From a virus: a stretch of DNA of 49,782 nt. Below the pieces are notes generated by a model. The model did not search any database. It saw only the letters and a list, made by a program, of their open reading frames with translations, and was not told the DNA's origin. A program made the translations under genes and the position numbers. Each line of letters opens with the position of its first letter. Position 1 is the first letter of the stretch. Location: positions 1-49,782 of the IMG/VR virus record IMGVR_UViG_3300045996_001500; one strand, 5' to 3'. Positions 1-49,782 of this stretch are shown here, piece by piece.

Positions 1-127
1 ACGAACAACGAGGCGCAGACCTAGGCGAAATCTTTCGCGAGGCTTTGGCTAGCGCCATGGTGGACGTGCACACCGCATTACCCGGCCGCGTTGTGTCATA
101 TGATGCAAGCAAAAAAGTCGCGGACAT
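1..127. repeat. Left copy of 127-bp terminal direct repeat
   Basis: These 127 bases are identical to positions 49656-49782. The repeat lies inside one continuous reading frame (the spike gene) rather than at a regulatory or packaging site. An exact length of 127 is a common maximum assembler k-mer, so the simplest reading is the overlap of a circular or circularly permuted genome of 49,655 bp. A true short terminal repeat cannot be excluded from sequence alone. Confidence 0.95.
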
Positions 128-641
128 CGAACTTGTTACACGCCGGCAACTGCCCTCGGTCGAAGGTGACCCGGTAGTCGAAAAGTTGCCGTTGCTCCGA
201 AACGTGCGCATCGGTTGGTTACAGGCGGGGGGCATGTTCCTGCACATGCCGCTGGCTGCTGGCGACCACGTGCTCGTGATTTTCTGTGAGTCCTCGATCG
301 CGCAATGGCGCAGCACCGGCAAAGAAAGTCTCGCCGGCGACCAGACGAGGCACGCGCTGAGCTACGCATGGGCGCTACCGGTAGCGAGCCCCGACGCGCA
401 AGCCGCTGCTCAGACTGTCGTCCCGGGCGTAACTCACTTGGGTGGTGGCACGTTGGTCGTAGGGGACATTACCTCGAAGTTCGTTGCACTGGCTGAAAAG
501 GTGAATGACAACTTCGAGGCTATCAAAGACATGTTTGATAGCTGGCTTCCTGTTGCGAACGACGGCGGAGCGGCGCTCAAGACCGCGAGCGCTGATCTTG
601 TATTCGCCGATGTAGCTTCCACAAATTTGAAAGCAAAATAA
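3..641 (+). CDS. Baseplate spike / puncturing protein, gp138-like (main part; start lies at 49649)
   Basis: This is the body of the central spike under the tail tube, which pierces the host envelope. The N-terminal part (alternating proline/glycine turns, the 'TALPGRVVSYD' start, 'LPLLRNVRIGW', 'MPLAAGDHVLVIF', 'SIAQWRSTG') matches the OB-fold of the Gp138 N-terminal family found in gpV-like spikes. The C-terminal part is a short coiled or beta region. No start is in this part of the window: the frame runs open to the left edge and, across the circular junction, begins at the ATG at 49649, adding 17 codons before the TTG at 45. The upstream neighbour is the hub gene and the downstream gene overlaps by 1 nt (TAATG). 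It contains one TCATATGA palindrome (96-103) in Ser-Tyr-Asp frame. Confidence 0.85.
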   Translation, partial: EQRGADLGEIFREALASAMVDVHTALPGRVVSYDASKKVADIELVTRRQLPSVEGDPVVEKLPLLRNVRIGWLQAGGMFLHMPLAAGDHVLVIFCESSIAQWRSTGKESLAGDQTRHALSYAWALPVASPDAQAAAQTVVPGVTHLGGGTLVVGDITSKFVALAEKVNDNFEAIKDMFDSWLPVANDGGAALKTASADLVFADVASTNLKAK

Positions 642-1669
642 TGACACTTCCTGCACTTTCCAAAACTTGGCGTTTCGCAACCAATATCAACGTTCCGAAT
701 GCAGGGAGCACCACGGACAACGGTCGCGCGATTCTGCTCAAAGTAATCCAGCTACTGCTGGGCACTACTGGGTCTTGGACGGATAGCAATGGGGATGCTG
801 CGGCGGCGCTCGCGGACGTGACTGTAGTTGGCAGTTCGAACGGCCTCACGTCGAACATGTCAGGCACCAATTTAGTCACTCTCGTTGGTGATCTGATCTC
901 TAACTCGCCTGGTTCGTCCCATAGCTGGGTTGTGCTGCACTTGCCCGGACTGGGTGCGCTATTTCACCTCAAGCTAAGCTTTGGCACGAGTTCTTCCAAT
1001 TATGCGACCATGTCCGTTTCGTGTTCTCACTCCGGCTTCGGGGCAGCGAACGGAGGCACGGACGGCTCGCATCTCGTAGACCCTACCGCTCTGAACGAAG
1101 TAACGATCCTGAACAGCCAGCAATGGGGTGGCGGCAACTCGTCCGCGGACACGCGCGTGCATGCGATGCGCTCAACGGACGGGCAATGCACACGCATCCT
1201 GTTGTGCCGAAATAACCGAGTGTGCGGGTACTTTCAATTTGACAAAGCCGGTGACGTCGAAACGGGCTGGACTACGCCTTTCGTGTGTTGGGTAACCGGT
1301 GATAGTGCCGCGGCGCCAAGCTCTAACGTGCTGACTGTATCCAGCGCCATATCCAACGCTAACCAAAAAGGTTTCGGCGCGAGTGCCATGAGCATTTCAG
1401 CGACTACCGAAATGCTAGGCTCCACATGCATCCTTGACGCCCTCACAGCGGTCAATGCGTTCTCGGGCAACTACCCACTATTCGGCCTCGGTTATGCCAG
1501 CGTCACGGGGGGCAACGTAGGCCGGTCAGGTTTCGCGCAAGATCTTTGGGGCGGGCTCTCATCGCTCGCCACGCTCAACGGGTACCCGGACACAGGCGAC
1601 ACCAACCAATTCGTGCAGTTTGGTTGCTACGTGTTTCCGTGGAATAAAACCACGGCGCTAGGAGCATAA
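641..1669 (+). CDS. Hypothetical virion-associated protein, 342 aa
   Basis: I do not recognise this family. The protein is rich in Gly, Ser, Thr and Asn, with short beta-like stretches and no signal peptide or membrane segment, which is usual for phage tail-surface proteins. It contains seven cysteines, several paired in one segment (C-T-R-I-L-L-C-R-N-N-R-V-C). It sits between the spike and an Ig-like protein in the baseplate cluster, with TAATG-type overlaps at both ends (641 and 1669), so it is translated with baseplate genes. A baseplate-decorating or short-fibre role is inferred from position only. Confidence 0.7.
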   Translation: MTLPALSKTWRFATNINVPNAGSTTDNGRAILLKVIQLLLGTTGSWTDSNGDAAAALADVTVVGSSNGLTSNMSGTNLVTLVGDLISNSPGSSHSWVVLHLPGLGALFHLKLSFGTSSSNYATMSVSCSHSGFGAANGGTDGSHLVDPTALNEVTILNSQQWGGGNSSADTRVHAMRSTDGQCTRILLCRNNRVCGYFQFDKAGDVETGWTTPFVCWVTGDSAAAPSSNVLTVSSAISNANQKGFGASAMSISATTEMLGSTCILDALTAVNAFSGNYPLFGLGYASVTGGNVGRSGFAQDLWGGLSSLATLNGYPDTGDTNQFVQFGCYVFPWNKTTALGA

Positions 1670-2079
1670 TGGCCGACCTCCCCGGAAGTGTTGTCCCTTT
1701 GCGTTTTGCCAGCGCAGGCGCAGCGCTGCGTAATAAGGGGGACTTTGCCCAGCAGGAACAAGCGGCCACATCAGACCCCCCTGAGGTTTCGAACTTGGTC
1801 CCAAGCGAAGGCGCTACGATACTCCGCGATCAGGCGCTGCAATTTGACGTAACGGACGACGGGGGTGCATTCAGCGCGCTGCTCGTAGTGGCCGTGTTCG
1901 ACACCGCGCGCCCGATCGAGTTGATTCACGATGGCACTCGATTCTCGTTCCCCTACACAGCATCGTCGCGCACCGCGATCACCAACGGCTTTCGATACTT
2001 GGTACGCCGCACGGGGGGCTGGCCAGCGTCTCCCACTTTCACCGTACACGCGGTAGACACGGGAGGCGCAAATGCCTAG
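1669..2079 (+). CDS. Ig-like/fibronectin-like tail protein, 136 aa
   Basis: After about 40 disordered residues the rest reads as a single beta-sandwich. 'SNLVPSEGATILRDQALQFDV' is a typical opening strand pattern of a bacterial Ig-like domain, followed by alternating hydrophobic strands and a closing 'PTFTVHAVDTGG'. Such domains decorate phage tails and bind host surface sugars weakly. The start overlaps the previous stop (TAATG) and the end overlaps the gp25-like gene by 8 nt. The Ig assignment is by pattern, not by search. Confidence 0.65.
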   Translation: MADLPGSVVPLRFASAGAALRNKGDFAQQEQAATSDPPEVSNLVPSEGATILRDQALQFDVTDDGGAFSALLVVAVFDTARPIELIHDGTRFSFPYTASSRTAITNGFRYLVRRTGGWPASPTFTVHAVDTGGANA

Positions 2080-2524
2080 TTCTTTCGGCTGGAACTTGTC
2101 CAGCAACTCAGCGTCCGCCGCGGTTAGTGCTGCAGCGGTGTCCGCGCAAAGCACGCTATGCGGGATCAAAACCAGCGGCGGCGCACCCGTGTACGAGAAT
2201 CACAATCTCGTACTGATCAGCGGCGCGGAGTATGCTCTGCAAAAGGTCAAGGCGCGGCTGCACTTCTTTCTTGGGACTTGGTTTTTGGATACTCGCGAGG
2301 GCGTTCCCTACTACCGGGATATCCTAATCAAGAATCCGAATCTGAACGTCGCGCGCAGTCTCTTCCGATCCGTTATTCAGAGCGTCCCGGGTGTCCTCGT
2401 GAGAACGATTGACGTAAGCGTGGATACCAACCGGGTGATGTCAGTAGGTTTCAACGCGGTTTATGTACCGACAAACACAGAAATTGGAGCCAAGGTACGC
2501 CCATTTCTGTTAGAGGATTATTGA
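2072..2524 (+). CDS. Baseplate wedge protein, gp25-like, 150 aa
   Basis: The segment from about residue 55 to the end ('KARLHFFLGTWFLDTREGVPYY' region, then 'ILIKNPN', 'LFRSVIQSVPGV', and a terminal beta strand) matches the GPW/gp25-like wedge proteins of myophages, in which a conserved Trp-Phe-Leu-Asp-Thr-x-x-Gly-x-Pro-Tyr motif starts the lysozyme-like fold. It helps initiate sheath polymerisation on the baseplate. The N-terminal 35 residues are Ala/Ser-rich. The gpJ-like wedge gene follows after 4 nt. Confidence 0.8.
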   Translation: MPSSFGWNLSSNSASAAVSAAAVSAQSTLCGIKTSGGAPVYENHNLVLISGAEYALQKVKARLHFFLGTWFLDTREGVPYYRDILIKNPNLNVARSLFRSVIQSVPGVLVRTIDVSVDTNRVMSVGFNAVYVPTNTEIGAKVRPFLLEDY

Positions 2525-2528
2525 TCAT

Positions 2529-3698
2529 ATGACCACGTACGGCATAACACCCGAGGGTTTCAACCGCAAAACGCTAGAAGTGATTCTAGACGAAATGCGC
2601 TCGGACGCGCAGAGCACGATCGACCCCCAAATTGACCTGGATAGCGACGGACTCCTCGGTCAAATGTATGGAGTAGTAGCGCGACAACTTGCGGAGCTGT
2701 GGGAAGGACTGGAAACGGCCTACCACGCATTCGACCGAGACGCGACGGAAGGCTTTCTTCTGACCGCGCTGTGCAAGCTGACAGGCACCGAGCGCCGTGA
2801 TGCGGACTACACGGTCGTAAAATTGGAGTGTGATCTGGACGCCGGAACGACGCTCGTCACGGACGTGTCGTTTGCCGCCACCGACCTCGACCCGACCAAG
2901 TTGTGGACGCCCCGCGAAAACTACACAGCTCTGGTGGACGGCGCGCAGGACGTTTGGTTCCGCGCAGAGGTCAAAGGTCCGATCGAAGCCCTCGCCGGAA
3001 GTATCACCACAATTAGCTCCGGGGATACCGGCTGGAACTCAGTATCGCAGGCCGCCGATGGCCTCATTGGTAGAGTCTCGGACAACGATCCGACGTTGCG
3101 AGAGCGCTCTGAGGAGCAACTCTTTGCCTCCGGGTCCAGCACCGCGCAGGCGATCAAGAGCGACGTGCTCGAACTCGAGGGCATGGGGTCCGTAGATGTT
3201 TTTGAAAACGTGTTGGACATCGTTGATAGCAATGGGCTCCCCCCGCACAGCTTCGAGGTGCTGATCTATGAGGATGACCCGATCGACGATGATTTAATCG
3301 CTCAAACGATTTGGGCTGCTGGTGCGGCCGGCGTTCGCACGGTAGGCAGTGAATCGGGCACAGCGACCGACGGCGACGGAAACGACATGACGATCAACTT
3401 TACGCGCATTAGCAGCGTAGAAATGTCAGTAGAAGTCACGATCTCCACAACCGTCGGGTACATCGGCGATACTGCGTTAAAGGCTGCCATTGCGAAGGAA
3501 TGCAATGAAGAGTTCGAAGCTGGTGACGCTGCTCAAATCTTCTTTGTGGGCGGAGTTGCGTACCAAGGTGGTGTCAAAAAAGTTTCTCTCGTCCGCTTGT
3601 CACGCCTGGGCAGCTCACTAGGAACGTCTGACGTTGCAATGACCCCGCGAGAGCGCGCGCACTTCGACACAGCAAACATCACAGTCATAACGGTGTAA
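2529..3698 (+). CDS. Baseplate wedge protein, gpJ-like, 389 aa
   Basis: Baseplate J proteins form the wedge ring around the hub and carry the trigger for contraction. The N-terminal region (about residues 10-80) has the characteristic pattern of a helical segment with 'DLDSDGLLGQMYGVVARQLA' followed by a 'DRDATEGFLLTALCKLTGTER' motif. The middle holds the beta-rich 'G-x-x-G-R-V-S-D-N-D-P-T-L-R-E-R' segment typical of the family. Length is normal (350-400). The ATG at 2529 lies inside a TCATATGA palindrome (2525-2532). The DUF2612-like gene follows after 2 nt. Confidence 0.88.
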   Translation: MTTYGITPEGFNRKTLEVILDEMRSDAQSTIDPQIDLDSDGLLGQMYGVVARQLAELWEGLETAYHAFDRDATEGFLLTALCKLTGTERRDADYTVVKLECDLDAGTTLVTDVSFAATDLDPTKLWTPRENYTALVDGAQDVWFRAEVKGPIEALAGSITTISSGDTGWNSVSQAADGLIGRVSDNDPTLRERSEEQLFASGSSTAQAIKSDVLELEGMGSVDVFENVLDIVDSNGLPPHSFEVLIYEDDPIDDDLIAQTIWAAGAAGVRTVGSESGTATDGDGNDMTINFTRISSVEMSVEVTISTTVGYIGDTALKAAIAKECNEEFEAGDAAQIFFVGGVAYQGGVKKVSLVRLSRLGSSLGTSDVAMTPRERAHFDTANITVITV

Positions 3699-3700
3699 TC

Positions 3701-4315
3701 TTGGAAGCAACCCAAATAACGGACCACGCAGCTAGGGCACTCTCGCGGCTGATCGATCAGTATCGCGACGTGCCCGAGACGGAGAACCTGCTGACTCCGA
3801 TCCTGAACCAAATACAGGCTTTCGAAGACGCAATGTGGGCGATGCTTCTTGCGCGCATCATTGACAACGCGGAAGGTGTGCACCTTGAAACCTTAGGTAA
3901 GATCGTCGGGCAGCGCCGCACCGGCAACACCGACGACGAATACCGCACCTACATTAAGGCAAAAATTATCGTGAACAGGTCACGCGGCAAACGCCCGGAC
4001 CTCGTTGCGTTCTCTCGGCTGCTCGCGCCAAAACCGTCAGAGGCTTCGCTATATCGGCGAGTACTCCGGGAGTTCTACCCCTGCTCGGTCACGCTCGAGG
4101 CAAACTACCCGATATCAAATGCGGCTGTCGTCCAACAAATGGGACAGCAAGCATGTGCCGCGGGGGTTCGTTTCTCGATCGAGTTTCAATCGAACTCGAT
4201 TACCAATGACCACGGAAATTTTATTTTCGGCGCGACCGAATACGACTCGACCACTCAAGGTTTTGGCAGCACGGGCGGGGACACGGGCGGTCGCCTAGGT
4301 ACAGTGATAGGATGA
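3701..4315 (+). CDS. Baseplate protein, DUF2612/gpI-like, 204 aa
   Basis: The protein starts with a TTG 2 nt after the gpJ stop. Residues about 20-95 are helical, with 'HLETLGKIVGQRRTGNTDDEY' followed by 'YIKAKIIVNRSRGKRPDL', the arrangement seen in DUF2612-type baseplate proteins next to gpJ. The C-terminal 50 residues are Gly/Ser/Thr-rich and may form a connector to the fibre encoded next. The role as wedge-fibre adaptor is known for gpI-like proteins and inferred here from order. Confidence 0.72.
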   Translation: MEATQITDHAARALSRLIDQYRDVPETENLLTPILNQIQAFEDAMWAMLLARIIDNAEGVHLETLGKIVGQRRTGNTDDEYRTYIKAKIIVNRSRGKRPDLVAFSRLLAPKPSEASLYRRVLREFYPCSVTLEANYPISNAAVVQQMGQQACAAGVRFSIEFQSNSITNDHGNFIFGATEYDSTTQGFGSTGGDTGGRLGTVIG

Positions 4316-4322
4316 TGATCAT

Positions 4323-5549
4323 ATGACAACTCGACCAGTAAACGACGTAATCGAATGGGCAAGCGATGAGAATTATGCGACCGGGACTTATACGGGCACA
4401 CCCACCCAAGTGGTGCCGTCCACTGGCCGTTTTGAACAGGGCTTTTTAGCGGATACTGTAGTGCCTGCGCAGCACGTAAACTACGTGCTAGGCAACCATT
4501 CAAAATGGATCGGTTATCTGCAAAACGTCCAACACCTCAATTGGGAAAATCACAAACGCCTGAAAGAGGCTAGCGGCGCCGAGCTGGCCGGAGATAGTGT
4601 CGCCTCGATCTGCGAGACAACATTCAGCACCTTTGTTGTCGTCAAACTTGCCACGGGCTTCGTGCGGATACTGCGCACACGGCGCGGGCAAGAATGGGAT
4701 GACAACATGGGCACCACCGGCTTTGGCTCGAACACGGATCGAATCAAGTTTGTCAGCTCAGGGTCGATCATGATCGGCATTGGGTCCGGAGCGAGTCTGG
4801 GCAACAACACGACGCGCACGATCGACGACGGCCGTACATTTGCCAATGTGGCCTGTCACGCGGGTGCGGGCGGGTACGATGACATTTGTTACGACGGGCT
4901 GAACTTCTACGCCACGCCGTTTAACGCGCTCTCGAACAAGGTGGGCAAATCCTCTACCGGAGGCTCATGGGCCGCTGTTACCGGCTCCGTGCCCGCAGGC
5001 TCGCATGTCTGGACCGGACTTGGCCTGTGCAAGATTCGCTGTGGTGCTACGGGTAACCTGGTGGTTTGGCGATATGGCGGGGACTCGGGCGCCGTGAACT
5101 TAAACCACGTGCTCTACTCGACCGACGGCGGCGCCACTTGGACAGAGAGCAGTGCTATTGCAGGCTGCACAGAGCAGTACGACCTACAATACAGCTCCGC
5201 GCATGAGAAGTTTTTCCTGCTCTGCGATGCTGGGCTGTTTTCCTCTCCTACGGGCTCGGTGTGGACGCTGATTAACTCGACCGTGACCAGGTCGGTGTAT
5301 TCGTCAATGGCCATTCAAGGAGGGCTGATCCTGATCAGCAACATGAGCAACACTGCGTCCGACGTGCTCAATTTCCTGAACTGGTCAACCGACGGTGGTG
5401 TATCGTTCAGCGCTGATTACTTCGACACCGTGTTCGGTGACCAGCGCGTCAAAACGCTGGTCGTTTCCGGCAATGGCAAATTCTGGCTCTACTACGAGGG
5501 CGACGACGCTGGCACCTCGAAGTGGCTCTACTCGTCCGCCAAGCTCTAA
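4323..5549 (+). CDS. Probable tail fibre with sialidase-type Asp-box repeats, 408 aa
   Basis: This is the last gene of the tail operon and is probably the receptor-binding fibre or spike. About 100 N-terminal residues may attach to the baseplate. The rest shows beta-propeller-like repeats with Asp-box motifs S-T-D-G-G-A-T-W and, later, S-T-D-G-G-V-S-F, typical of BNR/sialidase-like propellers. Glycan recognition is therefore plausible, but no catalytic residues can be assigned by eye. The ATG lies in a TCATATGA palindrome (4319-4326). A bidirectional terminator follows within 10 nt. Confidence 0.7.
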   Translation: MTTRPVNDVIEWASDENYATGTYTGTPTQVVPSTGRFEQGFLADTVVPAQHVNYVLGNHSKWIGYLQNVQHLNWENHKRLKEASGAELAGDSVASICETTFSTFVVVKLATGFVRILRTRRGQEWDDNMGTTGFGSNTDRIKFVSSGSIMIGIGSGASLGNNTTRTIDDGRTFANVACHAGAGGYDDICYDGLNFYATPFNALSNKVGKSSTGGSWAAVTGSVPAGSHVWTGLGLCKIRCGATGNLVVWRYGGDSGAVNLNHVLYSTDGGATWTESSAIAGCTEQYDLQYSSAHEKFFLLCDAGLFSSPTGSVWTLINSTVTRSVYSSMAIQGGLILISNMSNTASDVLNFLNWSTDGGVSFSADYFDTVFGDQRVKTLVVSGNGKFWLYYEGDDAGTSKWLYSSAKL

Positions 5550-5556
5550 ATGAAAC

Positions 5557-5599
5557 AAGCCCCGGGGGTGTGGTTTTTATCCAACACCAGCCGGGGCTT
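5557..5599. terminator. Bidirectional hairpin terminator between convergent operons
   Basis: Perfect 9-bp arms AAGCCCCGG (5557-5565) and CCGGGGCTT (5591-5599), with further inner pairing of GGTGTGG against CCAACACC. It ends the structural operon (last stop 5549) and the minus-strand replication operon (last stop 5705). The T-tract is weak on both strands. The bases from 5600 to 5704 hold no gene that I can support. Confidence 0.75.
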
Positions 5600-5704
5600 T
5601 CACACTTCGCGATTTCAGGGGGATTTCTGCAACGGGAGTTTGGCTTCACTTCATTGGGGCGTTCTCCGGTGTTTTTCGGTACGACGAAAAGAGCATAACC
5701 ACTC

Positions 5705-6118
5705 TTAGAGTTGATCGCAAGCTTGCAGCACGCCATTCACGTCACTGCAAATTGTCTTGGGAACTTGCACCGAGGGGGTGGGTGGATTGCACGAGCACAC
5801 ACCCTGATACACTTCAAACGTGGCATCATCTCCGAGCAGCAATAGCAAGGTGCCGTCATATGGCATCGCGTAGGCCTGGCACTCGAAATTAGGGCGCCCC
5901 TCGTAGCATGTCGACTCTTGGCCAGTCACTGCCTTGTGCGCTGTGGTGTGTCCAAGGACGCTGCCGCGAATTACCGCGCAACCGCCCTGCCGAAGCCCGA
6001 GGGTGTGCGAGGTGCCGCACATCCGATCTTGCACCTTGGCCGGGGGGTCCTCTCCCTCGACTCCGACCGCGCAACCAACAAGAGCCAACATGCTTACGAG
6101 TAACGCCACAGATTTCAT
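5705..6118 (-). CDS. Small Cys-rich lipoprotein, 137 aa
   Basis: The N-terminus (M-K-S, hydrophobic core, then L-V-G-C at residues 13-16) is a textbook signal peptidase II lipobox, so the protein should be lipid-anchored outside the cytoplasm. The mature part is about 120 residues with seven further cysteines, suggesting disulfides and a compact envelope domain. It is the last gene of the replication operon and its start overlaps the previous stop by 4 nt. Phage lipoproteins of this size often act in superinfection exclusion or lysogenic conversion; that role is inference. Confidence 0.75.
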   Translation of the reverse strand: MKSVALLVSMLALVGCAVGVEGEDPPAKVQDRMCGTSHTLGLRQGGCAVIRGSVLGHTTAHKAVTGQESTCYEGRPNFECQAYAMPYDGTLLLLLGDDATFEVYQGVCSCNPPTPSVQVPKTICSDVNGVLQACDQL

Positions 6119-6750
6119 TTTCGCTTTCGCCTCCCAGCAACCACGCCTGTCTCCTGGTATACGCGCACGCCCGGGATAGTCAACCCCTCACGAACCGCGG
6201 CGTCGATTAAGGTGTCAGAAGGTACGCAATACTGGTATGGTATGAGGTTTCTGTCTGTGATCTCCCATTTGGTGACTGTACGGGTGTTCACGCCCTTCAG
6301 TTCGATCGGAGGCGGAGCTGCCTGCAACGCTACTTGAGCAGCCACATAGTTTTGCTCTTGGAAAGCCTGCGCAGCTGCTTCTTGTGCAGCCACCGACGCG
6401 GCCTCTTGCGCTTTGAGCCCTTCGTTGATCTTGGTTTTGATCGTCTCTAGCAATTCCTCGAGAGCGGTGCGCAACGGAACGAACCAACCATCAACTTGAG
6501 CTTTGCGGCGTAGTAGCGGGCGCGTCACGGACTTGCGGCGGTCTTCTATGTCCTCTACTCGCTGTTTTACGTCGTTCAGGCCTTGCGCCAGATTGTCGAT
6601 ACCCACCTGTGAGGGGGTGGGCATCGTCGCAATGAGTGACTGCAATGCGCGAGTCTGCTTCACATCCGCAAGAATGTTTTGCTTCACTTCCTCGCTAATC
6701 GACGTGTCGATCTTTTCGTCGTCCAAAATCTCTGCTGTTGCTTCGCTCAT
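6115..6750 (-). CDS. Coiled-coil phage protein, 211 aa
   Basis: Function not recognised with confidence. Residues about 45-140 form a long charged/Ala-rich coiled coil. The C-terminal 60 residues end in a pattern of W-E-I-T-D-R-N-L-I-P, a D-x-L-I-D-A-A-V-R-E-G segment and I-P-G-V-R-V, then a basic tail. This C-terminal pattern is common in phage proteins encoded beside recombination genes (DUF1351-like). A role in recombination or replication is inferred from that and from its operon. Start and stop both sit in ATGA overlaps with neighbours. Confidence 0.7.
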   Translation of the reverse strand: MSEATAEILDDEKIDTSISEEVKQNILADVKQTRALQSLIATMPTPSQVGIDNLAQGLNDVKQRVEDIEDRRKSVTRPLLRRKAQVDGWFVPLRTALEELLETIKTKINEGLKAQEAASVAAQEAAAQAFQEQNYVAAQVALQAAPPPIELKGVNTRTVTKWEITDRNLIPYQYCVPSDTLIDAAVREGLTIPGVRVYQETGVVAGRRKRK

Positions 6751-7076
6751 TTTCCAGCCGCCTTTCGGTCAATGCGTTCGATCCAGGCCATTACGCACGT
6801 TGCAAGCTGCACGAGCTCAACTCGCCGATCTGCGTCGTTCTTGGCTTGAATTGCTTCCGACAATTCTTCTACGCAGATATGTGCGCTAGTCAATTCACCC
6901 CTTTGGGTGGCGTCGTCACAATTGGCTTTCGCCCACCGCTCATCGGGCATCCCGAAGCGCGCGGGGTAGCCGTACTCTCCAGAATAGCTGACCGATGGGA
7001 GATCATTTTGGGGCCCGAACTTCTTTAGTTGCCGCTGTCGCTCAGCTTGAATTTGTAACAGTACGTTGTATGTCAT
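6747..7076 (-). CDS. MazG-like nucleotide pyrophosphohydrolase-type protein, 109 aa
   Basis: MazG-like enzymes cleave NTPs or dNTPs to monophosphates and pyrophosphate. Visible marks are the opening I-Q-A-E-R-Q-R-Q-L-K-K-F-G, a W-A-K-A-N helix, the acidic pair in V-E-E-L-S-E-A and the second metal helix R-R-V-E-L-V-Q-L-A. A longer frame extends upstream, but the ATG at 7076 has a GGAGG Shine-Dalgarno 8 nt before it and gives the family length. It may act with the dNTP pyrophosphohydrolase-like gene at 13948 and the nucleotidase at 15766 to adjust the dNTP pool (inference). Confidence 0.72.
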   Translation of the reverse strand: MTYNVLLQIQAERQRQLKKFGPQNDLPSVSYSGEYGYPARFGMPDERWAKANCDDATQRGELTSAHICVEELSEAIQAKNDADRRVELVQLATCVMAWIERIDRKAAGK

Positions 7077-7108
7077 AGGAGCCTCCAGTAGGATCGGGGA
7101 AATGTGCT

Positions 7109-7573
7109 TCATATGTTCTTTCCGCGGCCCATGCGACCGCAATAAAATAGGGCCATGCCCGCGGCGTCCCATGCGTTTGGCGACAGCCCTTCGAGCATTT
7201 TGAGCTCCCGTTCGGTCAACGCCTTCGCAATGCGTTGGTGATGTATCGCTTTGGGTACTGATGCTTTCCAGTATGAAGGCGACCACGGCGTGATGACGGC
7301 TTGAGGACTTGACATCAGCACCTTGCCGACAACCACGCCGCCTCGAAACGCAGTGGTGATCAGATCGTTTTGTTTCTTTGACGAACTTGAGTTGCGCTCT
7401 TCCCGCATGTCGGGGAGCTCAACTACGATTTCTTCGATATTTCTTACCGGGAGGCTAAGACTAGGAAAGTTCTTCCAAAGAAGATCAGAGGCCAGCGCGA
7501 TCTCTGTAGAGCCCCAAATAAGCGCTAGTCCAGCGTGAGTGCCCGAGTCGACAAATAGAACGTGCTTATTCAT
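7109..7573 (-). CDS. RuvC-like Holliday junction resolvase / RNase H-fold nuclease, 154 aa
   Basis: RuvC-like phage nucleases cut four-way junctions and branched DNA before packaging. The first beta strand ends in F-V-D-S-G-T-H-A-G-L-A, with Asp9 as the first metal ligand. A second acidic residue follows in V-V-E-L-P-D (about 58), and the C-terminal helix N-A-W-D-A-A-G-M-A supplies the last Asp. The spacing fits the RuvC fold. The start at 7573 overlaps the polymerase stop (ATGA); an upstream in-frame Met would run into the polymerase gene and is less likely. Confidence 0.75.
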   Translation of the reverse strand: MNKHVLFVDSGTHAGLALIWGSTEIALASDLLWKNFPSLSLPVRNIEEIVVELPDMREERNSSSSKKQNDLITTAFRGGVVVGKVLMSSPQAVITPWSPSYWKASVPKAIHHQRIAKALTERELKMLEGLSPNAWDAAGMALFYCGRMGRGKNI

Positions 7574-8586
7574 GCTGCTGTTGCTTCTTTCATTTTCTTG
7601 ACGTCCGCTGAGGTAGGCCACGCAATCAAACGCCCCTTACCACCGGGGGCGCCTAGGTCTGTTTTGTCCCACCGAGGCTTGGCCGCTTTCGACCAGTATG
7701 ACATAACCTGTGGTTTAGCGGTAGGCGGAACGTCGCGCAGGTATGGCAACCCGCCCTCACGCATGATGCGCGCGAGCTCGTGCGCGACCTCGTGACCGTA
7801 AGCAGTGCGGCACTCGCCGATCAATTCATCATGCACGTAGTTGACCCCGCGAGCGCCGTACATGGGGGAGATGCCCGGACCATTGATGTGTCGGCACCAT
7901 TCGCAGCCCGCGATCGATCCGTCGCACGCACGGCAAGGGGTTGGAATGTAGCAGGCTTCGACTAGCAGAAACGTTGCGTTGCCCGCGGCACTCGCGCCGA
8001 GCCCTTGAAAGCGCGTGTTGTTGGCTTGCGTGTATGAGCACCCGCCTCGCACGATGCCGCTGAACTCGAGGCGCACCGTTTTGCTAGTGCGAGCTACCGC
8101 TGAATTGATCTCGAAGTAGCGTCGGAACTCCGGCCACGTGTTGAGCCAAATCTGTTTGAGTTCTTTCGCGCGCGCGACCGTAATATTCACGTTGTACTGA
8201 CGACGCGCGCCGAGCACGAATTTCTCCGCGCCCATTCCGCCACCCAAGCCGAAGTTGCAGATCTTGCCAGTCTGTCGACCGTCATCGATGCGAGCAAGCG
8301 CCTCTGCCCAGTACTCAGCGGAGCCCACCATGGCGAGTTGCTTTGCCATGTACGCAATCTCTGATGAGCGCTCATCGATGGGCTTCTGAGCCTCGTCCAC
8401 AATGCTGACCAGGTCGTCATATGGCGCATTGAGCACCTGACCGGCTACCATCATGTGCGGGTCCTTGCCTCCGTTGAGCGCTTCCCCCAACCGAGAAAAG
8501 CCCACCACGTTGATACACACTTGCGCCATGGTGCGGAGCTCAAGGCCGTCAAAGTCTGCGCTGAAAAAAACTAGGGGCGCGTTCAT
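7570..8586 (-). CDS. polA: DNA polymerase family A, C-terminal part (palm and fingers), 338 aa
   Basis: This is the catalytic half of a Pol I-type replicative polymerase. Motif A is S-A-D-F-D-G-L-E-L-R (about residue 10, metal Asp), motif B is R-Q-T-G-K-I-C-N-F-G-L-G-G-G-M-G (R, K and F conserved), and motif C is V-N-Y-V-H-D-E-L. The O-helix position matching Tyr766 of E. coli Pol I is Gly, as in some phage clades. A C-R-A-C ... C-E-W-C four-cysteine cluster lies between motifs B and C. The ATG overlaps the stop of the exonuclease half (ATGA), so the polymerase is split just before motif A into two ORFs in adjacent frames. Confidence 0.85.
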   Translation of the reverse strand: MNAPLVFFSADFDGLELRTMAQVCINVVGFSRLGEALNGGKDPHMMVAGQVLNAPYDDLVSIVDEAQKPIDERSSEIAYMAKQLAMVGSAEYWAEALARIDDGRQTGKICNFGLGGGMGAEKFVLGARRQYNVNITVARAKELKQIWLNTWPEFRRYFEINSAVARTSKTVRLEFSGIVRGGCSYTQANNTRFQGLGASAAGNATFLLVEACYIPTPCRACDGSIAGCEWCRHINGPGISPMYGARGVNYVHDELIGECRTAYGHEVAHELARIMREGGLPYLRDVPPTAKPQVMSYWSKAAKPRWDKTDLGAPGGKGRLIAWPTSADVKKMKEATAA

Positions 8587-9926
8587 TCGTCTATAAACCC
8601 TCGGGGTACGATTGCCTCGCGGATGTTTTTCTTGCGGTTCAAGTTGGCAGAGTTCGGGCGCGCGACACTCACGCGCGTGGTGTCGCAAATGTCGGCGTTG
8701 GGGTGGATCGGGTATTCGATGCCCTTGCGCCACGCCTCAAGATCGTTGCTCAACACCTTGGTGGCCGCTGAGTACTCCGCGTACACTTTGAGCAGCGGAT
8801 CGTCCACCTGGGTGCACGAGTCCCGGTCGAGGCAAAGCATGCGCTGCTCGCACAGCTCCGCGTAGTTGATTGGCATGTTATTTTTCTGCCAAAACTTAAA
8901 CAGCTCTGTCCCGCTTTTCGAGAGCGGGGGCTGCATACGCTCGTCCTCGGCCGCCTCGTGCCCGGGAGCCCAGCCGCAAGCCCACAGCATGCGCCATTGC
9001 GCCTTCTTTGTGTCTCGGCTGCCTTCCTCTCGGACGAGCCCGGATAGGCCAACCTCGGGGCATTCCGCGGTGTGTCCTTGCTTGGGGACGTTCTGAGAGC
9101 AGCGGTAGCACGTGGTAACCAAAAACTCCTTGTGCCGCGCAATCTCAGCGCGCGTGTCCTCTTCTAGCTTGGCCACTCGTTTGGGGCTTGTCCGGAGTCC
9201 CCAACCGAACAACAGATCGAGCGCAAAGAACTTTCGCATTTGCTCAAACTGCCCGCACAGCAAATCGGGGTGGTATTTTTGCTGCCCATAGAATGCAGTG
9301 CGCGTGGCAATCGGATCGTGCAGCGCGTACGCGAGCGCATCCTTCCCGCAGAGCGTAACGAGCTCACCGGTCGGCTTGTCTTTTTTCAGGACGGGCACGC
9401 GCTCAAAAAACGAGGTGGGCCATTCAACTAGCGGGACGTCCGCGAGCTTGTCGAAGTGCACGCGCCACGGATCCTCTTTGTTCGCGCGGTCCCCATGTCG
9501 CTCAGCAACAGCACCGAGGTTGTACTGTTTGAGGCGATAGATGCCGCGACCAATGTCCGGAAGCTTTTGACGCAACTCGGTGTCCGTTGCGCGGTTCTCG
9601 CGCATCGCGCGAAAGATGAATGGCAAGTGCCGCGGGTCGTCCGCCGCAAACACTCCCATCTCGTACGGCAACGAATGACCTACCCAATGCAGATCGTAAA
9701 TTTGTTCGAACCAAGTGGAGAATGTGAGGCCAGAGTAAAAGACGTTGAGCTTGCCTGCCGCATCATAACTGCCGTCCGTGATCTCTCCGCGTGCTGTCAT
9801 CAGAAACGCGCCGCCCTCCGCGAGGCACCACTGCACGCACACGATCGGAGGGAAGCGACAACCCGGGCGAAAGCGTTTCGTTTCGGTGTCGAGAAAAACG
9901 ATATCCCCCGGGTTGAACAACTTCAC
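8583..9926 (-). CDS. polA: DNA polymerase family A, N-terminal part (3'-5' exonuclease and thumb), 447 aa
   Basis: The N-terminus carries a DnaQ/Pol I-type proofreading domain: F-L-D-T-E-T (residues 11-16) is Exo I and H-W-V-G-H-S-L-P-Y-E (about 85) is Exo II. The C-terminus runs into the polymerase thumb and palm ('TTRVSVARPNSANLNRKKNI', then 'REAIVPRGF') and stops exactly where motif A should follow. A zinc-finger-like C-x2-C-x8-H-x3-C insert sits near residue 275. The GTG at 9926 overlaps the upstream stop as GTGA, like the other junctions here, and is preferred to the TTG at 9944. The two halves presumably reassemble, or are fused by a -1 shift at the ATGA. Confidence 0.82.
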   Translation of the reverse strand: MKLFNPGDIVFLDTETKRFRPGCRFPPIVCVQWCLAEGGAFLMTARGEITDGSYDAAGKLNVFYSGLTFSTWFEQIYDLHWVGHSLPYEMGVFAADDPRHLPFIFRAMRENRATDTELRQKLPDIGRGIYRLKQYNLGAVAERHGDRANKEDPWRVHFDKLADVPLVEWPTSFFERVPVLKKDKPTGELVTLCGKDALAYALHDPIATRTAFYGQQKYHPDLLCGQFEQMRKFFALDLLFGWGLRTSPKRVAKLEEDTRAEIARHKEFLVTTCYRCSQNVPKQGHTAECPEVGLSGLVREEGSRDTKKAQWRMLWACGWAPGHEAAEDERMQPPLSKSGTELFKFWQKNNMPINYAELCEQRMLCLDRDSCTQVDDPLLKVYAEYSAATKVLSNDLEAWRKGIEYPIHPNADICDTTRVSVARPNSANLNRKKNIREAIVPRGFIDE

Positions 9927-10264
9927 GAAGGCACCCCCGCGCAAGGGCCTTCGTGGTCTGACTTTCGAATGCAGCGCCAGCCTGCGGGGGGTCTAGTGCA
10001 TTGCGGAGGTTCTCTGCGAAGCGCAACAGCCAACGCCACCCACACGATGTTTCCTAGCACGAGCACAATGCCCGCGTAGAACGAGAGCCACTGCCCGATC
10101 GCGGGGTAGTAGAACAGATTCCACACACCCCATGCTGCGAAGAACGCGGTGATCGGCCAGTAGACTCCCTTGACCTCGCGGTCGCGGTAGAGCTGCAGAG
10201 CGTTGCGCCAAGTGAACAACGCGCCCAGCAACTCGAATGCCGCATTGATATGGTCGGGGGTCAT
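9923..10264 (-). CDS. Small multi-spanning membrane protein, 113 aa
   Basis: The first 80 residues contain three hydrophobic helices (around 10-20, 32-50 and 56-78) with the pattern W-P-I-T-A-F-F-A-A-W-G-V-W-N-L-F-Y-Y-P, which recurs in small phage membrane proteins of unknown function. The last 30 residues are polar with two Cys. The ATG at 10264 fits the ATGA overlap with the upstream stop. It is embedded between polymerase and a hypothetical gene, so it is expressed early. The function is unknown. Confidence 0.7.
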   Translation of the reverse strand: MTPDHINAAFELLGALFTWRNALQLYRDREVKGVYWPITAFFAAWGVWNLFYYPAIGQWLSFYAGIVLVLGNIVWVALAVALRREPPQCTRPPAGWRCIRKSDHEGPCAGVPS

Positions 10265-10743
10265 AGCCCAGCAGCCTTGAGTACCGCGGCCGCTTTGCGA
10301 TACGCGCGCCAAGGGGCGCGGCCTGCCGTGTTCGAGTAAGCTTTCCGCACCACTTCATCAGCTTTGTGCAGCGCCTCAGCATGCTTAGCTAACGTCGGCT
10401 CCCGATTGTCGTGCGTTTGCAGATACGCAGCGTAAAACTCGCCTGTACGCATGCTATCGATCGCATACATCTTGTCTTCTAATTCCTCCGGTAGCTCCGA
10501 GGGATGCCCGCCTTCAACTGTGTTTGCGTCCAGCCTGCACACCATGACTGCGCCAGCCATGCACACGTGACACCGGTCCAACTTTTGAAATATCGGGCCG
10601 TCGGGTGTCGAGACCACATCCCGAACTTTCACGAAATCCGTCATGTCCAACTTGAACTTGGACCGTTGTCGCGACAATTTGATCGCGTCGTCAACCGAGG
10701 CGATCAACAGGGAACTAAGTCGTTTTGGTAGTTGTTTTTTCAT
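10261..10743 (-). CDS. Conserved phage hypothetical protein, 160 aa
   Basis: Soluble mixed alpha/beta protein. The one memorable feature is a central C-H-V-C-M-A-G-A-V-M motif, seen in phage hypothetical proteins of this size, followed by an acidic segment and a helical C-terminus. The Met at 10743 has an AAAGCAGC spacer and overlaps the HNH stop (ATGA). A longer upstream frame would overlap the HNH gene and is rejected. Function unknown. Confidence 0.65.
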   Translation of the reverse strand: MKKQLPKRLSSLLIASVDDAIKLSRQRSKFKLDMTDFVKVRDVVSTPDGPIFQKLDRCHVCMAGAVMVCRLDANTVEGGHPSELPEELEDKMYAIDSMRTGEFYAAYLQTHDNREPTLAKHAEALHKADEVVRKAYSNTAGRAPWRAYRKAAAVLKAAGL

Positions 10744-11027
10744 GCTGCTTTCCTCTGAATGGGTCGGGCAAGTTGCCGGTCGACCCGGAACAAAATCGTG
10801 TAGGTCATAGGGAGCGAGTAACACCACTCAAGGAGTGACTTGTCACCGCGCTCATCGTTGCAAGTCAAACACGCCGTGACGAGATTGCCCGGCGTGTTGT
10901 CGCCACCACGCGAACGGGGTAGCACATGGTCCAGCGACAAGTAGCGCTTGCTTCCACAATAGACACACTTAAACCGATCGCGCGCATAGATGGCTTTGCG
11001 CGTGTTGGGTCGAATCCACCGAACCAT
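10740..11027 (-). CDS. HNH endonuclease, 95 aa
   Basis: Compact HNH nuclease: C-V-Y-C-G zinc knuckle (residues 21-25), L-S-L-D-H-V-L-P-R-S-R-G-G-D-N with the catalytic His, N-L-V-T-A-C-L-T-C-N-D-E-R-G with the second knuckle and the final His-site equivalent Asn. It is free-standing and could act in recombination, DNA repair or as a homing-type nuclease; it is not next to the terminase, so a cos-cutting role is less likely. Shine-Dalgarno GGGGTG precedes the ATG. The gene follows two hairpins that may reduce transcription into it. Confidence 0.85.
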   Translation of the reverse strand: MVRWIRPNTRKAIYARDRFKCVYCGSKRYLSLDHVLPRSRGGDNTPGNLVTACLTCNDERGDKSLLEWCYSLPMTYTILFRVDRQLARPIQRKAA

Positions 11028-11040
11028 GACACACCCCGAG

Positions 11041-11101
11041 AAAAAGAGCGGATCGGGCGTAGCACAATAGCCAGCTTTCGAAGGCGTACCTGCGCCCGAT
11101 C
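11041..11101 (-). terminator. Second minus-strand hairpin with T-tract, leader of the HNH gene
   Basis: Arms GATCGGGCG (11051-11059) and CGCCCGATC (11093-11101), read on the minus strand, followed five bases later by TTTTT (11045-11041). The loop is long (33 nt), so this is a weaker terminator or attenuator than the one just upstream. It leaves only 13 nt before the HNH start. Confidence 0.4.
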
Positions 11102-11108
11102 CCGGTAG

Positions 11109-11158
11109 AAAAAAAGGCCCGCGCCGTTGCTCAACGTCTGGAGAGGCGCACGCGGGCC
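11109..11158 (-). terminator. Rho-independent terminator inside the minus-strand operon
   Basis: On the minus strand GGCCCGCG (11158-11151) pairs with CGCGGGCC (11123-11116), followed by seven T (11115-11109). It lies 8 nt after the stop of the Q-rich protein at 11166 and splits the 12-kb minus operon into an upstream part (recombination, helicase) and a downstream part (polymerase). Expression of polymerase therefore depends on read-through or a local promoter. Confidence 0.85.
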
Positions 11159-11165
11159 GAGGTCG

Positions 11166-11999
11166 TTACGCTTGCTTCGGGACCGGGTAGAAACGCAGAT
11201 TGGTATAGGTCACCATGAGCGGTTTACCATCCGGGCCAAACAACGGTGTCTTGGACTTGGCATCGTGCTTGTGCTTGGTCGTATCCGTAGCAACGCAGAT
11301 CACCTTGTACGAGTTCAGCGGGCGGCCTTGGATTGACCCTGCACGCGCCTGCTCAACGATGCTCTGCCAGTATGACCCGCGAGGGTTAGTGGCGGACACC
11401 AAGGACTGATCGCAACCGTCAAGCACCTTGGCTTCGGGGCTGCCCGGCATGAAACCAAACGCCGCGGTGAATACTTCTTTCAGCAACTCGAGGGTGCGCT
11501 TTTCGCCCTTCTGACCGATCTTGCTGAGGGCTGCTCCGGGGGTCGCGGCATCGCTTTGCTCGACCTTGAAGGTAAAGCCCTCGAACACCATTCCCTTGCT
11601 CTGTGGATTCTCACTCACATACGAGAAAAACGATTCGAGAGCCAGCATGTGGTTGCCGGCGGGCACTCGCCCGGGGCGGCTGTTGATCTCGATCTCTCCC
11701 ATGCCCGAGTAGTCCTCGAAGCCCTGAGAGGGAGTCTGTTGCTGGAACGGGTTGGCTTGCGGAGCCATCTGACCAAAAGCAGGCACTGCGGGCTGTTGCG
11801 GCGCCTGCTGCTGGAATTGCGGTTGTTGTGAGGGCTGTGCGAATTGCTGCGGAGGTGCGAATTGCGTAACCAACTGTTGCGGCTGTTGCGCGTACTGTGG
11901 TGCGGCCGCTTGTTGCGGTTGCTGTGCGAATTGCTGAGCGGGTGCTTGGGGTGCTTGGGGTGCGGCCTGTGGTGCGAACGGATTGAAGGGGGTTGTCAT
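11166..11999 (-). CDS. Gln/Pro-rich protein, possible single-stranded DNA-binding type, 277 aa
   Basis: The first 95 residues are low-complexity Gln/Pro/Ala with N-P-F repeats and are probably disordered. A folded domain follows (about 95-277), starting with 'EIEINSRPGRVPAGNHMLAL' and containing 'GMVFEGFTFKVEQSD', which resembles the beta-barrel opening of DUF669/DUF2815-type phage SSB-like proteins. Position directly after an SF2 helicase fits a DNA-binding partner. The SSB idea is inference. A strong terminator follows the stop. The Gln-rich part is unlike any neighbour except 16449, which is Pro/Gln-rich too. Confidence 0.7.
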   Translation of the reverse strand: MTTPFNPFAPQAAPQAPQAPAQQFAQQPQQAAAPQYAQQPQQLVTQFAPPQQFAQPSQQPQFQQQAPQQPAVPAFGQMAPQANPFQQQTPSQGFEDYSGMGEIEINSRPGRVPAGNHMLALESFFSYVSENPQSKGMVFEGFTFKVEQSDAATPGAALSKIGQKGEKRTLELLKEVFTAAFGFMPGSPEAKVLDGCDQSLVSATNPRGSYWQSIVEQARAGSIQGRPLNSYKVICVATDTTKHKHDAKSKTPLFGPDGKPLMVTYTNLRFYPVPKQA

Positions 12000-12011
12000 G
12001 TGATTTTTCTC

Positions 12012-13934
12012 TTATTCGACTTCGATTGTGATTAGCGGTTTTGGAGATTGCTTTTTGTTTGGGTCCCACCTAGGGCCTTTCCGCCGAAGCAGATCGTCCG
12101 CAGTAGGGAAATCAATGTCCGCGAGCATGAGCTTTTGCACATTGAAAGTTGTAGATTGGATATACTCCGCACGACTCAAAGCTTTGTTGAAAGCGAGTAT
12201 GTGCTCTCGTATTCCGGCGCGGACGTCGAAGCGCACCACGTCCGAGGGTTGTTGATACCGGTGCGTCCGGCCATATTGCTGCTCGGTCTTTTCTCCGGAC
12301 GCACTCGGGTTGACAATGTAATTGCTATCCCAGTTGAACTGCAGATTGCGGCCCACCAAGTTGGATTGGACGCTGGCAATGATCGGCCCCTTGTAGTCCT
12401 CTATGTAGCGACCGTTCGCATCCAGTCCCATGTTGTGGAAAAACGGAACTCTTGTCATATGACACAAGCGCTCCGAGAAGTCCACCATGTTGGACCAACA
12501 AATGCCACGCTTGTGATTGGCCAACCAATGCGCCGCGTCCTCGCACGCCGTATTGCTGACCCATATCGCCTTTTTTAGGTACTCGTACTTCTCACGCTCT
12601 TGTTGCCACAACACCACCTCGGGGGCATCCGGGAAATGACTCAGCACGTCGAACATGCTGTCGTGATTGCCTTTATCGATCGTGGTCAGAACGAACTCAC
12701 GGCAGGCCTTGCGTGCGTCCAGCCAAGACTGCGGGGGTCGGGGGTCCCACACAATAAAATAGCCTGCGTCCAGCGTGCGGGCATTGCGCGCCACTTCCTT
12801 TCCGTCCACCAACTGAAAGTTGTCTGGTAGCTCCCATTTGTTTCGCAGCTTGTCGAGGCATGCTTCCACGGTTGCATCGGGGGTCGGAGTCACTTCTTTG
12901 ACCAAGATTGACGCCGTGCAGTCGTTGCTGTGCGTCGTCATGACGTGCCCGGGGGTCTCGCGCAAGCGGCGCCCGTACGCGCTCCGAACGCGCTGCAACT
13001 CGTCAATGATGTCCTCTTCAGGCTCTCCGCAAAAGTCCAACAACGCGCCCGGTGCTATGCGAGCGGCCTCATTAGGGAGGTCTCCAATCGCCTTGTCCCA
13101 TCGTTCGCGTTCCGACCAAACCCACGGGGTTACCGACGCATGAGGTAACGCGAGTTTCTCAAGGTGGTGGTAGTCATTGATCGAGTTGTTCGTAAACGAC
13201 CCTGAGTGCACGCACACCCGCAGATAAGGCAAGTCCACTCCGCCTGCCATTGCGATCGTCTCGTGCATTTCCTCATCATTCTTCCAACGCACCGGTTGCG
13301 GCTCTCGCTGCCCGAATGCCCACAGCCCTCGAGCCGCCTCGATCTTGCGTCGCGCGTTCGCGTACTTGAACAATCGAATCGTGCGCGACGCATTCTCGTT
13401 CTTGAACATTTGGGCCTCATCGATCTGGATGAGGTCAGGGCGGAACAAAGTGAGCTCATGTTTGGCCGCGAGTGTGCCAAGCCATTGAATACTCATCAGC
13501 CGAATGTTGCGCGGAATGAACCAATGCTGTGCCAGCTTGATCTGTGAACGCTGTGTTTTCTCCAGCAGCTCCGCGGGCACCATTAGGATGTTTCGTTGAG
13601 ACTGCAGCGCCCACCCGATGAGCATTGTAGTGAGCGTCTTACCTTGACCAACGCCCACGCCACCGAACAGCCCTTGCTGCTCCACAGCTTCGCGAATCGA
13701 AGCACATTGCACGGGTCGAAGCGCGTACTCCCGCACCCCGCAAGTACCGCACACAAGAATCACCGTCTCGGTCCCGTCCTCGTTGCGAGTTCGCTCCTCT
13801 ACAACGGTTTCGTGGCCTGGACGTCGTAGCGCTTTGGTGGCCTCTTCACACCAACGCTTGGCCTCGTCCTCCCATTGCCGGCGAGGCATGCGGAGGACGC
13901 GAAGCAACTCTTGTGTGCGATACACTGCTTTCAT
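12012..13934 (-). CDS. SF2 (SNF2-like) DNA helicase/ATPase, 640 aa
   Basis: Motif I G-V-G-V-G-Q-G-K-T is at residues 92-100, motif II I-D-E-A-Q at 171-175, motif III region around the S-G-S-F-T segment, and motif VI Q-Q-Y-G-R-T-H-R near 570. A C-G-T-C pair at 62-65 precedes the ATPase. DEAQ in place of DEAH, and the R-T-H-R finger, fit phage SNF2-like remodellers/helicases that act in replication or recombination. One TCATATGA (12455-12462) lies inside, here in Cys-His-Met-Thr frame. It is followed by the Gln-rich protein after 12 nt. Confidence 0.85.
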   Translation of the reverse strand: MKAVYRTQELLRVLRMPRRQWEDEAKRWCEEATKALRRPGHETVVEERTRNEDGTETVILVCGTCGVREYALRPVQCASIREAVEQQGLFGGVGVGQGKTLTTMLIGWALQSQRNILMVPAELLEKTQRSQIKLAQHWFIPRNIRLMSIQWLGTLAAKHELTLFRPDLIQIDEAQMFKNENASRTIRLFKYANARRKIEAARGLWAFGQREPQPVRWKNDEEMHETIAMAGGVDLPYLRVCVHSGSFTNNSINDYHHLEKLALPHASVTPWVWSERERWDKAIGDLPNEAARIAPGALLDFCGEPEEDIIDELQRVRSAYGRRLRETPGHVMTTHSNDCTASILVKEVTPTPDATVEACLDKLRNKWELPDNFQLVDGKEVARNARTLDAGYFIVWDPRPPQSWLDARKACREFVLTTIDKGNHDSMFDVLSHFPDAPEVVLWQQEREKYEYLKKAIWVSNTACEDAAHWLANHKRGICWSNMVDFSERLCHMTRVPFFHNMGLDANGRYIEDYKGPIIASVQSNLVGRNLQFNWDSNYIVNPSASGEKTEQQYGRTHRYQQPSDVVRFDVRAGIREHILAFNKALSRAEYIQSTTFNVQKLMLADIDFPTADDLLRRKGPRWDPNKKQSPKPLITIEVE

Positions 13935-13947
13935 TAGAGGCTTTCAA

Positions 13948-14793
13948 TCACATGCAACAGGGTTTTTCACAATCGCCCCAGCACTGCTTTTCTCCTGACG
14001 GAGGGCTCGGCTCGACATATCCGCCGGGGCGGTCGAAAAAGAGCGCCCCTTCGTCGAACTTGACGTCCTTTACGAACTTCCGAGCATCGTCCTCTGATGG
14101 GAATACCTCGGCGTGTTCCCTGTTGCCTGTCCAATACAAATACCCGTCTTTTTTGGACCGACTTGCGTACACCGTCCCATACTTGCTTGTGAAGCGGACG
14201 ATCGTGGGCAAGAACACAGCAACCTTGAGATCCGCTTCCACTTTGAGATCGGTTTCCGGCCCGAACAATGCGGCTTTCACCTTGCCGACGGACGCTGCTA
14301 ACTCGGCCTTCGCTTTTGCTAGCAAGCCGATCCGCGTTACCGGGGGCTTATTATGCTCGGCCGCTATCATCCTTTCCCGCTGCTCGGCTGCTAGCTTGTC
14401 GGACTCGTCCCAGTAACTCTCACGGGTTGGTGGCGGTCTGTCGTCCACGAACAAGTGAGGGTGCTCTTGGGACTGCACGATCGCGTCGTACAGCACCGCT
14501 AGCGACGTCATGGCCTTGCCGATATGGTGCAACTTGATCGCGGCCTCGGTGTCGTAATCCTGCCCTTCCCAAAAGCGCTTGAGGTGGCGAAACGCGGCGT
14601 CCACGTACGTGGAAGCAAGCACCCCGGCTTCGCGGTAGTTGTACGCGCCGTACTTGTATCCACCCTCTCCCATTCCGAGCGAGAGAGCGTCCAGCACGGT
14701 AAAAGGCACGCGAGTGATTGACACCTTCATGAAGCCAAAATCCTGCTTTGGGTTGGTAGGTTTCAGCTCAACTTTGACGGCTTCTTGTGTCAT
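13948..14793 (-). CDS. dATP/dGTP pyrophosphohydrolase-like protein (DUF5664-type), 281 aa
   Basis: Residues about 30-105 carry the pattern K-Y-G-A-Y-N-Y-R-E-A-G-V, Y-V-D-A-A-F-R-H-L-K-R-F-W-E-G-Q-D-Y-D and I-K-L-H-H-I-G-K-A, matching the domain annotated as dATP/dGTP diphosphohydrolase N-terminal in phages. This would remove dNTPs of the host or remodel the pool. About 170 further residues are not recognised and end in a Cys-rich tail. The ATG at 14793 is part of a TCATATGA palindrome and overlaps the upstream stop; a longer frame without Shine-Dalgarno is rejected. Confidence 0.68.
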   Translation of the reverse strand: MTQEAVKVELKPTNPKQDFGFMKVSITRVPFTVLDALSLGMGEGGYKYGAYNYREAGVLASTYVDAAFRHLKRFWEGQDYDTEAAIKLHHIGKAMTSLAVLYDAIVQSQEHPHLFVDDRPPPTRESYWDESDKLAAEQRERMIAAEHNKPPVTRIGLLAKAKAELAASVGKVKAALFGPETDLKVEADLKVAVFLPTIVRFTSKYGTVYASRSKKDGYLYWTGNREHAEVFPSEDDARKFVKDVKFDEGALFFDRPGGYVEPSPPSGEKQCWGDCEKPCCM

Positions 14794-15152
14794 ATGACGC
14801 TCCCAACTGCACGCAACCGATTCGCATTCAGTTGCCTGCGCGCGGACTTGGCCATACGAGCGCTGCGCTCGCCGGAACAATTGGCCAGCGCGTTGATACC
14901 TCGTTTGCCTTGTAACTTGAGAGCCAAATGCAGTTCTCTAGCAGGGCCATCCGGCTGGTATTTCTTCCCGCTGAACTTGGTGTTGTGCCGATACACGAAC
15001 AAGTGACGGCCGGCAAAAGGCTTGGTCAGTTGATCATATGATCGTGCTGCGGGAGGTTCGGGGGCGGCAAGGTCCACAGCCAGCATTTCCAACGCGCTTA
15101 CTTGTAGTTGCGCAAGCGCGCCGATAATGAGCGTTCCGATTCCAAGATTCAT
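14790..15152 (-). CDS. Hypothetical protein, 120 aa
   Basis: Not recognised. A hydrophobic N-terminal segment (residues 3-32) could be a membrane anchor or a buried helix; the C-terminal half is strongly basic (many Arg/Lys), so nucleic-acid binding is possible. Both ends lie in ATGA overlaps. It contains a TCATATGA (15034-15041) read as Ser-Tyr-Asp. Confidence 0.6.
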   Translation of the reverse strand: MNLGIGTLIIGALAQLQVSALEMLAVDLAAPEPPAARSYDQLTKPFAGRHLFVYRHNTKFSGKKYQPDGPARELHLALKLQGKRGINALANCSGERSARMAKSARRQLNANRLRAVGSVI

Positions 15153-15769
15153 GGTGCCGCCTTTGCTGTTAGCTTGCCCGCGCTGCCCGTCAAGTACACT
15201 TGGCAGAGTACTTTGAACACGTCGCGCACGTTGCTCACCATGTCGAACACGTAGCCCGCGTTCGGCTCCCTACCCACTAGCAAGGATGAAAGGGCGGATT
15301 GCCCGAGTTCCGGTACTGCCCCCATCATCCAGAGCAGCACTCCCAAGGATGATATGTCGATCGACCTGTGGTGCATGGTCGGGGGGTAATAGCGGGCTCG
15401 CTTGCAGGCTGCCATGATCTTGTCTATGTCGAATTTGGGATTACTCCCGACCATCATGACCGCACCGCCTTCGCAGTAGCTTGAAACGGTGTCAATGTAG
15501 TCGACCAGAGCCGCTACCTCGACATGATCCAGCACGCGGCGCTCGTGCCCCTCGGGAAGGAAAGGCGTGTGCTCTTCCCAAAAGGTCCCAAGCTCTCCAA
15601 GCGGCTTGTAGTGCCTCTCGAACGTGCTGACCACCGCGAACGTTTGCACGTCCACAGCGAGCATGCTGATAGCGATCAACTCGTCAGCTTCACTTAGCCC
15701 CGTAGTCTGCGTTTTGCAAAACAGCAACAGGCGCTTTTTGGCAGGCTTGGTCATTTCGATTTCGGTCAT
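15149..15769 (-). CDS. DnaQ-like exonuclease-fold protein with lost catalytic residues, 206 aa
   Basis: The fold signature of DEDD exonucleases is present: beta strand R-L-L-L-F-C-K-T-Q-T-T-G-L (14-25) aligns with the Exo I motif F-x-D-T-E-T-T-G-L, and G-S-N-P-K-F-D (109-115) with Exo II. However, the two metal-binding acids of Exo I are Lys19 and Gln21, and the Exo III H-x4-D is not intact (S-N-V-R-D). It is therefore probably an inactive paralogue, perhaps a polymerase accessory or single-strand binder. Genes on both sides overlap by 4 nt. Confidence 0.72.
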   Translation of the reverse strand: MTEIEMTKPAKKRLLLFCKTQTTGLSEADELIAISMLAVDVQTFAVVSTFERHYKPLGELGTFWEEHTPFLPEGHERRVLDHVEVAALVDYIDTVSSYCEGGAVMMVGSNPKFDIDKIMAACKRARYYPPTMHHRSIDISSLGVLLWMMGAVPELGQSALSSLLVGREPNAGYVFDMVSNVRDVFKVLCQVYLTGSAGKLTAKAAP

Positions 15770-16449
15770 TCTGCTACCGCTTCCTCGCGGGCACTACGCC
15801 CGCGGATGTCCGACACCACGGTGTCAACTTTGGTGAATCCAGCGTGCAGCAACGCGCCGTCTACCAGACTTAAGATGTGCTGATCGGGGGTGCGAATAAC
15901 CAGAGCGTCACGCACCTCCAAATCGCGATTCCACGGTCTGTCAGGCATGATCGAAACGCGCTGTTGATTGCGCGACCACGCCTCACAGTTGTGCATACCG
16001 TCGTCAATGAGCACGTCGCCGGGCACTGCACTCTTGTCTTTGCTGAACGTGACGTTGCTCTTACCGAAATGCTCTTGAATCCAGTTCCAGCGCTCAGAGC
16101 ACCAACCGTTCGAGCTGAACGGGCTTGTCACGAAAATCACCTCTCCTCGTTTGCGTAGCTCGGCCACAAGTTCCTTAGCCCCGGGAAGCAACTCAAGATA
16201 ACGGCATGCGAACGAATCGGAGAAATGGTCATGCAACGCGCGATCTAGAATATTGATTCGCTCGTCCGTTGCATCCGGTTCAAACGCTCGGAACATGTTC
16301 CAGTTGGTGATATCAGCCTCGACCTTGTTCTCCCCGGTCCAAAGGTTGTAGATGCGGCACACCTCCTTAGTGAAATCGCAGATGATGCCGTCCACGTCCA
16401 CGTTGATCACAGGGCGCACAACGCGGTCCCATTCCTGGCGAATGAACAT
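15766..16449 (-). CDS. HAD-family 5'(3')-deoxyribonucleotidase, 227 aa
   Basis: Dephosphorylates deoxynucleoside monophosphates. The HAD motif I I-N-V-D-V-D-G-I-I-C-D (15-25) supplies the nucleophile/acid Asp pair, motif II is V-I-F-V-T-S-P-F-S with the Ser/Thr, followed by W-x3-R-W-x-W-I-Q, and motif III/IV is V-L-I-D-D-G-M-H-N. This pattern is that of NT5C-type nucleotidases. With the two pyrophosphohydrolase-like genes it could convert a dNTP stepwise to a nucleoside (inference). Confidence 0.82.
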   Translation of the reverse strand: MFIRQEWDRVVRPVINVDVDGIICDFTKEVCRIYNLWTGENKVEADITNWNMFRAFEPDATDERINILDRALHDHFSDSFACRYLELLPGAKELVAELRKRGEVIFVTSPFSSNGWCSERWNWIQEHFGKSNVTFSKDKSAVPGDVLIDDGMHNCEAWSRNQQRVSIMPDRPWNRDLEVRDALVIRTPDQHILSLVDGALLHAGFTKVDTVVSDIRGRSAREEAVAE

Positions 16450-16997
16450 CAGAGCACCCCTTTGGAAACGAGAATGGCCATTTGGCTCATTGCGAGCTCT
16501 GCGACATTAGCCGGGGCGACCCCCGGATTCTGCGCGAAGCCGCGTAGCAGCGCGTTGAGCGCGTTGAGCCGGTCCTCGTGCTTCATGCGCTCCTTGTCCT
16601 CTTCCGAAACCTGAAAGCGCATGGGCTCCACATGTGTGATATTGGTGACTGCCGTCTCCTCTTTCGCCTGCTTCTTGCGCTTCGACTTGGGTGCTTCCTC
16701 TCCGCCCGTAACCGGAACGACCGGAGGCAATGGGGCTTCCTGCATTAGAGGCTGAGGTGGCAGGTGCTGTTCTGGCGGGTTCACCGATCCTGCGAAGTGC
16801 GGCTGCACTTGCGTTTGGGGCGCAATGAGCTGCATTGGGATAGCGCCGGCGGCGGGTGTTTGCGGCGCCACAGGAAGCCCTACTACGGGCGTTTGCGGTT
16901 GCGGTGAGGTCACCGGAGGCGCAATGGTCTGCGCGCCGGTGGTGGTGGCCTGTGTGTGCTGCAGTTGAATGCTTTGGATCCAGTCGGGGGTATTCAT
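16449..16997 (-). CDS. Pro/Gln-rich hypothetical protein, 182 aa
   Basis: Residues about 15-95 are Pro/Gln/Val/Thr-rich and probably disordered; a basic patch follows (S-K-R-K-K-Q-A-K) and the last 60 residues are helical (R-L-N-A-L-N-A-L-L-R-G-F). It shares its composition style, but no evident alignment, with the Q-rich protein at 11166. The family is unknown to me. The stop overlaps the nucleotidase start by 1 nt. Confidence 0.6.
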   Translation of the reverse strand: MNTPDWIQSIQLQHTQATTTGAQTIAPPVTSPQPQTPVVGLPVAPQTPAAGAIPMQLIAPQTQVQPHFAGSVNPPEQHLPPQPLMQEAPLPPVVPVTGGEEAPKSKRKKQAKEETAVTNITHVEPMRFQVSEEDKERMKHEDRLNALNALLRGFAQNPGVAPANVAELAMSQMAILVSKGVL

Positions 16998-17015
16998 GGT
17001 TGTTTGGTTTCTTTC

Positions 17016-18026
17016 TTAGACACGGTTCACGTTACTGATACCGTACAACAGTGCACCGGTATCGAAGTCTGCTCCGCAGTACGCGCGGTGCTCACACCCA
17101 CCAAATGCCCAGCACGCCCGCGGATCCCCTGGGTAGTTGTGTGCGTTGTGCTCGCGGCCCTTGCGCCTATCCTCGTTGCAGTGTTCGACCGCTTCCGTGA
17201 TGCGCTCTGCCGTCTGCAAGTGCGGCGCTACCAGACCTTCGAGCTCGTGCGCGAACACTCGGTGCCAGCTTTGACGCACGCGAGGCCGTTTTTCTCGAGT
17301 GGCGTAATTCCAGCGAAGATCGACTATCTCACGCTGATAGATAATAACGCCTGCCAGGGCATATATAGGGGCCTGCGGGTGGCCCAATAGCTTTTCACGC
17401 TCCAGCTTGGCGTACTTGAAATCTCCACATGTTTTGTGGTCACTAACGATTGCAATGCTTGGATGCTCATGCAGGTAGTCCAGATCGATTGTTCCGCCGA
17501 GCTTGATTCCACGAATGTTGAGTCTGAACCCGCTCTCAACCCGGCAAGTTCCGGGGGCAGGTAGTAGGTGCATTGTAGCGGCCGCGATTTGACCGATTCG
17601 AGTAGTGCGGTCATAGGGCACGCCGTCTCGAAGCCAGAGCTCGTGGGCCTTGTGGACGGCTGTGCCGATCTCGGTAGCGGTCTTAGGATCATCTTCGACA
17701 TCCGGTGCTGTGTTACGAAAGCCGTGCAACTGGCTGAATGCCCACTTGCGCTTACAAAGGTTCCAAGTGTCGATCGAGCTCTGCCGAACGTGCGGCATGT
17801 CAATCCGCGTGCTCCAATCGTACTTGGCCGCGTAGGGCACTTCGACCGTAGGCCGGTGCTCGGGCTGAGCGAACGGATTGACACCGACAGGCGCCGCAAT
17901 GGGCCGTTTAATAGCGTGAGTGTGGTTGCTGTGTGGTGTTGAAAGGACGGGTAATCGGCGCTTGTCCGCCGCGGAGCCCGCGAACGGACCGAAAGGAATC
18001 ACCTTCGTCTGAGCAACCACACTCAC
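17016..18026 (-). CDS. RecB/Cas4-like PD-(D/E)XK nuclease with probable iron-sulfur cluster, 336 aa
   Basis: 5' end-processing recombination nuclease. After about 80 disordered residues, motif pieces appear in order: C91 in W-N-L-C-K-R-K-W, the helix E-I-G-T-A-V-H-K-A-H-E, the catalytic strand pair G-G-T-I-D-L-D ... I-V-S-D-H-K-T (Asp and D-H-K in place of E-x-K), then Q-A-P-I-Y-A-L. A C-terminal C-W-A-F-G-G-C-E-H-R-A-Y-C triad together with C91 fits the 4Fe-4S arrangement of Cas4/AddB. First gene of the minus operon; its GTG lies 7 nt after a -10 element. Confidence 0.82.
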   Translation of the reverse strand: MSVVAQTKVIPFGPFAGSAADKRRLPVLSTPHSNHTHAIKRPIAAPVGVNPFAQPEHRPTVEVPYAAKYDWSTRIDMPHVRQSSIDTWNLCKRKWAFSQLHGFRNTAPDVEDDPKTATEIGTAVHKAHELWLRDGVPYDRTTRIGQIAAATMHLLPAPGTCRVESGFRLNIRGIKLGGTIDLDYLHEHPSIAIVSDHKTCGDFKYAKLEREKLLGHPQAPIYALAGVIIYQREIVDLRWNYATREKRPRVRQSWHRVFAHELEGLVAPHLQTAERITEAVEHCNEDRRKGREHNAHNYPGDPRACWAFGGCEHRAYCGADFDTGALLYGISNVNRV

Positions 18027-18062
18027 GCCGTTGGTTGTGCACTATGACACAAGCTCGGTCAA
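18027..18062 (-). promoter_or_regulatory. Promoter of the minus replication operon, apparently leaderless
   Basis: On the minus strand TTGACC (18062-18057), a 17-bp spacer, CACAAC (18039-18034), then 7 nt to the GTG start at 18026. No Shine-Dalgarno can fit. The same TTGnnn-N17-hexamer-N7-start geometry occurs at 29342 and 22128. The intergenic stretch 18063-18107 also contains ACCATACGT, repeated in the origin-like region. Confidence 0.55.
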
Positions 18063-18107
18063 GGAAATAAGTTACCATACGTTTTCGCGCTAGATCATAG
18101 TGGGCGC

Positions 18108-19427
18108 ATGTGTCAGCATCGCCGGATGGCCGTTGACCGCGCGTTCCCAGGTTGCCGAATTTCGGACTTGCAACAGTTTCACCCCGACAAGACTCCTAAC
18201 CAGATTGCCGATCTCCTCAAAGCGGACGGCTGGTATCAGAAGCGAATCAAAGAAAAAGGCGTGCAGGGCCCGCGTAGGTGGTATCCGAGCAGCGTTCCGA
18301 AGGATCACCGCCTCTCCGGTAATTCCACGCTCTACGGTGTAGGTGGCGCTGCTGTGGGTGCCATCGATCAACAATGGCTCAAGACGAAGCAGGACGGCGC
18401 GGAGCCCAAATTCGAGCCACAGCCCGAAGGCTTCGCAATCACTCGGATCAGCACATTCACAACCGCTGCCGGCGTTACAGGTCAATGGTCGAGCGCGGAC
18501 CGCAAGAAGTCCGACCAGTTCAAGGCGCTAGAAGAGGCCATAGGCCGCGTTTCGGAGCGCTTCCGTGGGGACTACAAGCCGATCATATTCCGCCCTGAGA
18601 GCGTGCTTGGTGTCGATTGGCGCACATGGATCCCAATTGGCGATGCGCATCTCGGTATGCTTGCTTGGGGGCGTGAGGTAGGTGAGGACTTCGACCTGCG
18701 CATTGCGGAGCAGGACCTGTTTGAGACGGTGCAAATGCTCATCCAGCAGGCCCCCGCCACCGAAAACTGCATTATCGCAGATGTAGGTGACTTCTTTCAC
18801 GCGGACAACAAGAGGCAAGAAACGGAAGCTAGCGGGCACCGTCTCGATTGCGATTCGCGACAGGACAAAATCACGGACGTTGGTTTTGCTGTGTCGCGCC
18901 GGCTGATCGAGACTGCGCTACTGAAGTTCCCGACGGTCGACTGGTACAGTGCGGGCGGTAATCACGACGAAATGACATCGAAGATGATGATTCGCTGGCT
19001 TCGCGCCGTATTCGAGAATGAGCCGCGCGTGAAGATCCATAGCAACGTGGCTCCGCGTCAGTATATTGAGTGGGGCAACAATTTCTGGGGAATCACACAC
19101 GGCCACGAAATCAAACCGGCCGAGCTCATGAGTGTGATGTCCGAATACGACCATGGCCGCCCATGGGGACGTTGCCCGCATCGTGAGTGGCATACCGGGC
19201 ACGTACACCACGAAAGCGTCAAGGAGTACAGGGGCGGAACGGTGTACACCTACAACACGCTCGCCGGTAAGGATGCTTGGCACAACGCAAAGGGGTACGT
19301 TGCGAAGCGCTTCCTGACGTCTCGCCTCTACCACGAAAAGTGGGGGTTCCGCGGTTCCAATGTGATGCCGCTCAACATGGTGCGTTGGCTGCGCAGCGCC
19401 GCACAAGGAGAGTACGGAACTCTATGA
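18108..19427 (+). CDS. Calcineurin-like metallophosphoesterase (phage), 439 aa
   Basis: Metal-dependent phosphoesterase. Motifs in order: G-D-A-H-L-G (motif I, about 177), V-G-D-F-F-H (motif II, about 225), G-G-N-H-D-E (motif III, about 284), H-G-H-E (about 330) and T-G-H-V-H-H (about 365), the full five-motif set, related to Mre11/DNA repair phosphatases. About 90 N-terminal residues look like a small winged-helix DNA-binding domain. The start at 18108 has no good Shine-Dalgarno; the Met at 18126 is an alternative. It overlaps the primase-helicase by 4 nt, suggesting work on replication ends. Confidence 0.8.
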   Translation: MCQHRRMAVDRAFPGCRISDLQQFHPDKTPNQIADLLKADGWYQKRIKEKGVQGPRRWYPSSVPKDHRLSGNSTLYGVGGAAVGAIDQQWLKTKQDGAEPKFEPQPEGFAITRISTFTTAAGVTGQWSSADRKKSDQFKALEEAIGRVSERFRGDYKPIIFRPESVLGVDWRTWIPIGDAHLGMLAWGREVGEDFDLRIAEQDLFETVQMLIQQAPATENCIIADVGDFFHADNKRQETEASGHRLDCDSRQDKITDVGFAVSRRLIETALLKFPTVDWYSAGGNHDEMTSKMMIRWLRAVFENEPRVKIHSNVAPRQYIEWGNNFWGITHGHEIKPAELMSVMSEYDHGRPWGRCPHREWHTGHVHHESVKEYRGGTVYTYNTLAGKDAWHNAKGYVAKRFLTSRLYHEKWGFRGSNVMPLNMVRWLRSAAQGEYGTL

Positions 19428-21658
19428 GCGCCCGGATTCTCGTTCTGTCCAACAAGTACGCCGTCTCGTTTCCCGCCACAGGAACCGACAAGTACGGCAA
19501 CCCCAAACAAGTCACCACTCAAGGGATCATGGTGGGCGGTCTGCGCGAAGCCCTCTTACATGATTTTTCGCCGTTGGGACTGGACGCGCACTTTACTGCG
19601 TACGAACCGCCACCTACCCACACCGTGCGTTTGTCATATGACGCAATCGCCGCCGGCGTACATCCTAGCATCGTTGCGATCGTGTTCGACGTGGACGCCA
19701 AGGAGCATGCCGCTAGCGAGGAGTGGCGCGCAGCCGAACGCGCCAAGGTAAGCAAGCTACTGGCCACCATTCCCGGATTCGTCACGTACGAGACACGCGG
19801 CGGGTACCGCCTCATTGCGGAGCTTGCCACGCCTGTCAAGATCGATTCCAAGGAGGCCACCACACAATGGTCGCTGCTCTACCAGGCCTCGATCGAATGG
19901 CTGCATGCCGTGCACGGGATCGTAGCGGACCCTGCTTGCAAGGACTTCACACGCCTCTACCGCCTCCCCAACGTGCTCCGAGACGGCCAGCCAAGCCGTA
20001 GCGTCATTGTGGGCAACCTGGGGCCATGGGAGTTCCCCTCCGAGGTACGGGGACGCGCAGAGGCCCTGCTGGCCGAACTCAAGCCGGGTGCGGCGCCTTC
20101 AAACGATATCCTGCTGAACACGTGTGACGCAGCCACGCTGGACAAGCTCAGCAAGAATCTGAAAAAGAGCAAGAACGTTCACAACTCGCTGGCCGGCGAG
20201 ATGATCGGATTGATTGCTCGAGGGCTCCCTCTTGGAGAGCAGGGCGATCGGCACTCCAAGTGGCTCAAGGCGCTCGAGGTGATTGGCCGGGAGCTCCCCG
20301 AGTTCACTCCGCGCGCGCTCGCGGCGCTCTGCAAAACGTCACTGGACGGTCACATGCCGCTCGAGGTAGCGGAGCAGTTGATCGAAGGGGCGCGCTCCAA
20401 GCGGATCGGTATTGGGGCTGAATGGGAGGAAGCGCTGCTTCGGACTAACGCGGGCGTTCCCAAGCCGTGCGAGCAAAATATCATCTCGGTGCTTACCCTA
20501 CACCCGGACTGGATTGACCCGCTGAGCGGCGCCTCCTACCTGTCCTACGACGAAATGAAGCGCCGTCCGGTGCGCACCGGCAAGCTGCCTGCGATCGACG
20601 TCAACCTACCTACCGACAATTCGATAACCGAGGACGACGGCCTCTACATCGCGGCGTGGCTGCAGCGCGAAACCGGGATAGCCACATCAAAGCGTTCGGT
20701 CTTGGAGGCTTTGCCCCCCATTGCCAAGCTGCAACGCTTCCACCCCCTGAAAGGCTACCTGCGCTCGCTCACATGGGACGGGACGTCGCGTATCGAATAC
20801 CTACTACCGGGGTTGCTGGGCACCGAGGACACACCTCTATCTCGAGCGTACGGTGCCCGTTGGATGATCAGCGCCGTTGCGCGCATCATGAACCCAGGCT
20901 GCAAGGTCGACACCATGCTCGTCCTCGAGGGCCGACAAGGCAAGCTCAAGAGCACCGCGCTTGCGACGCTGGCCGGCAACCCCGACTGGTTTGCGGACAC
21001 CCCGCTCAAGATTGGACACAACGATGCGTACCTACAGCTACAAGGTGTGTGGATCTACGAGATTGGAGAGCTTGCGTCATTCAGGGGCAAACGAAACGAC
21101 GATCTCAAACTGTACGTGAGCTCTCGAGTGGACCGCTTCCGAGCCCCTTACGAGCGCGCCGTGCAGGACTGGCCGCGACAATGTGTGTTTGCCGGCACCA
21201 CGAATGACGACACCTACCTGGACGATGATACGGGTGCGCGCCGTTATTGGAGCGTGAGGTGCGAGGGAGACATCCTGATCAATGGGATCAAGCAGTACCG
21301 TGACCAGCTATGGGCCGAGGCCGTTGCGTCATATGACCAGGGCGTCAAGTGGTGGTTGCACGAGGACTCACTCATAGAGGCACAAGCCGAAAGTGCGCTG
21401 CTAAGACAGGTAGGGGACCCGTGGACAGGAGCTCTTCCGCCCTTGATGCAAGCCTACTCAGAGAAAGGGATCCAAACCCACATCGCGCTCAGCCTGCTCG
21501 GGGAGAACCTGACCAAGGCAAACGAGATGCGCATGTGCAGTGTGTTGAAAACCTTGGGGTGGGTTAAGCGCCGCCCCAATAACTTCGAGCCTCGCGCCTT
21601 CTACCCCGGACCGAGAGCCGAAATCAACACGCTGAGCGCGCAAAAAATCAGGAGTTGA
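19424..21658 (+). CDS. Primase-helicase: AEP-like primase fused to VirE/VapE-type helicase, 744 aa
   Basis: Replication initiator and fork enzyme. Residues about 60-210 are AEP-primase-like: V-F-D-V-D-A (87-92, metal Asp pair), Y-E-T-R-G-G-Y-R-L and D-P-A-C-K-D-F-T-R-L-Y-R-L-P. Residues about 440-690 match VirE helicases: L-T-W-D-G, Walker A E-G-R-Q-G-K-L-K-S-T (about 503), a Walker B-type W-I-Y-E-I-G-E-L and the arginine-finger region G-A-R-R-Y-W. The ATG at 19424 overlaps the upstream stop (ATGA); a longer frame would overlap the phosphoesterase by 150 nt. It carries two TCATATGA sites in Ser-Tyr-Asp frame (19634, 21329). Confidence 0.85.
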   Translation: MSARILVLSNKYAVSFPATGTDKYGNPKQVTTQGIMVGGLREALLHDFSPLGLDAHFTAYEPPPTHTVRLSYDAIAAGVHPSIVAIVFDVDAKEHAASEEWRAAERAKVSKLLATIPGFVTYETRGGYRLIAELATPVKIDSKEATTQWSLLYQASIEWLHAVHGIVADPACKDFTRLYRLPNVLRDGQPSRSVIVGNLGPWEFPSEVRGRAEALLAELKPGAAPSNDILLNTCDAATLDKLSKNLKKSKNVHNSLAGEMIGLIARGLPLGEQGDRHSKWLKALEVIGRELPEFTPRALAALCKTSLDGHMPLEVAEQLIEGARSKRIGIGAEWEEALLRTNAGVPKPCEQNIISVLTLHPDWIDPLSGASYLSYDEMKRRPVRTGKLPAIDVNLPTDNSITEDDGLYIAAWLQRETGIATSKRSVLEALPPIAKLQRFHPLKGYLRSLTWDGTSRIEYLLPGLLGTEDTPLSRAYGARWMISAVARIMNPGCKVDTMLVLEGRQGKLKSTALATLAGNPDWFADTPLKIGHNDAYLQLQGVWIYEIGELASFRGKRNDDLKLYVSSRVDRFRAPYERAVQDWPRQCVFAGTTNDDTYLDDDTGARRYWSVRCEGDILINGIKQYRDQLWAEAVASYDQGVKWWLHEDSLIEAQAESALLRQVGDPWTGALPPLMQAYSEKGIQTHIALSLLGENLTKANEMRMCSVLKTLGWVKRRPNNFEPRAFYPGPRAEINTLSAQKIRS

Positions 21659-21715
21659 GACTGCAGATCAGGCCCGCTGACCAATGGCTGTGGCTGGCTG
21701 TAGGCTGGCTCAGAG

Positions 21716-21745
21716 AAGCGCCGGAGATAATTCGGCGCTTTTTTT
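21716..21745 (+). terminator. Rho-independent terminator after the primase-helicase gene
   Basis: Perfect 8-bp stem AAGCGCCG (21716-21723) / CGGCGCTT (21733-21740), 9-nt loop, run of T to 21745. It closes the plus-strand replication operon whose last stop is 21658. Confidence 0.9.
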
Positions 21746-21746
21746 G

Positions 21747-22127
21747 TGGCTCGCGCTAGCCAACCTCTGCCAACCTCAAAAGGGACGTTGGCTACTAAAA
21801 AGATCAACCATTATACATACATTGCCAACCTAGCCAACCTAGCCAACCTATTTTGTATAATACAGGAGGTGAGATTCTACTATTCCGGCTTACCGAACTA
21901 TAATGACCATACATGTATGGTTTTTTAGGGAATCATTTCATTTATAGGAGTTTTGTTGAGAAATTGGATGGCTAAGTTGGCTGTCGGCCCATTGACCTAA
22001 TTCGGCCCTTGAGCCTAAAGCCTTCGGCTAACACCGCCAGAGTCACCATACGTTGCCATATATGTATGGTCATTCTGCTCGAGCAAACGAGCGCAGCAAT
22101 GACCATACATGACCATATGTTATTCCG
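21747..22127. other. Origin-like AT-rich non-coding region with iterons and dyads
   Basis: About 380 bp without a supported gene. It contains GCCAACCT at 21759 and 21769, three exact tandem 9-mers GCCAACCTA at 21824-21850, an AT-rich stretch with TATAAT, a perfect 16-bp palindrome ACCATACATGTATGGT (21906-21921), and further copies of AATGACCATACAT (22099) and its inverse (22064). Iterons plus AT-rich DNA directly downstream of a primase-helicase are the usual layout of a phage or plasmid origin. An open frame of 60 codons through the repeats has no credible start and is not called. Confidence 0.6.
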
Positions 22128-22163
22128 TTGGACGTGTAGCCGAGTGCGGGTCATTCTTGTCAT
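22128..22163 (+). promoter_or_regulatory. Promoter of the serine protease gene
   Basis: TTGGAC (22128-22133), 17-bp spacer, weak -10 TCATTC (22151-22156), then 7 nt to the ATG at 22164. The geometry equals that of the other apparently leaderless promoters. The TCATATGA palindrome (22160-22167) spans the start codon. Confidence 0.45.
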
Positions 22164-22931
22164 ATGATCAGGCGTCCAGTCTCCGTACTAATCAAACTGT
22201 GCCTCGCGCTCATGCTGCTCGTGGCGTGTTCGACTTCGACTCCCGCGGTAACCGCACCCGAGCGGCCCGCCGTGGCGTCTAAACCGGTCCCTCGCAAGCC
22301 CGTGCTTAAGCCGTCGGAGCACAGCTCGGTCAAACTCGAGATGGCCGCTAATGGGCTTCGAGCCGGCTGCAGCGGTACAGCAATTGGACCGCATGCGATC
22401 GCGACCGCTGCGCATTGCGTGGACGCTGCGTCGTTTGCGGAGGACGGTCAGCCGATCCCAGCGCTGGCGATTACCTACCTGACCTTCGGCGACTGGCTGC
22501 TAGCCGGTGACCCTAAGGCCCGCATGAAGCCCGCATTCGTGGCGTGGGTGGATTACGAAGCCGATACCGCTGAGCTGTTCACGGTCGACCCGCTACCCGA
22601 GTTCGTACGCATGCACTGCTCGCGTCTGCAGTCCGACACCCTGATCCATTCGTGGCACCATGGGGGTGAGAAGCGCTGGGCTCACAATGAGGGCCTGCTG
22701 AGCTTTTATGCGCGTGAGGGAACGGACGCTGAGGACGGCACTCCAAAGACGCTGTGGTGGATTCTGGGCACGCTACCCGTTGTCCCTGGGTCGAGCGGAG
22801 CAGGCGTATTCGACTCCGAGGGGCGCATGGTCGGAACGGTCACGGGCATCTACCGCAAACCGATCGATGAGACTGGAATTATGTACACTATGATCGCCTC
22901 GACTTTTAGCCGCCCGCAGTGTACTATCTGA
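22164..22931 (+). CDS. Trypsin-like (S1-fold) serine protease lipoprotein, 255 aa
   Basis: The N-terminus is a lipoprotein signal: basic M-I-R-R, hydrophobic core and L-V-A-C with Cys22, followed by a Pro-rich linker. The protease domain shows C-S-G-T-A-I-G ... T-A-A-H-C with His84, an Asp-bearing E-A-D-T-A-E-L-F with Asp134, and P-G-S-S-G-A-G-V-F with Ser211, a complete H-D-S triad in the right order. It should be lipid-anchored in the periplasm or on the surface. It is a monocistronic gene between promoter and terminator, unlike virion genes. Roles in superinfection exclusion, host envelope protein cleavage or lysogenic conversion are guesses. Confidence 0.82.
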   Translation: MIRRPVSVLIKLCLALMLLVACSTSTPAVTAPERPAVASKPVPRKPVLKPSEHSSVKLEMAANGLRAGCSGTAIGPHAIATAAHCVDAASFAEDGQPIPALAITYLTFGDWLLAGDPKARMKPAFVAWVDYEADTAELFTVDPLPEFVRMHCSRLQSDTLIHSWHHGGEKRWAHNEGLLSFYAREGTDAEDGTPKTLWWILGTLPVVPGSSGAGVFDSEGRMVGTVTGIYRKPIDETGIMYTMIASTFSRPQCTI

Positions 22932-23027
22932 CTTCGCGTCACAACAGGGACCTGGGCCTTAGCCTAGGGACAACCGTTTAGTGATGCTGGTTTAGGGGGA
23001 AACCTAATCAAAAATCCCCCAGCACTT

Positions 23028-23077
23028 AAAAACCCACCTATCATCCCGTTAGCGGTAAGCTGGATAGGTGGGTTTTT
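23028..23077. terminator. Strong bidirectional terminator, 15-bp stem
   Basis: Perfect arms AAAAACCCACCTATC (23028-23042) and GATAGGTGGGTTTTT (23063-23077). The A-run and T-run serve both strands: plus for the protease gene, minus for the large terminase gene, whose stop codon begins inside the 3' arm. Bases 22932-23027 hold a second imperfect GC-rich hairpin and no gene. Confidence 0.92.
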
Positions 23078-24485
23078 ATTTGCCTTCGCGACGTTTGCGC
23101 AGGGCATCCAGCATCGATTGGCCGCGGACGAGTAGCAGCGTGAACCCCCACACGTAGGCATCCAGCCTATCCGGTGAGTCCGAGATCTGTGGGTTCCAGT
23201 CGCATAGCTGATCCTCGAGTCCGGGGAAGCTGCCCACATGGTGAATGCGATGTTGCTCGCACAACGAGCTCACCGGCTCGGCGCGTGTGAACTTGCCCTT
23301 GCTTGCGTGAACTGCTTCGTAGCGTGCGAGGTTGCCGCCCTCGACCGTCTTAAGGTTGGCCTCGACCAAGTTGCCACCGTTGTTGATTTCGGCGACGATC
23401 AGGTTTGCACCCCAACGGGTATAAGCGCGCACCGCACACAACGCCCATTGTGTAGGCGTGTAGACGCCGCTCAGGTCCTCGAGTAGGTAGCCGTGCCCGT
23501 TGCGATCCGCGCCAACTACAACGATGCCGGTTTCATCCGATTCCTCGTTGGTGGACACAGCAGGATCGATCGCAACCACAACGCGCGTGAGGTTGAGCTT
23601 GGTGCGTAACACCTCAGGGTTAAGGAAGCCCGTGTCGCTATCGTCGTAGAAGCAGCCCGCAGGTGGCTTGATTCGGTCCTTGTCGATCTGACTGCGTTGC
23701 CACAATGCACCCGGATTGTCGTCCAGTACGTGCGCGTGAATTTCTTGGCGACCAAGGCGCGTACCGCCGAAGCGTTTTTCGATCGCCTGAATGAACTTCG
23801 CGCTGAGGTTGAGCTTGTTATCGTACGTTGAGCCGCGCACGATGCGCACATCACCGCGGTTGTTCTGTGCCTTCGACTCAGCGATCAATTCGCGGATGAT
23901 GGCAATCGGTCGAGGTGTGGTGGTGAGCAGCGTTTGAGGCGATTCACCCAGGCGCAGGGTGAACTGCAACTGGTCATATGCGTCCTTGTACCGCCACGAT
24001 GCGAGCTCGTCTCCCCACGCATACGCATGCTGCTTACCGCGCAACCGATCTGGTCGATCTGCGGAGTAGAGGCGCGCCCATTCTCCGTTCGGCCACGTGA
24101 GCTCACGGTCTTTCCAGATCGGTCTGAAGTGCGGATGAGAGCATGCAATGATGCCGCTCTCGCCGTTCACCATGATGTCTTTGCCGTCGTCCCATGTGGG
24201 TGCAACGAGCGCGATTCCAAGCTTCTTGGGTTTGCCTTTGCGCGCGAGCCCGTTGACCCATTCGCTACCTACGCGCGACTTACCCCAACCACGTCCCGCA
24301 AGTGCAAGCCATGTGTACCAATGTCCTAGCGGTGGAAGCTGCTCAGGTCTCGCCCACAACTCCCATAGGTGATTGAGCGTCAGTTTCTCCTGAGGGCTCA
24401 GCTTCTCGATCGCCTTCGGATGCGAGCCGAGCCAGTTTCTCAATGAGGCTATTTCCTGCCTCGAGTAAGATTGCTCCGTTGTCAC
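23076..24485 (-). CDS. terL: Terminase large subunit (TerL), 469 aa
   Basis: DNA-packaging motor. The ATPase has Walker A L-A-L-A-G-R-G-W-G-K-S (about 65-75) and Walker B A-Y-A-W-G-D-E-L. The RNase H-fold nuclease has V-V-V-A-I-D-P-A-V-S (first Asp), V-A-E-I-N-N-G-G (Glu) and a late D-R-L-D-A-Y-V-W. Three non-ATG starts are possible (TTG 24515, GTG 24485, TTG 24441); GTG 24485 has AAGG six bases upstream and is chosen. Any of them overlaps the small-subunit gene out of frame by 100-170 nt. The gene is opposite in strand to portal and 8 kb away. Confidence 0.88.
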   Translation of the reverse strand: MTTEQSYSRQEIASLRNWLGSHPKAIEKLSPQEKLTLNHLWELWARPEQLPPLGHWYTWLALAGRGWGKSRVGSEWVNGLARKGKPKKLGIALVAPTWDDGKDIMVNGESGIIACSHPHFRPIWKDRELTWPNGEWARLYSADRPDRLRGKQHAYAWGDELASWRYKDAYDQLQFTLRLGESPQTLLTTTPRPIAIIRELIAESKAQNNRGDVRIVRGSTYDNKLNLSAKFIQAIEKRFGGTRLGRQEIHAHVLDDNPGALWQRSQIDKDRIKPPAGCFYDDSDTGFLNPEVLRTKLNLTRVVVAIDPAVSTNEESDETGIVVVGADRNGHGYLLEDLSGVYTPTQWALCAVRAYTRWGANLIVAEINNGGNLVEANLKTVEGGNLARYEAVHASKGKFTRAEPVSSLCEQHRIHHVGSFPGLEDQLCDWNPQISDSPDRLDAYVWGFTLLLVRGQSMLDALRKRREGK

Positions 24486-24867
24486 CAGTGCCTTCGATCT
24501 TGGTTGGGGCGTCAAGGCCGAGGAGTTTCGATACGCGCTCGGATGCCGCTAGGATTGTTTTTGCTGTGGTGTTGAATTGACTGACAGCGCTGATGTCCCC
24601 GATCGCGATGCGCTCCCCGAGCACGTTCTGAATGCTCAGCGCGCGCGCTAGTTGCTCTTGTGCAATGGCTGCCTGCGCGTACCGCAAGCGCAACATTTGC
24701 TCTTTGTCGGGCAGTGACCCCCGATCACGTTCCAGCCCGTTGTCAACTAGCTGCTCAACAAAAATTACCTCGCGCCCCCACATGGCCGCAATTTCGAATA
24801 CACTGTAACCTTGCCCTATGAGTCCTAGGGCCTCGCGCTGTAATTTCGTGGGTTTGTCTGAGCTCAC
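24343..24867 (-). CDS. terS: Terminase small subunit (TerS), 174 aa
   Basis: Recognises the packaging site and loads TerL. The N-terminal segment 'TKLQREALGLIGQGYSVFEI' followed by 'AAMWGREVIFVEQLV' reads as a helix-turn-helix, then a long central helix (L-R-L-R-Y-A-Q-A-A-I-A-Q-E-Q-L-A) and a flexible acidic tail, as in small terminases. Starts at GTG 24867, 9 nt after a good -10. The C-terminal tail is encoded in the out-of-frame overlap with TerL. Confidence 0.72.
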   Translation of the reverse strand: MSSDKPTKLQREALGLIGQGYSVFEIAAMWGREVIFVEQLVDNGLERDRGSLPDKEQMLRLRYAQAAIAQEQLARALSIQNVLGERIAIGDISAVSQFNTTAKTILAASERVSKLLGLDAPTKIEGTGDNGAILLEAGNSLIEKLARLASEGDREAEPSGETDAQSPMGVVGET

Positions 24868-24876
24868 GGCGCACTG

Positions 24877-24905
24877 ATCATACGACTAGTGCGAGCGCAG
24901 GGCAA
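24877..24905 (-). promoter_or_regulatory. Promoter of the terminase operon
   Basis: On the minus strand TTGCCC (24905-24900), 17-bp spacer, TATGAT (24882-24877; 5 of 6 to consensus). The GTG of terS lies 9 nt downstream, so the 5' leader is minimal or absent. Confidence 0.65.
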
Positions 24906-24911
24906 GGCCGC

Positions 24912-24917
24912 TATACT
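24912..24917 (+). promoter_or_regulatory. -10 element of the acetyltransferase gene
   Basis: TATACT (5 of 6 to consensus) lies 6 nt before the ATG at 24924, with no Shine-Dalgarno and no clear -35. It is divergent from, and overlaps the upstream side of, the terminase promoter. Confidence 0.5.
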
Positions 24918-24923
24918 GAACGG

Positions 24924-25349
24924 ATGTCCAGGGTTCGGATATACCGTACGACAAACGCCGCTGAAATCGCACAGATCCTTGAGCGGGACGTGCCGATATT
25001 CGGGGCGGATACGGTCGAGCCCGAGGCGACTACCGTGTGGTGGGCAATGCGAGTCGAAGGCGTCTTAGCCGGCTATGCAGGGCTCTTAGAGCTGCCCTCG
25101 AACGAGGGGCGTACCGTGTTCCTGAACCGCTCTGCAGTGTTCAAGGAGTGGCGCGGGCAGGGCCTACAAAAGCGGCTGATACGGGTGCGCCTGCGCTACG
25201 CGCGGGAGCGCGGGTACACGCACGCAATCACCTACACGATGCGAGGCAACCCGGCGAGCTCGAATAATCTGATCGGGTGCGGGTTCAGGCTGTACGATCC
25301 GCAATGGGCTTACGCCGGGTCAGTGCTCTACTGGCAGCGCGCGCTCTAA
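24924..25349 (+). CDS. GNAT-family N-acetyltransferase, 141 aa
   Basis: Transfers an acetyl group from acetyl-CoA to an unknown amine. Motif A is clear: L-N-R-S-A-V-F-K-E-W-R-G-Q-G-L-Q-K-R-L-I (about 71-90), containing the R/Q-x-x-G-x-G/A pyrophosphate loop, followed by N-P-A-S-S-N-N-L-I-G-C-G-F-R (motif B) where the substrate aligns. It is the only plus-strand gene of this region, monocistronic and divergent from the terminase. The target could be a host or phage protein; nothing in sequence says which. Its 3' end overlaps a convergent membrane microprotein gene by 4 nt. Confidence 0.85.
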   Translation: MSRVRIYRTTNAAEIAQILERDVPIFGADTVEPEATTVWWAMRVEGVLAGYAGLLELPSNEGRTVFLNRSAVFKEWRGQGLQKRLIRVRLRYARERGYTHAITYTMRGNPASSNNLIGCGFRLYDPQWAYAGSVLYWQRAL

Positions 25350-25483
25350 CGCTGCTCTCTGCCGAGCATGTCCTCAAGTAGCATCCCGACGTACAGGAAG
25401 GTGAACTGCACGAGAGCCACTAACCCTCTTAGGTTATATCGCCAGTAGGGAGGCTTTGGCCTTGATTGAAATAGCTTGTTCAT
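25346..25483 (-). CDS. Membrane microprotein, 45 aa
   Basis: Starts M-N-K-L-F-Q-S-R-P-K-P-P-Y-W-R-Y-N-L-R and continues with a single hydrophobic helix (G-L-V-A-L-V-Q-F-T-F-L-Y-V-G-M-L-L) and an acidic/basic end. Basic N-terminus and one transmembrane helix suggest N-in topology, possible for a holin-like or lysis-regulating peptide. It overlaps the 71-codon frame upstream by 50 nt. Not identified by family. Confidence 0.5.
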   Translation of the reverse strand: MNKLFQSRPKPPYWRYNLRGLVALVQFTFLYVGMLLEDMLGREQR

Positions 25484-25649
25484 TTGTAGGGAATAGCCAG
25501 AGTGAAAAGTAGCGTTCGAGAGAGCAACCCCAAGAGATTACTAGGGTGTTGTGCGGACCACCTCGCGCGAAGTGACGTACCCGCGTTGTGCCCGATATGG
25601 CGACAACGGGCAAAGGTGCGATAGGTGGCATGGGTTTGCGGCGTCTCAT
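25434..25649 (-). CDS. Hypothetical basic protein, 71 aa
   Basis: The ATG at 25649 overlaps the stop of the preceding microprotein in the ATGA manner shared by this operon, which is the main support. The product is basic and Pro-rich at the N-terminus (M-R-R-R-K-P-M-P-P-I-A-P) with no recognised domain. Its overlap with the 45-codon gene downstream means that one of the two could be spurious. Confidence 0.4.
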   Translation of the reverse strand: MRRRKPMPPIAPLPVVAISGTTRVRHFARGGPHNTLVISWGCSLERYFSLWLFPTNEQAISIKAKASLLAI

Positions 25650-25804
25650 TCGCTCCTCACGTAGGCAAAGAAGAATTCATGCTCCCACCATGCCACGTTC
25701 CAAAGCACATAGCACCCGGCATACTTCAGTAGACTGACCTCGGCCCGCTCAAGGTGCCGCACCCTTGTGTGCTTGGTTACCGGTATGACGGGAATGCCTC
25801 TCAT
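25646..25804 (-). CDS. Microprotein with hydrophobic aromatic C-terminal half, 52 aa
   Basis: Begins M-R-G-I-P-V-I-P-V-T-K-H and has a hydrophobic, aromatic-rich segment in the second half (L-L-K-Y-A-G-C-Y-V-L-W-N-V-A-W-W). Both ends are ATGA overlaps, and its start codon lies in a TCATATGA palindrome (25801-25808). Family unknown. Confidence 0.55.
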   Translation of the reverse strand: MRGIPVIPVTKHTRVRHLERAEVSLLKYAGCYVLWNVAWWEHEFFFAYVRSE

Positions 25805-26190
25805 ATGACACGCCTCCCATGCGTGAGTGACCTTGTGCCCTCGGGTGTTACCTCATTCCAAGTGTCCCGCCAAGGGCCGCGGAACGATAGCACCCAAGTG
25901 GTGCCTCGGCTGACGACCTTGTGCATAGTCTCGCGAGATGTAAGCACAGGACGGATAGATGGCCGGTATAGGCGAATATCGGCGAGAGATTGTAGGCGAC
26001 TCACGTACTCGATCAGCGTGCCACTCAGCACCCAACTCACAGCGTTGAATGCGTGGTCATGGTAGGCATCGCGGCTTCCGTTGTCGAAACGTAGAAGCAC
26101 AATTGAGAAGAGGCGCTTCCACTCGATTAACCAGTAGCCTGTAACTGTGGAGTCCGGGCCGCCATCCTTGGCTTTGCGTAGAAGCTTCAT
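25801..26190 (-). CDS. Cupin-like phage protein, 129 aa
   Basis: Contains a cupin motif 1-like stretch D-A-Y-H-D-H-A-F-N-A-V-S-W-V-L-S-G-T-L-I-E (about 41-61), then a second half with M-H-K-V-V ... T-W-V-L-S-F-R-G-P-W. This arrangement recurs in small phage proteins described as cupin-like, without a known reaction. It sits in the accessory operon between two microproteins, both joined by ATGA overlaps. Confidence 0.65.
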   Translation of the reverse strand: MKLLRKAKDGGPDSTVTGYWLIEWKRLFSIVLLRFDNGSRDAYHDHAFNAVSWVLSGTLIEYVSRLQSLADIRLYRPSIRPVLTSRETMHKVVSRGTTWVLSFRGPWRDTWNEVTPEGTRSLTHGRRVI

Positions 26191-26270
26191 TTGCAGCGCC
26201 CCTCAAGGCGCGCCACGCGAAATATCAGGGAGCCGATCATTATCCACTGGAAGATTTCTAGCGCGTTCAT
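26187..26270 (-). CDS. Membrane microprotein, 27 aa
   Basis: M-N-A-L-E-I-F-Q-W-I-M-I-G-S-L-I-F-R-V-A, then a short polar basic end. One hydrophobic helix. It exactly fills the space between two genes, overlapping each by 4 nt (ATGA), with GGAGG upstream (minus strand), so it is very likely translated. Confidence 0.6.
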   Translation of the reverse strand: MNALEIFQWIMIGSLIFRVARLEGRCK

Positions 26271-26800
26271 TGTCCTCGGAGGTGGTCTTCTAGCTTACAC
26301 TTCGAGCAATAGTACGGGCCGTCCTGATACTCGTTGTAGTAGCCGCAACCGGTGCAACGCGGTTCGGCTTTCCTGGCCACAGGTGAGCATAGTGACACGT
26401 TGCGCTCGAACGTCAAGTGGTATGACTTGATCGTGATCAGCCCGTCCTCGCGTGCGGCTATGACCTCGCCCTCACGCCAGAACTCGTTATCCCCGCTATT
26501 GTGGAGCTTGTCCCGGAAGCGGATCTTTTCGCCCACATACGGGAACCAAGTGGGGACGGGCGGCGAGACGACAACCGTGCCGGTGATTACGGTGTCGTGG
26601 ATAGCCTGACGAAAAGCACATCGGCAGTTCGGGTGCAAAAAGTCAACAGGCACGCGCACGGCCGCCGCAAGGCGCTTGACGGTAGTGCACATCTCGCACT
26701 CGCAGTCAGGGGATAGGACCGAATGCTTATCTTCGCCCGACGGCGCGCGCATCAAAGGCACGGTGTACACAGCAGTCCACTTGCGCTCACAGTTTTTCAC
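26267..26800 (-). CDS. Zinc-ribbon-containing hypothetical protein, 177 aa
   Basis: Starts at GTG 26800 with GAGGG 5 nt upstream. Two Cys clusters are seen: C-E-C-E-M-C near residue 34 with C-R-C at about 59, and a C-terminal zinc ribbon C-T-G-C-G ... Y-Y-C-S-K-C (about 149-169). The middle has beta-rich segments (K-I-R-F-R-D-K, G-E-V-I-A-A-R). Function unknown; zinc ribbons of this type bind nucleic acid or protein. It overlaps the previous gene by 14 nt. Confidence 0.6.
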   Translation of the reverse strand: MKNCERKWTAVYTVPLMRAPSGEDKHSVLSPDCECEMCTTVKRLAAAVRVPVDFLHPNCRCAFRQAIHDTVITGTVVVSPPVPTWFPYVGEKIRFRDKLHNSGDNEFWREGEVIAAREDGLITIKSYHLTFERNVSLCSPVARKAEPRCTGCGYYNEYQDGPYYCSKCKLEDHLRGQ

Positions 26801-26936
26801 GTAACCCTCGGGAGTATCCGCCTAGCGCGGCGATCATGTAGATCAACATGAATGCTTTGGGGTCAGTCGGCCAATTGACAAATATCACTATGCACGCGCC
26901 GGCCGGGATTGCGTGCATGAGGAAGCGGCGAATCAC
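26787..26936 (-). CDS. Two-helix membrane microprotein, candidate holin, 49 aa
   Basis: Starts at a GTG sharing one base with the preceding TAG. Sequence begins M-I-R-R-F-L-M-H-A-I-P-A-G; a first hydrophobic helix (A-C-I-V-I-F-V) is followed by a short polar turn (N-W-P-T-D-P-K) and a second helix (F-M-L-I-Y-M-I-A-A-L-G-G), ending basic. A helical hairpin with a short loop and charged ends is a usual holin shape, and the endolysin gene lies about 0.7 kb upstream in the same operon. Holin function is inference. Confidence 0.5.
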   Translation of the reverse strand: MIRRFLMHAIPAGACIVIFVNWPTDPKAFMLIYMIAALGGYSRGLREKL

Positions 26937-27019
26937 TAGAGCACTCCGCAGGCGTGCAAGAGGCACGCGCAGATCGTCGCTACGAGCAGCACCTGGCATA
27001 CCGGGTTAGCGATTTTCAC
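26936..27019 (-). CDS. Lipobox-bearing microprotein, 27 aa
   Basis: Starts at GTG 27019 overlapping the previous stop (GTGA) and reads M-K-I-A-N-P-V-C-Q-V-L-L-V-A-T-I-C-A-C-L-L-H-A-C-G-V-L in pieces: basic start, hydrophobic core and terminal L-H-A-C. If processed by signal peptidase II only a four-residue lipopeptide would remain, so it may instead act as a membrane peptide. It is in the place where Rz1-like spanins often occur, but is far shorter. Confidence 0.45.
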   Translation of the reverse strand: MKIANPVCQVLLVATICACLLHACGVL

Positions 27020-27450
27020 AGCGCCTCGGGTTTGGGCAAGTCAGAAGGCCATTGCAGCCGGTACTCTTCACAGGTCGAGAGCAATCGTGCAGGCCACTCC
27101 CTCACCGTATAGCTATCATGCGTTGATTGTAGATCTGTCAGTAAGCTTTCGAGCCTGCTGTCGTTTTTCCAAGCCTTGAACACCTCGGGGAAGTCGAACA
27201 GCAGAGAAGTAATGCCGGCCGCGTCTCGCGTGTCAAATACAGGGTCGTAGCATTCATCCGGCAAGATGTGGCCTACTGCGCACTTGGATCCGTCGGGTGC
27301 GCGCAGCACGCACTTGCCCTCCGAGCCATGGATCATACCAGGGGTCAGGGCTTTCTTTTTCTGAGTGAGCATACCCCGTGCGGCTTTCTCAAAGGCCTCT
27401 TGGAGTGTCATTGCTGGAACGGGTTTGGCGGTTGTTTCTTGGTTGTTCAA
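27016..27450 (-). CDS. Conserved phage hypothetical protein, 144 aa
   Basis: Soluble protein with the pattern C-V-L-R-A-P-D-G-S-K-C-A-V-G-H-I-L-P-D (about 47-65), which recurs in small phage proteins of unknown role; two Cys and one His may bind metal. The rest is helical. It starts at TTG 27450 with GGAG seven bases upstream and overlaps the stop of the preceding microprotein (TTGA). Confidence 0.6.
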   Translation of the reverse strand: MNNQETTAKPVPAMTLQEAFEKAARGMLTQKKKALTPGMIHGSEGKCVLRAPDGSKCAVGHILPDECYDPVFDTRDAAGITSLLFDFPEVFKAWKNDSRLESLLTDLQSTHDSYTVREWPARLLSTCEEYRLQWPSDLPKPEAL

Positions 27451-27557
27451 TGTAGCTCTCCGTTGTCAGATAACAGGTACCCAAGTAGGTAGTGGGATGC
27501 GAGCATGAGCACTAGGACGCATAACCCCACCACGTCGTTTTGTGACATATGTCCCAT
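27447..27557 (-). CDS. Membrane microprotein, 36 aa
   Basis: M-G-H-M-S-Q-N-D followed by a hydrophobic helix (V-V-G-L-C-V-L-V-L-M-L-A-S-H-Y-L-L-G-Y-L) and a short polar end. The ATG at 27548 is an alternative start. It ends in a 4-nt overlap with the TTG of the next gene. It lies two genes downstream of the endolysin and may take part in lysis (inference). Confidence 0.55.
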   Translation of the reverse strand: MGHMSQNDVVGLCVLVLMLASHYLLGYLLSDNGELH

Positions 27558-27558
27558 A

Positions 27559-27648
27559 TCACCAACTAGCCCCGTATGCAATCATCAATGCACCTAGCGT
27601 GGCCAGCATGCACAAGTAGATTGCATGGTAAACGTCGTTGCGGTTCAT
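27559..27648 (-). CDS. Membrane microprotein directly after the endolysin, 29 aa
   Basis: M-N-R-N-D-V-Y-H-A-I, then one hydrophobic helix (Y-L-C-M-L-A-T-L-G-A-L-M-I-A-Y). It overlaps the endolysin stop by 4 nt (ATGA), so the two are translationally coupled. Single-helix peptides coupled to an endolysin are candidates for pinholin or antiholin; this is not provable here. Confidence 0.58.
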   Translation of the reverse strand: MNRNDVYHAIYLCMLATLGALMIAYGASW

Positions 27649-28166
27649 TTGCTCAACACTTCCCGAATGAACGGCTCGATCGTGTAGAACGCTGCGACCG
27701 ATTGATATGGGCGTTCCCGCCGCGCAATCGTGTCCCCAAGCGCACCTTGGTTTCCGTCGATCGTGTGCACGCGCGCGTACCTCAGATTACCTGGGTTGTG
27801 CACGTCGTACTCAATGCGCTCAACTAATGCAAAGTGGTTGTTCTTGTGGAAGTAGGCAACGTCACCGGGCTTGCACGGATAGCCCGCCATGATCGGCGTG
27901 GTGAGGTATCCAAGGCGGAGTTTCCAGTCGCGCGTTGCGCACAGCCCCGCCTCTTTCAGACACACCAGAGTGAAGGCACCACACCAATGAAGTGGGTAAT
28001 CCCACGACTTGGCAGTAGGCATTGCCTTAGGCCAGATCTCTTTCCTCGCATCGATGCCGCGTCGGATGTCCTTGCCCAGCAGCCAGCCATTCGCCTTGGC
28101 GAGCACGAGCATTCGGTATTCGTCCGAAAGCAGGTAAGGTGCGGGGGTATGATCAGGGTTCGTCAT
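27645..28166 (-). CDS. Endolysin, CHAP/NlpC-P60-like cysteine peptidase, 173 aa
   Basis: Cell-wall hydrolase for lysis. The catalytic Cys lies in H-W-C-G-A-F-T-L (Cys62) at the start of a helix, the catalytic His in K-N-N-H-F-A-L-V-E (His111) after P-G-D-V-A-Y-F, and a third polar position in T-I-D-G-N-Q-G. The order Cys-His-polar is that of CHAP/NlpC-P60 amidases-endopeptidases. No signal peptide, so a holin is required. The ATG at 28166 sits in a TCATATGA palindrome inside the 14-nt overlap with the previous gene. Confidence 0.8.
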   Translation of the reverse strand: MTNPDHTPAPYLLSDEYRMLVLAKANGWLLGKDIRRGIDARKEIWPKAMPTAKSWDYPLHWCGAFTLVCLKEAGLCATRDWKLRLGYLTTPIMAGYPCKPGDVAYFHKNNHFALVERIEYDVHNPGNLRYARVHTIDGNQGALGDTIARRERPYQSVAAFYTIEPFIREVLSK

Positions 28167-28443
28167 ATGACATGCCTTGCGCCGGCGGACAGTAGTCCTC
28201 AATTGTGTCTAGAGAAAATTCGATGTCAACCAAAACCGCGTTTATTTTGCGGGCTTCCACTTCCCCAATACTTACCCGAGGTTTCAGTTGGACTGGCATT
28301 GGCGGGGGTGCGAGCGGGCGGTGCTTGCACATCGCGTCGAACACTTCGGCGTCCCTCGCGCGCTGCATTTTTTCCAGCGAGATTACAGCTACGATTTCAC
28401 CGATAGCGTCATGCTGCTTCTTGGTCGCCTTGCGCTTACTCAC
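28153..28443 (-). CDS. Hypothetical protein, 96 aa
   Basis: Basic N-terminus (M-S-K-R-K-A-T-K-K-Q-H), a helical first half and a Pro-rich middle; no family recognised. Starts at GTG 28443 in a GTGA overlap and ends 14 nt inside the endolysin gene, where its last codons (G-M-S-Y-D-E-P) read through the TCATATGA at 28163. Confidence 0.55.
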   Translation of the reverse strand: MSKRKATKKQHDAIGEIVAVISLEKMQRARDAEVFDAMCKHRPLAPPPMPVQLKPRVSIGEVEARKINAVLVDIEFSLDTIEDYCPPAQGMSYDEP

Positions 28444-28826
28444 TTGGGCACCGCGATTTCGCCGGACATGACGGCGTTCGTGATGGCGTCAACTATCTCT
28501 GCGTACCCGCGGTAACGTTCCAGAAATTCCTTTGCCGTCGGGATCGGAGGATGTGGGATGTTATATCCCCACTTGTAGAGTATTTCGGCAACTGCCGCGT
28601 GCACTGCTTCTCGGGGTTCTAGAGCCTCTTCTATGATGTCCGGGGGGAGCAGCGAATAGCGCGACCCCTCGCAAAGAACAACCACGGCCTCCTTGAGCAG
28701 TACTGACTTATCCTCTGTTAGCCTTGTTGCGCGGTCTAGTACTATGCACATACCCACCAATCGTGCTTTTGCCACGGGTGTTATGAACGTGTAGCGTTTG
28801 CCTAGTTTGATATCGTCGAAGTTCAT
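28440..28826 (-). CDS. Hypothetical protein, 128 aa
   Basis: Not recognised. The N-terminal half is a small beta domain (K-L-G-K-R-Y-T-F-I-T-P, V-G-M-C-I-V-L-D), the C-terminal half is helical with a W-G-Y-N-I-P-H-P-P-I-P motif. The ATG at 28826 fits the ATGA overlap with the upstream gene; a longer frame would cover that gene. Confidence 0.6.
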   Translation of the reverse strand: MNFDDIKLGKRYTFITPVAKARLVGMCIVLDRATRLTEDKSVLLKEAVVVLCEGSRYSLLPPDIIEEALEPREAVHAAVAEILYKWGYNIPHPPIPTAKEFLERYRGYAEIVDAITNAVMSGEIAVPK

Positions 28827-29026
28827 TTGTCGGATCCTTGTTGTTTGAGCTGCCCGGCTGAAAGGGCTTGATGTGCCTTGGGTATTTCGCCTAGAAGCCA
28901 GTAGTAGAATTTGGTGCACATGCGGCACTTGTGAACGTCACACACATATCCACCGATACAAGCGCGGTGCGTTACCTCGCGGTCGCATCCTCCCACGTTG
29001 CACACTGTAGGTTCTTTAGATGTCAT
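28823..29026 (-). CDS. Small zinc-binding protein, 67 aa
   Basis: Six cysteines and two histidines are spaced as C-x4-C ... H-x2-C-x6-C-x2-H-x1-C-x2-C, indicating one or two zinc knuckles; the last 25 residues are helical. Start ATG 29026 follows TC in a CATATG context and overlaps the upstream stop. The function is unknown; proteins of this kind may bind nucleic acid or host regulators. Confidence 0.6.
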   Translation of the reverse strand: MTSKEPTVCNVGGCDREVTHRACIGGYVCDVHKCRMCTKFYYWLLGEIPKAHQALSAGQLKQQGSDK

Positions 29027-29334
29027 ATGGCTGACTCTTCCAGGCGAGTGGCCAATAGTTCGCTCTCCCATTCGAGAGCAGCTTTGCGCAGGCACGTTGC
29101 CCATGCCTCGCACCGGGGCGTTCCCATGGCCTCGAGGTATGATGCTGCGACGCACATCTCCGAGGGATTCTGGTAGTTGTCCCGCTCGCGTTCTCCCCAG
29201 GAAGGATCCCAGCGTTGAACGAGTTGCAGAGGATTAGGCGTTTGTTCAGTGGTCCTTACGACACTGAACAACTTGAGTATTTTCTTTGGGAGTGTGACCA
29301 CGGGCTGAGCGATTGTCTCGGTCATTTCCGACAT
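29023..29334 (-). CDS. Hypothetical protein, first gene of the accessory/lysis operon, 103 aa
   Basis: Not recognised. Soluble, with an R-W-D-P-S-W-G-E-R-E segment and a helical C-terminus. The ATG at 29334 lies 7 nt after the -10 CATAAC, giving a leaderless message; the in-frame ATG at 29370 would start inside the promoter -35 and is rejected. A long inverted repeat (TTGTTCAGTG ... CACTGAACAA, 29244-29273) lies in its coding sequence. Confidence 0.6.
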   Translation of the reverse strand: MSEMTETIAQPVVTLPKKILKLFSVVRTTEQTPNPLQLVQRWDPSWGERERDNYQNPSEMCVAASYLEAMGTPRCEAWATCLRKAALEWESELLATRLEESAI

Positions 29335-29341
29335 AATGCGC

Positions 29342-29370
29342 GTTATGACACGTAGCGATTTTGCATGCAA
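29342..29370 (-). promoter_or_regulatory. Promoter of the minus accessory/lysis operon, leaderless
   Basis: On the minus strand TTGCAT (29370-29365), 17-bp spacer, CATAAC (29347-29342), 7 nt, ATG 29334. The -35 abuts the CRP-like palindrome at 29370-29389. Confidence 0.6.
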
Positions 29371-29389
29371 GTGTGATCTGCTTCACACT
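29370..29389. promoter_or_regulatory. 20-bp palindrome identical in form to a CRP site
   Basis: AGTGTGA-TCTGCT-TCACACT: two perfect 7-bp arms around 6 bp, containing the TGTGA-N6-TCACA core of CRP/FNR-family operators. Its centre is about 45 bp upstream of the minus start point and about 33 bp before the plus -35. A host CRP-like activator or a phage regulator (perhaps the Fis-type protein at 29466) may bind it. Confidence 0.7.
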
Positions 29390-29411
29390 GCATTTTTCTT
29401 TTTTGAAAAGC

Positions 29412-29440
29412 TTGACTCTTATCTTTTGTGGGCGCATAAC
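29412..29440 (+). promoter_or_regulatory. Promoter of the Fis-type regulator gene
   Basis: TTGACT (29412-29417), 17-bp spacer, CATAAC (29435-29440), the same -10 hexamer as the divergent promoter. The leader is about 18 nt with AAAGGA before the ATG at 29466. Confidence 0.6.
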
Positions 29441-29465
29441 GTGCGGTGAAAGGACGGGACGACAT

Positions 29466-29939
29466 ATGCCAGCAATCACACTCTTGGGGACACTGATCAG
29501 GTACGAGCCGGACCTAGCGCGCGAGCGAATCATGGGGATGCTGCAGCGCACGCACGGCAACGTGAGCGCAACCGCGCGCGAGTTCGAGGTTACACAGCGG
29601 ACTATGCGCCGATGGATCTCGGAGCTCGGCCTACAAGAGCAGCTCGAAGATCTGCGCGATGCACAGGACCCATACGCCGCTGCTAGGTGGCATCTAGAGC
29701 AGGCTGCACTCGCGACCGGGTTAGACCATGTCGCGCTTTCACAACGAATGGGAATCGGCATTGTCGCGGCCGCTGCGCTGGTCGAGGAAGTGCGATCGAG
29801 GCAGGCGAATGGGATGCTGTCCCAAAGGCCCACTGCTAACTCGGTCCGCCCGACGCAGCGCCCGCCTGCGCGTACGCAGTCCGGCACGCGCGCGATCAAC
29901 CTTGCCGACATCCAGACCGAGCTCCGGAAAGCTAAGTGA
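29466..29939 (+). CDS. Fis-type helix-turn-helix DNA-binding protein, 157 aa
   Basis: Residues about 15-55 ('RERIMGMLQRTHGNVSATAR' then 'EFEVTQRTMRRWISELGL') match the Fis/NtrC C-terminal HTH, including the Gly-Asn-Val turn and the R-T-M-R-R-W recognition helix. The rest is a helical segment and a Pro/Arg-rich tail. It is alone on the plus strand and divergent from the lysis operon, so it is the obvious candidate regulator of the shared intergenic region. The ATG at 29466 has AAGGA upstream; an in-frame ATG at 29361 lies before the promoter and is rejected. Confidence 0.75.
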   Translation: MPAITLLGTLIRYEPDLARERIMGMLQRTHGNVSATAREFEVTQRTMRRWISELGLQEQLEDLRDAQDPYAAARWHLEQAALATGLDHVALSQRMGIGIVAAAALVEEVRSRQANGMLSQRPTANSVRPTQRPPARTQSGTRAINLADIQTELRKAK

Positions 29940-29960
29940 TCGAGGGTAGAGGGGGAAAAT

Positions 29961-30014
29961 GTGGCATAAATCGGCGCTCCGGAGGGGTTTTTGAAAGCGC
30001 TTGTTTTATGCCAC
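29961..30014. terminator. Nested inverted repeat between convergent genes
   Basis: Perfect 10-bp arms GTGGCATAAA (29961-29970) / TTTATGCCAC (30005-30014), with inner arms GCGCT/AGCGC and an unpaired T-run in the loop. It lies between the stops of the regulator (29939) and the 88-codon gene (30078). It lacks a downstream T-tract, so it may be a terminator or an mRNA-end protector. Confidence 0.5.
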
Positions 30015-30077
30015 TTCGTGAGTTCCGCTCGAGCAGAGTCCTGTAACTACTGGAAATCATTAACGGCGGCGAGCCGT

Positions 30078-30344
30078 TCAGACCAGCCCGATTTCGTAGT
30101 ACTCACGCTCGCGCTTTTGCTTGAGATCCCAGCGACGCTTGTCCTCTGCAAGGACCGCGTCGCGGTAGGCGTCGAAGCCGATCGTTCCGAAGCTGCGCCA
30201 TGCTTGCGCTTCGCGTGCGAGGTTTTCAGCGACGCGGTCCTTGCACGCAATATCGACCAGTTCGGAATTGTTGCCGAGTGCCTGTACTGCCGTGGGTTTT
30301 TCGGATTCGCTGCTCACCTCGTTGTTGTGACCTATCCTTGTCAT
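30078..30344 (-). CDS. Hypothetical protein under a palindromic operator, 88 aa
   Basis: Acidic N-terminus, then a helical region with many Arg/Glu pairs and a final K-R-E-R-E-Y-Y-E segment. No family recognised. The start codon lies in the loop of a perfect 12-bp inverted repeat, implying tight or auto-regulation. A small hairpin AACGGC/GCCGTT follows the stop at once (30062-30078). Confidence 0.6.
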   Translation of the reverse strand: MTRIGHNNEVSSESEKPTAVQALGNNSELVDIACKDRVAENLAREAQAWRSFGTIGFDAYRDAVLAEDKRRWDLKQKREREYYEIGLV

Positions 30345-30363
30345 AGGTCAAATAGGTCACAAC
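30324..30363. promoter_or_regulatory. 40-bp inverted-repeat operator at a start codon
   Basis: Arms GTTGTGACCTAT (30324-30335) and ATAGGTCACAAC (30352-30363) are perfect. Inside the spacer another TAGGTCA occurs, so TGACCTA appears three times with regular spacing. The start codon of the minus gene (30344-30342) is between the arms. Binding here, or hairpin formation in mRNA, would block expression. Confidence 0.65.
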
Positions 30364-30374
30364 ATTTTGGTGGG

Positions 30375-31184
30375 CTATCCTGACACAAGCAACTCGGACA
30401 CAACACCTCGGCCGCTACCCTTGCTGTTGATCGAGCGCTTCGCTTGCACGGTTTCCACGTGGAAATTGCCGAAGATCCTGCGCGCGTCTGGTGTGTCGCT
30501 GCTCGACAGTAGGAAGTGCGAACCACGATGTCTAAGTTTCGAGCACTCCCACGCAAGGCGTTCTGTCTCGGACACTCCGAACCCGCCGGGCTGGTAGGTA
30601 TCAAAGTTGGATGTGTCGGACAACGGCAGATAAGGGGGATCGAGGTAGGCAAAGTCTCCCCTTGTCATAGCACCCAGCATTACGTCAAAATCGTTGTGTA
30701 GGATCAGAGTGTTCTCGAGCGCGCGCGAGACCGACCGCAACGCTTCCTCGTTACAGATCGTAGGGTTCTTATGAGCCCCGAACGGCACGTTAAAAACGCC
30801 ATTCTTGTTGACCCGATAGAGGCCGTTAAACCCGGTCTTGTTCAGGTACACCATGCGGGCAGCGCGCTCAACAGGGTGCGTAGGGCAAGCGCCGCGCACC
30901 GCGTAGTAGTCTTTCTCGGAGTTGCCTCCGATGCTACGCAGCACTGGGATCAGCTGGTCTACACTGTCCCGGACAACGCGGTACAGGTTGACGAGTTCGG
31001 CGTTCGTGTCCCCTATGACAGCATCTCTGAACACGTTGCGAGAGGCGAGCGCGAAGAACACGGCGCCCCCGCCAAAGAATGGCTCAAAGTAGGTTTCAAT
31101 CTTGGGGGGAATCCTGCGCAGGATCTCCCCCAATAACTGACGCTTCCCCCCGGCCCATTTTAGAATCGGCGCTGGCAATTGCAT
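30375..31184 (-). CDS. dam: Dam-type adenine-N6 DNA methyltransferase (D12 class), 269 aa
   Basis: Methylates adenine in a short site, probably GATC by family. The N-terminus P-I-L-K-W-A-G-G-K-R (6-15), the S-adenosylmethionine motif Y-F-E-P-F-F-G-G-G-A-V-F-F, the target-recognition stretch Y-L-N-K-T-G-F-N-G-L-Y-R-V-N and the catalytic L-D-P-P-Y (181-185) are all intact. No matching restriction enzyme is nearby, so it is an orphan, likely for evasion of host restriction or marking of own DNA. A TCATATGA palindrome (31191-31198) lies upstream of its ATG. Confidence 0.9.
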   Translation of the reverse strand: MQLPAPILKWAGGKRQLLGEILRRIPPKIETYFEPFFGGGAVFFALASRNVFRDAVIGDTNAELVNLYRVVRDSVDQLIPVLRSIGGNSEKDYYAVRGACPTHPVERAARMVYLNKTGFNGLYRVNKNGVFNVPFGAHKNPTICNEEALRSVSRALENTLILHNDFDVMLGAMTRGDFAYLDPPYLPLSDTSNFDTYQPGGFGVSETERLAWECSKLRHRGSHFLLSSSDTPDARRIFGNFHVETVQAKRSINSKGSGRGVVSELLVSG

Positions 31185-31187
31185 GAG

Positions 31188-31201
31188 ATGTCATATGACA
31201 T
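31188..31201. promoter_or_regulatory. 14-bp perfect palindrome upstream of the methyltransferase gene
   Basis: ATGTCATATGACAT is the longest perfect version of the recurrent TCATATGA element. Here it is neither at a start codon nor in coding DNA but 4 nt upstream of the ATG (minus strand), which fits a protein-binding site. Confidence 0.6.
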
Positions 31202-31220
31202 ACCCCATGCAACTTGGCAA

Positions 31221-31430
31221 CTACCTGCGACCGAGCCGAGGACTACAAGTAGCAGCAAGGGTGCCGTCCGCTCGGAATACCGACACCTTGCACCCTGCTA
31301 CCTGATCGCTTGTGATCGTACGCGCTACCAGTTTGGTAAGATTTTTCTTGGCAAGTTCAGCCGCGTACTCCTCGGCGTCCACCAAGTTATCAAACCGCTT
31401 GCCCTTAACACTGTATTTGTAGTCGGCCAT
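31221..31430 (-). CDS. Small hypothetical protein, 69 aa
   Basis: M-A-D-Y-K-Y-S-V-K-G-K-R-F-D-N, then a helix (A-E-E-Y-A-A-E-L-A-K) and a beta stretch (C-K-V-S-V-F-R-A-D-G). The AGGAAAA before the ATG is a good Shine-Dalgarno. No family recognised. Confidence 0.6.
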   Translation of the reverse strand: MADYKYSVKGKRFDNLVDAEEYAAELAKKNLTKLVARTITSDQVAGCKVSVFRADGTLAATCSPRLGRR

Positions 31431-31455
31431 TTTTCCTGCCCTTTCAATGGCTCGA

Positions 31456-31505
31456 ACCCCGCGGCCATCTAAGGCGGCGGGGTCTGAGGAGCCCGAAGGC
31501 CCCTC
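31456..31505 (-). other. Structured intercistronic RNA with UUCG tetraloop hairpin
   Basis: On the minus strand 8 bp of GAGGGGCC (31505-31498) pair with GGCUCCUC (31493-31486) around UUCG; a second stem ACCCCGC (31483-31477)/GCGGGGU (31462-31456) follows. The first stem starts within the stop codon of the 45-codon gene. There is no T-tract, so stability or translation control is more likely than termination. Confidence 0.5.
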
Positions 31506-31641
31506 ACTGTAGGAGGTAGATTACCGTTAGCGCCAGGGCGGCGAGGATTGCGATGGCCTTGATGTTCGGCTTGATGCTCAGTGCGTCGTTGTTCATACCC
31601 AGATAGTTCGGCATGCCGAACTCATAATCAAGGGCGCGCAA
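31504..31641 (-). CDS. Membrane microprotein, 45 aa
   Basis: The frame opens at TTG 31641 and reads M-R-A-L-D-Y-E-F-G-M-P-N-Y-L-G, then from the internal ATG (31596) M-N-N-D-A-L-S-I-K-P-N-I-K and one hydrophobic helix (A-I-A-I-L-A-A-L-A-L-T-V-I-Y-L-L-Q). Its N-terminal part resembles that of the zinc protein at 32596 (A-L-E-K-K-F-G-T-P-Y-Y-S-G-V-N). A GAAC-N4-GTTC box lies 26 nt upstream. The product could start at either codon. Function unknown. Confidence 0.5.
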   Translation of the reverse strand: MRALDYEFGMPNYLGMNNDALSIKPNIKAIAILAALALTVIYLLQ

Positions 31642-31650
31642 TATCGAATT

Positions 31651-31923
31651 TCAAAATGTGTCGCACTTGAACGCTTGTTCAGTATTGGAAACTCTGACCT
31701 CTTCAGTGTGTGCCGGGCCGCGAACCACTACTGTAGCTTCGTACTCACAAGGTGCTGGAATGTGCTCGTTCAGCATTTCCAGTAATGCTTGCCTTAACGC
31801 TAGTTTACTACCAGTATACGGATGACGATTAAAGTGGAACCTTGTGCGATATCGGGCTAGCTCTTGTTCGTAGCCTAGCCACATGCCAATTCGTATTCTG
31901 ATCTTGTTCAGTATGAGTGTCAT
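31651..31923 (-). CDS. Hypothetical protein, 90 aa
   Basis: M-T-L-I-L-N-K-I-R-I-R-I-G-M-W start is beta-like and basic; the middle is helical and the end beta-like. No family recognised. The ATG at 31923 has GGGAG five bases upstream and overlaps the previous stop (ATGA); the ATG at 31935 is an alternative. Confidence 0.6.
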   Translation of the reverse strand: MTLILNKIRIRIGMWLGYEQELARYRTRFHFNRHPYTGSKLALRQALLEMLNEHIPAPCEYEATVVVRGPAHTEEVRVSNTEQAFKCDTF

Positions 31924-32141
31924 GGTTTCTCCCATCGTATGACATCCGGAAATTCTTCAAGCCATCGGTAGAGCGATGTCTTACTCACGCGTAGTACTTC
32001 GGCCGCTTGAGGGACGCTGCCTGTTTTCTTGAGCGCAAAGCGTACTAGGTGTGCCGCGCTCTCACGTAGTATCGGGTGGTCGCACGCGAGCGCGTACGCG
32101 ATAGCCATCCCGTTGGTTTGCTGCGATCCTTGGGGTGCCAT
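31920..32141 (-). CDS. Small Fis-type helix-turn-helix protein, 73 aa
   Basis: Residues 30-65 ('HLVRFALKKTGSVPQAAEVL' then 'RVSKTSLYRWLEEF') form a Fis/HTH_8-like DNA-binding motif with the recognition helix K-T-S-L-Y-R-W. It is almost only the HTH, so a dimeric regulator or an accessory recombination factor is possible. Third from the 5' end of a divergent operon with portal on the other side. Start overlaps the preceding TAA by 1 nt. Confidence 0.65.
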   Translation of the reverse strand: MAPQGSQQTNGMAIAYALACDHPILRESAAHLVRFALKKTGSVPQAAEVLRVSKTSLYRWLEEFPDVIRWEKP

Positions 32142-32368
32142 TATAAGGGCTCCTCGGGGGGCGTGATAACTCCGGCCCCCTCCGCCACTGAATCGCGGCC
32201 TATTGACATGGCCATTGCGAGAGCGGCCTCGAGACTCATGCTCTGCGCCTTGACTTCGGACTCGAGTCGTTCCAGCTGCAGCGCGTACTTGCGAAACGGA
32301 GAATCCGGCGGGGGCAGCGGGACGTATGCAGTTTGCGACTTCACTTGTATGATCTTGAATTGGCTCAT
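32141..32368 (-). CDS. Hypothetical protein, 75 aa
   Basis: Short beta N-terminus (Q-F-K-I-I-Q-V-K), Pro-rich turn, then an amphipathic helix (Y-A-L-Q-L-E-R-L-E-S-E-V-K). Probably a dimeric helical protein. Start overlaps the upstream stop (ATGA). Family unknown. Confidence 0.55.
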   Translation of the reverse strand: MSQFKIIQVKSQTAYVPLPPPDSPFRKYALQLERLESEVKAQSMSLEAALAMAMSIGRDSVAEGAGVITPPEEPL

Positions 32369-32592
32369 CGGGGCCTCGCTGGGTGAGTGGGTTTGATCGT
32401 GGCGACTACCTCTAATTCGCGCCGCCCATTGCTTGCTGCAATTGAATATTCGACGCGGTCAGTGAACTCCGCGAGGTGCACATATTGGGCCCCATATGTT
32501 TCGTATACGTGGTCCGCGGCTAGTGTAAAATCCGAGAACTCTCGAATGAGCGTTAGGCTCGTTGCGGGAATCTTGATTGTCAGCGTGTACAT
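32365..32592 (-). CDS. Hypothetical protein, 75 aa
   Basis: Mixed alpha/beta: M-Y-T-L-T-I-K-I-P opening strand, a helix and two further strands. The ATG is in an ACATATG context. It follows the zinc protein by 3 nt. Family unknown. Confidence 0.55.
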   Translation of the reverse strand: MYTLTIKIPATSLTLIREFSDFTLAADHVYETYGAQYVHLAEFTDRVEYSIAASNGRRELEVVATIKPTHPARPR

Positions 32593-32595
32593 ATG

Positions 32596-32862
32596 TCACT
32601 TGCCTTTCTTTGAGGGCTTGAACTTCGCGCAGTCGCATTGCTCGCCGGTCGCGCCTTCTAGATCCACATCCCCGTTTATACACTCGTGAGGCGCTTCCGC
32701 TGTGTGCACTCCTAGGGTGTGTCCGCAGGTGCAAAGTCGGTCAAAGTCACCTTCGAAAGTGTATTGCCCGTTCCGGCGATTGCGTTTCCTGTTCGCGTCG
32801 TTCACACCAGAATAGTACGGCGTGCCGAACTTTTTCTCAAGGGCACTTGCGTCGTTTTTCAA
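32596..32862 (-). CDS. Small zinc-finger phage protein, 88 aa
   Basis: Zinc ligands are ordered C-T-C-G-H-x3-V-H ... H-E-C ... C-D-C, with a final K-F-K-P-S-K-K-G-K tail, a pattern seen in many small phage proteins with no assigned role. Starts at TTG 32862 with AGGAG six bases upstream. First gene of the minus operon, expressed from a promoter whose spacer holds a LexA-like box. Confidence 0.62.
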   Translation of the reverse strand: MKNDASALEKKFGTPYYSGVNDANRKRNRRNGQYTFEGDFDRLCTCGHTLGVHTAEAPHECINGDVDLEGATGEQCDCAKFKPSKKGK

Positions 32863-32867
32863 AAATC

Positions 32868-32896
32868 GCTCCTACATGAACGGGCGTTCAGGTCAA
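32868..32896 (-). promoter_or_regulatory. Minus-strand promoter with LexA-like operator in the spacer
   Basis: On the minus strand TTGACC (32896-32891), then CTGAACGCCCGTTCATG overlapping the spacer, then TAGGAG (32874-32869), which could be -10 or Shine-Dalgarno. The operator core is a perfect GAAC-N4-GTTC. The order TTGAC, CTGAAC dyad, GTAGG is the same as at 37695-37723. Confidence 0.5.
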
Positions 32897-32902
32897 GGCA
32901 AT

Positions 32903-32939
32903 TACTGAACATTTGTCCAGGCTTGCACATTTGTTCAGT
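32903..32939. promoter_or_regulatory. Two further LexA-like boxes in the divergent region before portal
   Basis: CTGAACATTTGTCCAGG (32905-32921) and TTGCACATTTGTTCAGT (32923-32939) have the same dyad as the box at 32876-32892 with one or two changes. Three boxes lie within 65 bp between the divergent units. No clear plus-strand promoter for portal can be picked out. Confidence 0.5.
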
Positions 32940-32972
32940 ATTTTCCGTGACAACGTGCTACCTACATAGGCG

Positions 32973-34550
32973 ATGCGCCTCCCCCAAAAGCTCAGCCATT
33001 TGGCGAAATCCCTAGGACGAGTTGCAGTCGCGCGCCTCGACCAGTTTGCCAACTCGATCACAGGTTTCGGAACGACCCAGGACAAAGCGCAGTATGCGGA
33101 ATTTGTCCCCACCCCGAGACTCAACGATCAGTACCTCTCGAACATCTACCACGGGCATGACATCGCGCGCACTGTGGTGGACATCTACCCGGACGAGGAG
33201 ATGCGCGAACCGTTCGTGGTGGACTGCGGAGATCCGAAACTCAACACGTGGCTGGACGAAAAGCTGCTCGCGATTGATGCGCGCTCTGCATTTAAGGACG
33301 GGCGTCGTTGGGGGCTGTGCCTTGGGGGATCGGGTGTGCTGCTCGGCTGTGATGACGGACAGGACGTGAGCGAGGAGCTGATACCGGAGCGCGCAAAAGA
33401 GGTCGAGTGGTTGGAAGTCTACGACAAGCGATTCATCTACCCCTACTCATTCAACGCGCGTGGCAAGGTCGCACAGTACATGCTCAGCCCGACCTCGGGG
33501 TATTCCGCAGCGACCAGCAGCATCGTGCATGCGTCGCGCATGATCATGTTCCCGGGCGTCCCTACCGCGGATTTTGAGAAGAACGCGATCAACAATACAT
33601 GGGACGACTCGATCCTGCAGGTGATGTTTGAGACGCTATCCCGTTTCGATTCTGGCTGGGCATCCGTCGGACACTTGCTGATCGAAGCAAACCAGAGTGT
33701 GTTCAAAATGGCGGGGCTCGCGGAAGCCATCACGAACGGGGAGAAAGATTTGCTCGCGGAACGCCTGCGCATGATGGATCTCTACCGGTCTGCGATGCGC
33801 AGCATCGTGATTAGTGGAGACCCGGACGCGAACGAAAGTTACGAGCGTGTGGCCGCACAGTTCAGCGGCATAGACGGCATTCTCGACCGATTGATGCTGC
33901 GCCTTGCGGCGGCCGTGCGCGTACCCGTTACCATTCTGATGGGGCAATCACCCTCGGGTATGAATGCCACCGGTGAAAGTGACTTCCGTTGGTTCTACTC
34001 GCGCGTAGCGAGCAACCAAAATAACATCTACGACTCGCGTATCAGACGGCTTGTGGACGTGTTGGTGAAAACCAAGGAGAGCCCGGTCAAAAAAGCAGAG
34101 CGCATCAAAGTCAAATTCAAACCGCTTTGGCAAGAAACCCCGCTCACGGAAGCTCAGATCCGTTTGGCGGATTCGACCACGGCCACCAACTACATCACGG
34201 CTCAAGTGTTGTTGCCCGAGGAAGTGGCGCTCAGCCGATTCCGCCTCGAAGGATACTCGAGCGAGATCATGCTTTCGGACGCGGCTCGCGAATACCGTGA
34301 GGCACTCGTGCAGGAACAAGCGGAGCCTGGCGCGGGTGAGTCCACGTCCAAGGTCAAGCTCGGTGTCGAGGACGTAGCAGCGTCCGTCACACTGAACGAA
34401 GCGCGCGGCGCGCAAGGCTTGGGCCCGGACAAGGACGCAGTCGAAGGCGAAAAGAAGTTGGCCCTGATAAAGGCGGAAGCCGAAGCTGCAGCACAACCCG
34501 AACCGCCCACCGCACCCGAGGACAATGAAGCGCCGCCGCCCATCCCCTGA
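32973..34550 (+). CDS. Portal protein, DUF1073 type, 525 aa
   Basis: Dodecameric ring at the capsid vertex through which DNA is packaged. The core is typical of DUF1073 portals: an opening with 'DIARTVVDIYPDEEMREPF', a G-G-S-G-V-L-L-G strand, 'IVHASRMIMFPG', the crown/stem helices and 'ILMGQSPSGMNATGESDFR' in the conserved second half. The C-terminal 60 residues are Glu/Pro/Ala-rich. First gene of the structural operon; it overlaps the Mu-F-like gene by 26 nt. Confidence 0.85.
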   Translation: MRLPQKLSHLAKSLGRVAVARLDQFANSITGFGTTQDKAQYAEFVPTPRLNDQYLSNIYHGHDIARTVVDIYPDEEMREPFVVDCGDPKLNTWLDEKLLAIDARSAFKDGRRWGLCLGGSGVLLGCDDGQDVSEELIPERAKEVEWLEVYDKRFIYPYSFNARGKVAQYMLSPTSGYSAATSSIVHASRMIMFPGVPTADFEKNAINNTWDDSILQVMFETLSRFDSGWASVGHLLIEANQSVFKMAGLAEAITNGEKDLLAERLRMMDLYRSAMRSIVISGDPDANESYERVAAQFSGIDGILDRLMLRLAAAVRVPVTILMGQSPSGMNATGESDFRWFYSRVASNQNNIYDSRIRRLVDVLVKTKESPVKKAERIKVKFKPLWQETPLTEAQIRLADSTTATNYITAQVLLPEEVALSRFRLEGYSSEIMLSDAAREYREALVQEQAEPGAGESTSKVKLGVEDVAASVTLNEARGAQGLGPDKDAVEGEKKLALIKAEAEAAAQPEPPTAPEDNEAPPPIP

Positions 34551-35271
34551 TCGAAGGGAGCGACAGCGCAAGTCGTTCACAGTACCGCGTGCTGCAATGA
34601 TGCAATACGCGCTGCTCGTGACGCAATGGGCGCGAGACTACGAGCGCGCGGTAAGTAGCGCGCTAGGCGTGCACCTGGACGGCGTGGACGACATCCCGCG
34701 CAAGGTCGGCAAGGCTAACGCGAAGCTCGCGCGCGGGCTCGTGCGGGTGGGCAAGTCTGTCGAAAAACACACCGAGCAGGAAGCGGTCCGCCTCGGTGTG
34801 AAAATCGGCAACGTAGCGAGCGCTGAAATGGTCGCGGCGTGGCGCACCGAAAATCTGTCACTCATTACGAAGCTGACCGAGGACGGTGTCCGGCAACTCC
34901 GCGAGGTGCTCACAAGCAACGAGGGGGCACACCCGAAGGAGTTGACCGAGCTCATTCAAGAGCGTTGCGGGGTCGTCAAGTCACATGCCCAGCTGATCGG
35001 ACGCGACCAGGTCACCAAACTGAACGCGCAGATCTCGCAGTCGCGCATGCAACGCGCCGGCATCGAGGAATACATTTGGACCACGTCGAATGATGAGCGT
35101 GTCCGAGACAGTCACGCCGATTTGGACGGGAAGCGCTTCCGTTTTGACGATCCCCCGGACGTGGACGGCGAACCTTGCCACCCAGGCGAGCCTATCCAAT
35201 GCCGTTGCACGGCGTACCCGGTAGACCCCCTATTTGACGACATTTTCAACACACCAGAGGACGAGGAATAA
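34525..35271 (+). CDS. Minor head protein, Mu gpF / SPP1 gp7-like, 248 aa
   Basis: The C-terminal domain (about 170-240) has the full gpF-like pattern: Y-I-W-T-T-S-N-D-E-R-V-R-D-S-H, L-D-G-K-R-F, a P-P-D-V-D-G-E-P turn and P-G-E-P-I-Q-C-R-C-T, with conserved Cys, Arg and His. Such proteins bind the portal inside the procapsid. The N-terminal two thirds are helical and basic. Confidence 0.83.
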   Translation: MKRRRPSPDRRERQRKSFTVPRAAMMQYALLVTQWARDYERAVSSALGVHLDGVDDIPRKVGKANAKLARGLVRVGKSVEKHTEQEAVRLGVKIGNVASAEMVAAWRTENLSLITKLTEDGVRQLREVLTSNEGAHPKELTELIQERCGVVKSHAQLIGRDQVTKLNAQISQSRMQRAGIEEYIWTTSNDERVRDSHADLDGKRFRFDDPPDVDGEPCHPGEPIQCRCTAYPVDPLFDDIFNTPEDEE

Positions 35272-35273
35272 AA

Positions 35274-37187
35274 ATGGGAACTGCACTAATTAAGTTTGAA
35301 CAAGGAGTCACTACCGACATTGCCGGGCGCGCGCTATTGGGCGAGTCCGGAGGGGATGTGGTGTGTTCTAACTACGACAATGCAAACATAGATGAGTGGT
35401 CATGGCGATTGGTCGAAGTCCCGTCTGACAGTGCCTTGGACTTGGGCGAGTTTTCCACCGAGGAAGAGGGGATTTTCACCCCGGACGTGCCCGGATGCTA
35501 CGTAGTCGACCTGATCACAACGGACACTGCGCTGCAGACAGCACAAGATCGTCGAACGTTCGGCGTCCCGGACCCAGTATCCGGGCGCTTGATCCCTCCT
35601 ACCTACGGCAACCGGTCGAATATGAATTTCGGAGGTCAGACTGAAGGTTACTCGCCTTACGCGCAAGAATACTTTCGAGCTGTTGATACCAATGAGGCGG
35701 CACTAGCTGCAACTAATGCTGCCTATCAGGCGGCGGACAGCGCGCTCAGCTCGCGGGTATCGGTGCTTGAGGCGATGCCCAGCGTTGCAACTGTTGCAAA
35801 CTTCGCGGCACTCAGCGGACTCGGTGCGAACGTGCTGCACGCATATGTCACAAGCCGGCGCGCGCATTACGTAAAAACTTTCGGCGGCTGGTTTCGTCTC
35901 GCTGTGGCGGATGCCGGCTGGCTCGCACAATCAACATGGTACATTGATCCAGCCAGCGTTACGAGCAGTGACGATAACGACGGCGCTACTGCCGCTACAG
36001 CGCTGTCCACGTGGCAAGAATTGGTCGAACGCTTGGGAGGCACAAGCCGTAAAATCCTGCTCACGCAGTCTGTCACTGTGCACATTCTCAGCGACCTACC
36101 TGAAGTACTTCGCGGCGATATCACACTTGAAGACGGGGGCTCCGCCGGGTCTGCCACTCAATTATTCGTGCTCGGCGCGGTACAATCCACTTTATTCTCC
36201 GGCACGATCACCAACGTTCAAGCGGAAGACACTGCTACTGGTCAGGAGGCTCAGATCACTGTAGCCGGCGTCGGCGATTGGAGTACAGCCGGTCCCGGCG
36301 GCACTAGCCTTGTAGGCAAACGGCTACGCCGTACGAGCGATAACGCGATTTTCTACATTCTCGGTCGCGTGTCAGCGACTGTCGCTGCAGTCGGCCCCGG
36401 CTGTGTTAGCAACCCTCTCGCATTCAACGTCAATCCAGCCAACGTCACACTTGCCAATGGTGACGCATTTGTTATTGAGCAGCTACCCCAAATTCGCGGC
36501 TTCAGTATGAACTGCGCGCGCGGTTCTACCTCGACTACGGGAACCAACTTTATGCACGGCATTTGGGATTCGCTTTGGATCTCCGGCGGTGCTGAGTATT
36601 CCAAAATCATGGAAGGCAACGGCGCGAATCAATCAAGCAGGAACGTGCTCAATCGCTGCATTGTTAACGGTTCGCGCTCGCTTGTGTGGGCAGGGCAGCA
36701 AATTGCTAATTTGCTCGCTTCTAATGTCAACGGCACGCAGACCTCGACACAACTTACCGGCCCGGTAAAATCGTCGCTATTGACGTGCTGTTCTAATATC
36801 GGCGGTATCTTGGTCAGTGCAGACCTGACGATCACCATTTCACAGAAATTGACGATCCGAAATGCGCTCGGGTTCGGTCTCAACATGCAGTCCGGATCGT
36901 GCGCAGTCGTGACCAATACGGTCGGCATTTACAATGGTTCTAACCATGCCGTTAGTATGTCTTCTTTTGCACGACTTTCTACAACTGGTATTATCCACGG
37001 CAGCGGCAATGCCGGAGCAGGGATTGCGGTTGCGTCCGGAGCCCTGTTTTCTTTCTCAAGCGCCGCGAAACCGACTGTAAAGGGCAGCGCCCCAGGCACG
37101 AACGACGTCAACATCAGCGGTGTCAATTACGACTATGCGACGAATGTGCCGAAGTTCGTTAACGGCGTAGGCGTGGTACAGACATAA
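35274..37187 (+). CDS. Large beta-helix-like structural protein, 637 aa
   Basis: Residues 1-100 look like an Ig-like/decoration domain; 125-165 are a short coiled coil (trimerisation) ending 'ALSSRVSVLEAM'; 215-637 show repetitive short strands with N-V-N-, G-T-I- and S-N-x-x-G-I patterns typical of parallel beta-helix (pectate lyase-like) folds. This is the build of a fibre or spike, yet the gene is in the head cluster between the Mu-F-like and protease genes. It may be a capsid fibre or a second receptor-binding protein. Function inferred from pattern. Confidence 0.65.
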   Translation: MGTALIKFEQGVTTDIAGRALLGESGGDVVCSNYDNANIDEWSWRLVEVPSDSALDLGEFSTEEEGIFTPDVPGCYVVDLITTDTALQTAQDRRTFGVPDPVSGRLIPPTYGNRSNMNFGGQTEGYSPYAQEYFRAVDTNEAALAATNAAYQAADSALSSRVSVLEAMPSVATVANFAALSGLGANVLHAYVTSRRAHYVKTFGGWFRLAVADAGWLAQSTWYIDPASVTSSDDNDGATAATALSTWQELVERLGGTSRKILLTQSVTVHILSDLPEVLRGDITLEDGGSAGSATQLFVLGAVQSTLFSGTITNVQAEDTATGQEAQITVAGVGDWSTAGPGGTSLVGKRLRRTSDNAIFYILGRVSATVAAVGPGCVSNPLAFNVNPANVTLANGDAFVIEQLPQIRGFSMNCARGSTSTTGTNFMHGIWDSLWISGGAEYSKIMEGNGANQSSRNVLNRCIVNGSRSLVWAGQQIANLLASNVNGTQTSTQLTGPVKSSLLTCCSNIGGILVSADLTITISQKLTIRNALGFGLNMQSGSCAVVTNTVGIYNGSNHAVSMSSFARLSTTGIIHGSGNAGAGIAVASGALFSFSSAAKPTVKGSAPGTNDVNISGVNYDYATNVPKFVNGVGVVQT

Positions 37188-37390
37188 TGTTCGGGATCGA
37201 TGACTTCGGCATAGATGACTTCGGCGGAGGTGTTGATTCGTTCGACACCTTCGTTCCGATCCCAACGCATTGCGACTTAGAAGTGGTTCACACCGCGCAT
37301 TGCGTTCTGACCCCCGAGCCTTTTGTTTCGAATCGAGCGGCGATAACCTTCGCGCCTAACTTCACATGCACAATTGAGGTAGCAAACTAA
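37187..37390 (+). CDS. Small hypothetical protein with internal repeat, 67 aa
   Basis: Starts in a TAATG overlap and reads M-F-G-I-D-D-F-G-I-D-D-F-G-G-G; the G-I-D-D-F unit is encoded by two tandem 15-bp repeats (37197-37226). Three Cys-His pairs are in the C-terminal half. No family recognised; the position suggests a virion protein. Confidence 0.55.
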   Translation: MFGIDDFGIDDFGGGVDSFDTFVPIPTHCDLEVVHTAHCVLTPEPFVSNRAAITFAPNFTCTIEVAN

Positions 37391-37674
37391 TGAGCAACGT
37401 TTTTAACATCGGGGATGAAGCCAGAGTGACCGCAACGTTCAAGGCTGCTAACGGTGCGCTCGTTGACCCCACCGAGGTGGTGGTCAAGGTCCGAACTCCG
37501 GAGGGGGTCGAGACAGAAGACACTCCCACGCGCGCGAGCACGGGCGTCTACTATTATGACCTCGCACTGACCGCCCCGAAGAAATGGAATGTTCGTTTCG
37601 TCGGCACGGGAGCTGCAGTGGCTGCTAACGAGAGGCAGCTAAACGTTAGAGAAAGCGCTTTTGAGGACCCCTAA
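37390..37674 (+). CDS. Small Ig-like head protein, 94 aa
   Basis: A single beta-sandwich: D-E-A-R-V-T-A-T-F-K, D-P-T-E-V-V-V-K-V-R-T-P-E-G, S-T-G-V-Y-Y-Y-D-L-A-L and K-W-N-V-R-F-V-G-T. This set of strands is common to phage-encoded single Ig-like domains placed beside capsid genes. A minor capsid decoration is probable but not proven. Confidence 0.65.
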   Translation: MSNVFNIGDEARVTATFKAANGALVDPTEVVVKVRTPEGVETEDTPTRASTGVYYYDLALTAPKKWNVRFVGTGAAVAANERQLNVRESAFEDP

Positions 37675-37690
37675 GAGGGCGTTTTTATTT
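37655..37690 (+). terminator. Terminator after the portal sub-operon
   Basis: An imperfect stem (CGCTTTTGAGG ... CCTAAGAGGGCG) including the stop codon at 37672-37674 is followed by TTTTTATTTT. It separates the portal group from the protease-capsid group, which has its own promoter. Confidence 0.6.
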
Positions 37691-37694
37691 TGCC

Positions 37695-37723
37695 TTGACT
37701 ACTGAACATCTGTCCAGTAGGCT
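37695..37723 (+). promoter_or_regulatory. Promoter of the protease-capsid group, spacer filled by a LexA-like operator
   Basis: TTGACT (37695-37700), 17-bp spacer, TAGGCT (37718-37723). The near-perfect dyad CTACTGAACA-TC-TGTCCAGTAG (37699-37720; one mismatch between arms) fills the spacer and would block RNA polymerase when bound. It fits CTG-N10-CAG and 15 of 17 positions of the published Myxococcus LexA motif as I recall it. Confidence 0.55.
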
Positions 37724-37735
37724 GTTTTCTGTCAT

Positions 37736-37882
37736 ATGTCGCTTTCTATTGTCCTCAAAGTAGCCGCCGCCGCATGTGCCGGCGCGGCGTTTGTGATGCC
37801 GGAGTGGGCGCCTGTGCTCGCTCCGTTGGCCTCGTTCTTGGCCGGATACTCCCTCCCGGCTCCCGGAAAAAAGGCCGCTTAA
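37736..37882 (+). CDS. Small hydrophobic membrane protein, 48 aa
   Basis: M-S-L-S-I-V-L-K-V-A-A-A-A-C-A-G-A-A-F, a short polar turn (M-P-E-W-A-P), a second hydrophobic stretch (L-A-P-L-A-S-F-L-A-G-Y) and the end P-G-K-K-A-A. A two-helix protein with a basic tail could be a holin, but the location next to a prohead protease argues for another role or for expression timing with late genes. The ATG is in a TCATATG context with no Shine-Dalgarno. Confidence 0.55.
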   Translation: MSLSIVLKVAAAACAGAAFVMPEWAPVLAPLASFLAGYSLPAPGKKAA

Positions 37883-37885
37883 TCC

Positions 37886-39469
37886 GTGGTCGATACCATC
37901 CGCAGAGTGCTCGGTCATACGGGCGCAGTGGACGAAGCGACGCGATCAGTCGCGATCGTTGCGTCCACTACTGCGGAGGTCGAGGGTGAAAGCATCTTGT
38001 CTTGGAACCTGGAACGGTTCCAGCAAAACCCTGTGATTCTGTGGGCCCATGACGACAAGGCCAACCCGCTAGGCTTTGCGCGCGACCCTGTATTTGTAGA
38101 CGGCGAGTTGCGCATGCGGGTGTTTTTCTACTCGGCGGAAGCCAACCCGGAAGCAGAGGCCAAGCTGCAGATGATCCGCGAGAGCGGTCAAATGCGCGTG
38201 AGCGTCGGCTTTTGCGGGGGCATCGTGGACTTCGACAAGCGCACGCGAAAAAACGCGGAGCTGCTCGAGGTCAGCTTCGTCAATATCCCCGCTGACCCGG
38301 GAGCAGGAACCCGCACGGACGCAACGGAAGAGTACCGCTTTGACGTCTCTCGTCTCGGGCGCGTGACGCGCACGGGCGTAGGCGGAGTGCGCGTACCCGC
38401 GAACCTGACGCGCACCGGAGTCCTCGAATATCGTCGCCCGGACGGAGGCATTCGCCGCGAGCTACGCCGGCCCTCTGAAGTGTTCAACGCGGACTCGCTC
38501 GCCTCGCTCGAGGGCGTGCCGGTGGTGGACGCAGACGCGCACACCGCGCTTGTCACGCCCGAGACGTATTCCAAAGTTCAACGAGGTCACGTCTCGAACG
38601 TGCGACAGGACGGTAAGTTCGTCGCGTCGGATCTGCACGTCAATGATGCGGACATGATCGGCAAGATCGACCGTAACGAACGCCACGAAATCAGCGCCGG
38701 CTACGTTTGCAAAATGGTCAACGTCCCCGGTGAATACGAAGGCGAGCATTACGACGCCGAGCAAACGTGCATTCGTTACAACCATGTTGCCCTGTTGCCG
38801 CGCAATGCGGGTCGAGCCGGGCGTGAGGTGAGCTTGAGGCTCGACTCAGCAATTCACACAGAGGAAGTCATGAAAGTAGTCATCAAACTGGACGGTAAAG
38901 ACGTCGAAGTAGAGCGCGGTTGCGAGCAGCATATCGCGTTTCTTGAGGCCAGCAACGCAACTCTTCAAGCAAATTTCGACGCCAAAAAGCGCGAAGCTGA
39001 AGAGGCGGACAAGGCGGCCAAAGAAAAAGAAGCAGCGGCCGAGGAAGAGAAATCGAAGCGCGCGGCCGAGCTGAAAGAGGCTCGCGAGTCCGCCAAAAAG
39101 CTCATGAAGAGCCGCGTCAAGCTGATCTCGAAAGCGATGCGCGCCTTGTTCGAGGACGATGACGAGGACGAAAAAGAGGAAAAGGCGGACGCGCTGGACG
39201 ACCTCTCCGACCGTGAGATCCAGGTCAAGATCATCGAAAAGCTGGAACCTGCTTTCAAGGCGGACGGCAAGGACGATCTGTACGTTGCTGCGTACTGTGA
39301 TGCTGTGCTCGCGCGCCCCAAGCCGACCTCACCCCGCGACGTAGTGCGCAAGTTACGCGACGCCGCTCCCGCCTCGGAAGAGGACACGCGCGCGGACGCG
39401 GACGACGCAGTCCCCGCTTGGCGAAAACCACTCACCGTTTCGGCTGGGCCGACGGCAGTTAGGAAGTAA
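37886..39469 (+). CDS. Fusion of S78-type prohead protease, DUF2213 protease-like domain and scaffold, 527 aa
   Basis: Three parts. Residues 30-140 match the HK97-type prohead protease (S78): His55 in I-L-W-A-H-D-D, Ser106 in R-V-S-V-G-F, Glu128 in L-L-E-V-S-F-V. Residues 173-320 match DUF2213, itself regarded as a phage prohead protease: L-T-R-T-G-V-L-E-Y, V-D-A-D-A-H-T, E-I-S-A-G-Y (Ser270), R-Y-N-H-V-A-L (His300) and G-R-A-G-R. Residues 329-527 are a charged coiled-coil scaffold. Starts GTG 37886. Two complete protease-like units in one chain is unusual; normally a phage has one of them. A nested start for the scaffold lies at 38870. Confidence 0.78.
   Translation: MVDTIRRVLGHTGAVDEATRSVAIVASTTAEVEGESILSWNLERFQQNPVILWAHDDKANPLGFARDPVFVDGELRMRVFFYSAEANPEAEAKLQMIRESGQMRVSVGFCGGIVDFDKRTRKNAELLEVSFVNIPADPGAGTRTDATEEYRFDVSRLGRVTRTGVGGVRVPANLTRTGVLEYRRPDGGIRRELRRPSEVFNADSLASLEGVPVVDADAHTALVTPETYSKVQRGHVSNVRQDGKFVASDLHVNDADMIGKIDRNERHEISAGYVCKMVNVPGEYEGEHYDAEQTCIRYNHVALLPRNAGRAGREVSLRLDSAIHTEEVMKVVIKLDGKDVEVERGCEQHIAFLEASNATLQANFDAKKREAEEADKAAKEKEAAAEEEKSKRAAELKEARESAKKLMKSRVKLISKAMRALFEDDDEDEKEEKADALDDLSDREIQVKIIEKLEPAFKADGKDDLYVAAYCDAVLARPKPTSPRDVVRKLRDAAPASEEDTRADADDAVPAWRKPLTVSAGPTAVRK
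38870..39469 (+). CDS. Nested scaffold protein from internal in-frame start, 199 aa
   Basis: An ATG at codon 329 of the protease gene is preceded by GAGGAA at 5-nt spacing, better than most genuine starts here. The product would be only the coiled-coil scaffold (M-K-V-V-I-K-L-D-G-K, then charged helices with E-A-D-K-A-A-K-E-K-E-A-A and a folded C-terminus), as in lambda C/Nu3. Not proven without protein data. Confidence 0.55.
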   Translation: MKVVIKLDGKDVEVERGCEQHIAFLEASNATLQANFDAKKREAEEADKAAKEKEAAAEEEKSKRAAELKEARESAKKLMKSRVKLISKAMRALFEDDDEDEKEEKADALDDLSDREIQVKIIEKLEPAFKADGKDDLYVAAYCDAVLARPKPTSPRDVVRKLRDAAPASEEDTRADADDAVPAWRKPLTVSAGPTAVRK

Positions 39470-39474
39470 TTACC

Positions 39475-39963
39475 ATGGCTGAATATGTTCAACTTTCTGT
39501 GTCCCGGCTGCCCGCGACCGGCCTACCCGGCATGCTCGCAGACGCCAATATCCAAGACGTCAAGATCGACTCCTTGATCGCAACGGAAGCCCTGCCCTTT
39601 GGCATCTTCGTTGTGACCTCGGAGAACGAGTGCTCGCTGCCCGACGGCGGCGCCACTGACGTCACCAACGGCCGCGGCGGCATCGTGCTGCGCGACCCCG
39701 CCAAGCCCACGGGCGAGGGCTACGAAGCAGGGGACGTTGTCCCGGTGCTCCGCAAGGGGCGCGTGTTCGTCCTCACTGAAGAAACCGTGACATATGACGA
39801 CGCCGTCTATGTTCGGTACGCCTCCGGTGGCGGCGGATCACAAGCGGGCTCGTTCGGCGACGACGCGGACACCGCCACTCGCGGCATTTTGCCGAACTCG
39901 AAGTATCGCTACGGCGGCACAACGACCAACCCCGCGGTCTTGGACCTCGACCTCCTGGGCTAA
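39475..39963 (+). CDS. Head decoration / structural cement protein, 162 aa
   Basis: Beta-rich protein placed directly before the capsid gene. The pattern G-L-P-G-M-L-A-D, L-P-F-G-I-F-V, a G-x-G-G-I-V-L-R-D strand, 'YEAGDVVPVLRKGRVFVLTE' and the Gly-rich 'YVRYASGGGGSQAG' matches phage structural cement proteins that lock capsomers. The N-terminus is strand-like. Start ATG 39475 follows the protease stop by 6 nt. Confidence 0.72.
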   Translation: MAEYVQLSVSRLPATGLPGMLADANIQDVKIDSLIATEALPFGIFVVTSENECSLPDGGATDVTNGRGGIVLRDPAKPTGEGYEAGDVVPVLRKGRVFVLTEETVTYDDAVYVRYASGGGGSQAGSFGDDADTATRGILPNSKYRYGGTTTNPAVLDLDLLG

Positions 39964-39987
39964 TAGCTCCCTTTCAAGGATCAAAAA

Positions 39988-40986
39988 ATGTCATACCGTA
40001 AATTGAGCAAGGAGCAGCTAGCCCGCGCGGAATCGGCTGCAAAGAATTTCATCGAATCCTCGGGTCACTTCGACCAGTTGGATGCGAACGACACCGCGTT
40101 CCTAGCGCGCGAAATCGTCCAGCTTCGTGAGAAGTCGTACGAAGTTGCGTATGCCCCAACGCTTGCGGAGACCTTCCTGCCGTTCGCTACGGACATCGCG
40201 CCCAGCGCCGAAGAATACACCTACAAGATCTATGACTCGGTGGGCAAAGCGCGCATCGGAGCCAAGACCAACACGGACGCCCCGCGCGTTGACGTGTTCG
40301 TAGGTGAAGGCGGCGGCAAGGTGTTTCAGATCGATGTGAGCTACGGCTGGGGGATCAACGAGATGGAAGAGGCTGCCCGCGTGGGCATGCCGCTCTCCAC
40401 TCGTAAGGCCAAGGCCGCGACGGACGCAGTGGCGCGTGCAGAGGACGAGTGCTTGGCATTCGGAGATCTGAACGTTGCCAACGGCCAAAACCTCACGACC
40501 ACGGGCTTTCTCAACAATGCCAACGTGACCGTGATCAACGAGACCTTTTTCGACATGTCCACGGACCCACAGGTCATTGCGGACAAGTTCACCAAAGCCG
40601 CCGGTTTGGTCGTCACGGACTCGAAGCAAACGCACGAAGCTGACACGCTGTTGCTTCCGACCCCGCTCTATCAGGTCATGTCGCAAAAGCGCATGTCTGC
40701 GTTCGGCGACAAGTCAATTCTGCAATACATCGTTCAGAACAACCCGCATATCAAAAACATTGAGCAATGGTACTTGCTTGATGGCGCAGGTGCTTCGAGC
40801 AAAAATCGTTGCGTGCTCTACAAGCGTTCGCCGGACGTCCTCGAAGGCGTTCGCCCCGCGCGCTTCCGCCAGTTGCCCCCGCAACTGAAGGGCTTCGAGC
40901 TCGTGATCAACTGCTTCTCTCGTTGCGGCGGTGTCAAAGTGTATCAGCCCATGGCGATGCGCTACATCGACGTTGCTCTTTCCTAA
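39988..40986 (+). CDS. Major capsid protein, DUF2184/HK97-fold, 332 aa
   Basis: Forms the icosahedral shell. The N-terminus is helical (possible delta region), and the body shows the P-T-L-A-E-T-F-L-P, Y-T-Y-K-I-Y-D-S-V-G-K-A-R and 'VSYGWGINEMEEAARVGMPL' patterns of DUF2184 capsid proteins, followed by an A-domain rich in strands ('FELVINCFSRCGGVKVYQP'). Shine-Dalgarno AAGGA 9 nt upstream. A strong terminator follows, so this gene ends its own group. Confidence 0.85.
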   Translation: MSYRKLSKEQLARAESAAKNFIESSGHFDQLDANDTAFLAREIVQLREKSYEVAYAPTLAETFLPFATDIAPSAEEYTYKIYDSVGKARIGAKTNTDAPRVDVFVGEGGGKVFQIDVSYGWGINEMEEAARVGMPLSTRKAKAATDAVARAEDECLAFGDLNVANGQNLTTTGFLNNANVTVINETFFDMSTDPQVIADKFTKAAGLVVTDSKQTHEADTLLLPTPLYQVMSQKRMSAFGDKSILQYIVQNNPHIKNIEQWYLLDGAGASSKNRCVLYKRSPDVLEGVRPARFRQLPPQLKGFELVINCFSRCGGVKVYQPMAMRYIDVALS

Positions 40987-40996
40987 GTATCTTGCG

Positions 40997-41049
40997 GGGG
41001 CGCTAGGGAGTTTTTTGGTTGTTTCGACCTAGCGCCCCTCCCTTTTTTC
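40997..41049 (+). terminator. Strong terminator between capsid and connector genes
   Basis: Perfect 11-bp stem GGGGCGCTAGG (40997-41007) / CCTAGCGCCCC (41028-41038), then TCCCTTTTTT. Only 3 nt separate the T-tract from the next start codon (41052), so it acts as a level switch between the abundant capsid message and the connector/tail messages. Confidence 0.88.
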
Positions 41050-41051
41050 CT

Positions 41052-41339
41052 ATGCTCGACCTAGCAACATTCAAAGAAAAATATCCTGAGTTCGACGCCG
41101 CAGGCGACGATATGATCCAGGGCGCTTTGGATGACGCGGAGAAGCAGATTGACGCCGAAGTATTCGGCACGAAAACAGACATTGCGCACGGACTCAAAAC
41201 TGCAATCATCCTGATGGCTAGTCCTTACGGCGCGAGCATGAGTAAGGCAGAGGACGATATCAAACGTCCCTCTTACCACAAACTTTTTTCACAGCTTTGC
41301 ATGGCGCAGTCGCGCGGCTGGCTTCGAGTGATCGTATGA
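41052..41339 (+). CDS. Head-tail connector (DUF4054-like), 95 aa
   Basis: Starts M-L-D-L-A-T-F-K-E-K-Y-P-E-F-D, the F-K-x-x-Y-P-E-F signature of DUF4054/gp6-like connector proteins, followed by helices (I-Q-G-A-L-D-D-A-E-K-Q-I). It stacks under the portal. The ATG is at the end of a terminator T-tract and lacks a Shine-Dalgarno. The stop overlaps the next start (ATGA). Confidence 0.75.
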   Translation: MLDLATFKEKYPEFDAAGDDMIQGALDDAEKQIDAEVFGTKTDIAHGLKTAIILMASPYGASMSKAEDDIKRPSYHKLFSQLCMAQSRGWLRVIV

Positions 41340-41803
41340 CCAAACCCAGAATCACAGACAAGGACCGAGGCGCTAAGGCGCTGCTCGATCGCCTTGGGGG
41401 TGGCTCACGGTTGTTGGCTGTCGGGGTACTCGAGGGCGATGCCACGCACCCTAACTCAGACCTCACGATCAACGAAATTGCTGAAATACACGAATACGGG
41501 TCCGATGCCGCGGGCATTCCCGAGCGTTCTTTTATCCGGGCGTTCGTGGACGAGAACGAAGCGCGGATCAACAAGGCGCTGAAACGCATTGCTGACATGA
41601 CCGCGAAAGGCTCCTTGAAAAGCGTGGACCAAGGTCTCGACCGGCTAGGGTTGACCCTGGTAGGCGGCATACAGGACCGCATCCGAAACGGTATCGCGCC
41701 CGAATTACAGGACGCGACCGCCGCGCGCAAGGGTAGCTCCGTTCCGCTGATCGATACCTCTGCTCTGCTCACCTCTATCACGCACGAGGTAGAGGAAACA
41801 TGA
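41336..41803 (+). CDS. Virion morphogenesis / minor neck protein, 155 aa
   Basis: Pattern: V-G-V-L-E-G-D, the E-I-A-E-I-H-E-Y-G stretch, 'IPERSFIRAFVDENEARINK' and a C-terminal 'PLIDTSALLTSITHEV', shared by HK97 gp10/Mu gpG-like neck proteins. In these, residues Pro-x-R-x-F form a conserved turn. Neighbouring connector and terminator genes support a neck position. Confidence 0.72.
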   Translation: MTKPRITDKDRGAKALLDRLGGGSRLLAVGVLEGDATHPNSDLTINEIAEIHEYGSDAAGIPERSFIRAFVDENEARINKALKRIADMTAKGSLKSVDQGLDRLGLTLVGGIQDRIRNGIAPELQDATAARKGSSVPLIDTSALLTSITHEVEET

Positions 41804-42345
41804 TCAACTGGGAAGCTATAGAGCCCGTGCTCAAATCGTTGATTGCAACCCTCGCGGTTGACAATCTCCCGGGCAAGCCCGCGTTTCAAGCGAACTGGTC
41901 GGACCGCAATGAGCCCACCTTCGTCAGCCCCTTCTACAAGGTCAAGGTGCTGCTCTCGATCCGCTCCGTTGTTACGACGGGACAGGACCAAAAGCGCACC
42001 GAGCTAAACGAGGACACGAACTTGCTTGAGACTCGCATGGTCGGGCACCGCAGGTTCGTGCTGAGCGTGAGAGTCGAGGCAACCGAAAGCGCTGGAAACT
42101 TTTCCGTAAGGTCCACTGCGGAGCGCATTAGGTCGCGACTCTGGAGAGACTCCACGATCGACGCTCTTGACGCAGTCGGGGTGTCCTTGGTTCGCACTGA
42201 GGCAGTGCAATACCTGGCTAGCGTTCGCAACTTCAGAGAGACAGGCGCCGCTGTTTTGGATGTAGTGCTGAGCACGGTATCAAACGATGTAGTGGAATCG
42301 GTTCAATGGATCGAGACTGCTGGCGTTGAACAGGTGACAGCATGA
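41800..42345 (+). CDS. Neck / tail terminator protein, 181 aa
   Basis: Single alpha/beta domain with helices in the N-terminal part and 'TRMVGHRRFVLSVRVEATES' followed by an R-S-T-A-E-R-I-R-S-R-L helix; this order is that of phage neck terminator proteins which cap the tail tube. The family call is by pattern and location. ATGA overlaps at both ends. Confidence 0.65.
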   Translation: MINWEAIEPVLKSLIATLAVDNLPGKPAFQANWSDRNEPTFVSPFYKVKVLLSIRSVVTTGQDQKRTELNEDTNLLETRMVGHRRFVLSVRVEATESAGNFSVRSTAERIRSRLWRDSTIDALDAVGVSLVRTEAVQYLASVRNFRETGAAVLDVVLSTVSNDVVESVQWIETAGVEQVTA

Positions 42346-42605
42346 CATCTACGGTTCTCCAATACGGGGCACTTGGCTTGCTGTTCTTTGTACTCAGCGG
42401 GTTTGGTTGGTTCGTAAAAGCGGCCATTCCCGAGGTAGCTCGGTTCGCATCCAACTTGCTCAAGTCAATCCAAGATCTCACCACGCAACTCGCGGACAAC
42501 GAGCGAGCGCGCGCAGTGAGCGAAGTCCGCAACGAGGAGCGTTGGCGTAGTGTCGAGCGCTTGCTTACGCGAGAGAATCTAAACAGCCGGGAGACTCGCC
42601 AATGA
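42342..42605 (+). CDS. Small membrane protein with coiled coil, 87 aa
   Basis: One strong hydrophobic helix near the N-terminus (A-L-G-L-L-F-F-V-L-S-G-F-G-W-F-V, residues 10-25), then a charged coiled coil (D-N-E-R-A-R-A-V-S-E-V-R-N-E-E-R-W). Such a build occurs in holin-like, spanin-like or sheath-gene-adjacent membrane proteins. It lies between neck and sheath genes, so expression is late. Function unknown. Confidence 0.6.
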   Translation: MTSTVLQYGALGLLFFVLSGFGWFVKAAIPEVARFASNLLKSIQDLTTQLADNERARAVSEVRNEERWRSVERLLTRENLNSRETRQ

Positions 42606-43012
42606 AGCATTTACCAATCATGAATACCGCCGATGCTAAGCGCATCGCGCTTGTCACCATATCCGCCACGGCTTTGGCGATCGATCTAGCTGCTCTCTTT
42701 CCTTCGTTCTGGCAACGGGGCGAGGTCAAATTTACGCTGTTAAATGTCACGTCCGGCGTTACTATGTACGCCGGATTATCGGATAGCGGTGTGGCAACAA
42801 TAGATGCCACTACCGCCCCTTCTAACGGCGCCGCCGCGTCTGCGGTGACCACGGGATTTCCGCTACTCGCGGGAGTTCCCGTCGAAGGCAGCAACAAGGC
42901 TCAGGACGGATTCTACCAATATCTGCAGGTGGACGGGTCGGGTGCCGGCGTGCTGGCGATCATGGTCAGCGAAGAGTCCGATTACGTCAAAAAGAACGGC
43001 GCAACAGTCTAA
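42602..43012 (+). CDS. Hypothetical virion protein, 136 aa
   Basis: Hydrophobic first 35 residues, then a beta-rich, Gly/Ala/Ser-rich domain. No family recognised. Its location right before the sheath gene and its composition suggest a minor structural protein. The ATG overlaps the upstream stop. Confidence 0.6.
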   Translation: MKHLPIMNTADAKRIALVTISATALAIDLAALFPSFWQRGEVKFTLLNVTSGVTMYAGLSDSGVATIDATTAPSNGAAASAVTTGFPLLAGVPVEGSNKAQDGFYQYLQVDGSGAGVLAIMVSEESDYVKKNGATV

Positions 43013-43024
43013 GGAAATTATCCT

Positions 43025-44335
43025 ATGCAACTCTCCAAAATTGTCGATCTCTCGATCTCGATCTCTACCAAGACGCCCTCGCGCGCGAGCTTGGAAACCA
43101 TTCTCGTGCTCTGCTATCACAACAAATTCTCGGATCGGGTTCGCGAGTATTCGGACGCTGACGAGATGCTGACTGACGGATTCACCACGGACGACCTTGC
43201 GTACAAGGTTGTATCGCTGATCAAGTCGCAGAACCCTTGCCCCAAGACGGTCAAGCTTGGTCGCCGCGCCACCGCGCTCACCCAGATCATGCGCATCACG
43301 CCCTCGATCACGACCTCGGGCTTCGTGTACAAGGGGTCGATCAACAACGAGGAATTTGCGGACGTCACGGTGCAACCCGGTGACCTCGTAGCGGACGTTT
43401 GTGACGACTTGGTGGTAGCTATTGGTCCGCTCTCGGGCACTACGATCGCAGACGACACTACGCACGTGACCGTGACCACCACGGCCGCGGGCGACTATAT
43501 TGCCTACAACCTAGGTTGGTCGAAGAACAACGGTATGGCCCTCAAGGACATGACCGTGGACACGACCACGGACGATGAGCTAGCTGCCATTCAGCTTGCG
43601 GATAGCGATTGGTACGGCCTCATTGTTGCGGACTCGCAAAGCGAAGCCACGCACGCGCTCGCAGCCGCATTCGCAGAGGCGAATGACAAGCTGTACATCG
43701 GACAGTCCCCGGACACGGACGCTACGATCGCCGCTACGACTACGGATGTTATGTCGGACTTGCACGGTCTGTCATATGATCAAAGCGCCGTGATCCACAC
43801 GCCCTTTACAGGGGAGTATCTCGCGGCAGGCTGGCTCGCATGTCAGCTTGTGCAAACCCCCGGATCGTACAATGCCGCGTTTCAAACCGTCAAGGGTTGC
43901 ACTGCAGCGGCTCTCACCACATCCGAGGAGAACTCGATCGAGGGTAAGAAGGGCAACCACTACACGGTCGGAGGCGGGCTCAGCGTCACGTACCCGGGCA
44001 CGACGGCCAGCGGTGGATTCCTCGACAACACCCGTTTCATCGATTGGCTACACGTCAACATGCAAGCGGACATCTTTGCTCTGCTCGTGAGCAATCCGAA
44101 GATCCCATACACGGCCGAAGGTCGTCAAATGCTGATGAATGCCGTCGAAGGCCGCCTGATCAAGGGCGTCAAAAATCAGGGCATCGTCAAGGGCTCGATC
44201 GTTATCGAAGCTCCTACCGTAGCAGAGCAGGAAGCAGCAGATAAGGCGGGACGCTTCTTTGCCGGGATCAAGTGGAGCGCGGTTCTCCAAGGCGCAGTCA
44301 ACAGGGTTGGAATCAAGGGCTCGCTGAGCCTCTAA
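43025..44335 (+). CDS. Contractile tail sheath protein, DUF3383 type, 436 aa
   Basis: Shows that the tail is contractile. The N-terminal half is beta-rich with I-V-D-L-S-I-S-I-S-T-K-T-P and S-R-A-S-L-E-T-I-L-V-L. The C-terminal core has F-I-D-W-L-H-V-N-M-Q-A-D-I-F, V-S-N-P-K-I-P-Y-T-A-E-G and a final strand G-I-K-G-S-L-S-L, typical of DUF3383 sheaths. It is followed by the tube gene, as usual. Shine-Dalgarno AAGGA. TCATATGA at 43772 encodes Ser-Tyr-Asp. Confidence 0.85.
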   Translation: MQLSKIVDLSISISTKTPSRASLETILVLCYHNKFSDRVREYSDADEMLTDGFTTDDLAYKVVSLIKSQNPCPKTVKLGRRATALTQIMRITPSITTSGFVYKGSINNEEFADVTVQPGDLVADVCDDLVVAIGPLSGTTIADDTTHVTVTTTAAGDYIAYNLGWSKNNGMALKDMTVDTTTDDELAAIQLADSDWYGLIVADSQSEATHALAAAFAEANDKLYIGQSPDTDATIAATTTDVMSDLHGLSYDQSAVIHTPFTGEYLAAGWLACQLVQTPGSYNAAFQTVKGCTAAALTTSEENSIEGKKGNHYTVGGGLSVTYPGTTASGGFLDNTRFIDWLHVNMQADIFALLVSNPKIPYTAEGRQMLMNAVEGRLIKGVKNQGIVKGSIVIEAPTVAEQEAADKAGRFFAGIKWSAVLQGAVNRVGIKGSLSL

Positions 44336-44343
44336 GGTGACAC

Positions 44344-44781
44344 ATGGCTAAGACTCTCAAAAATTATTCGGGCAACGCGGTCAAAGCGCAATTTGGCGTG
44401 GTGCCCTTGAACTCTGGTTTGGGTGAGGATGATTTTATCAAGATCACCCAGCAGAATGAAAATTTCACCTACAAGGGTGGGCTGGACGGAAGCGGCACTC
44501 GAAGCAAAACGCTGAACACGTACACGGTCGTGGAAGTCAGCATTATGCAGTCGAGCGACGTCAACATTTTGCTCAGCGCGATCCTAAACGCGGACCTCGA
44601 GAGCGACGGCGGCAGCGGCATCATGCCGTTTGCGGTTGTCGACACCAACGGCACGAGCAAATTCATCTGCGCGGAATCGTGGATCGTGGGCCCTCCTGAG
44701 AAGGCGTACGGGCGCGAAGCCGAGCTCAACGTTTGGAAGATCGCATGTCACGACCCCGATCGTATTGACGGCGGCAACTAA
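44344..44781 (+). CDS. Tail tube protein, DUF3277 type, 145 aa
   Basis: Hexamer rings stack to form the inner tube. The pattern 'ITQQNENFTYKGGLDGSGTR' and 'NTYTVVEVSIMQSSDVN', then 'ILNADLESDGGSGIMPFAV', matches DUF3277 tube proteins of KPP10-like myophages. Length is normal. AAGGTG precedes the ATG. Confidence 0.85.
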   Translation: MAKTLKNYSGNAVKAQFGVVPLNSGLGEDDFIKITQQNENFTYKGGLDGSGTRSKTLNTYTVVEVSIMQSSDVNILLSAILNADLESDGGSGIMPFAVVDTNGTSKFICAESWIVGPPEKAYGREAELNVWKIACHDPDRIDGGN

Positions 44782-44793
44782 GGAATATTTCAC

Positions 44794-45360
44794 ATGAGCA
44801 TTTTCAAAACGGACATCTCTGAGCTGAACACGCCGGCCACGGTCGCGGCGCTTTTTCGCCACCTCATGAGCGCAAGCGTGGGTCTCTCGCTCCACAACTT
44901 TCGCGAGGTGGACGCGAACAACGACCAAGGAGCCATCGCGGCAAACGGCGGTATTCTCGCGAGTGACACCACGCCGATCTTGCGAGGTAACGCGGCCGAG
45001 ACTACGGAAATTTCGTGGGCCACCGGCAACGCTGATCCTGTCAGCACGCAGATCACACTACCGTTCGACCTGGACGCAGATCAGGACGTCACGGTAGAGC
45101 TTTGGGTCAACTCGGGTTCAACCGATGCCGCAACCTTTACCGTTGAGAGCGGTTGGGACGGCGGGGCGGTTGTCTCGGACTCGGCCTCGGACACCGCGAC
45201 CAAGAGCGCCACCACGCACAAGATCACTGCGACCATTGCGGCCGCGGACATTCCCGACGGCGCGCGCCTGTTGTCCTTGCAACTCACGCCCGCCGCGCAC
45301 GCAACCAACGCGATCCAGTTGTTGGGCTGCGCGCTGCTCTACACCCGTAAGGTTCCGTAA
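44794..45360 (+). CDS. Beta-rich tail protein, 188 aa
   Basis: After about 50 helical residues the rest is a beta sandwich with Asp/Thr/Ala-rich strands (S-T-Q-I-T-L-P-F-D-L-D, V-T-V-E-L-W-V-N-S-G, L-S-L-Q-L-T-P). The fold resembles carbohydrate-binding or decorating domains. It is between tube and chaperone genes, where no constant function is known. Confidence 0.6.
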   Translation: MSIFKTDISELNTPATVAALFRHLMSASVGLSLHNFREVDANNDQGAIAANGGILASDTTPILRGNAAETTEISWATGNADPVSTQITLPFDLDADQDVTVELWVNSGSTDAATFTVESGWDGGAVVSDSASDTATKSATTHKITATIAAADIPDGARLLSLQLTPAAHATNAIQLLGCALLYTRKVP

Positions 45361-45381
45361 CGTGCACAAGGAGAAACAACC

Positions 45382-45822
45382 ATGCGTAAAGTCGAATTAT
45401 TCAAACTCGGAGAAACGGAATTTCGCATCCGTCAACTTGGCGGCATTGAGGGGCGCGCTTTGCTGCCCGACCTATTCCGGATCGGAGCGCCTCTCATCCA
45501 AGGACTAGCCGCCGAAGCGAACGCGGACGAGTCCAAAGCAGCGGAGATCGAGTCCAAGGCCGTCGGTTACGTGTTCGCCGCAATGACTCACGTGGACGCC
45601 GCTGTGATGAACAAATTTTGCGCGGCCTTCCAAGGCGTCACGGAAGTGAAGGCGGTCAACGCTTGGTTGCCTTTCACGGACTCGCTGTTTGACGAGACGT
45701 TTGCCGGTGACTACGGCGGATTGCTCAAGTGGCTGATCCAAAATTTGAAGTTGAACTTTTCAAATTTTTTAGGCGTTCGCAAGCCTACCGGCCTCCCCGG
45801 AGACCCGCCGGCCGCGCCCTAG
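45382..45822 (+). CDS. Tail assembly chaperone, short (zero-frame) form, 146 aa
   Basis: Binds the tape measure during tail assembly. Alpha-helical, with an N-terminal E-L-F-K-L-G-E-T-E-F-R-I-R strand and a helical core, ending L-N-F-S-N-F-L-G-V-R-K, then a Pro-rich tail. It is immediately upstream of the tape measure gene. AAGGAG is 8 nt before the ATG. A slippery site near its end yields the long form. Confidence 0.75.
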   Translation: MRKVELFKLGETEFRIRQLGGIEGRALLPDLFRIGAPLIQGLAAEANADESKAAEIESKAVGYVFAAMTHVDAAVMNKFCAAFQGVTEVKAVNAWLPFTDSLFDETFAGDYGGLLKWLIQNLKLNFSNFLGVRKPTGLPGDPPAAP

Positions 45823-46001
45823 AGATCCCCCCGGAGATAGATTGGTCCGTGCGTCGAATACTCTGCAGTGACCAGCGACAAGCGAGCGGGCTTCACGAGA
45901 TCGCAGAGTATTGGAGTGTCGAAGATATCTTTGACGCAAACGTGGTGCTGGACGCCATAGAAGCGGCGCAAGCCGCAATGCGAGACGAGCATGGCACTTA
46001 G
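45382..46001 (+). CDS. Tail assembly chaperone, long form by -1 frameshift, about 206 aa
   Basis: Shifting back one base at 45765-45771 joins the first 130 codons to the -1 frame, which stays open to 46001 and adds about 76 residues (R-R-S-Q-A-Y-R-P-P ... E-I-P-P-E-I-D-W-S-V, then a helical Y-W-S-V-E-D-I-F-D-A-N-V-V-L-D end). The extension has no start codon with Shine-Dalgarno of its own. The G/GT-type long:short pair is universal for this gene in tailed phages. The end overlaps the tape measure start by 11 nt. Confidence 0.75.
45765..45771 (+). promoter_or_regulatory. Programmed -1 ribosomal frameshift site
   Basis: The heptamer T-TTT-TTA is in the right register (AAT TTT TTA) for simultaneous -1 slippage, the same heptamer as in HIV gag-pol. 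A GC-rich stem (CCGGC ... GCCGG) begins about 15 nt downstream. Confidence 0.8.
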
Positions 46002-47763
46002 AGATATCTTCGCACACTTCGGAGTCGACTTCGACGATAAGGCCCTCAAGGCCGGCAACTCAGCGATCACGTCAGCAGTCGAAGGATTGAAAGGTCTCGC
46101 GATTGCCACCGGCGGCGCGCTCATGCTCGGCGCGATCAAAAACTTTGTCAGCGATCTGACCGGTGAGATCGCTGAGCTGGACGATCAGTCGCGCGCGCTC
46201 GGCGTGTCCACGCAAGGCCTGCAAGAGTGGCAGTACGCGGCCAAGATGTCGGGCGCGGAGGCCGGCGAGTTAAACGCGGGTCTCAAAAAGCTCTCGGTCG
46301 CAGTAGAGAAAGGTGCCCCAGAGTTCAAAAAACTTGGCATCCAAACCAAAGATGCAAGCGGCAACGCGAGGCCTCTGCTGGATGTCATGGGAGACACCGC
46401 GGACGCCGTCGGCAAAATCGAGGACCCCACCAAACGCACGGCTACTGCCATGGCTTTGTTTGGTAAGGGCGGCGCCAAGCTCATTCCGTTGTTCGCGTCC
46501 GGGCGAGAGGAGATTGACGCACTCCGCGCGGAAGTAACCGAACTCGGCTTTGCATTCAGCGAAGACCTGGTAGGCCGTGCCGCGGAAGTGGACGACCAAT
46601 TTGATCGGTTGCGCTTCCTGTGGAAGGGAATGCAAGTCAGCCTGTTAGAGCGCGTGCTACCCGCTGTGCAGCAATTCGCTGTGGGCCTGATCAGTTTTGG
46701 CAAGCGCGTAGTGCAAGTGCGCAAGGCGCTATTCGATTGGATCGGGAGTACGAACCTGATCAAAGCGGCTTTGGTATCGCTTGGCATTAGCGGCGTTGTT
46801 GCTCTGAGTGCCAAGCTCGGAGGCCTCGGTGCCGCATTCGCGAGACTAGGCAAATTCGCTTTTCGCGTAATACTGCCGTTCCTGCTGATCGAGGACGCTC
46901 TTAGTTTTCTGAACGGCGACGCATCCCTTTTAGGTGACACACTAGAGGCCGTTTTTGGTAAGGGCACCTCGGACAATATTCGCAAGTTTGCGAGCGACGT
47001 AAAGAACGAGGTCGCCGGACTATTCGACGATTTCAGCAAACGTCCAGACAAGCTGCTGGACGACTGGAACGTATTCACCACCGCACTCCGCAATGACGTA
47101 AGCTCGTTGTTCGGCCCCGAGTGGGGTGTTTGGATGAATGGCGTGATCGATAGCAGCTTTTTAGCTATCGATATCCTGACCGGGGGTTGGGACAACGCGG
47201 GCAACAAGATCAGCGCGGTAGGTAGCGCGATAATGTTGGCTTTTGGCATTGCGTGGACGGAGATCAAGTACGCCGGATTGTATGTCGCGGCCGCGCTCTC
47301 GGACGCTTTTGACGCCATGATGAATGGCATCCGATCCGGTATGGGGAGCATTTTGGAAGTGGTCGCCAAGGTGCCTAAGCTATCCTCGGCGCTCGGCCTT
47401 GGCGGAGCCGACTTAGGCAAGATCAGCAAAGAGTTAAAAACTGGACAAGGCGGCACGGCGCGCGAAGATCTGGCGCGAGCTAAAGCGGCGGATAAGAGCG
47501 GCTTGGTCAACAAGTATGACGCGGTGTCTAAGCAGCTCAGCGCGCCGGCGTACGCGCCTGCTCCCCAACTGCCGGGAGTTCCCGCTGCAACAACCACATC
47601 CAACACAGCGATCGCGCAGACGGTCAACAACGTAATCACGGTGCAAGGCACGCCCACTACCAGCACGATCAATCAAATGGGAGCGGGCGTGGCTGCGGGT
47701 GCGCGTAAGGGTGTCAATAACGCGGCGTTAGCGTCCGCCTCTTTCGCCCCGAGGAGCAAATGA
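45991..47763 (+). CDS. Tape measure protein, 590 aa
   Basis: Sets tail length and is ejected with DNA. Long Ala/Gly/Leu-rich helices with repeated A-x-G-x patterns, a 'DIFAHFGVDFDDKALKAG' opening followed by K-G-L-A-I-A-T-G-G-A-L-M-L, two hydrophobic segments in the middle (about 262-310), and a disordered Pro/Thr end. By the usual 0.15 nm per residue the tail would be near 90 nm (estimate). Placed after the frameshifted chaperone, as expected. Confidence 0.85.
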   Translation: MALRDIFAHFGVDFDDKALKAGNSAITSAVEGLKGLAIATGGALMLGAIKNFVSDLTGEIAELDDQSRALGVSTQGLQEWQYAAKMSGAEAGELNAGLKKLSVAVEKGAPEFKKLGIQTKDASGNARPLLDVMGDTADAVGKIEDPTKRTATAMALFGKGGAKLIPLFASGREEIDALRAEVTELGFAFSEDLVGRAAEVDDQFDRLRFLWKGMQVSLLERVLPAVQQFAVGLISFGKRVVQVRKALFDWIGSTNLIKAALVSLGISGVVALSAKLGGLGAAFARLGKFAFRVILPFLLIEDALSFLNGDASLLGDTLEAVFGKGTSDNIRKFASDVKNEVAGLFDDFSKRPDKLLDDWNVFTTALRNDVSSLFGPEWGVWMNGVIDSSFLAIDILTGGWDNAGNKISAVGSAIMLAFGIAWTEIKYAGLYVAAALSDAFDAMMNGIRSGMGSILEVVAKVPKLSSALGLGGADLGKISKELKTGQGGTAREDLARAKAADKSGLVNKYDAVSKQLSAPAYAPAPQLPGVPAATTTSNTAIAQTVNNVITVQGTPTTSTINQMGAGVAAGARKGVNNAALASASFAPRSK

Positions 47764-48488
47764 TCTCTATAACTTGGAGTGACGAAGCAGGCGCGGCGCA
47801 GTCAATCTCGTTCGACGTGGACGTGTCCGAAACGCACGAGCTCACGAGCGACGTAACGAAGCACCCGATCGAGGGGGGAGCTGACATCGCTGACCATATC
47901 CGCACGAACCTAGACGTGTTCTCGTTCGACGCTTTCGTGTCGGACACCCCACTAGCAAGCAATCCGGGCGTGGACCAAATCAGCGCGATCGAGACAGTAG
48001 AATTTCAGCTGCCCTCGCCCCCTAGCGCGGGCATCACTGCGCCCGGGCGTGCGCTCGCGGGGGCTGTAAACGGGCTACTGAGCGGCGGGAACGGGCTTCC
48101 GAATAAGGTCCAGTTGCTGCGCTTCCCCGACTTCAAAAGCCGCATGCGGATCATGCTCGAGAAACTGGACGAGTTGCGGGTCAAAAAGCAACTCGTCCGG
48201 GTGATTACCAAAAGTCGCGAGTACGACAACATGGCGGTGACGTCAGTCATTATGACCCGCGCGGTCGAGGACGGTGTAGGGGCCAGCTTTTCGCTGCGCT
48301 TCGAACAAGTCACATTTCTTGAGAGTGAAACGGTGAGCGCCCCGATCCCTGCGGAGAGTTTGGGCGCGCTCAAAAAAGCAGCGGGCTCGAAGGCGACAAA
48401 AGAGGACGAGAGCAAACGCAAAGCCGAGCTGAAAGCTTCGATTCTGAAGCAAATGAAAGAGGGTTTAGCGGAAGGGTTAGGCTTCTAG
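47760..48488 (+). CDS. Distal tail / baseplate Dit-like protein, 242 aa
   Basis: First baseplate gene after the tape measure. The N-terminal domain contains H-E-L-T-S-D-V-T-K-H-P-I-E-G-G-A-D-I-A-D-H-I-R-T in pieces, the 'V-T-x-H-P-V/I-E-x-G-A-x-I-x-D-H' signature of Dit-like myophage proteins. The C-terminal 50 residues are a charged helix. The start overlaps the tape measure stop by 4 nt. Confidence 0.75.
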   Translation: MISITWSDEAGAAQSISFDVDVSETHELTSDVTKHPIEGGADIADHIRTNLDVFSFDAFVSDTPLASNPGVDQISAIETVEFQLPSPPSAGITAPGRALAGAVNGLLSGGNGLPNKVQLLRFPDFKSRMRIMLEKLDELRVKKQLVRVITKSREYDNMAVTSVIMTRAVEDGVGASFSLRFEQVTFLESETVSAPIPAESLGALKKAAGSKATKEDESKRKAELKASILKQMKEGLAEGLGF

Positions 48489-48814
48489 TGGCAACGCTTA
48501 TTCTGGACACACCCCGAGACGTTCCGTTTTTTACGCTGCGCACCCGGCTGGACGATAAAGATTTCATCCTGGACTTTTCGTACAACCACCGGGAGGAAGC
48601 CTTCTACATGTCCGTGTTGGACTCCGAGGAGCAACCGCTAGCCTTGGGGGTTAAAGTGATCACCAACGTCAGTTTACTGCGCTGGTTTTTCGGAGACCAA
48701 TTCCCCGCCGGAGACCTCGTTGCAGCGAGCACTACCACCGACAAGTCGCAACCCAAACTGGGCGAGCTGGGCATCGGACGCCGTTGCGAGCTCACCTACT
48801 ACGAGCCCGCATAA
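48488..48814 (+). CDS. Baseplate plug protein, DUF6983-like, 108 aa
   Basis: Small beta protein with D-V-P-F-F-T-L-R-T-R-L-D-D, F-D-F-S-Y-N-H-R-E-E-A-F-Y-M-S-V-L-like strand in pieces, and 'P-A-G-D-L-V-A' with 'G-I-G-R-R-C-E-L-T-Y-Y' at the end. This matches plug proteins that close the tube in short-tailed myophage baseplates (Pam3-like). GTG start at 48488 next to the previous TAG. Confidence 0.72.
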   Translation: MATLILDTPRDVPFFTLRTRLDDKDFILDFSYNHREEAFYMSVLDSEEQPLALGVKVITNVSLLRWFFGDQFPAGDLVAASTTTDKSQPKLGELGIGRRCELTYYEPA

Positions 48815-49656
48815 TGGGACTTCTAAGCGGACATGTTTGCGAGGTTACGATCAACACACTCAAGCTCAAGGGCTTTGACGTGCGCTTTGACGTGACCAAG
48901 ACGCTGAAACCAGAACCGAACGACTGCTCGATCCAAGTCTGGAACTTGTCCGAGGCGAACCGCGCGGCGTTGGAAGAGTTGCGCCCCAAAAAAGCGGACG
49001 CCCGCGGTATCCCGGTTTTACTCGAAGCCGGGTACGAGGAGGACGGACCCTGCCAAATTTTTCTAGGTGACCTGCGCACTGTGTACAGTGTGAACGATGG
49101 CCCGGACTGGATCACTACACTCGAGTCAGGGGACGGTGAGAAGGCGTACCAAACGAGTCGCATCGGTGTCAGCTTCGGCGCCAAAACTTCGTTAGACACC
49201 GCATTGCGCGCGACCATAAAGGCCCTCGGAGTGAAGCAGGGCAACGCGGCCAAGGTGCTACAGCAAATCAAACTGAACGGGGTAGGCAAAATCCTAAGTC
49301 AAGGAATTACGCTGGACGGACCCGCCGCCAAAGTGCTCACGAATATCACGCGCTCCGCCGATCTCGAGTGGTCGATCCAAGACGGCGCTTTACAGATACT
49401 GGACCGGGGCAAGGCGCTCGCGCAGACCGCGATCAAGGTTTCCCCTGGCACGGGGTTGATCGGCTCTCCCACGGTCGATAACAAGGGCGTGCTGAGCTGC
49501 CAAACGCTCATGCTCCCCGACCTGCGCCCGGGTCGGCTGATCCAAGTGAATTCCAGCCGTGTCAGCGGAAACTACCGCGTGGAAAAAGTGCAGTGGGTTG
49601 GTGATACTTCCGGCGGCGAATGGTATTGTAACATCGAGGCTAAGCGGTATGGCTAA
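48814..49656 (+). CDS. Baseplate hub protein, gpD/gp44-like, 280 aa
   Basis: Trimeric hub between tube and spike. Contains F-D-V-T-K-T-L-K-P-E-P-N-D-C-S-I-Q-V-W-N-L in pieces, the 'K-x-x-x-P-N-x-x-x-I-x-I-x-N-L' signature of hub domains, then a barrel-like half with 'LTNITRSADLEWSIQDGALQ' and a C-terminal strand set 'GRLIQVNSSRVSGNYRVEKV'. The ATG at 48814 overlaps the plug stop (TAATG); an upstream in-frame Met at 48784 would overlap by 30 nt and is less likely. It precedes the spike gene. Confidence 0.82.
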   Translation: MGLLSGHVCEVTINTLKLKGFDVRFDVTKTLKPEPNDCSIQVWNLSEANRAALEELRPKKADARGIPVLLEAGYEEDGPCQIFLGDLRTVYSVNDGPDWITTLESGDGEKAYQTSRIGVSFGAKTSLDTALRATIKALGVKQGNAAKVLQQIKLNGVGKILSQGITLDGPAAKVLTNITRSADLEWSIQDGALQILDRGKALAQTAIKVSPGTGLIGSPTVDNKGVLSCQTLMLPDLRPGRLIQVNSSRVSGNYRVEKVQWVGDTSGGEWYCNIEAKRYG

Positions 49657-49782
49657 CGAACAACGAGGCGCAGACCTAGGCGAAATCTTTCGCGAGGCTT
49701 TGGCTAGCGCCATGGTGGACGTGCACACCGCATTACCCGGCCGCGTTGTGTCATATGATGCAAGCAAAAAAGTCGCGGACAT
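49649..49782 (+). CDS. 5' end of the gp138-like spike gene (continues at position 1)
   Basis: The ATG at 49649 opens the frame that, after circular joining, continues to 641, giving a spike protein of about 214 residues. It overlaps the stop of the hub gene (TAA at 49654-49656) by 8 nt. The predicted N-terminus (M-A-N-E-Q-R-G-A-D-L-G) precedes the OB-fold. It is truncated here only by the contig end. Confidence 0.85.
   Translation, partial: MANEQRGADLGEIFREALASAMVDVHTALPGRVVSYDASKKVAD
49656..49782. repeat. Right copy of 127-bp terminal direct repeat
   Basis: Exact copy of positions 1-127. Joining the two copies restores an uninterrupted spike gene that starts at 49649 and ends at 641, which supports circular closure. 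Confidence 0.95.

Follow-up and report, generated by a model that had tools for sequence, protein, structure and literature searches.

What does the palindromic octamer TCATATGA, which is scattered over this phage genome, do there, and which protein, if any, reads it? The window, that is, the whole 49,782-nt stretch analysed here, is a complete phage genome with an exact 127-bp direct terminal repeat at its ends and a circular form of 49,655 bp. Its GC content is 57.3%, slightly above the approximately 55% given by the first-pass annotation. The phage is apparently a non-temperate myovirus and seemingly virulent.

Enrichment of the octamer

All 13 copies of TCATATGA reported earlier were exact at their coordinates (Table 1). 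A fourteenth, at 49751-49758, falls within the terminal repeat and is therefore the same copy as that at 96, leaving 13 distinct copies in the circular genome. The chance expectation of about 0.5 given previously was reproduced, with 0.27 copies expected from dinucleotide shuffles, 0.34 from an order-2 Markov model and 0.65 from an order-3 Markov model. When 8-bp palindromes were counted against background, as had been proposed, TCATATGA was far ahead in enrichment (Poisson 1e-16, compared with 1e-2.2 for the runner-up). Six copies lengthen to GTCATATGAC, and the palindrome at 31188-31201 is perfect over 14 bp, both as described before. Related words are also in excess, including CATATGAC (24 copies versus 0.73 expected), GTCATATGA (18 versus 0.17) and half-degenerate copies of the form NCATATGAC. 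The over-representation of TCATATGA is confirmed as real.

Table 1 Motif sites, candidate reader genes and the methylase gene
Position	Strand	Feature	Remark
96..103		TCATATGA, in-frame Ser-Tyr-Asp in gene 45/57-641(+)	terminal-repeat copy at 49751-49758
2525..2532		GATCATATGAC centred on ATG 2529, baseplate wedge gene 2529-3698(+)	
4319..4326		GATCATATGACA centred on ATG 4323, gene 4323-5549(+)	
12455..12462		TGTCATATGACA, perfect 12-bp palindrome, in helicase-like gene 12012-13934(-), His-Met-Thr frame	
14790..14797		centred on start codon of 13948-14793(-), overlaps stop codon of 14790-15152(-)	
15034..15041		GATCATATGATC, 12-bp palindrome, in 14790-15152(-), Ser-Tyr-Asp frame	
19634..19641		in primase/helicase gene 19424-21658(+), Ser-Tyr-Asp frame	
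21329..21336		in primase/helicase gene 19424-21658(+), Ser-Tyr-Asp frame	
22160..22167		centred on start codon, trypsin-like lipoprotein gene 22164-22931(+)	
25801..25808		over stop codon (ATA TGA) of 25801-26190(-)	overlapping ATG opens possible 52-codon ORF
28163..28170		centred on start codon of CHAP-like gene 27645-28166(-), and Ser-Tyr-Asp near end of 28153-28443(-)	
31188..31201		perfect 14-bp palindrome ATGTCATATGACAT, in 36-bp gap directly ahead of methylase start codon	
43772..43779		in tail sheath gene 43025-44335(+), Ser-Tyr-Asp frame	
5856..5863		near-consensus TCATATGG in 5705-6118(-)	12.5 bits
7073..7080		near-consensus, centred on start codon of 6747-7076(-)	
8417..8424		near-consensus TCATATGG in DNA polymerase gene 7570-8586(-)	15.7 bits
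17611..17618		near-consensus in 17016-18026(-)	12.3 bits
18040..18047		near-consensus between divergent 17016-18026(-) and 18108-19427(+)	
20543..20550		near-consensus in primase/helicase gene	13.9 bits
24878..24885		near-consensus between divergent 24343-24867(-) and 24924-25349(+)	11.8 bits
27545..27561		two overlapping near-consensus sites, gap upstream of 27016-27450(-)	
29023..29030		near-consensus at stop/start overlap, start of 28823-29026(-)	
30341..30348		near-consensus, centred on start codon of 30078-30344(-)	
37732..37739		near-consensus, gap upstream of 37886-39469(+)	
39790..39797		near-consensus in 39475-39963(+)	13.8 bits
41332..41339		near-consensus, centred on start codon of 41336-41803(+)	
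29466..29939	+	candidate reader 1, 157 aa, N-terminal Fis-family HTH (HTH_8)	lone + gene in minus-strand block
31920..32141	-	candidate reader 2, 73 aa, stand-alone Fis/NtrC-DBD-like HTH protein	
30375..31184	-	Dam/DpnII-like adenine methylase	predicted GATC-specific

The full motif and its distribution

The octamer forms the centre of a degenerate palindrome of ~16 bp, about TTTGTCATATGACAAA, described by a graded, symmetric matrix that carries information to about four bases on either side of the octamer. At the first flanking base this information is significant at p = 8e-6, computed on copies not picked by their flanks, and one half-site is frequently degenerate. Both features agree with the earlier view of a dispersed, selected palindromic motif resembling a protein site, and the sites are most likely the binding positions of a protein dimer. 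Above a matrix score of 11 bits there are ~31 sites, or one per 1.6 kb, versus 1.65 expected; the first-pass tally was right for the 13 octamers but undercounted the phenomenon as a whole. Nine of the ~31 are centred exactly on a start codon, a preference explained in part by ATGA already supplying half the word. Another 16 lie within coding sequences on either strand, and six are in noncoding DNA (6.5% of the genome), two of these between divergent genes. All gene blocks hold sites, in line with the spread over gene blocks and both strands noted before. The small-gene block at 23-32.9 kb, which holds both helix-turn-helix (HTH) genes, has 12 sites versus 6.4 expected (p = 0.024, without correction for the four regions compared), and the late structural block has 8 versus 14.4 expected (p = 0.03).

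Selection on the DNA word

The enrichment withstood the codon-aware background to which the first-pass annotation had exposed its claim. Permuting synonymous codons genome-wide predicts 0.51 copies of TCATATGA in genes (maximum 3 in 1,000 runs) versus 9 observed, and the same codon control predicts 3.7 matrix sites inside genes versus the 16 found. Ser-Tyr-Asp is spelled TCA TAT GAY in six of eight tripeptides (P = 2e-8), with TAT a minor codon (27%) and TCA accounting for 11% of Ser; selection thus acts on the DNA word and not on the protein, and the word is maintained within genes through silent codon choices. That codon usage, start-codon context or protein composition produced the word by chance or coding bias is hardly credible. 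Most exact copies do consist of start codons and Ser-Tyr-Asp, and an order-6 Markov model expects 11.1 copies, but that figure is circular because the model derives from the very 7-mers that are enriched, and the synonymous and upstream shuffles rule out coding or start-codon bias. Spread of a repeat by copying was rejected because similarity ends ~18 bp around the sites. An RNA element was also rejected, with no Rfam match; the gapless palindrome has no RNA-hairpin loop, which leaves double-stranded DNA as the natural target. Together, these analyses establish that the motif exists, that it is symmetric and how often it occurs, and that selection acts on the DNA word irrespective of the encoded protein.

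Candidate readers and the preferred explanation

Fis and NtrC-type DNA-binding domains belong to small dimeric HTH proteins with symmetric sites, some of which organise whole genomes. The first-pass annotation had considered no phage gene clearly the partner of the motif, but two HTH genes encode plausible candidate readers, neither of them proven. The 157-aa protein passes Pfam HTH_8 marginally (23.0 bits versus a cut-off of 22), and its structural model is poor and of low confidence (pLDDT 54). The 73-aa protein is modelled at pLDDT 78; its best PDB fold match is a sigma-54 activator DNA-binding domain, with a probability of 0.98 but a weak E value of 0.3, and several Fis entries are also among its fold matches. 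Unlike known Fis and NtrC-type domains, the two proteins were without sequence relatives in the phage records searched, the 157-aa protein also in IMG/VR, and the matrix scan found no strong site in the promoter of either HTH gene; all of these results count against the explanation that we favour.

That explanation, to which we give about half of our belief, is a dispersed ~16-bp operator for a symmetric protein dimer, most likely the phage’s own small Fis/NtrC-type HTH protein. Such a dimer, formed by a DNA-binding protein with sequence specificity, would occupy the TTTGTCATATGACAAA sites at gene starts, in divergent intergenic regions and at internal positions, in every operon. Its subunit would be one of the two small HTH proteins, and the bound protein would serve as a genome-wide regulator that blocks or pauses transcription, perhaps organising the phage DNA as well. 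We infer that a protein dimer reads the motif; less firmly, the reader may be phage-encoded and Fis-like, and least firmly of all, its job might be transcription control. It is possible, although doubtful, that this is a virulent phage whose genome carries a dense network of palindromic sites, maintained by selection, some of them centred on start codons or concealed in synonymous codons, and that a phage-encoded Fis-like protein uses them to silence or organise the DNA entering the cell, with no lysogeny involved.

Competing explanations

Small proteins of the Fis type are classical components of the nucleoid, and the sites could anchor a nucleoid-like protein, or one for partition or packaging, without taking any direct part in transcription. 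Their presence in every gene block and in coding DNA, on both strands and in structural genes, is consistent with such genome organisation, but start codons and noncoding DNA are over-represented among the sites, the late structural block is poorer than expected and ParA/ParB went unrecognised among the proteins scanned, and we consider this explanation improbable. Similarly improbable is that the reader is a host protein, either a global regulator or a nucleoid component, the phage having gained many copies of the site to recruit or titrate it. The promoters of the HTH genes, with their lack of strong sites, favour a host reader, but the phage has two HTH candidates itself; phages that share its terminase or portal lack the enrichment, which speaks against a host reader only weakly, since they may have other hosts.

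The proposal that the word is the site of a modification enzyme was not supported. The encoded methylase matches the GATC enzymes DpnII and Dam along its whole length, and GATC is absent from 8 of the 13 octamers; the methylase was rejected as the reader on these grounds and is, by homology, not likely to fill that role. A related possibility follows cyanobacterial HIP1 (GCGATCGC), a host-genome octameric palindrome that is over-represented and tied to matching orphan methylases (PMC4390886). Here, a methyltransferase together with biased mismatch repair would multiply its own recognition word, which would have no binding-site function. The phage resembles this case in having one octameric palindrome over-represented through coding DNA (13 versus 0.34) and an orphan Dam-family methylase gene adjoining the best palindrome. 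Single-base deviants are enriched chiefly at the outer positions, matching HIP1 reports (PMC4390886). However, the phage word is degenerate and extends over more bases, GATC is the predicted target of the resident methylase, an enzyme word would not be expected to show graded flank information and repair drive would need phage-host co-evolution, all of which make a HIP1-like drive very unlikely.

Comparison with other dispersed phage sites

Dispersed repressor-like phage sites are best known from temperate mycobacteriophages. The stoperators of cluster A phages, which are temperate, are 13-bp asymmetric, transcription-oriented sites bound by a repressor monomer (L5 gp71 or the TipsytheTRex repressor) through an HTH and a stoperator domain (PMC9283540; PMC6550527), and those of the L5 type occupy short intergenic gaps (PMC9283540). 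The likeness lies in two to three dozen short sites, at promoters or between genes, over a genome of ~50 kb (PMC9283540; PMC6550527). In contrast, the phage motif is a symmetric ~16-bp palindrome whose octamer is its own reverse complement, and its sites are often inside genes rather than confined to promoters or short intergenic spaces. Also unlike in cluster A phages, the large ORFs yielded no integrase, no parABS system or ParA/ParB was recognised among the proteins scanned (PHROGs, with some ORFs <190 aa left out), and no recognisable immunity repressor was found. With no integrase detected, a classical stoperator-based lysogeny system, suggested earlier, is not supported. The SAS/ESAS elements of cluster K mycobacteriophages (GGGATAGGAGCCC) are asymmetric and lie immediately upstream of gene starts (PMC3203893). 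They too are short repeated elements at gene starts whose reader is not known (PMC3203893), but in this phage nine starts have the palindrome centred on the ATG itself, with the majority of sites located elsewhere.

In this apparently non-temperate myovirus, selection for a symmetric site prevails over codon choice, in genes for structural proteins as well as for replication. Should the reader be phage-encoded, motif and protein would form a regulatory or nucleoid-like system that spans the whole phage genome. Codon saturation at Ser-Tyr-Asp offers a general route to finding such motifs by sequence alone.

Other genomes

Relatives were found by sheath or primase (nine), terminase (~80) and portal (25); all are distant, none shows the enrichment, and no close relative was found. 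Neither the 157-aa HTH protein nor the methylase led to any relative in IMG/VR. The octamer is not enriched in ~115 distant relatives sharing the terminase or portal gene, nor in four named phages. An IMG/VR scan for TTGTCATATGACAC returned many contigs, none comparably enriched in the stretch examined, and a literature text search for TCATATGA gave only unrelated papers among the top-ranked matches. Elsewhere, CGAGCTCG is the top octamer in several phages of high GC content, exceeding expectation 4 to 8 times in counts without codon control, and at locus L166 an enriched octamer, GCAGCTGC, is limited to ~3.4 kb.

Selection acts on a DNA word

All 13 copies of the palindromic octamer TCATATGA reported between positions 96 and 43772 in the first-pass annotation are present, and the over-representation claimed for them holds, with 0.27-0.65 copies expected from shuffles and order-2 and order-3 Markov models. 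The octamer ranks first among 8-bp palindromes, ahead by ~14 orders of magnitude. An order-6 Markov model expects 11 copies, but this model contains the enriched 7-mers, so its figure shows no more than that CATATGA already carries the signal. A 14th match, at 49751, belongs to the terminal repeat, which doubles counts near the window ends. A codon-aware background had been named as a possible refutation; permuting synonymous codons with every protein unchanged predicts 0.51 copies inside genes, where 9 occur. Ser-Tyr-Asp tripeptides are spelled TCA TAT GAC/T in 6 of 8 cases genome-wide (per-case probability 0.03, P = 2e-8), and TAT, a 27% codon, is used in 10 of 10 NCA-Tyr-Asp cases. The octamer also occurs in a His-Met-Thr context (12455), at stop/start overlaps (14790 and 25801), at start codons and in noncoding DNA. 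The target of selection is the DNA word.

A longer symmetric motif and its placement

Combined into a symmetric matrix, the sites gave GTTTGTCATATGACAAAC, with information declining gradually outward. Matches to this motif (matrix sites) number 31 above 11 bits (1.65 expected) and 27 above 12 bits (0.85 expected), counts that lean upwards because the same sites trained the matrix. The 13 exact octamers were chosen without regard to flanks; of their 26 half-sites, 25 carry G or A immediately outside the octamer (p = 8e-6), with further bias at flanking bases 2-4. Many copies are degenerate in one half (CATATGAC, 24 versus 0.73 expected). Judged from its sequence, the motif behaves as the site of a dimeric DNA-binding protein would; the earlier suggestion of a modification-enzyme site is not borne out, as graded flanks and half-degenerate copies are unlike a restriction or methylation word.

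The centre of nine matrix sites coincides exactly with a start codon (2529, 4323, 7076, 14793, 22164, 28166, 29026, 30344 and 41336), with gene starts hand-called from ORFs and Shine-Dalgarno-like context, so that single assignments may shift. Six are noncoding (18040, 24878, 27545, 27554, 31191 and 37732), noncoding DNA making up 6.5% of the genome, and 16 sites above 11 bits lie in coding sequences (3.7 expected from synonymous shuffling); these classes overlap wherever genes overlap. The start-codon preference partly reflects accessibility, not function, because ATGA supplies half of the word free; TCAT precedes ATGA at 5 of 33 start codons versus 21 of 295 other ATGA. Sites are denser in the small-gene block at 23-32.9 kb (12 versus 6.4 expected) and sparser in the late structural block (8 versus 14.4 expected), each at p ~0.03 before correction. 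The imperfect dyad around the best palindrome could possibly be an autoregulatory operator.

Candidate reader proteins and competing explanations

No gene had seemed clearly the partner of the motif, yet two candidates were found (table). One is the sole plus-strand gene within a minus-strand block. The other has a predicted structure of four helices (pLDDT 78), whose top fold match is a sigma-54 activator DNA-binding domain (probability 0.98, E 0.3); several Fis structures follow lower in the list. Relatives of neither protein were found in phage records. The methylase is disfavoured as reader: it aligns full-length with DpnII and E. coli Dam, LYRVN/LCRYN segment included, so GATC is its likely target, and GATC is missing from 8 of 13 octamers.

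In the best-supported explanation, the sites are dispersed operators that together form a network for an HTH protein acting as a dimer, which would work at gene starts, at divergent promoters and at internal positions; going from a binding site to a phage Fis-like protein that controls transcription is a step that we infer. Rival explanations are that a host protein reads the sites, that they serve genome organisation purely, or that a HIP1-like drive lies behind the word excess. The proposed resemblance to stoperators stands for site number and dispersal but fails for asymmetry, intergenic confinement and a temperate gene set, three of the defining features tested, so the motif is not classed as a stoperator system. 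Neither integrase nor partition gene was recognised among the phage proteins scanned.

TCATATGA occurs 9 times (13.8 expected) in 1.1 Mb of loci with a related terminase, primase or sheath (a figure that includes two bacterial loci fetched via the methylase), in none of 25 portal relatives (0.85 expected), 0-2 times per contig across nineteen whole contigs, and 0, 0, 0 and 3 times in four named phages. Enrichment is thus specific to this lineage among the distant relatives sampled. Several GC-rich phages (loci L233, L041, L239, L064 and L243) have CGAGCTCG as their most enriched 8-bp palindrome, at ~4-8x expectation on a background without codon control.

Genome context

The window spans an entire virus record. 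Its exact direct terminal repeat indicates a complete circular assembly of a circularly closed phage genome, 49,655 bp without the duplicated end (GC 57%). It encodes terminase, portal, protease, major head protein, tail sheath, tape measure and baseplate, together with DNA polymerase, primase/helicase, exonucleases and the Dam-family methylase. The first 25 kb retrieved no close relative from phage records, and IMG/VR relatives are single genes at 27-54% identity.

Features of the phage genome
Feature	Position	Strand	Observation
Direct terminal repeat	1-127; 49656-49782		127 bp, exact
DNA polymerase	7570-9944	-	Looks split; phrog DNA-polymerase match confined to 7570-8586
453-aa gene	8583-9944	-	Precedes and overlaps polymerase part; no PHROG, Pfam or NCBIfam match
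HNH protein	10740-11027	-	95 aa; top NCBIfam match (below cut-off), HNH region of IscB/Cas9d
Diphosphohydrolase-type gene	13948-14793	-	N-terminal domain of dATP/dGTP type (PF18909)
Nucleotidase-like gene	15766-16449		Near diphosphohydrolase-type gene
Trypsin-like protease	22164-22931	+	Lipoprotein-type signal (LLVACS), unusual phage cargo; motif site centred on start codon
Candidate reader	29466-29939	+	N-terminal Fis-family HTH (HTH_8, 23.0 bits; cut-off 22)
Dam-family adenine methylase	30375-31184	-	
Imperfect dyad	31179-31212		TTGCATG ... ATGTCATATGACAT ... CATGCAA; encloses best site and methylase start codon
Best palindrome	31188-31201		In 36-bp gap preceding methylase gene
Candidate reader	31920-32141	-	73 aa; HTH matches below cut-off

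The diphosphohydrolase-type and nucleotidase-like genes may manipulate nucleotide pools.
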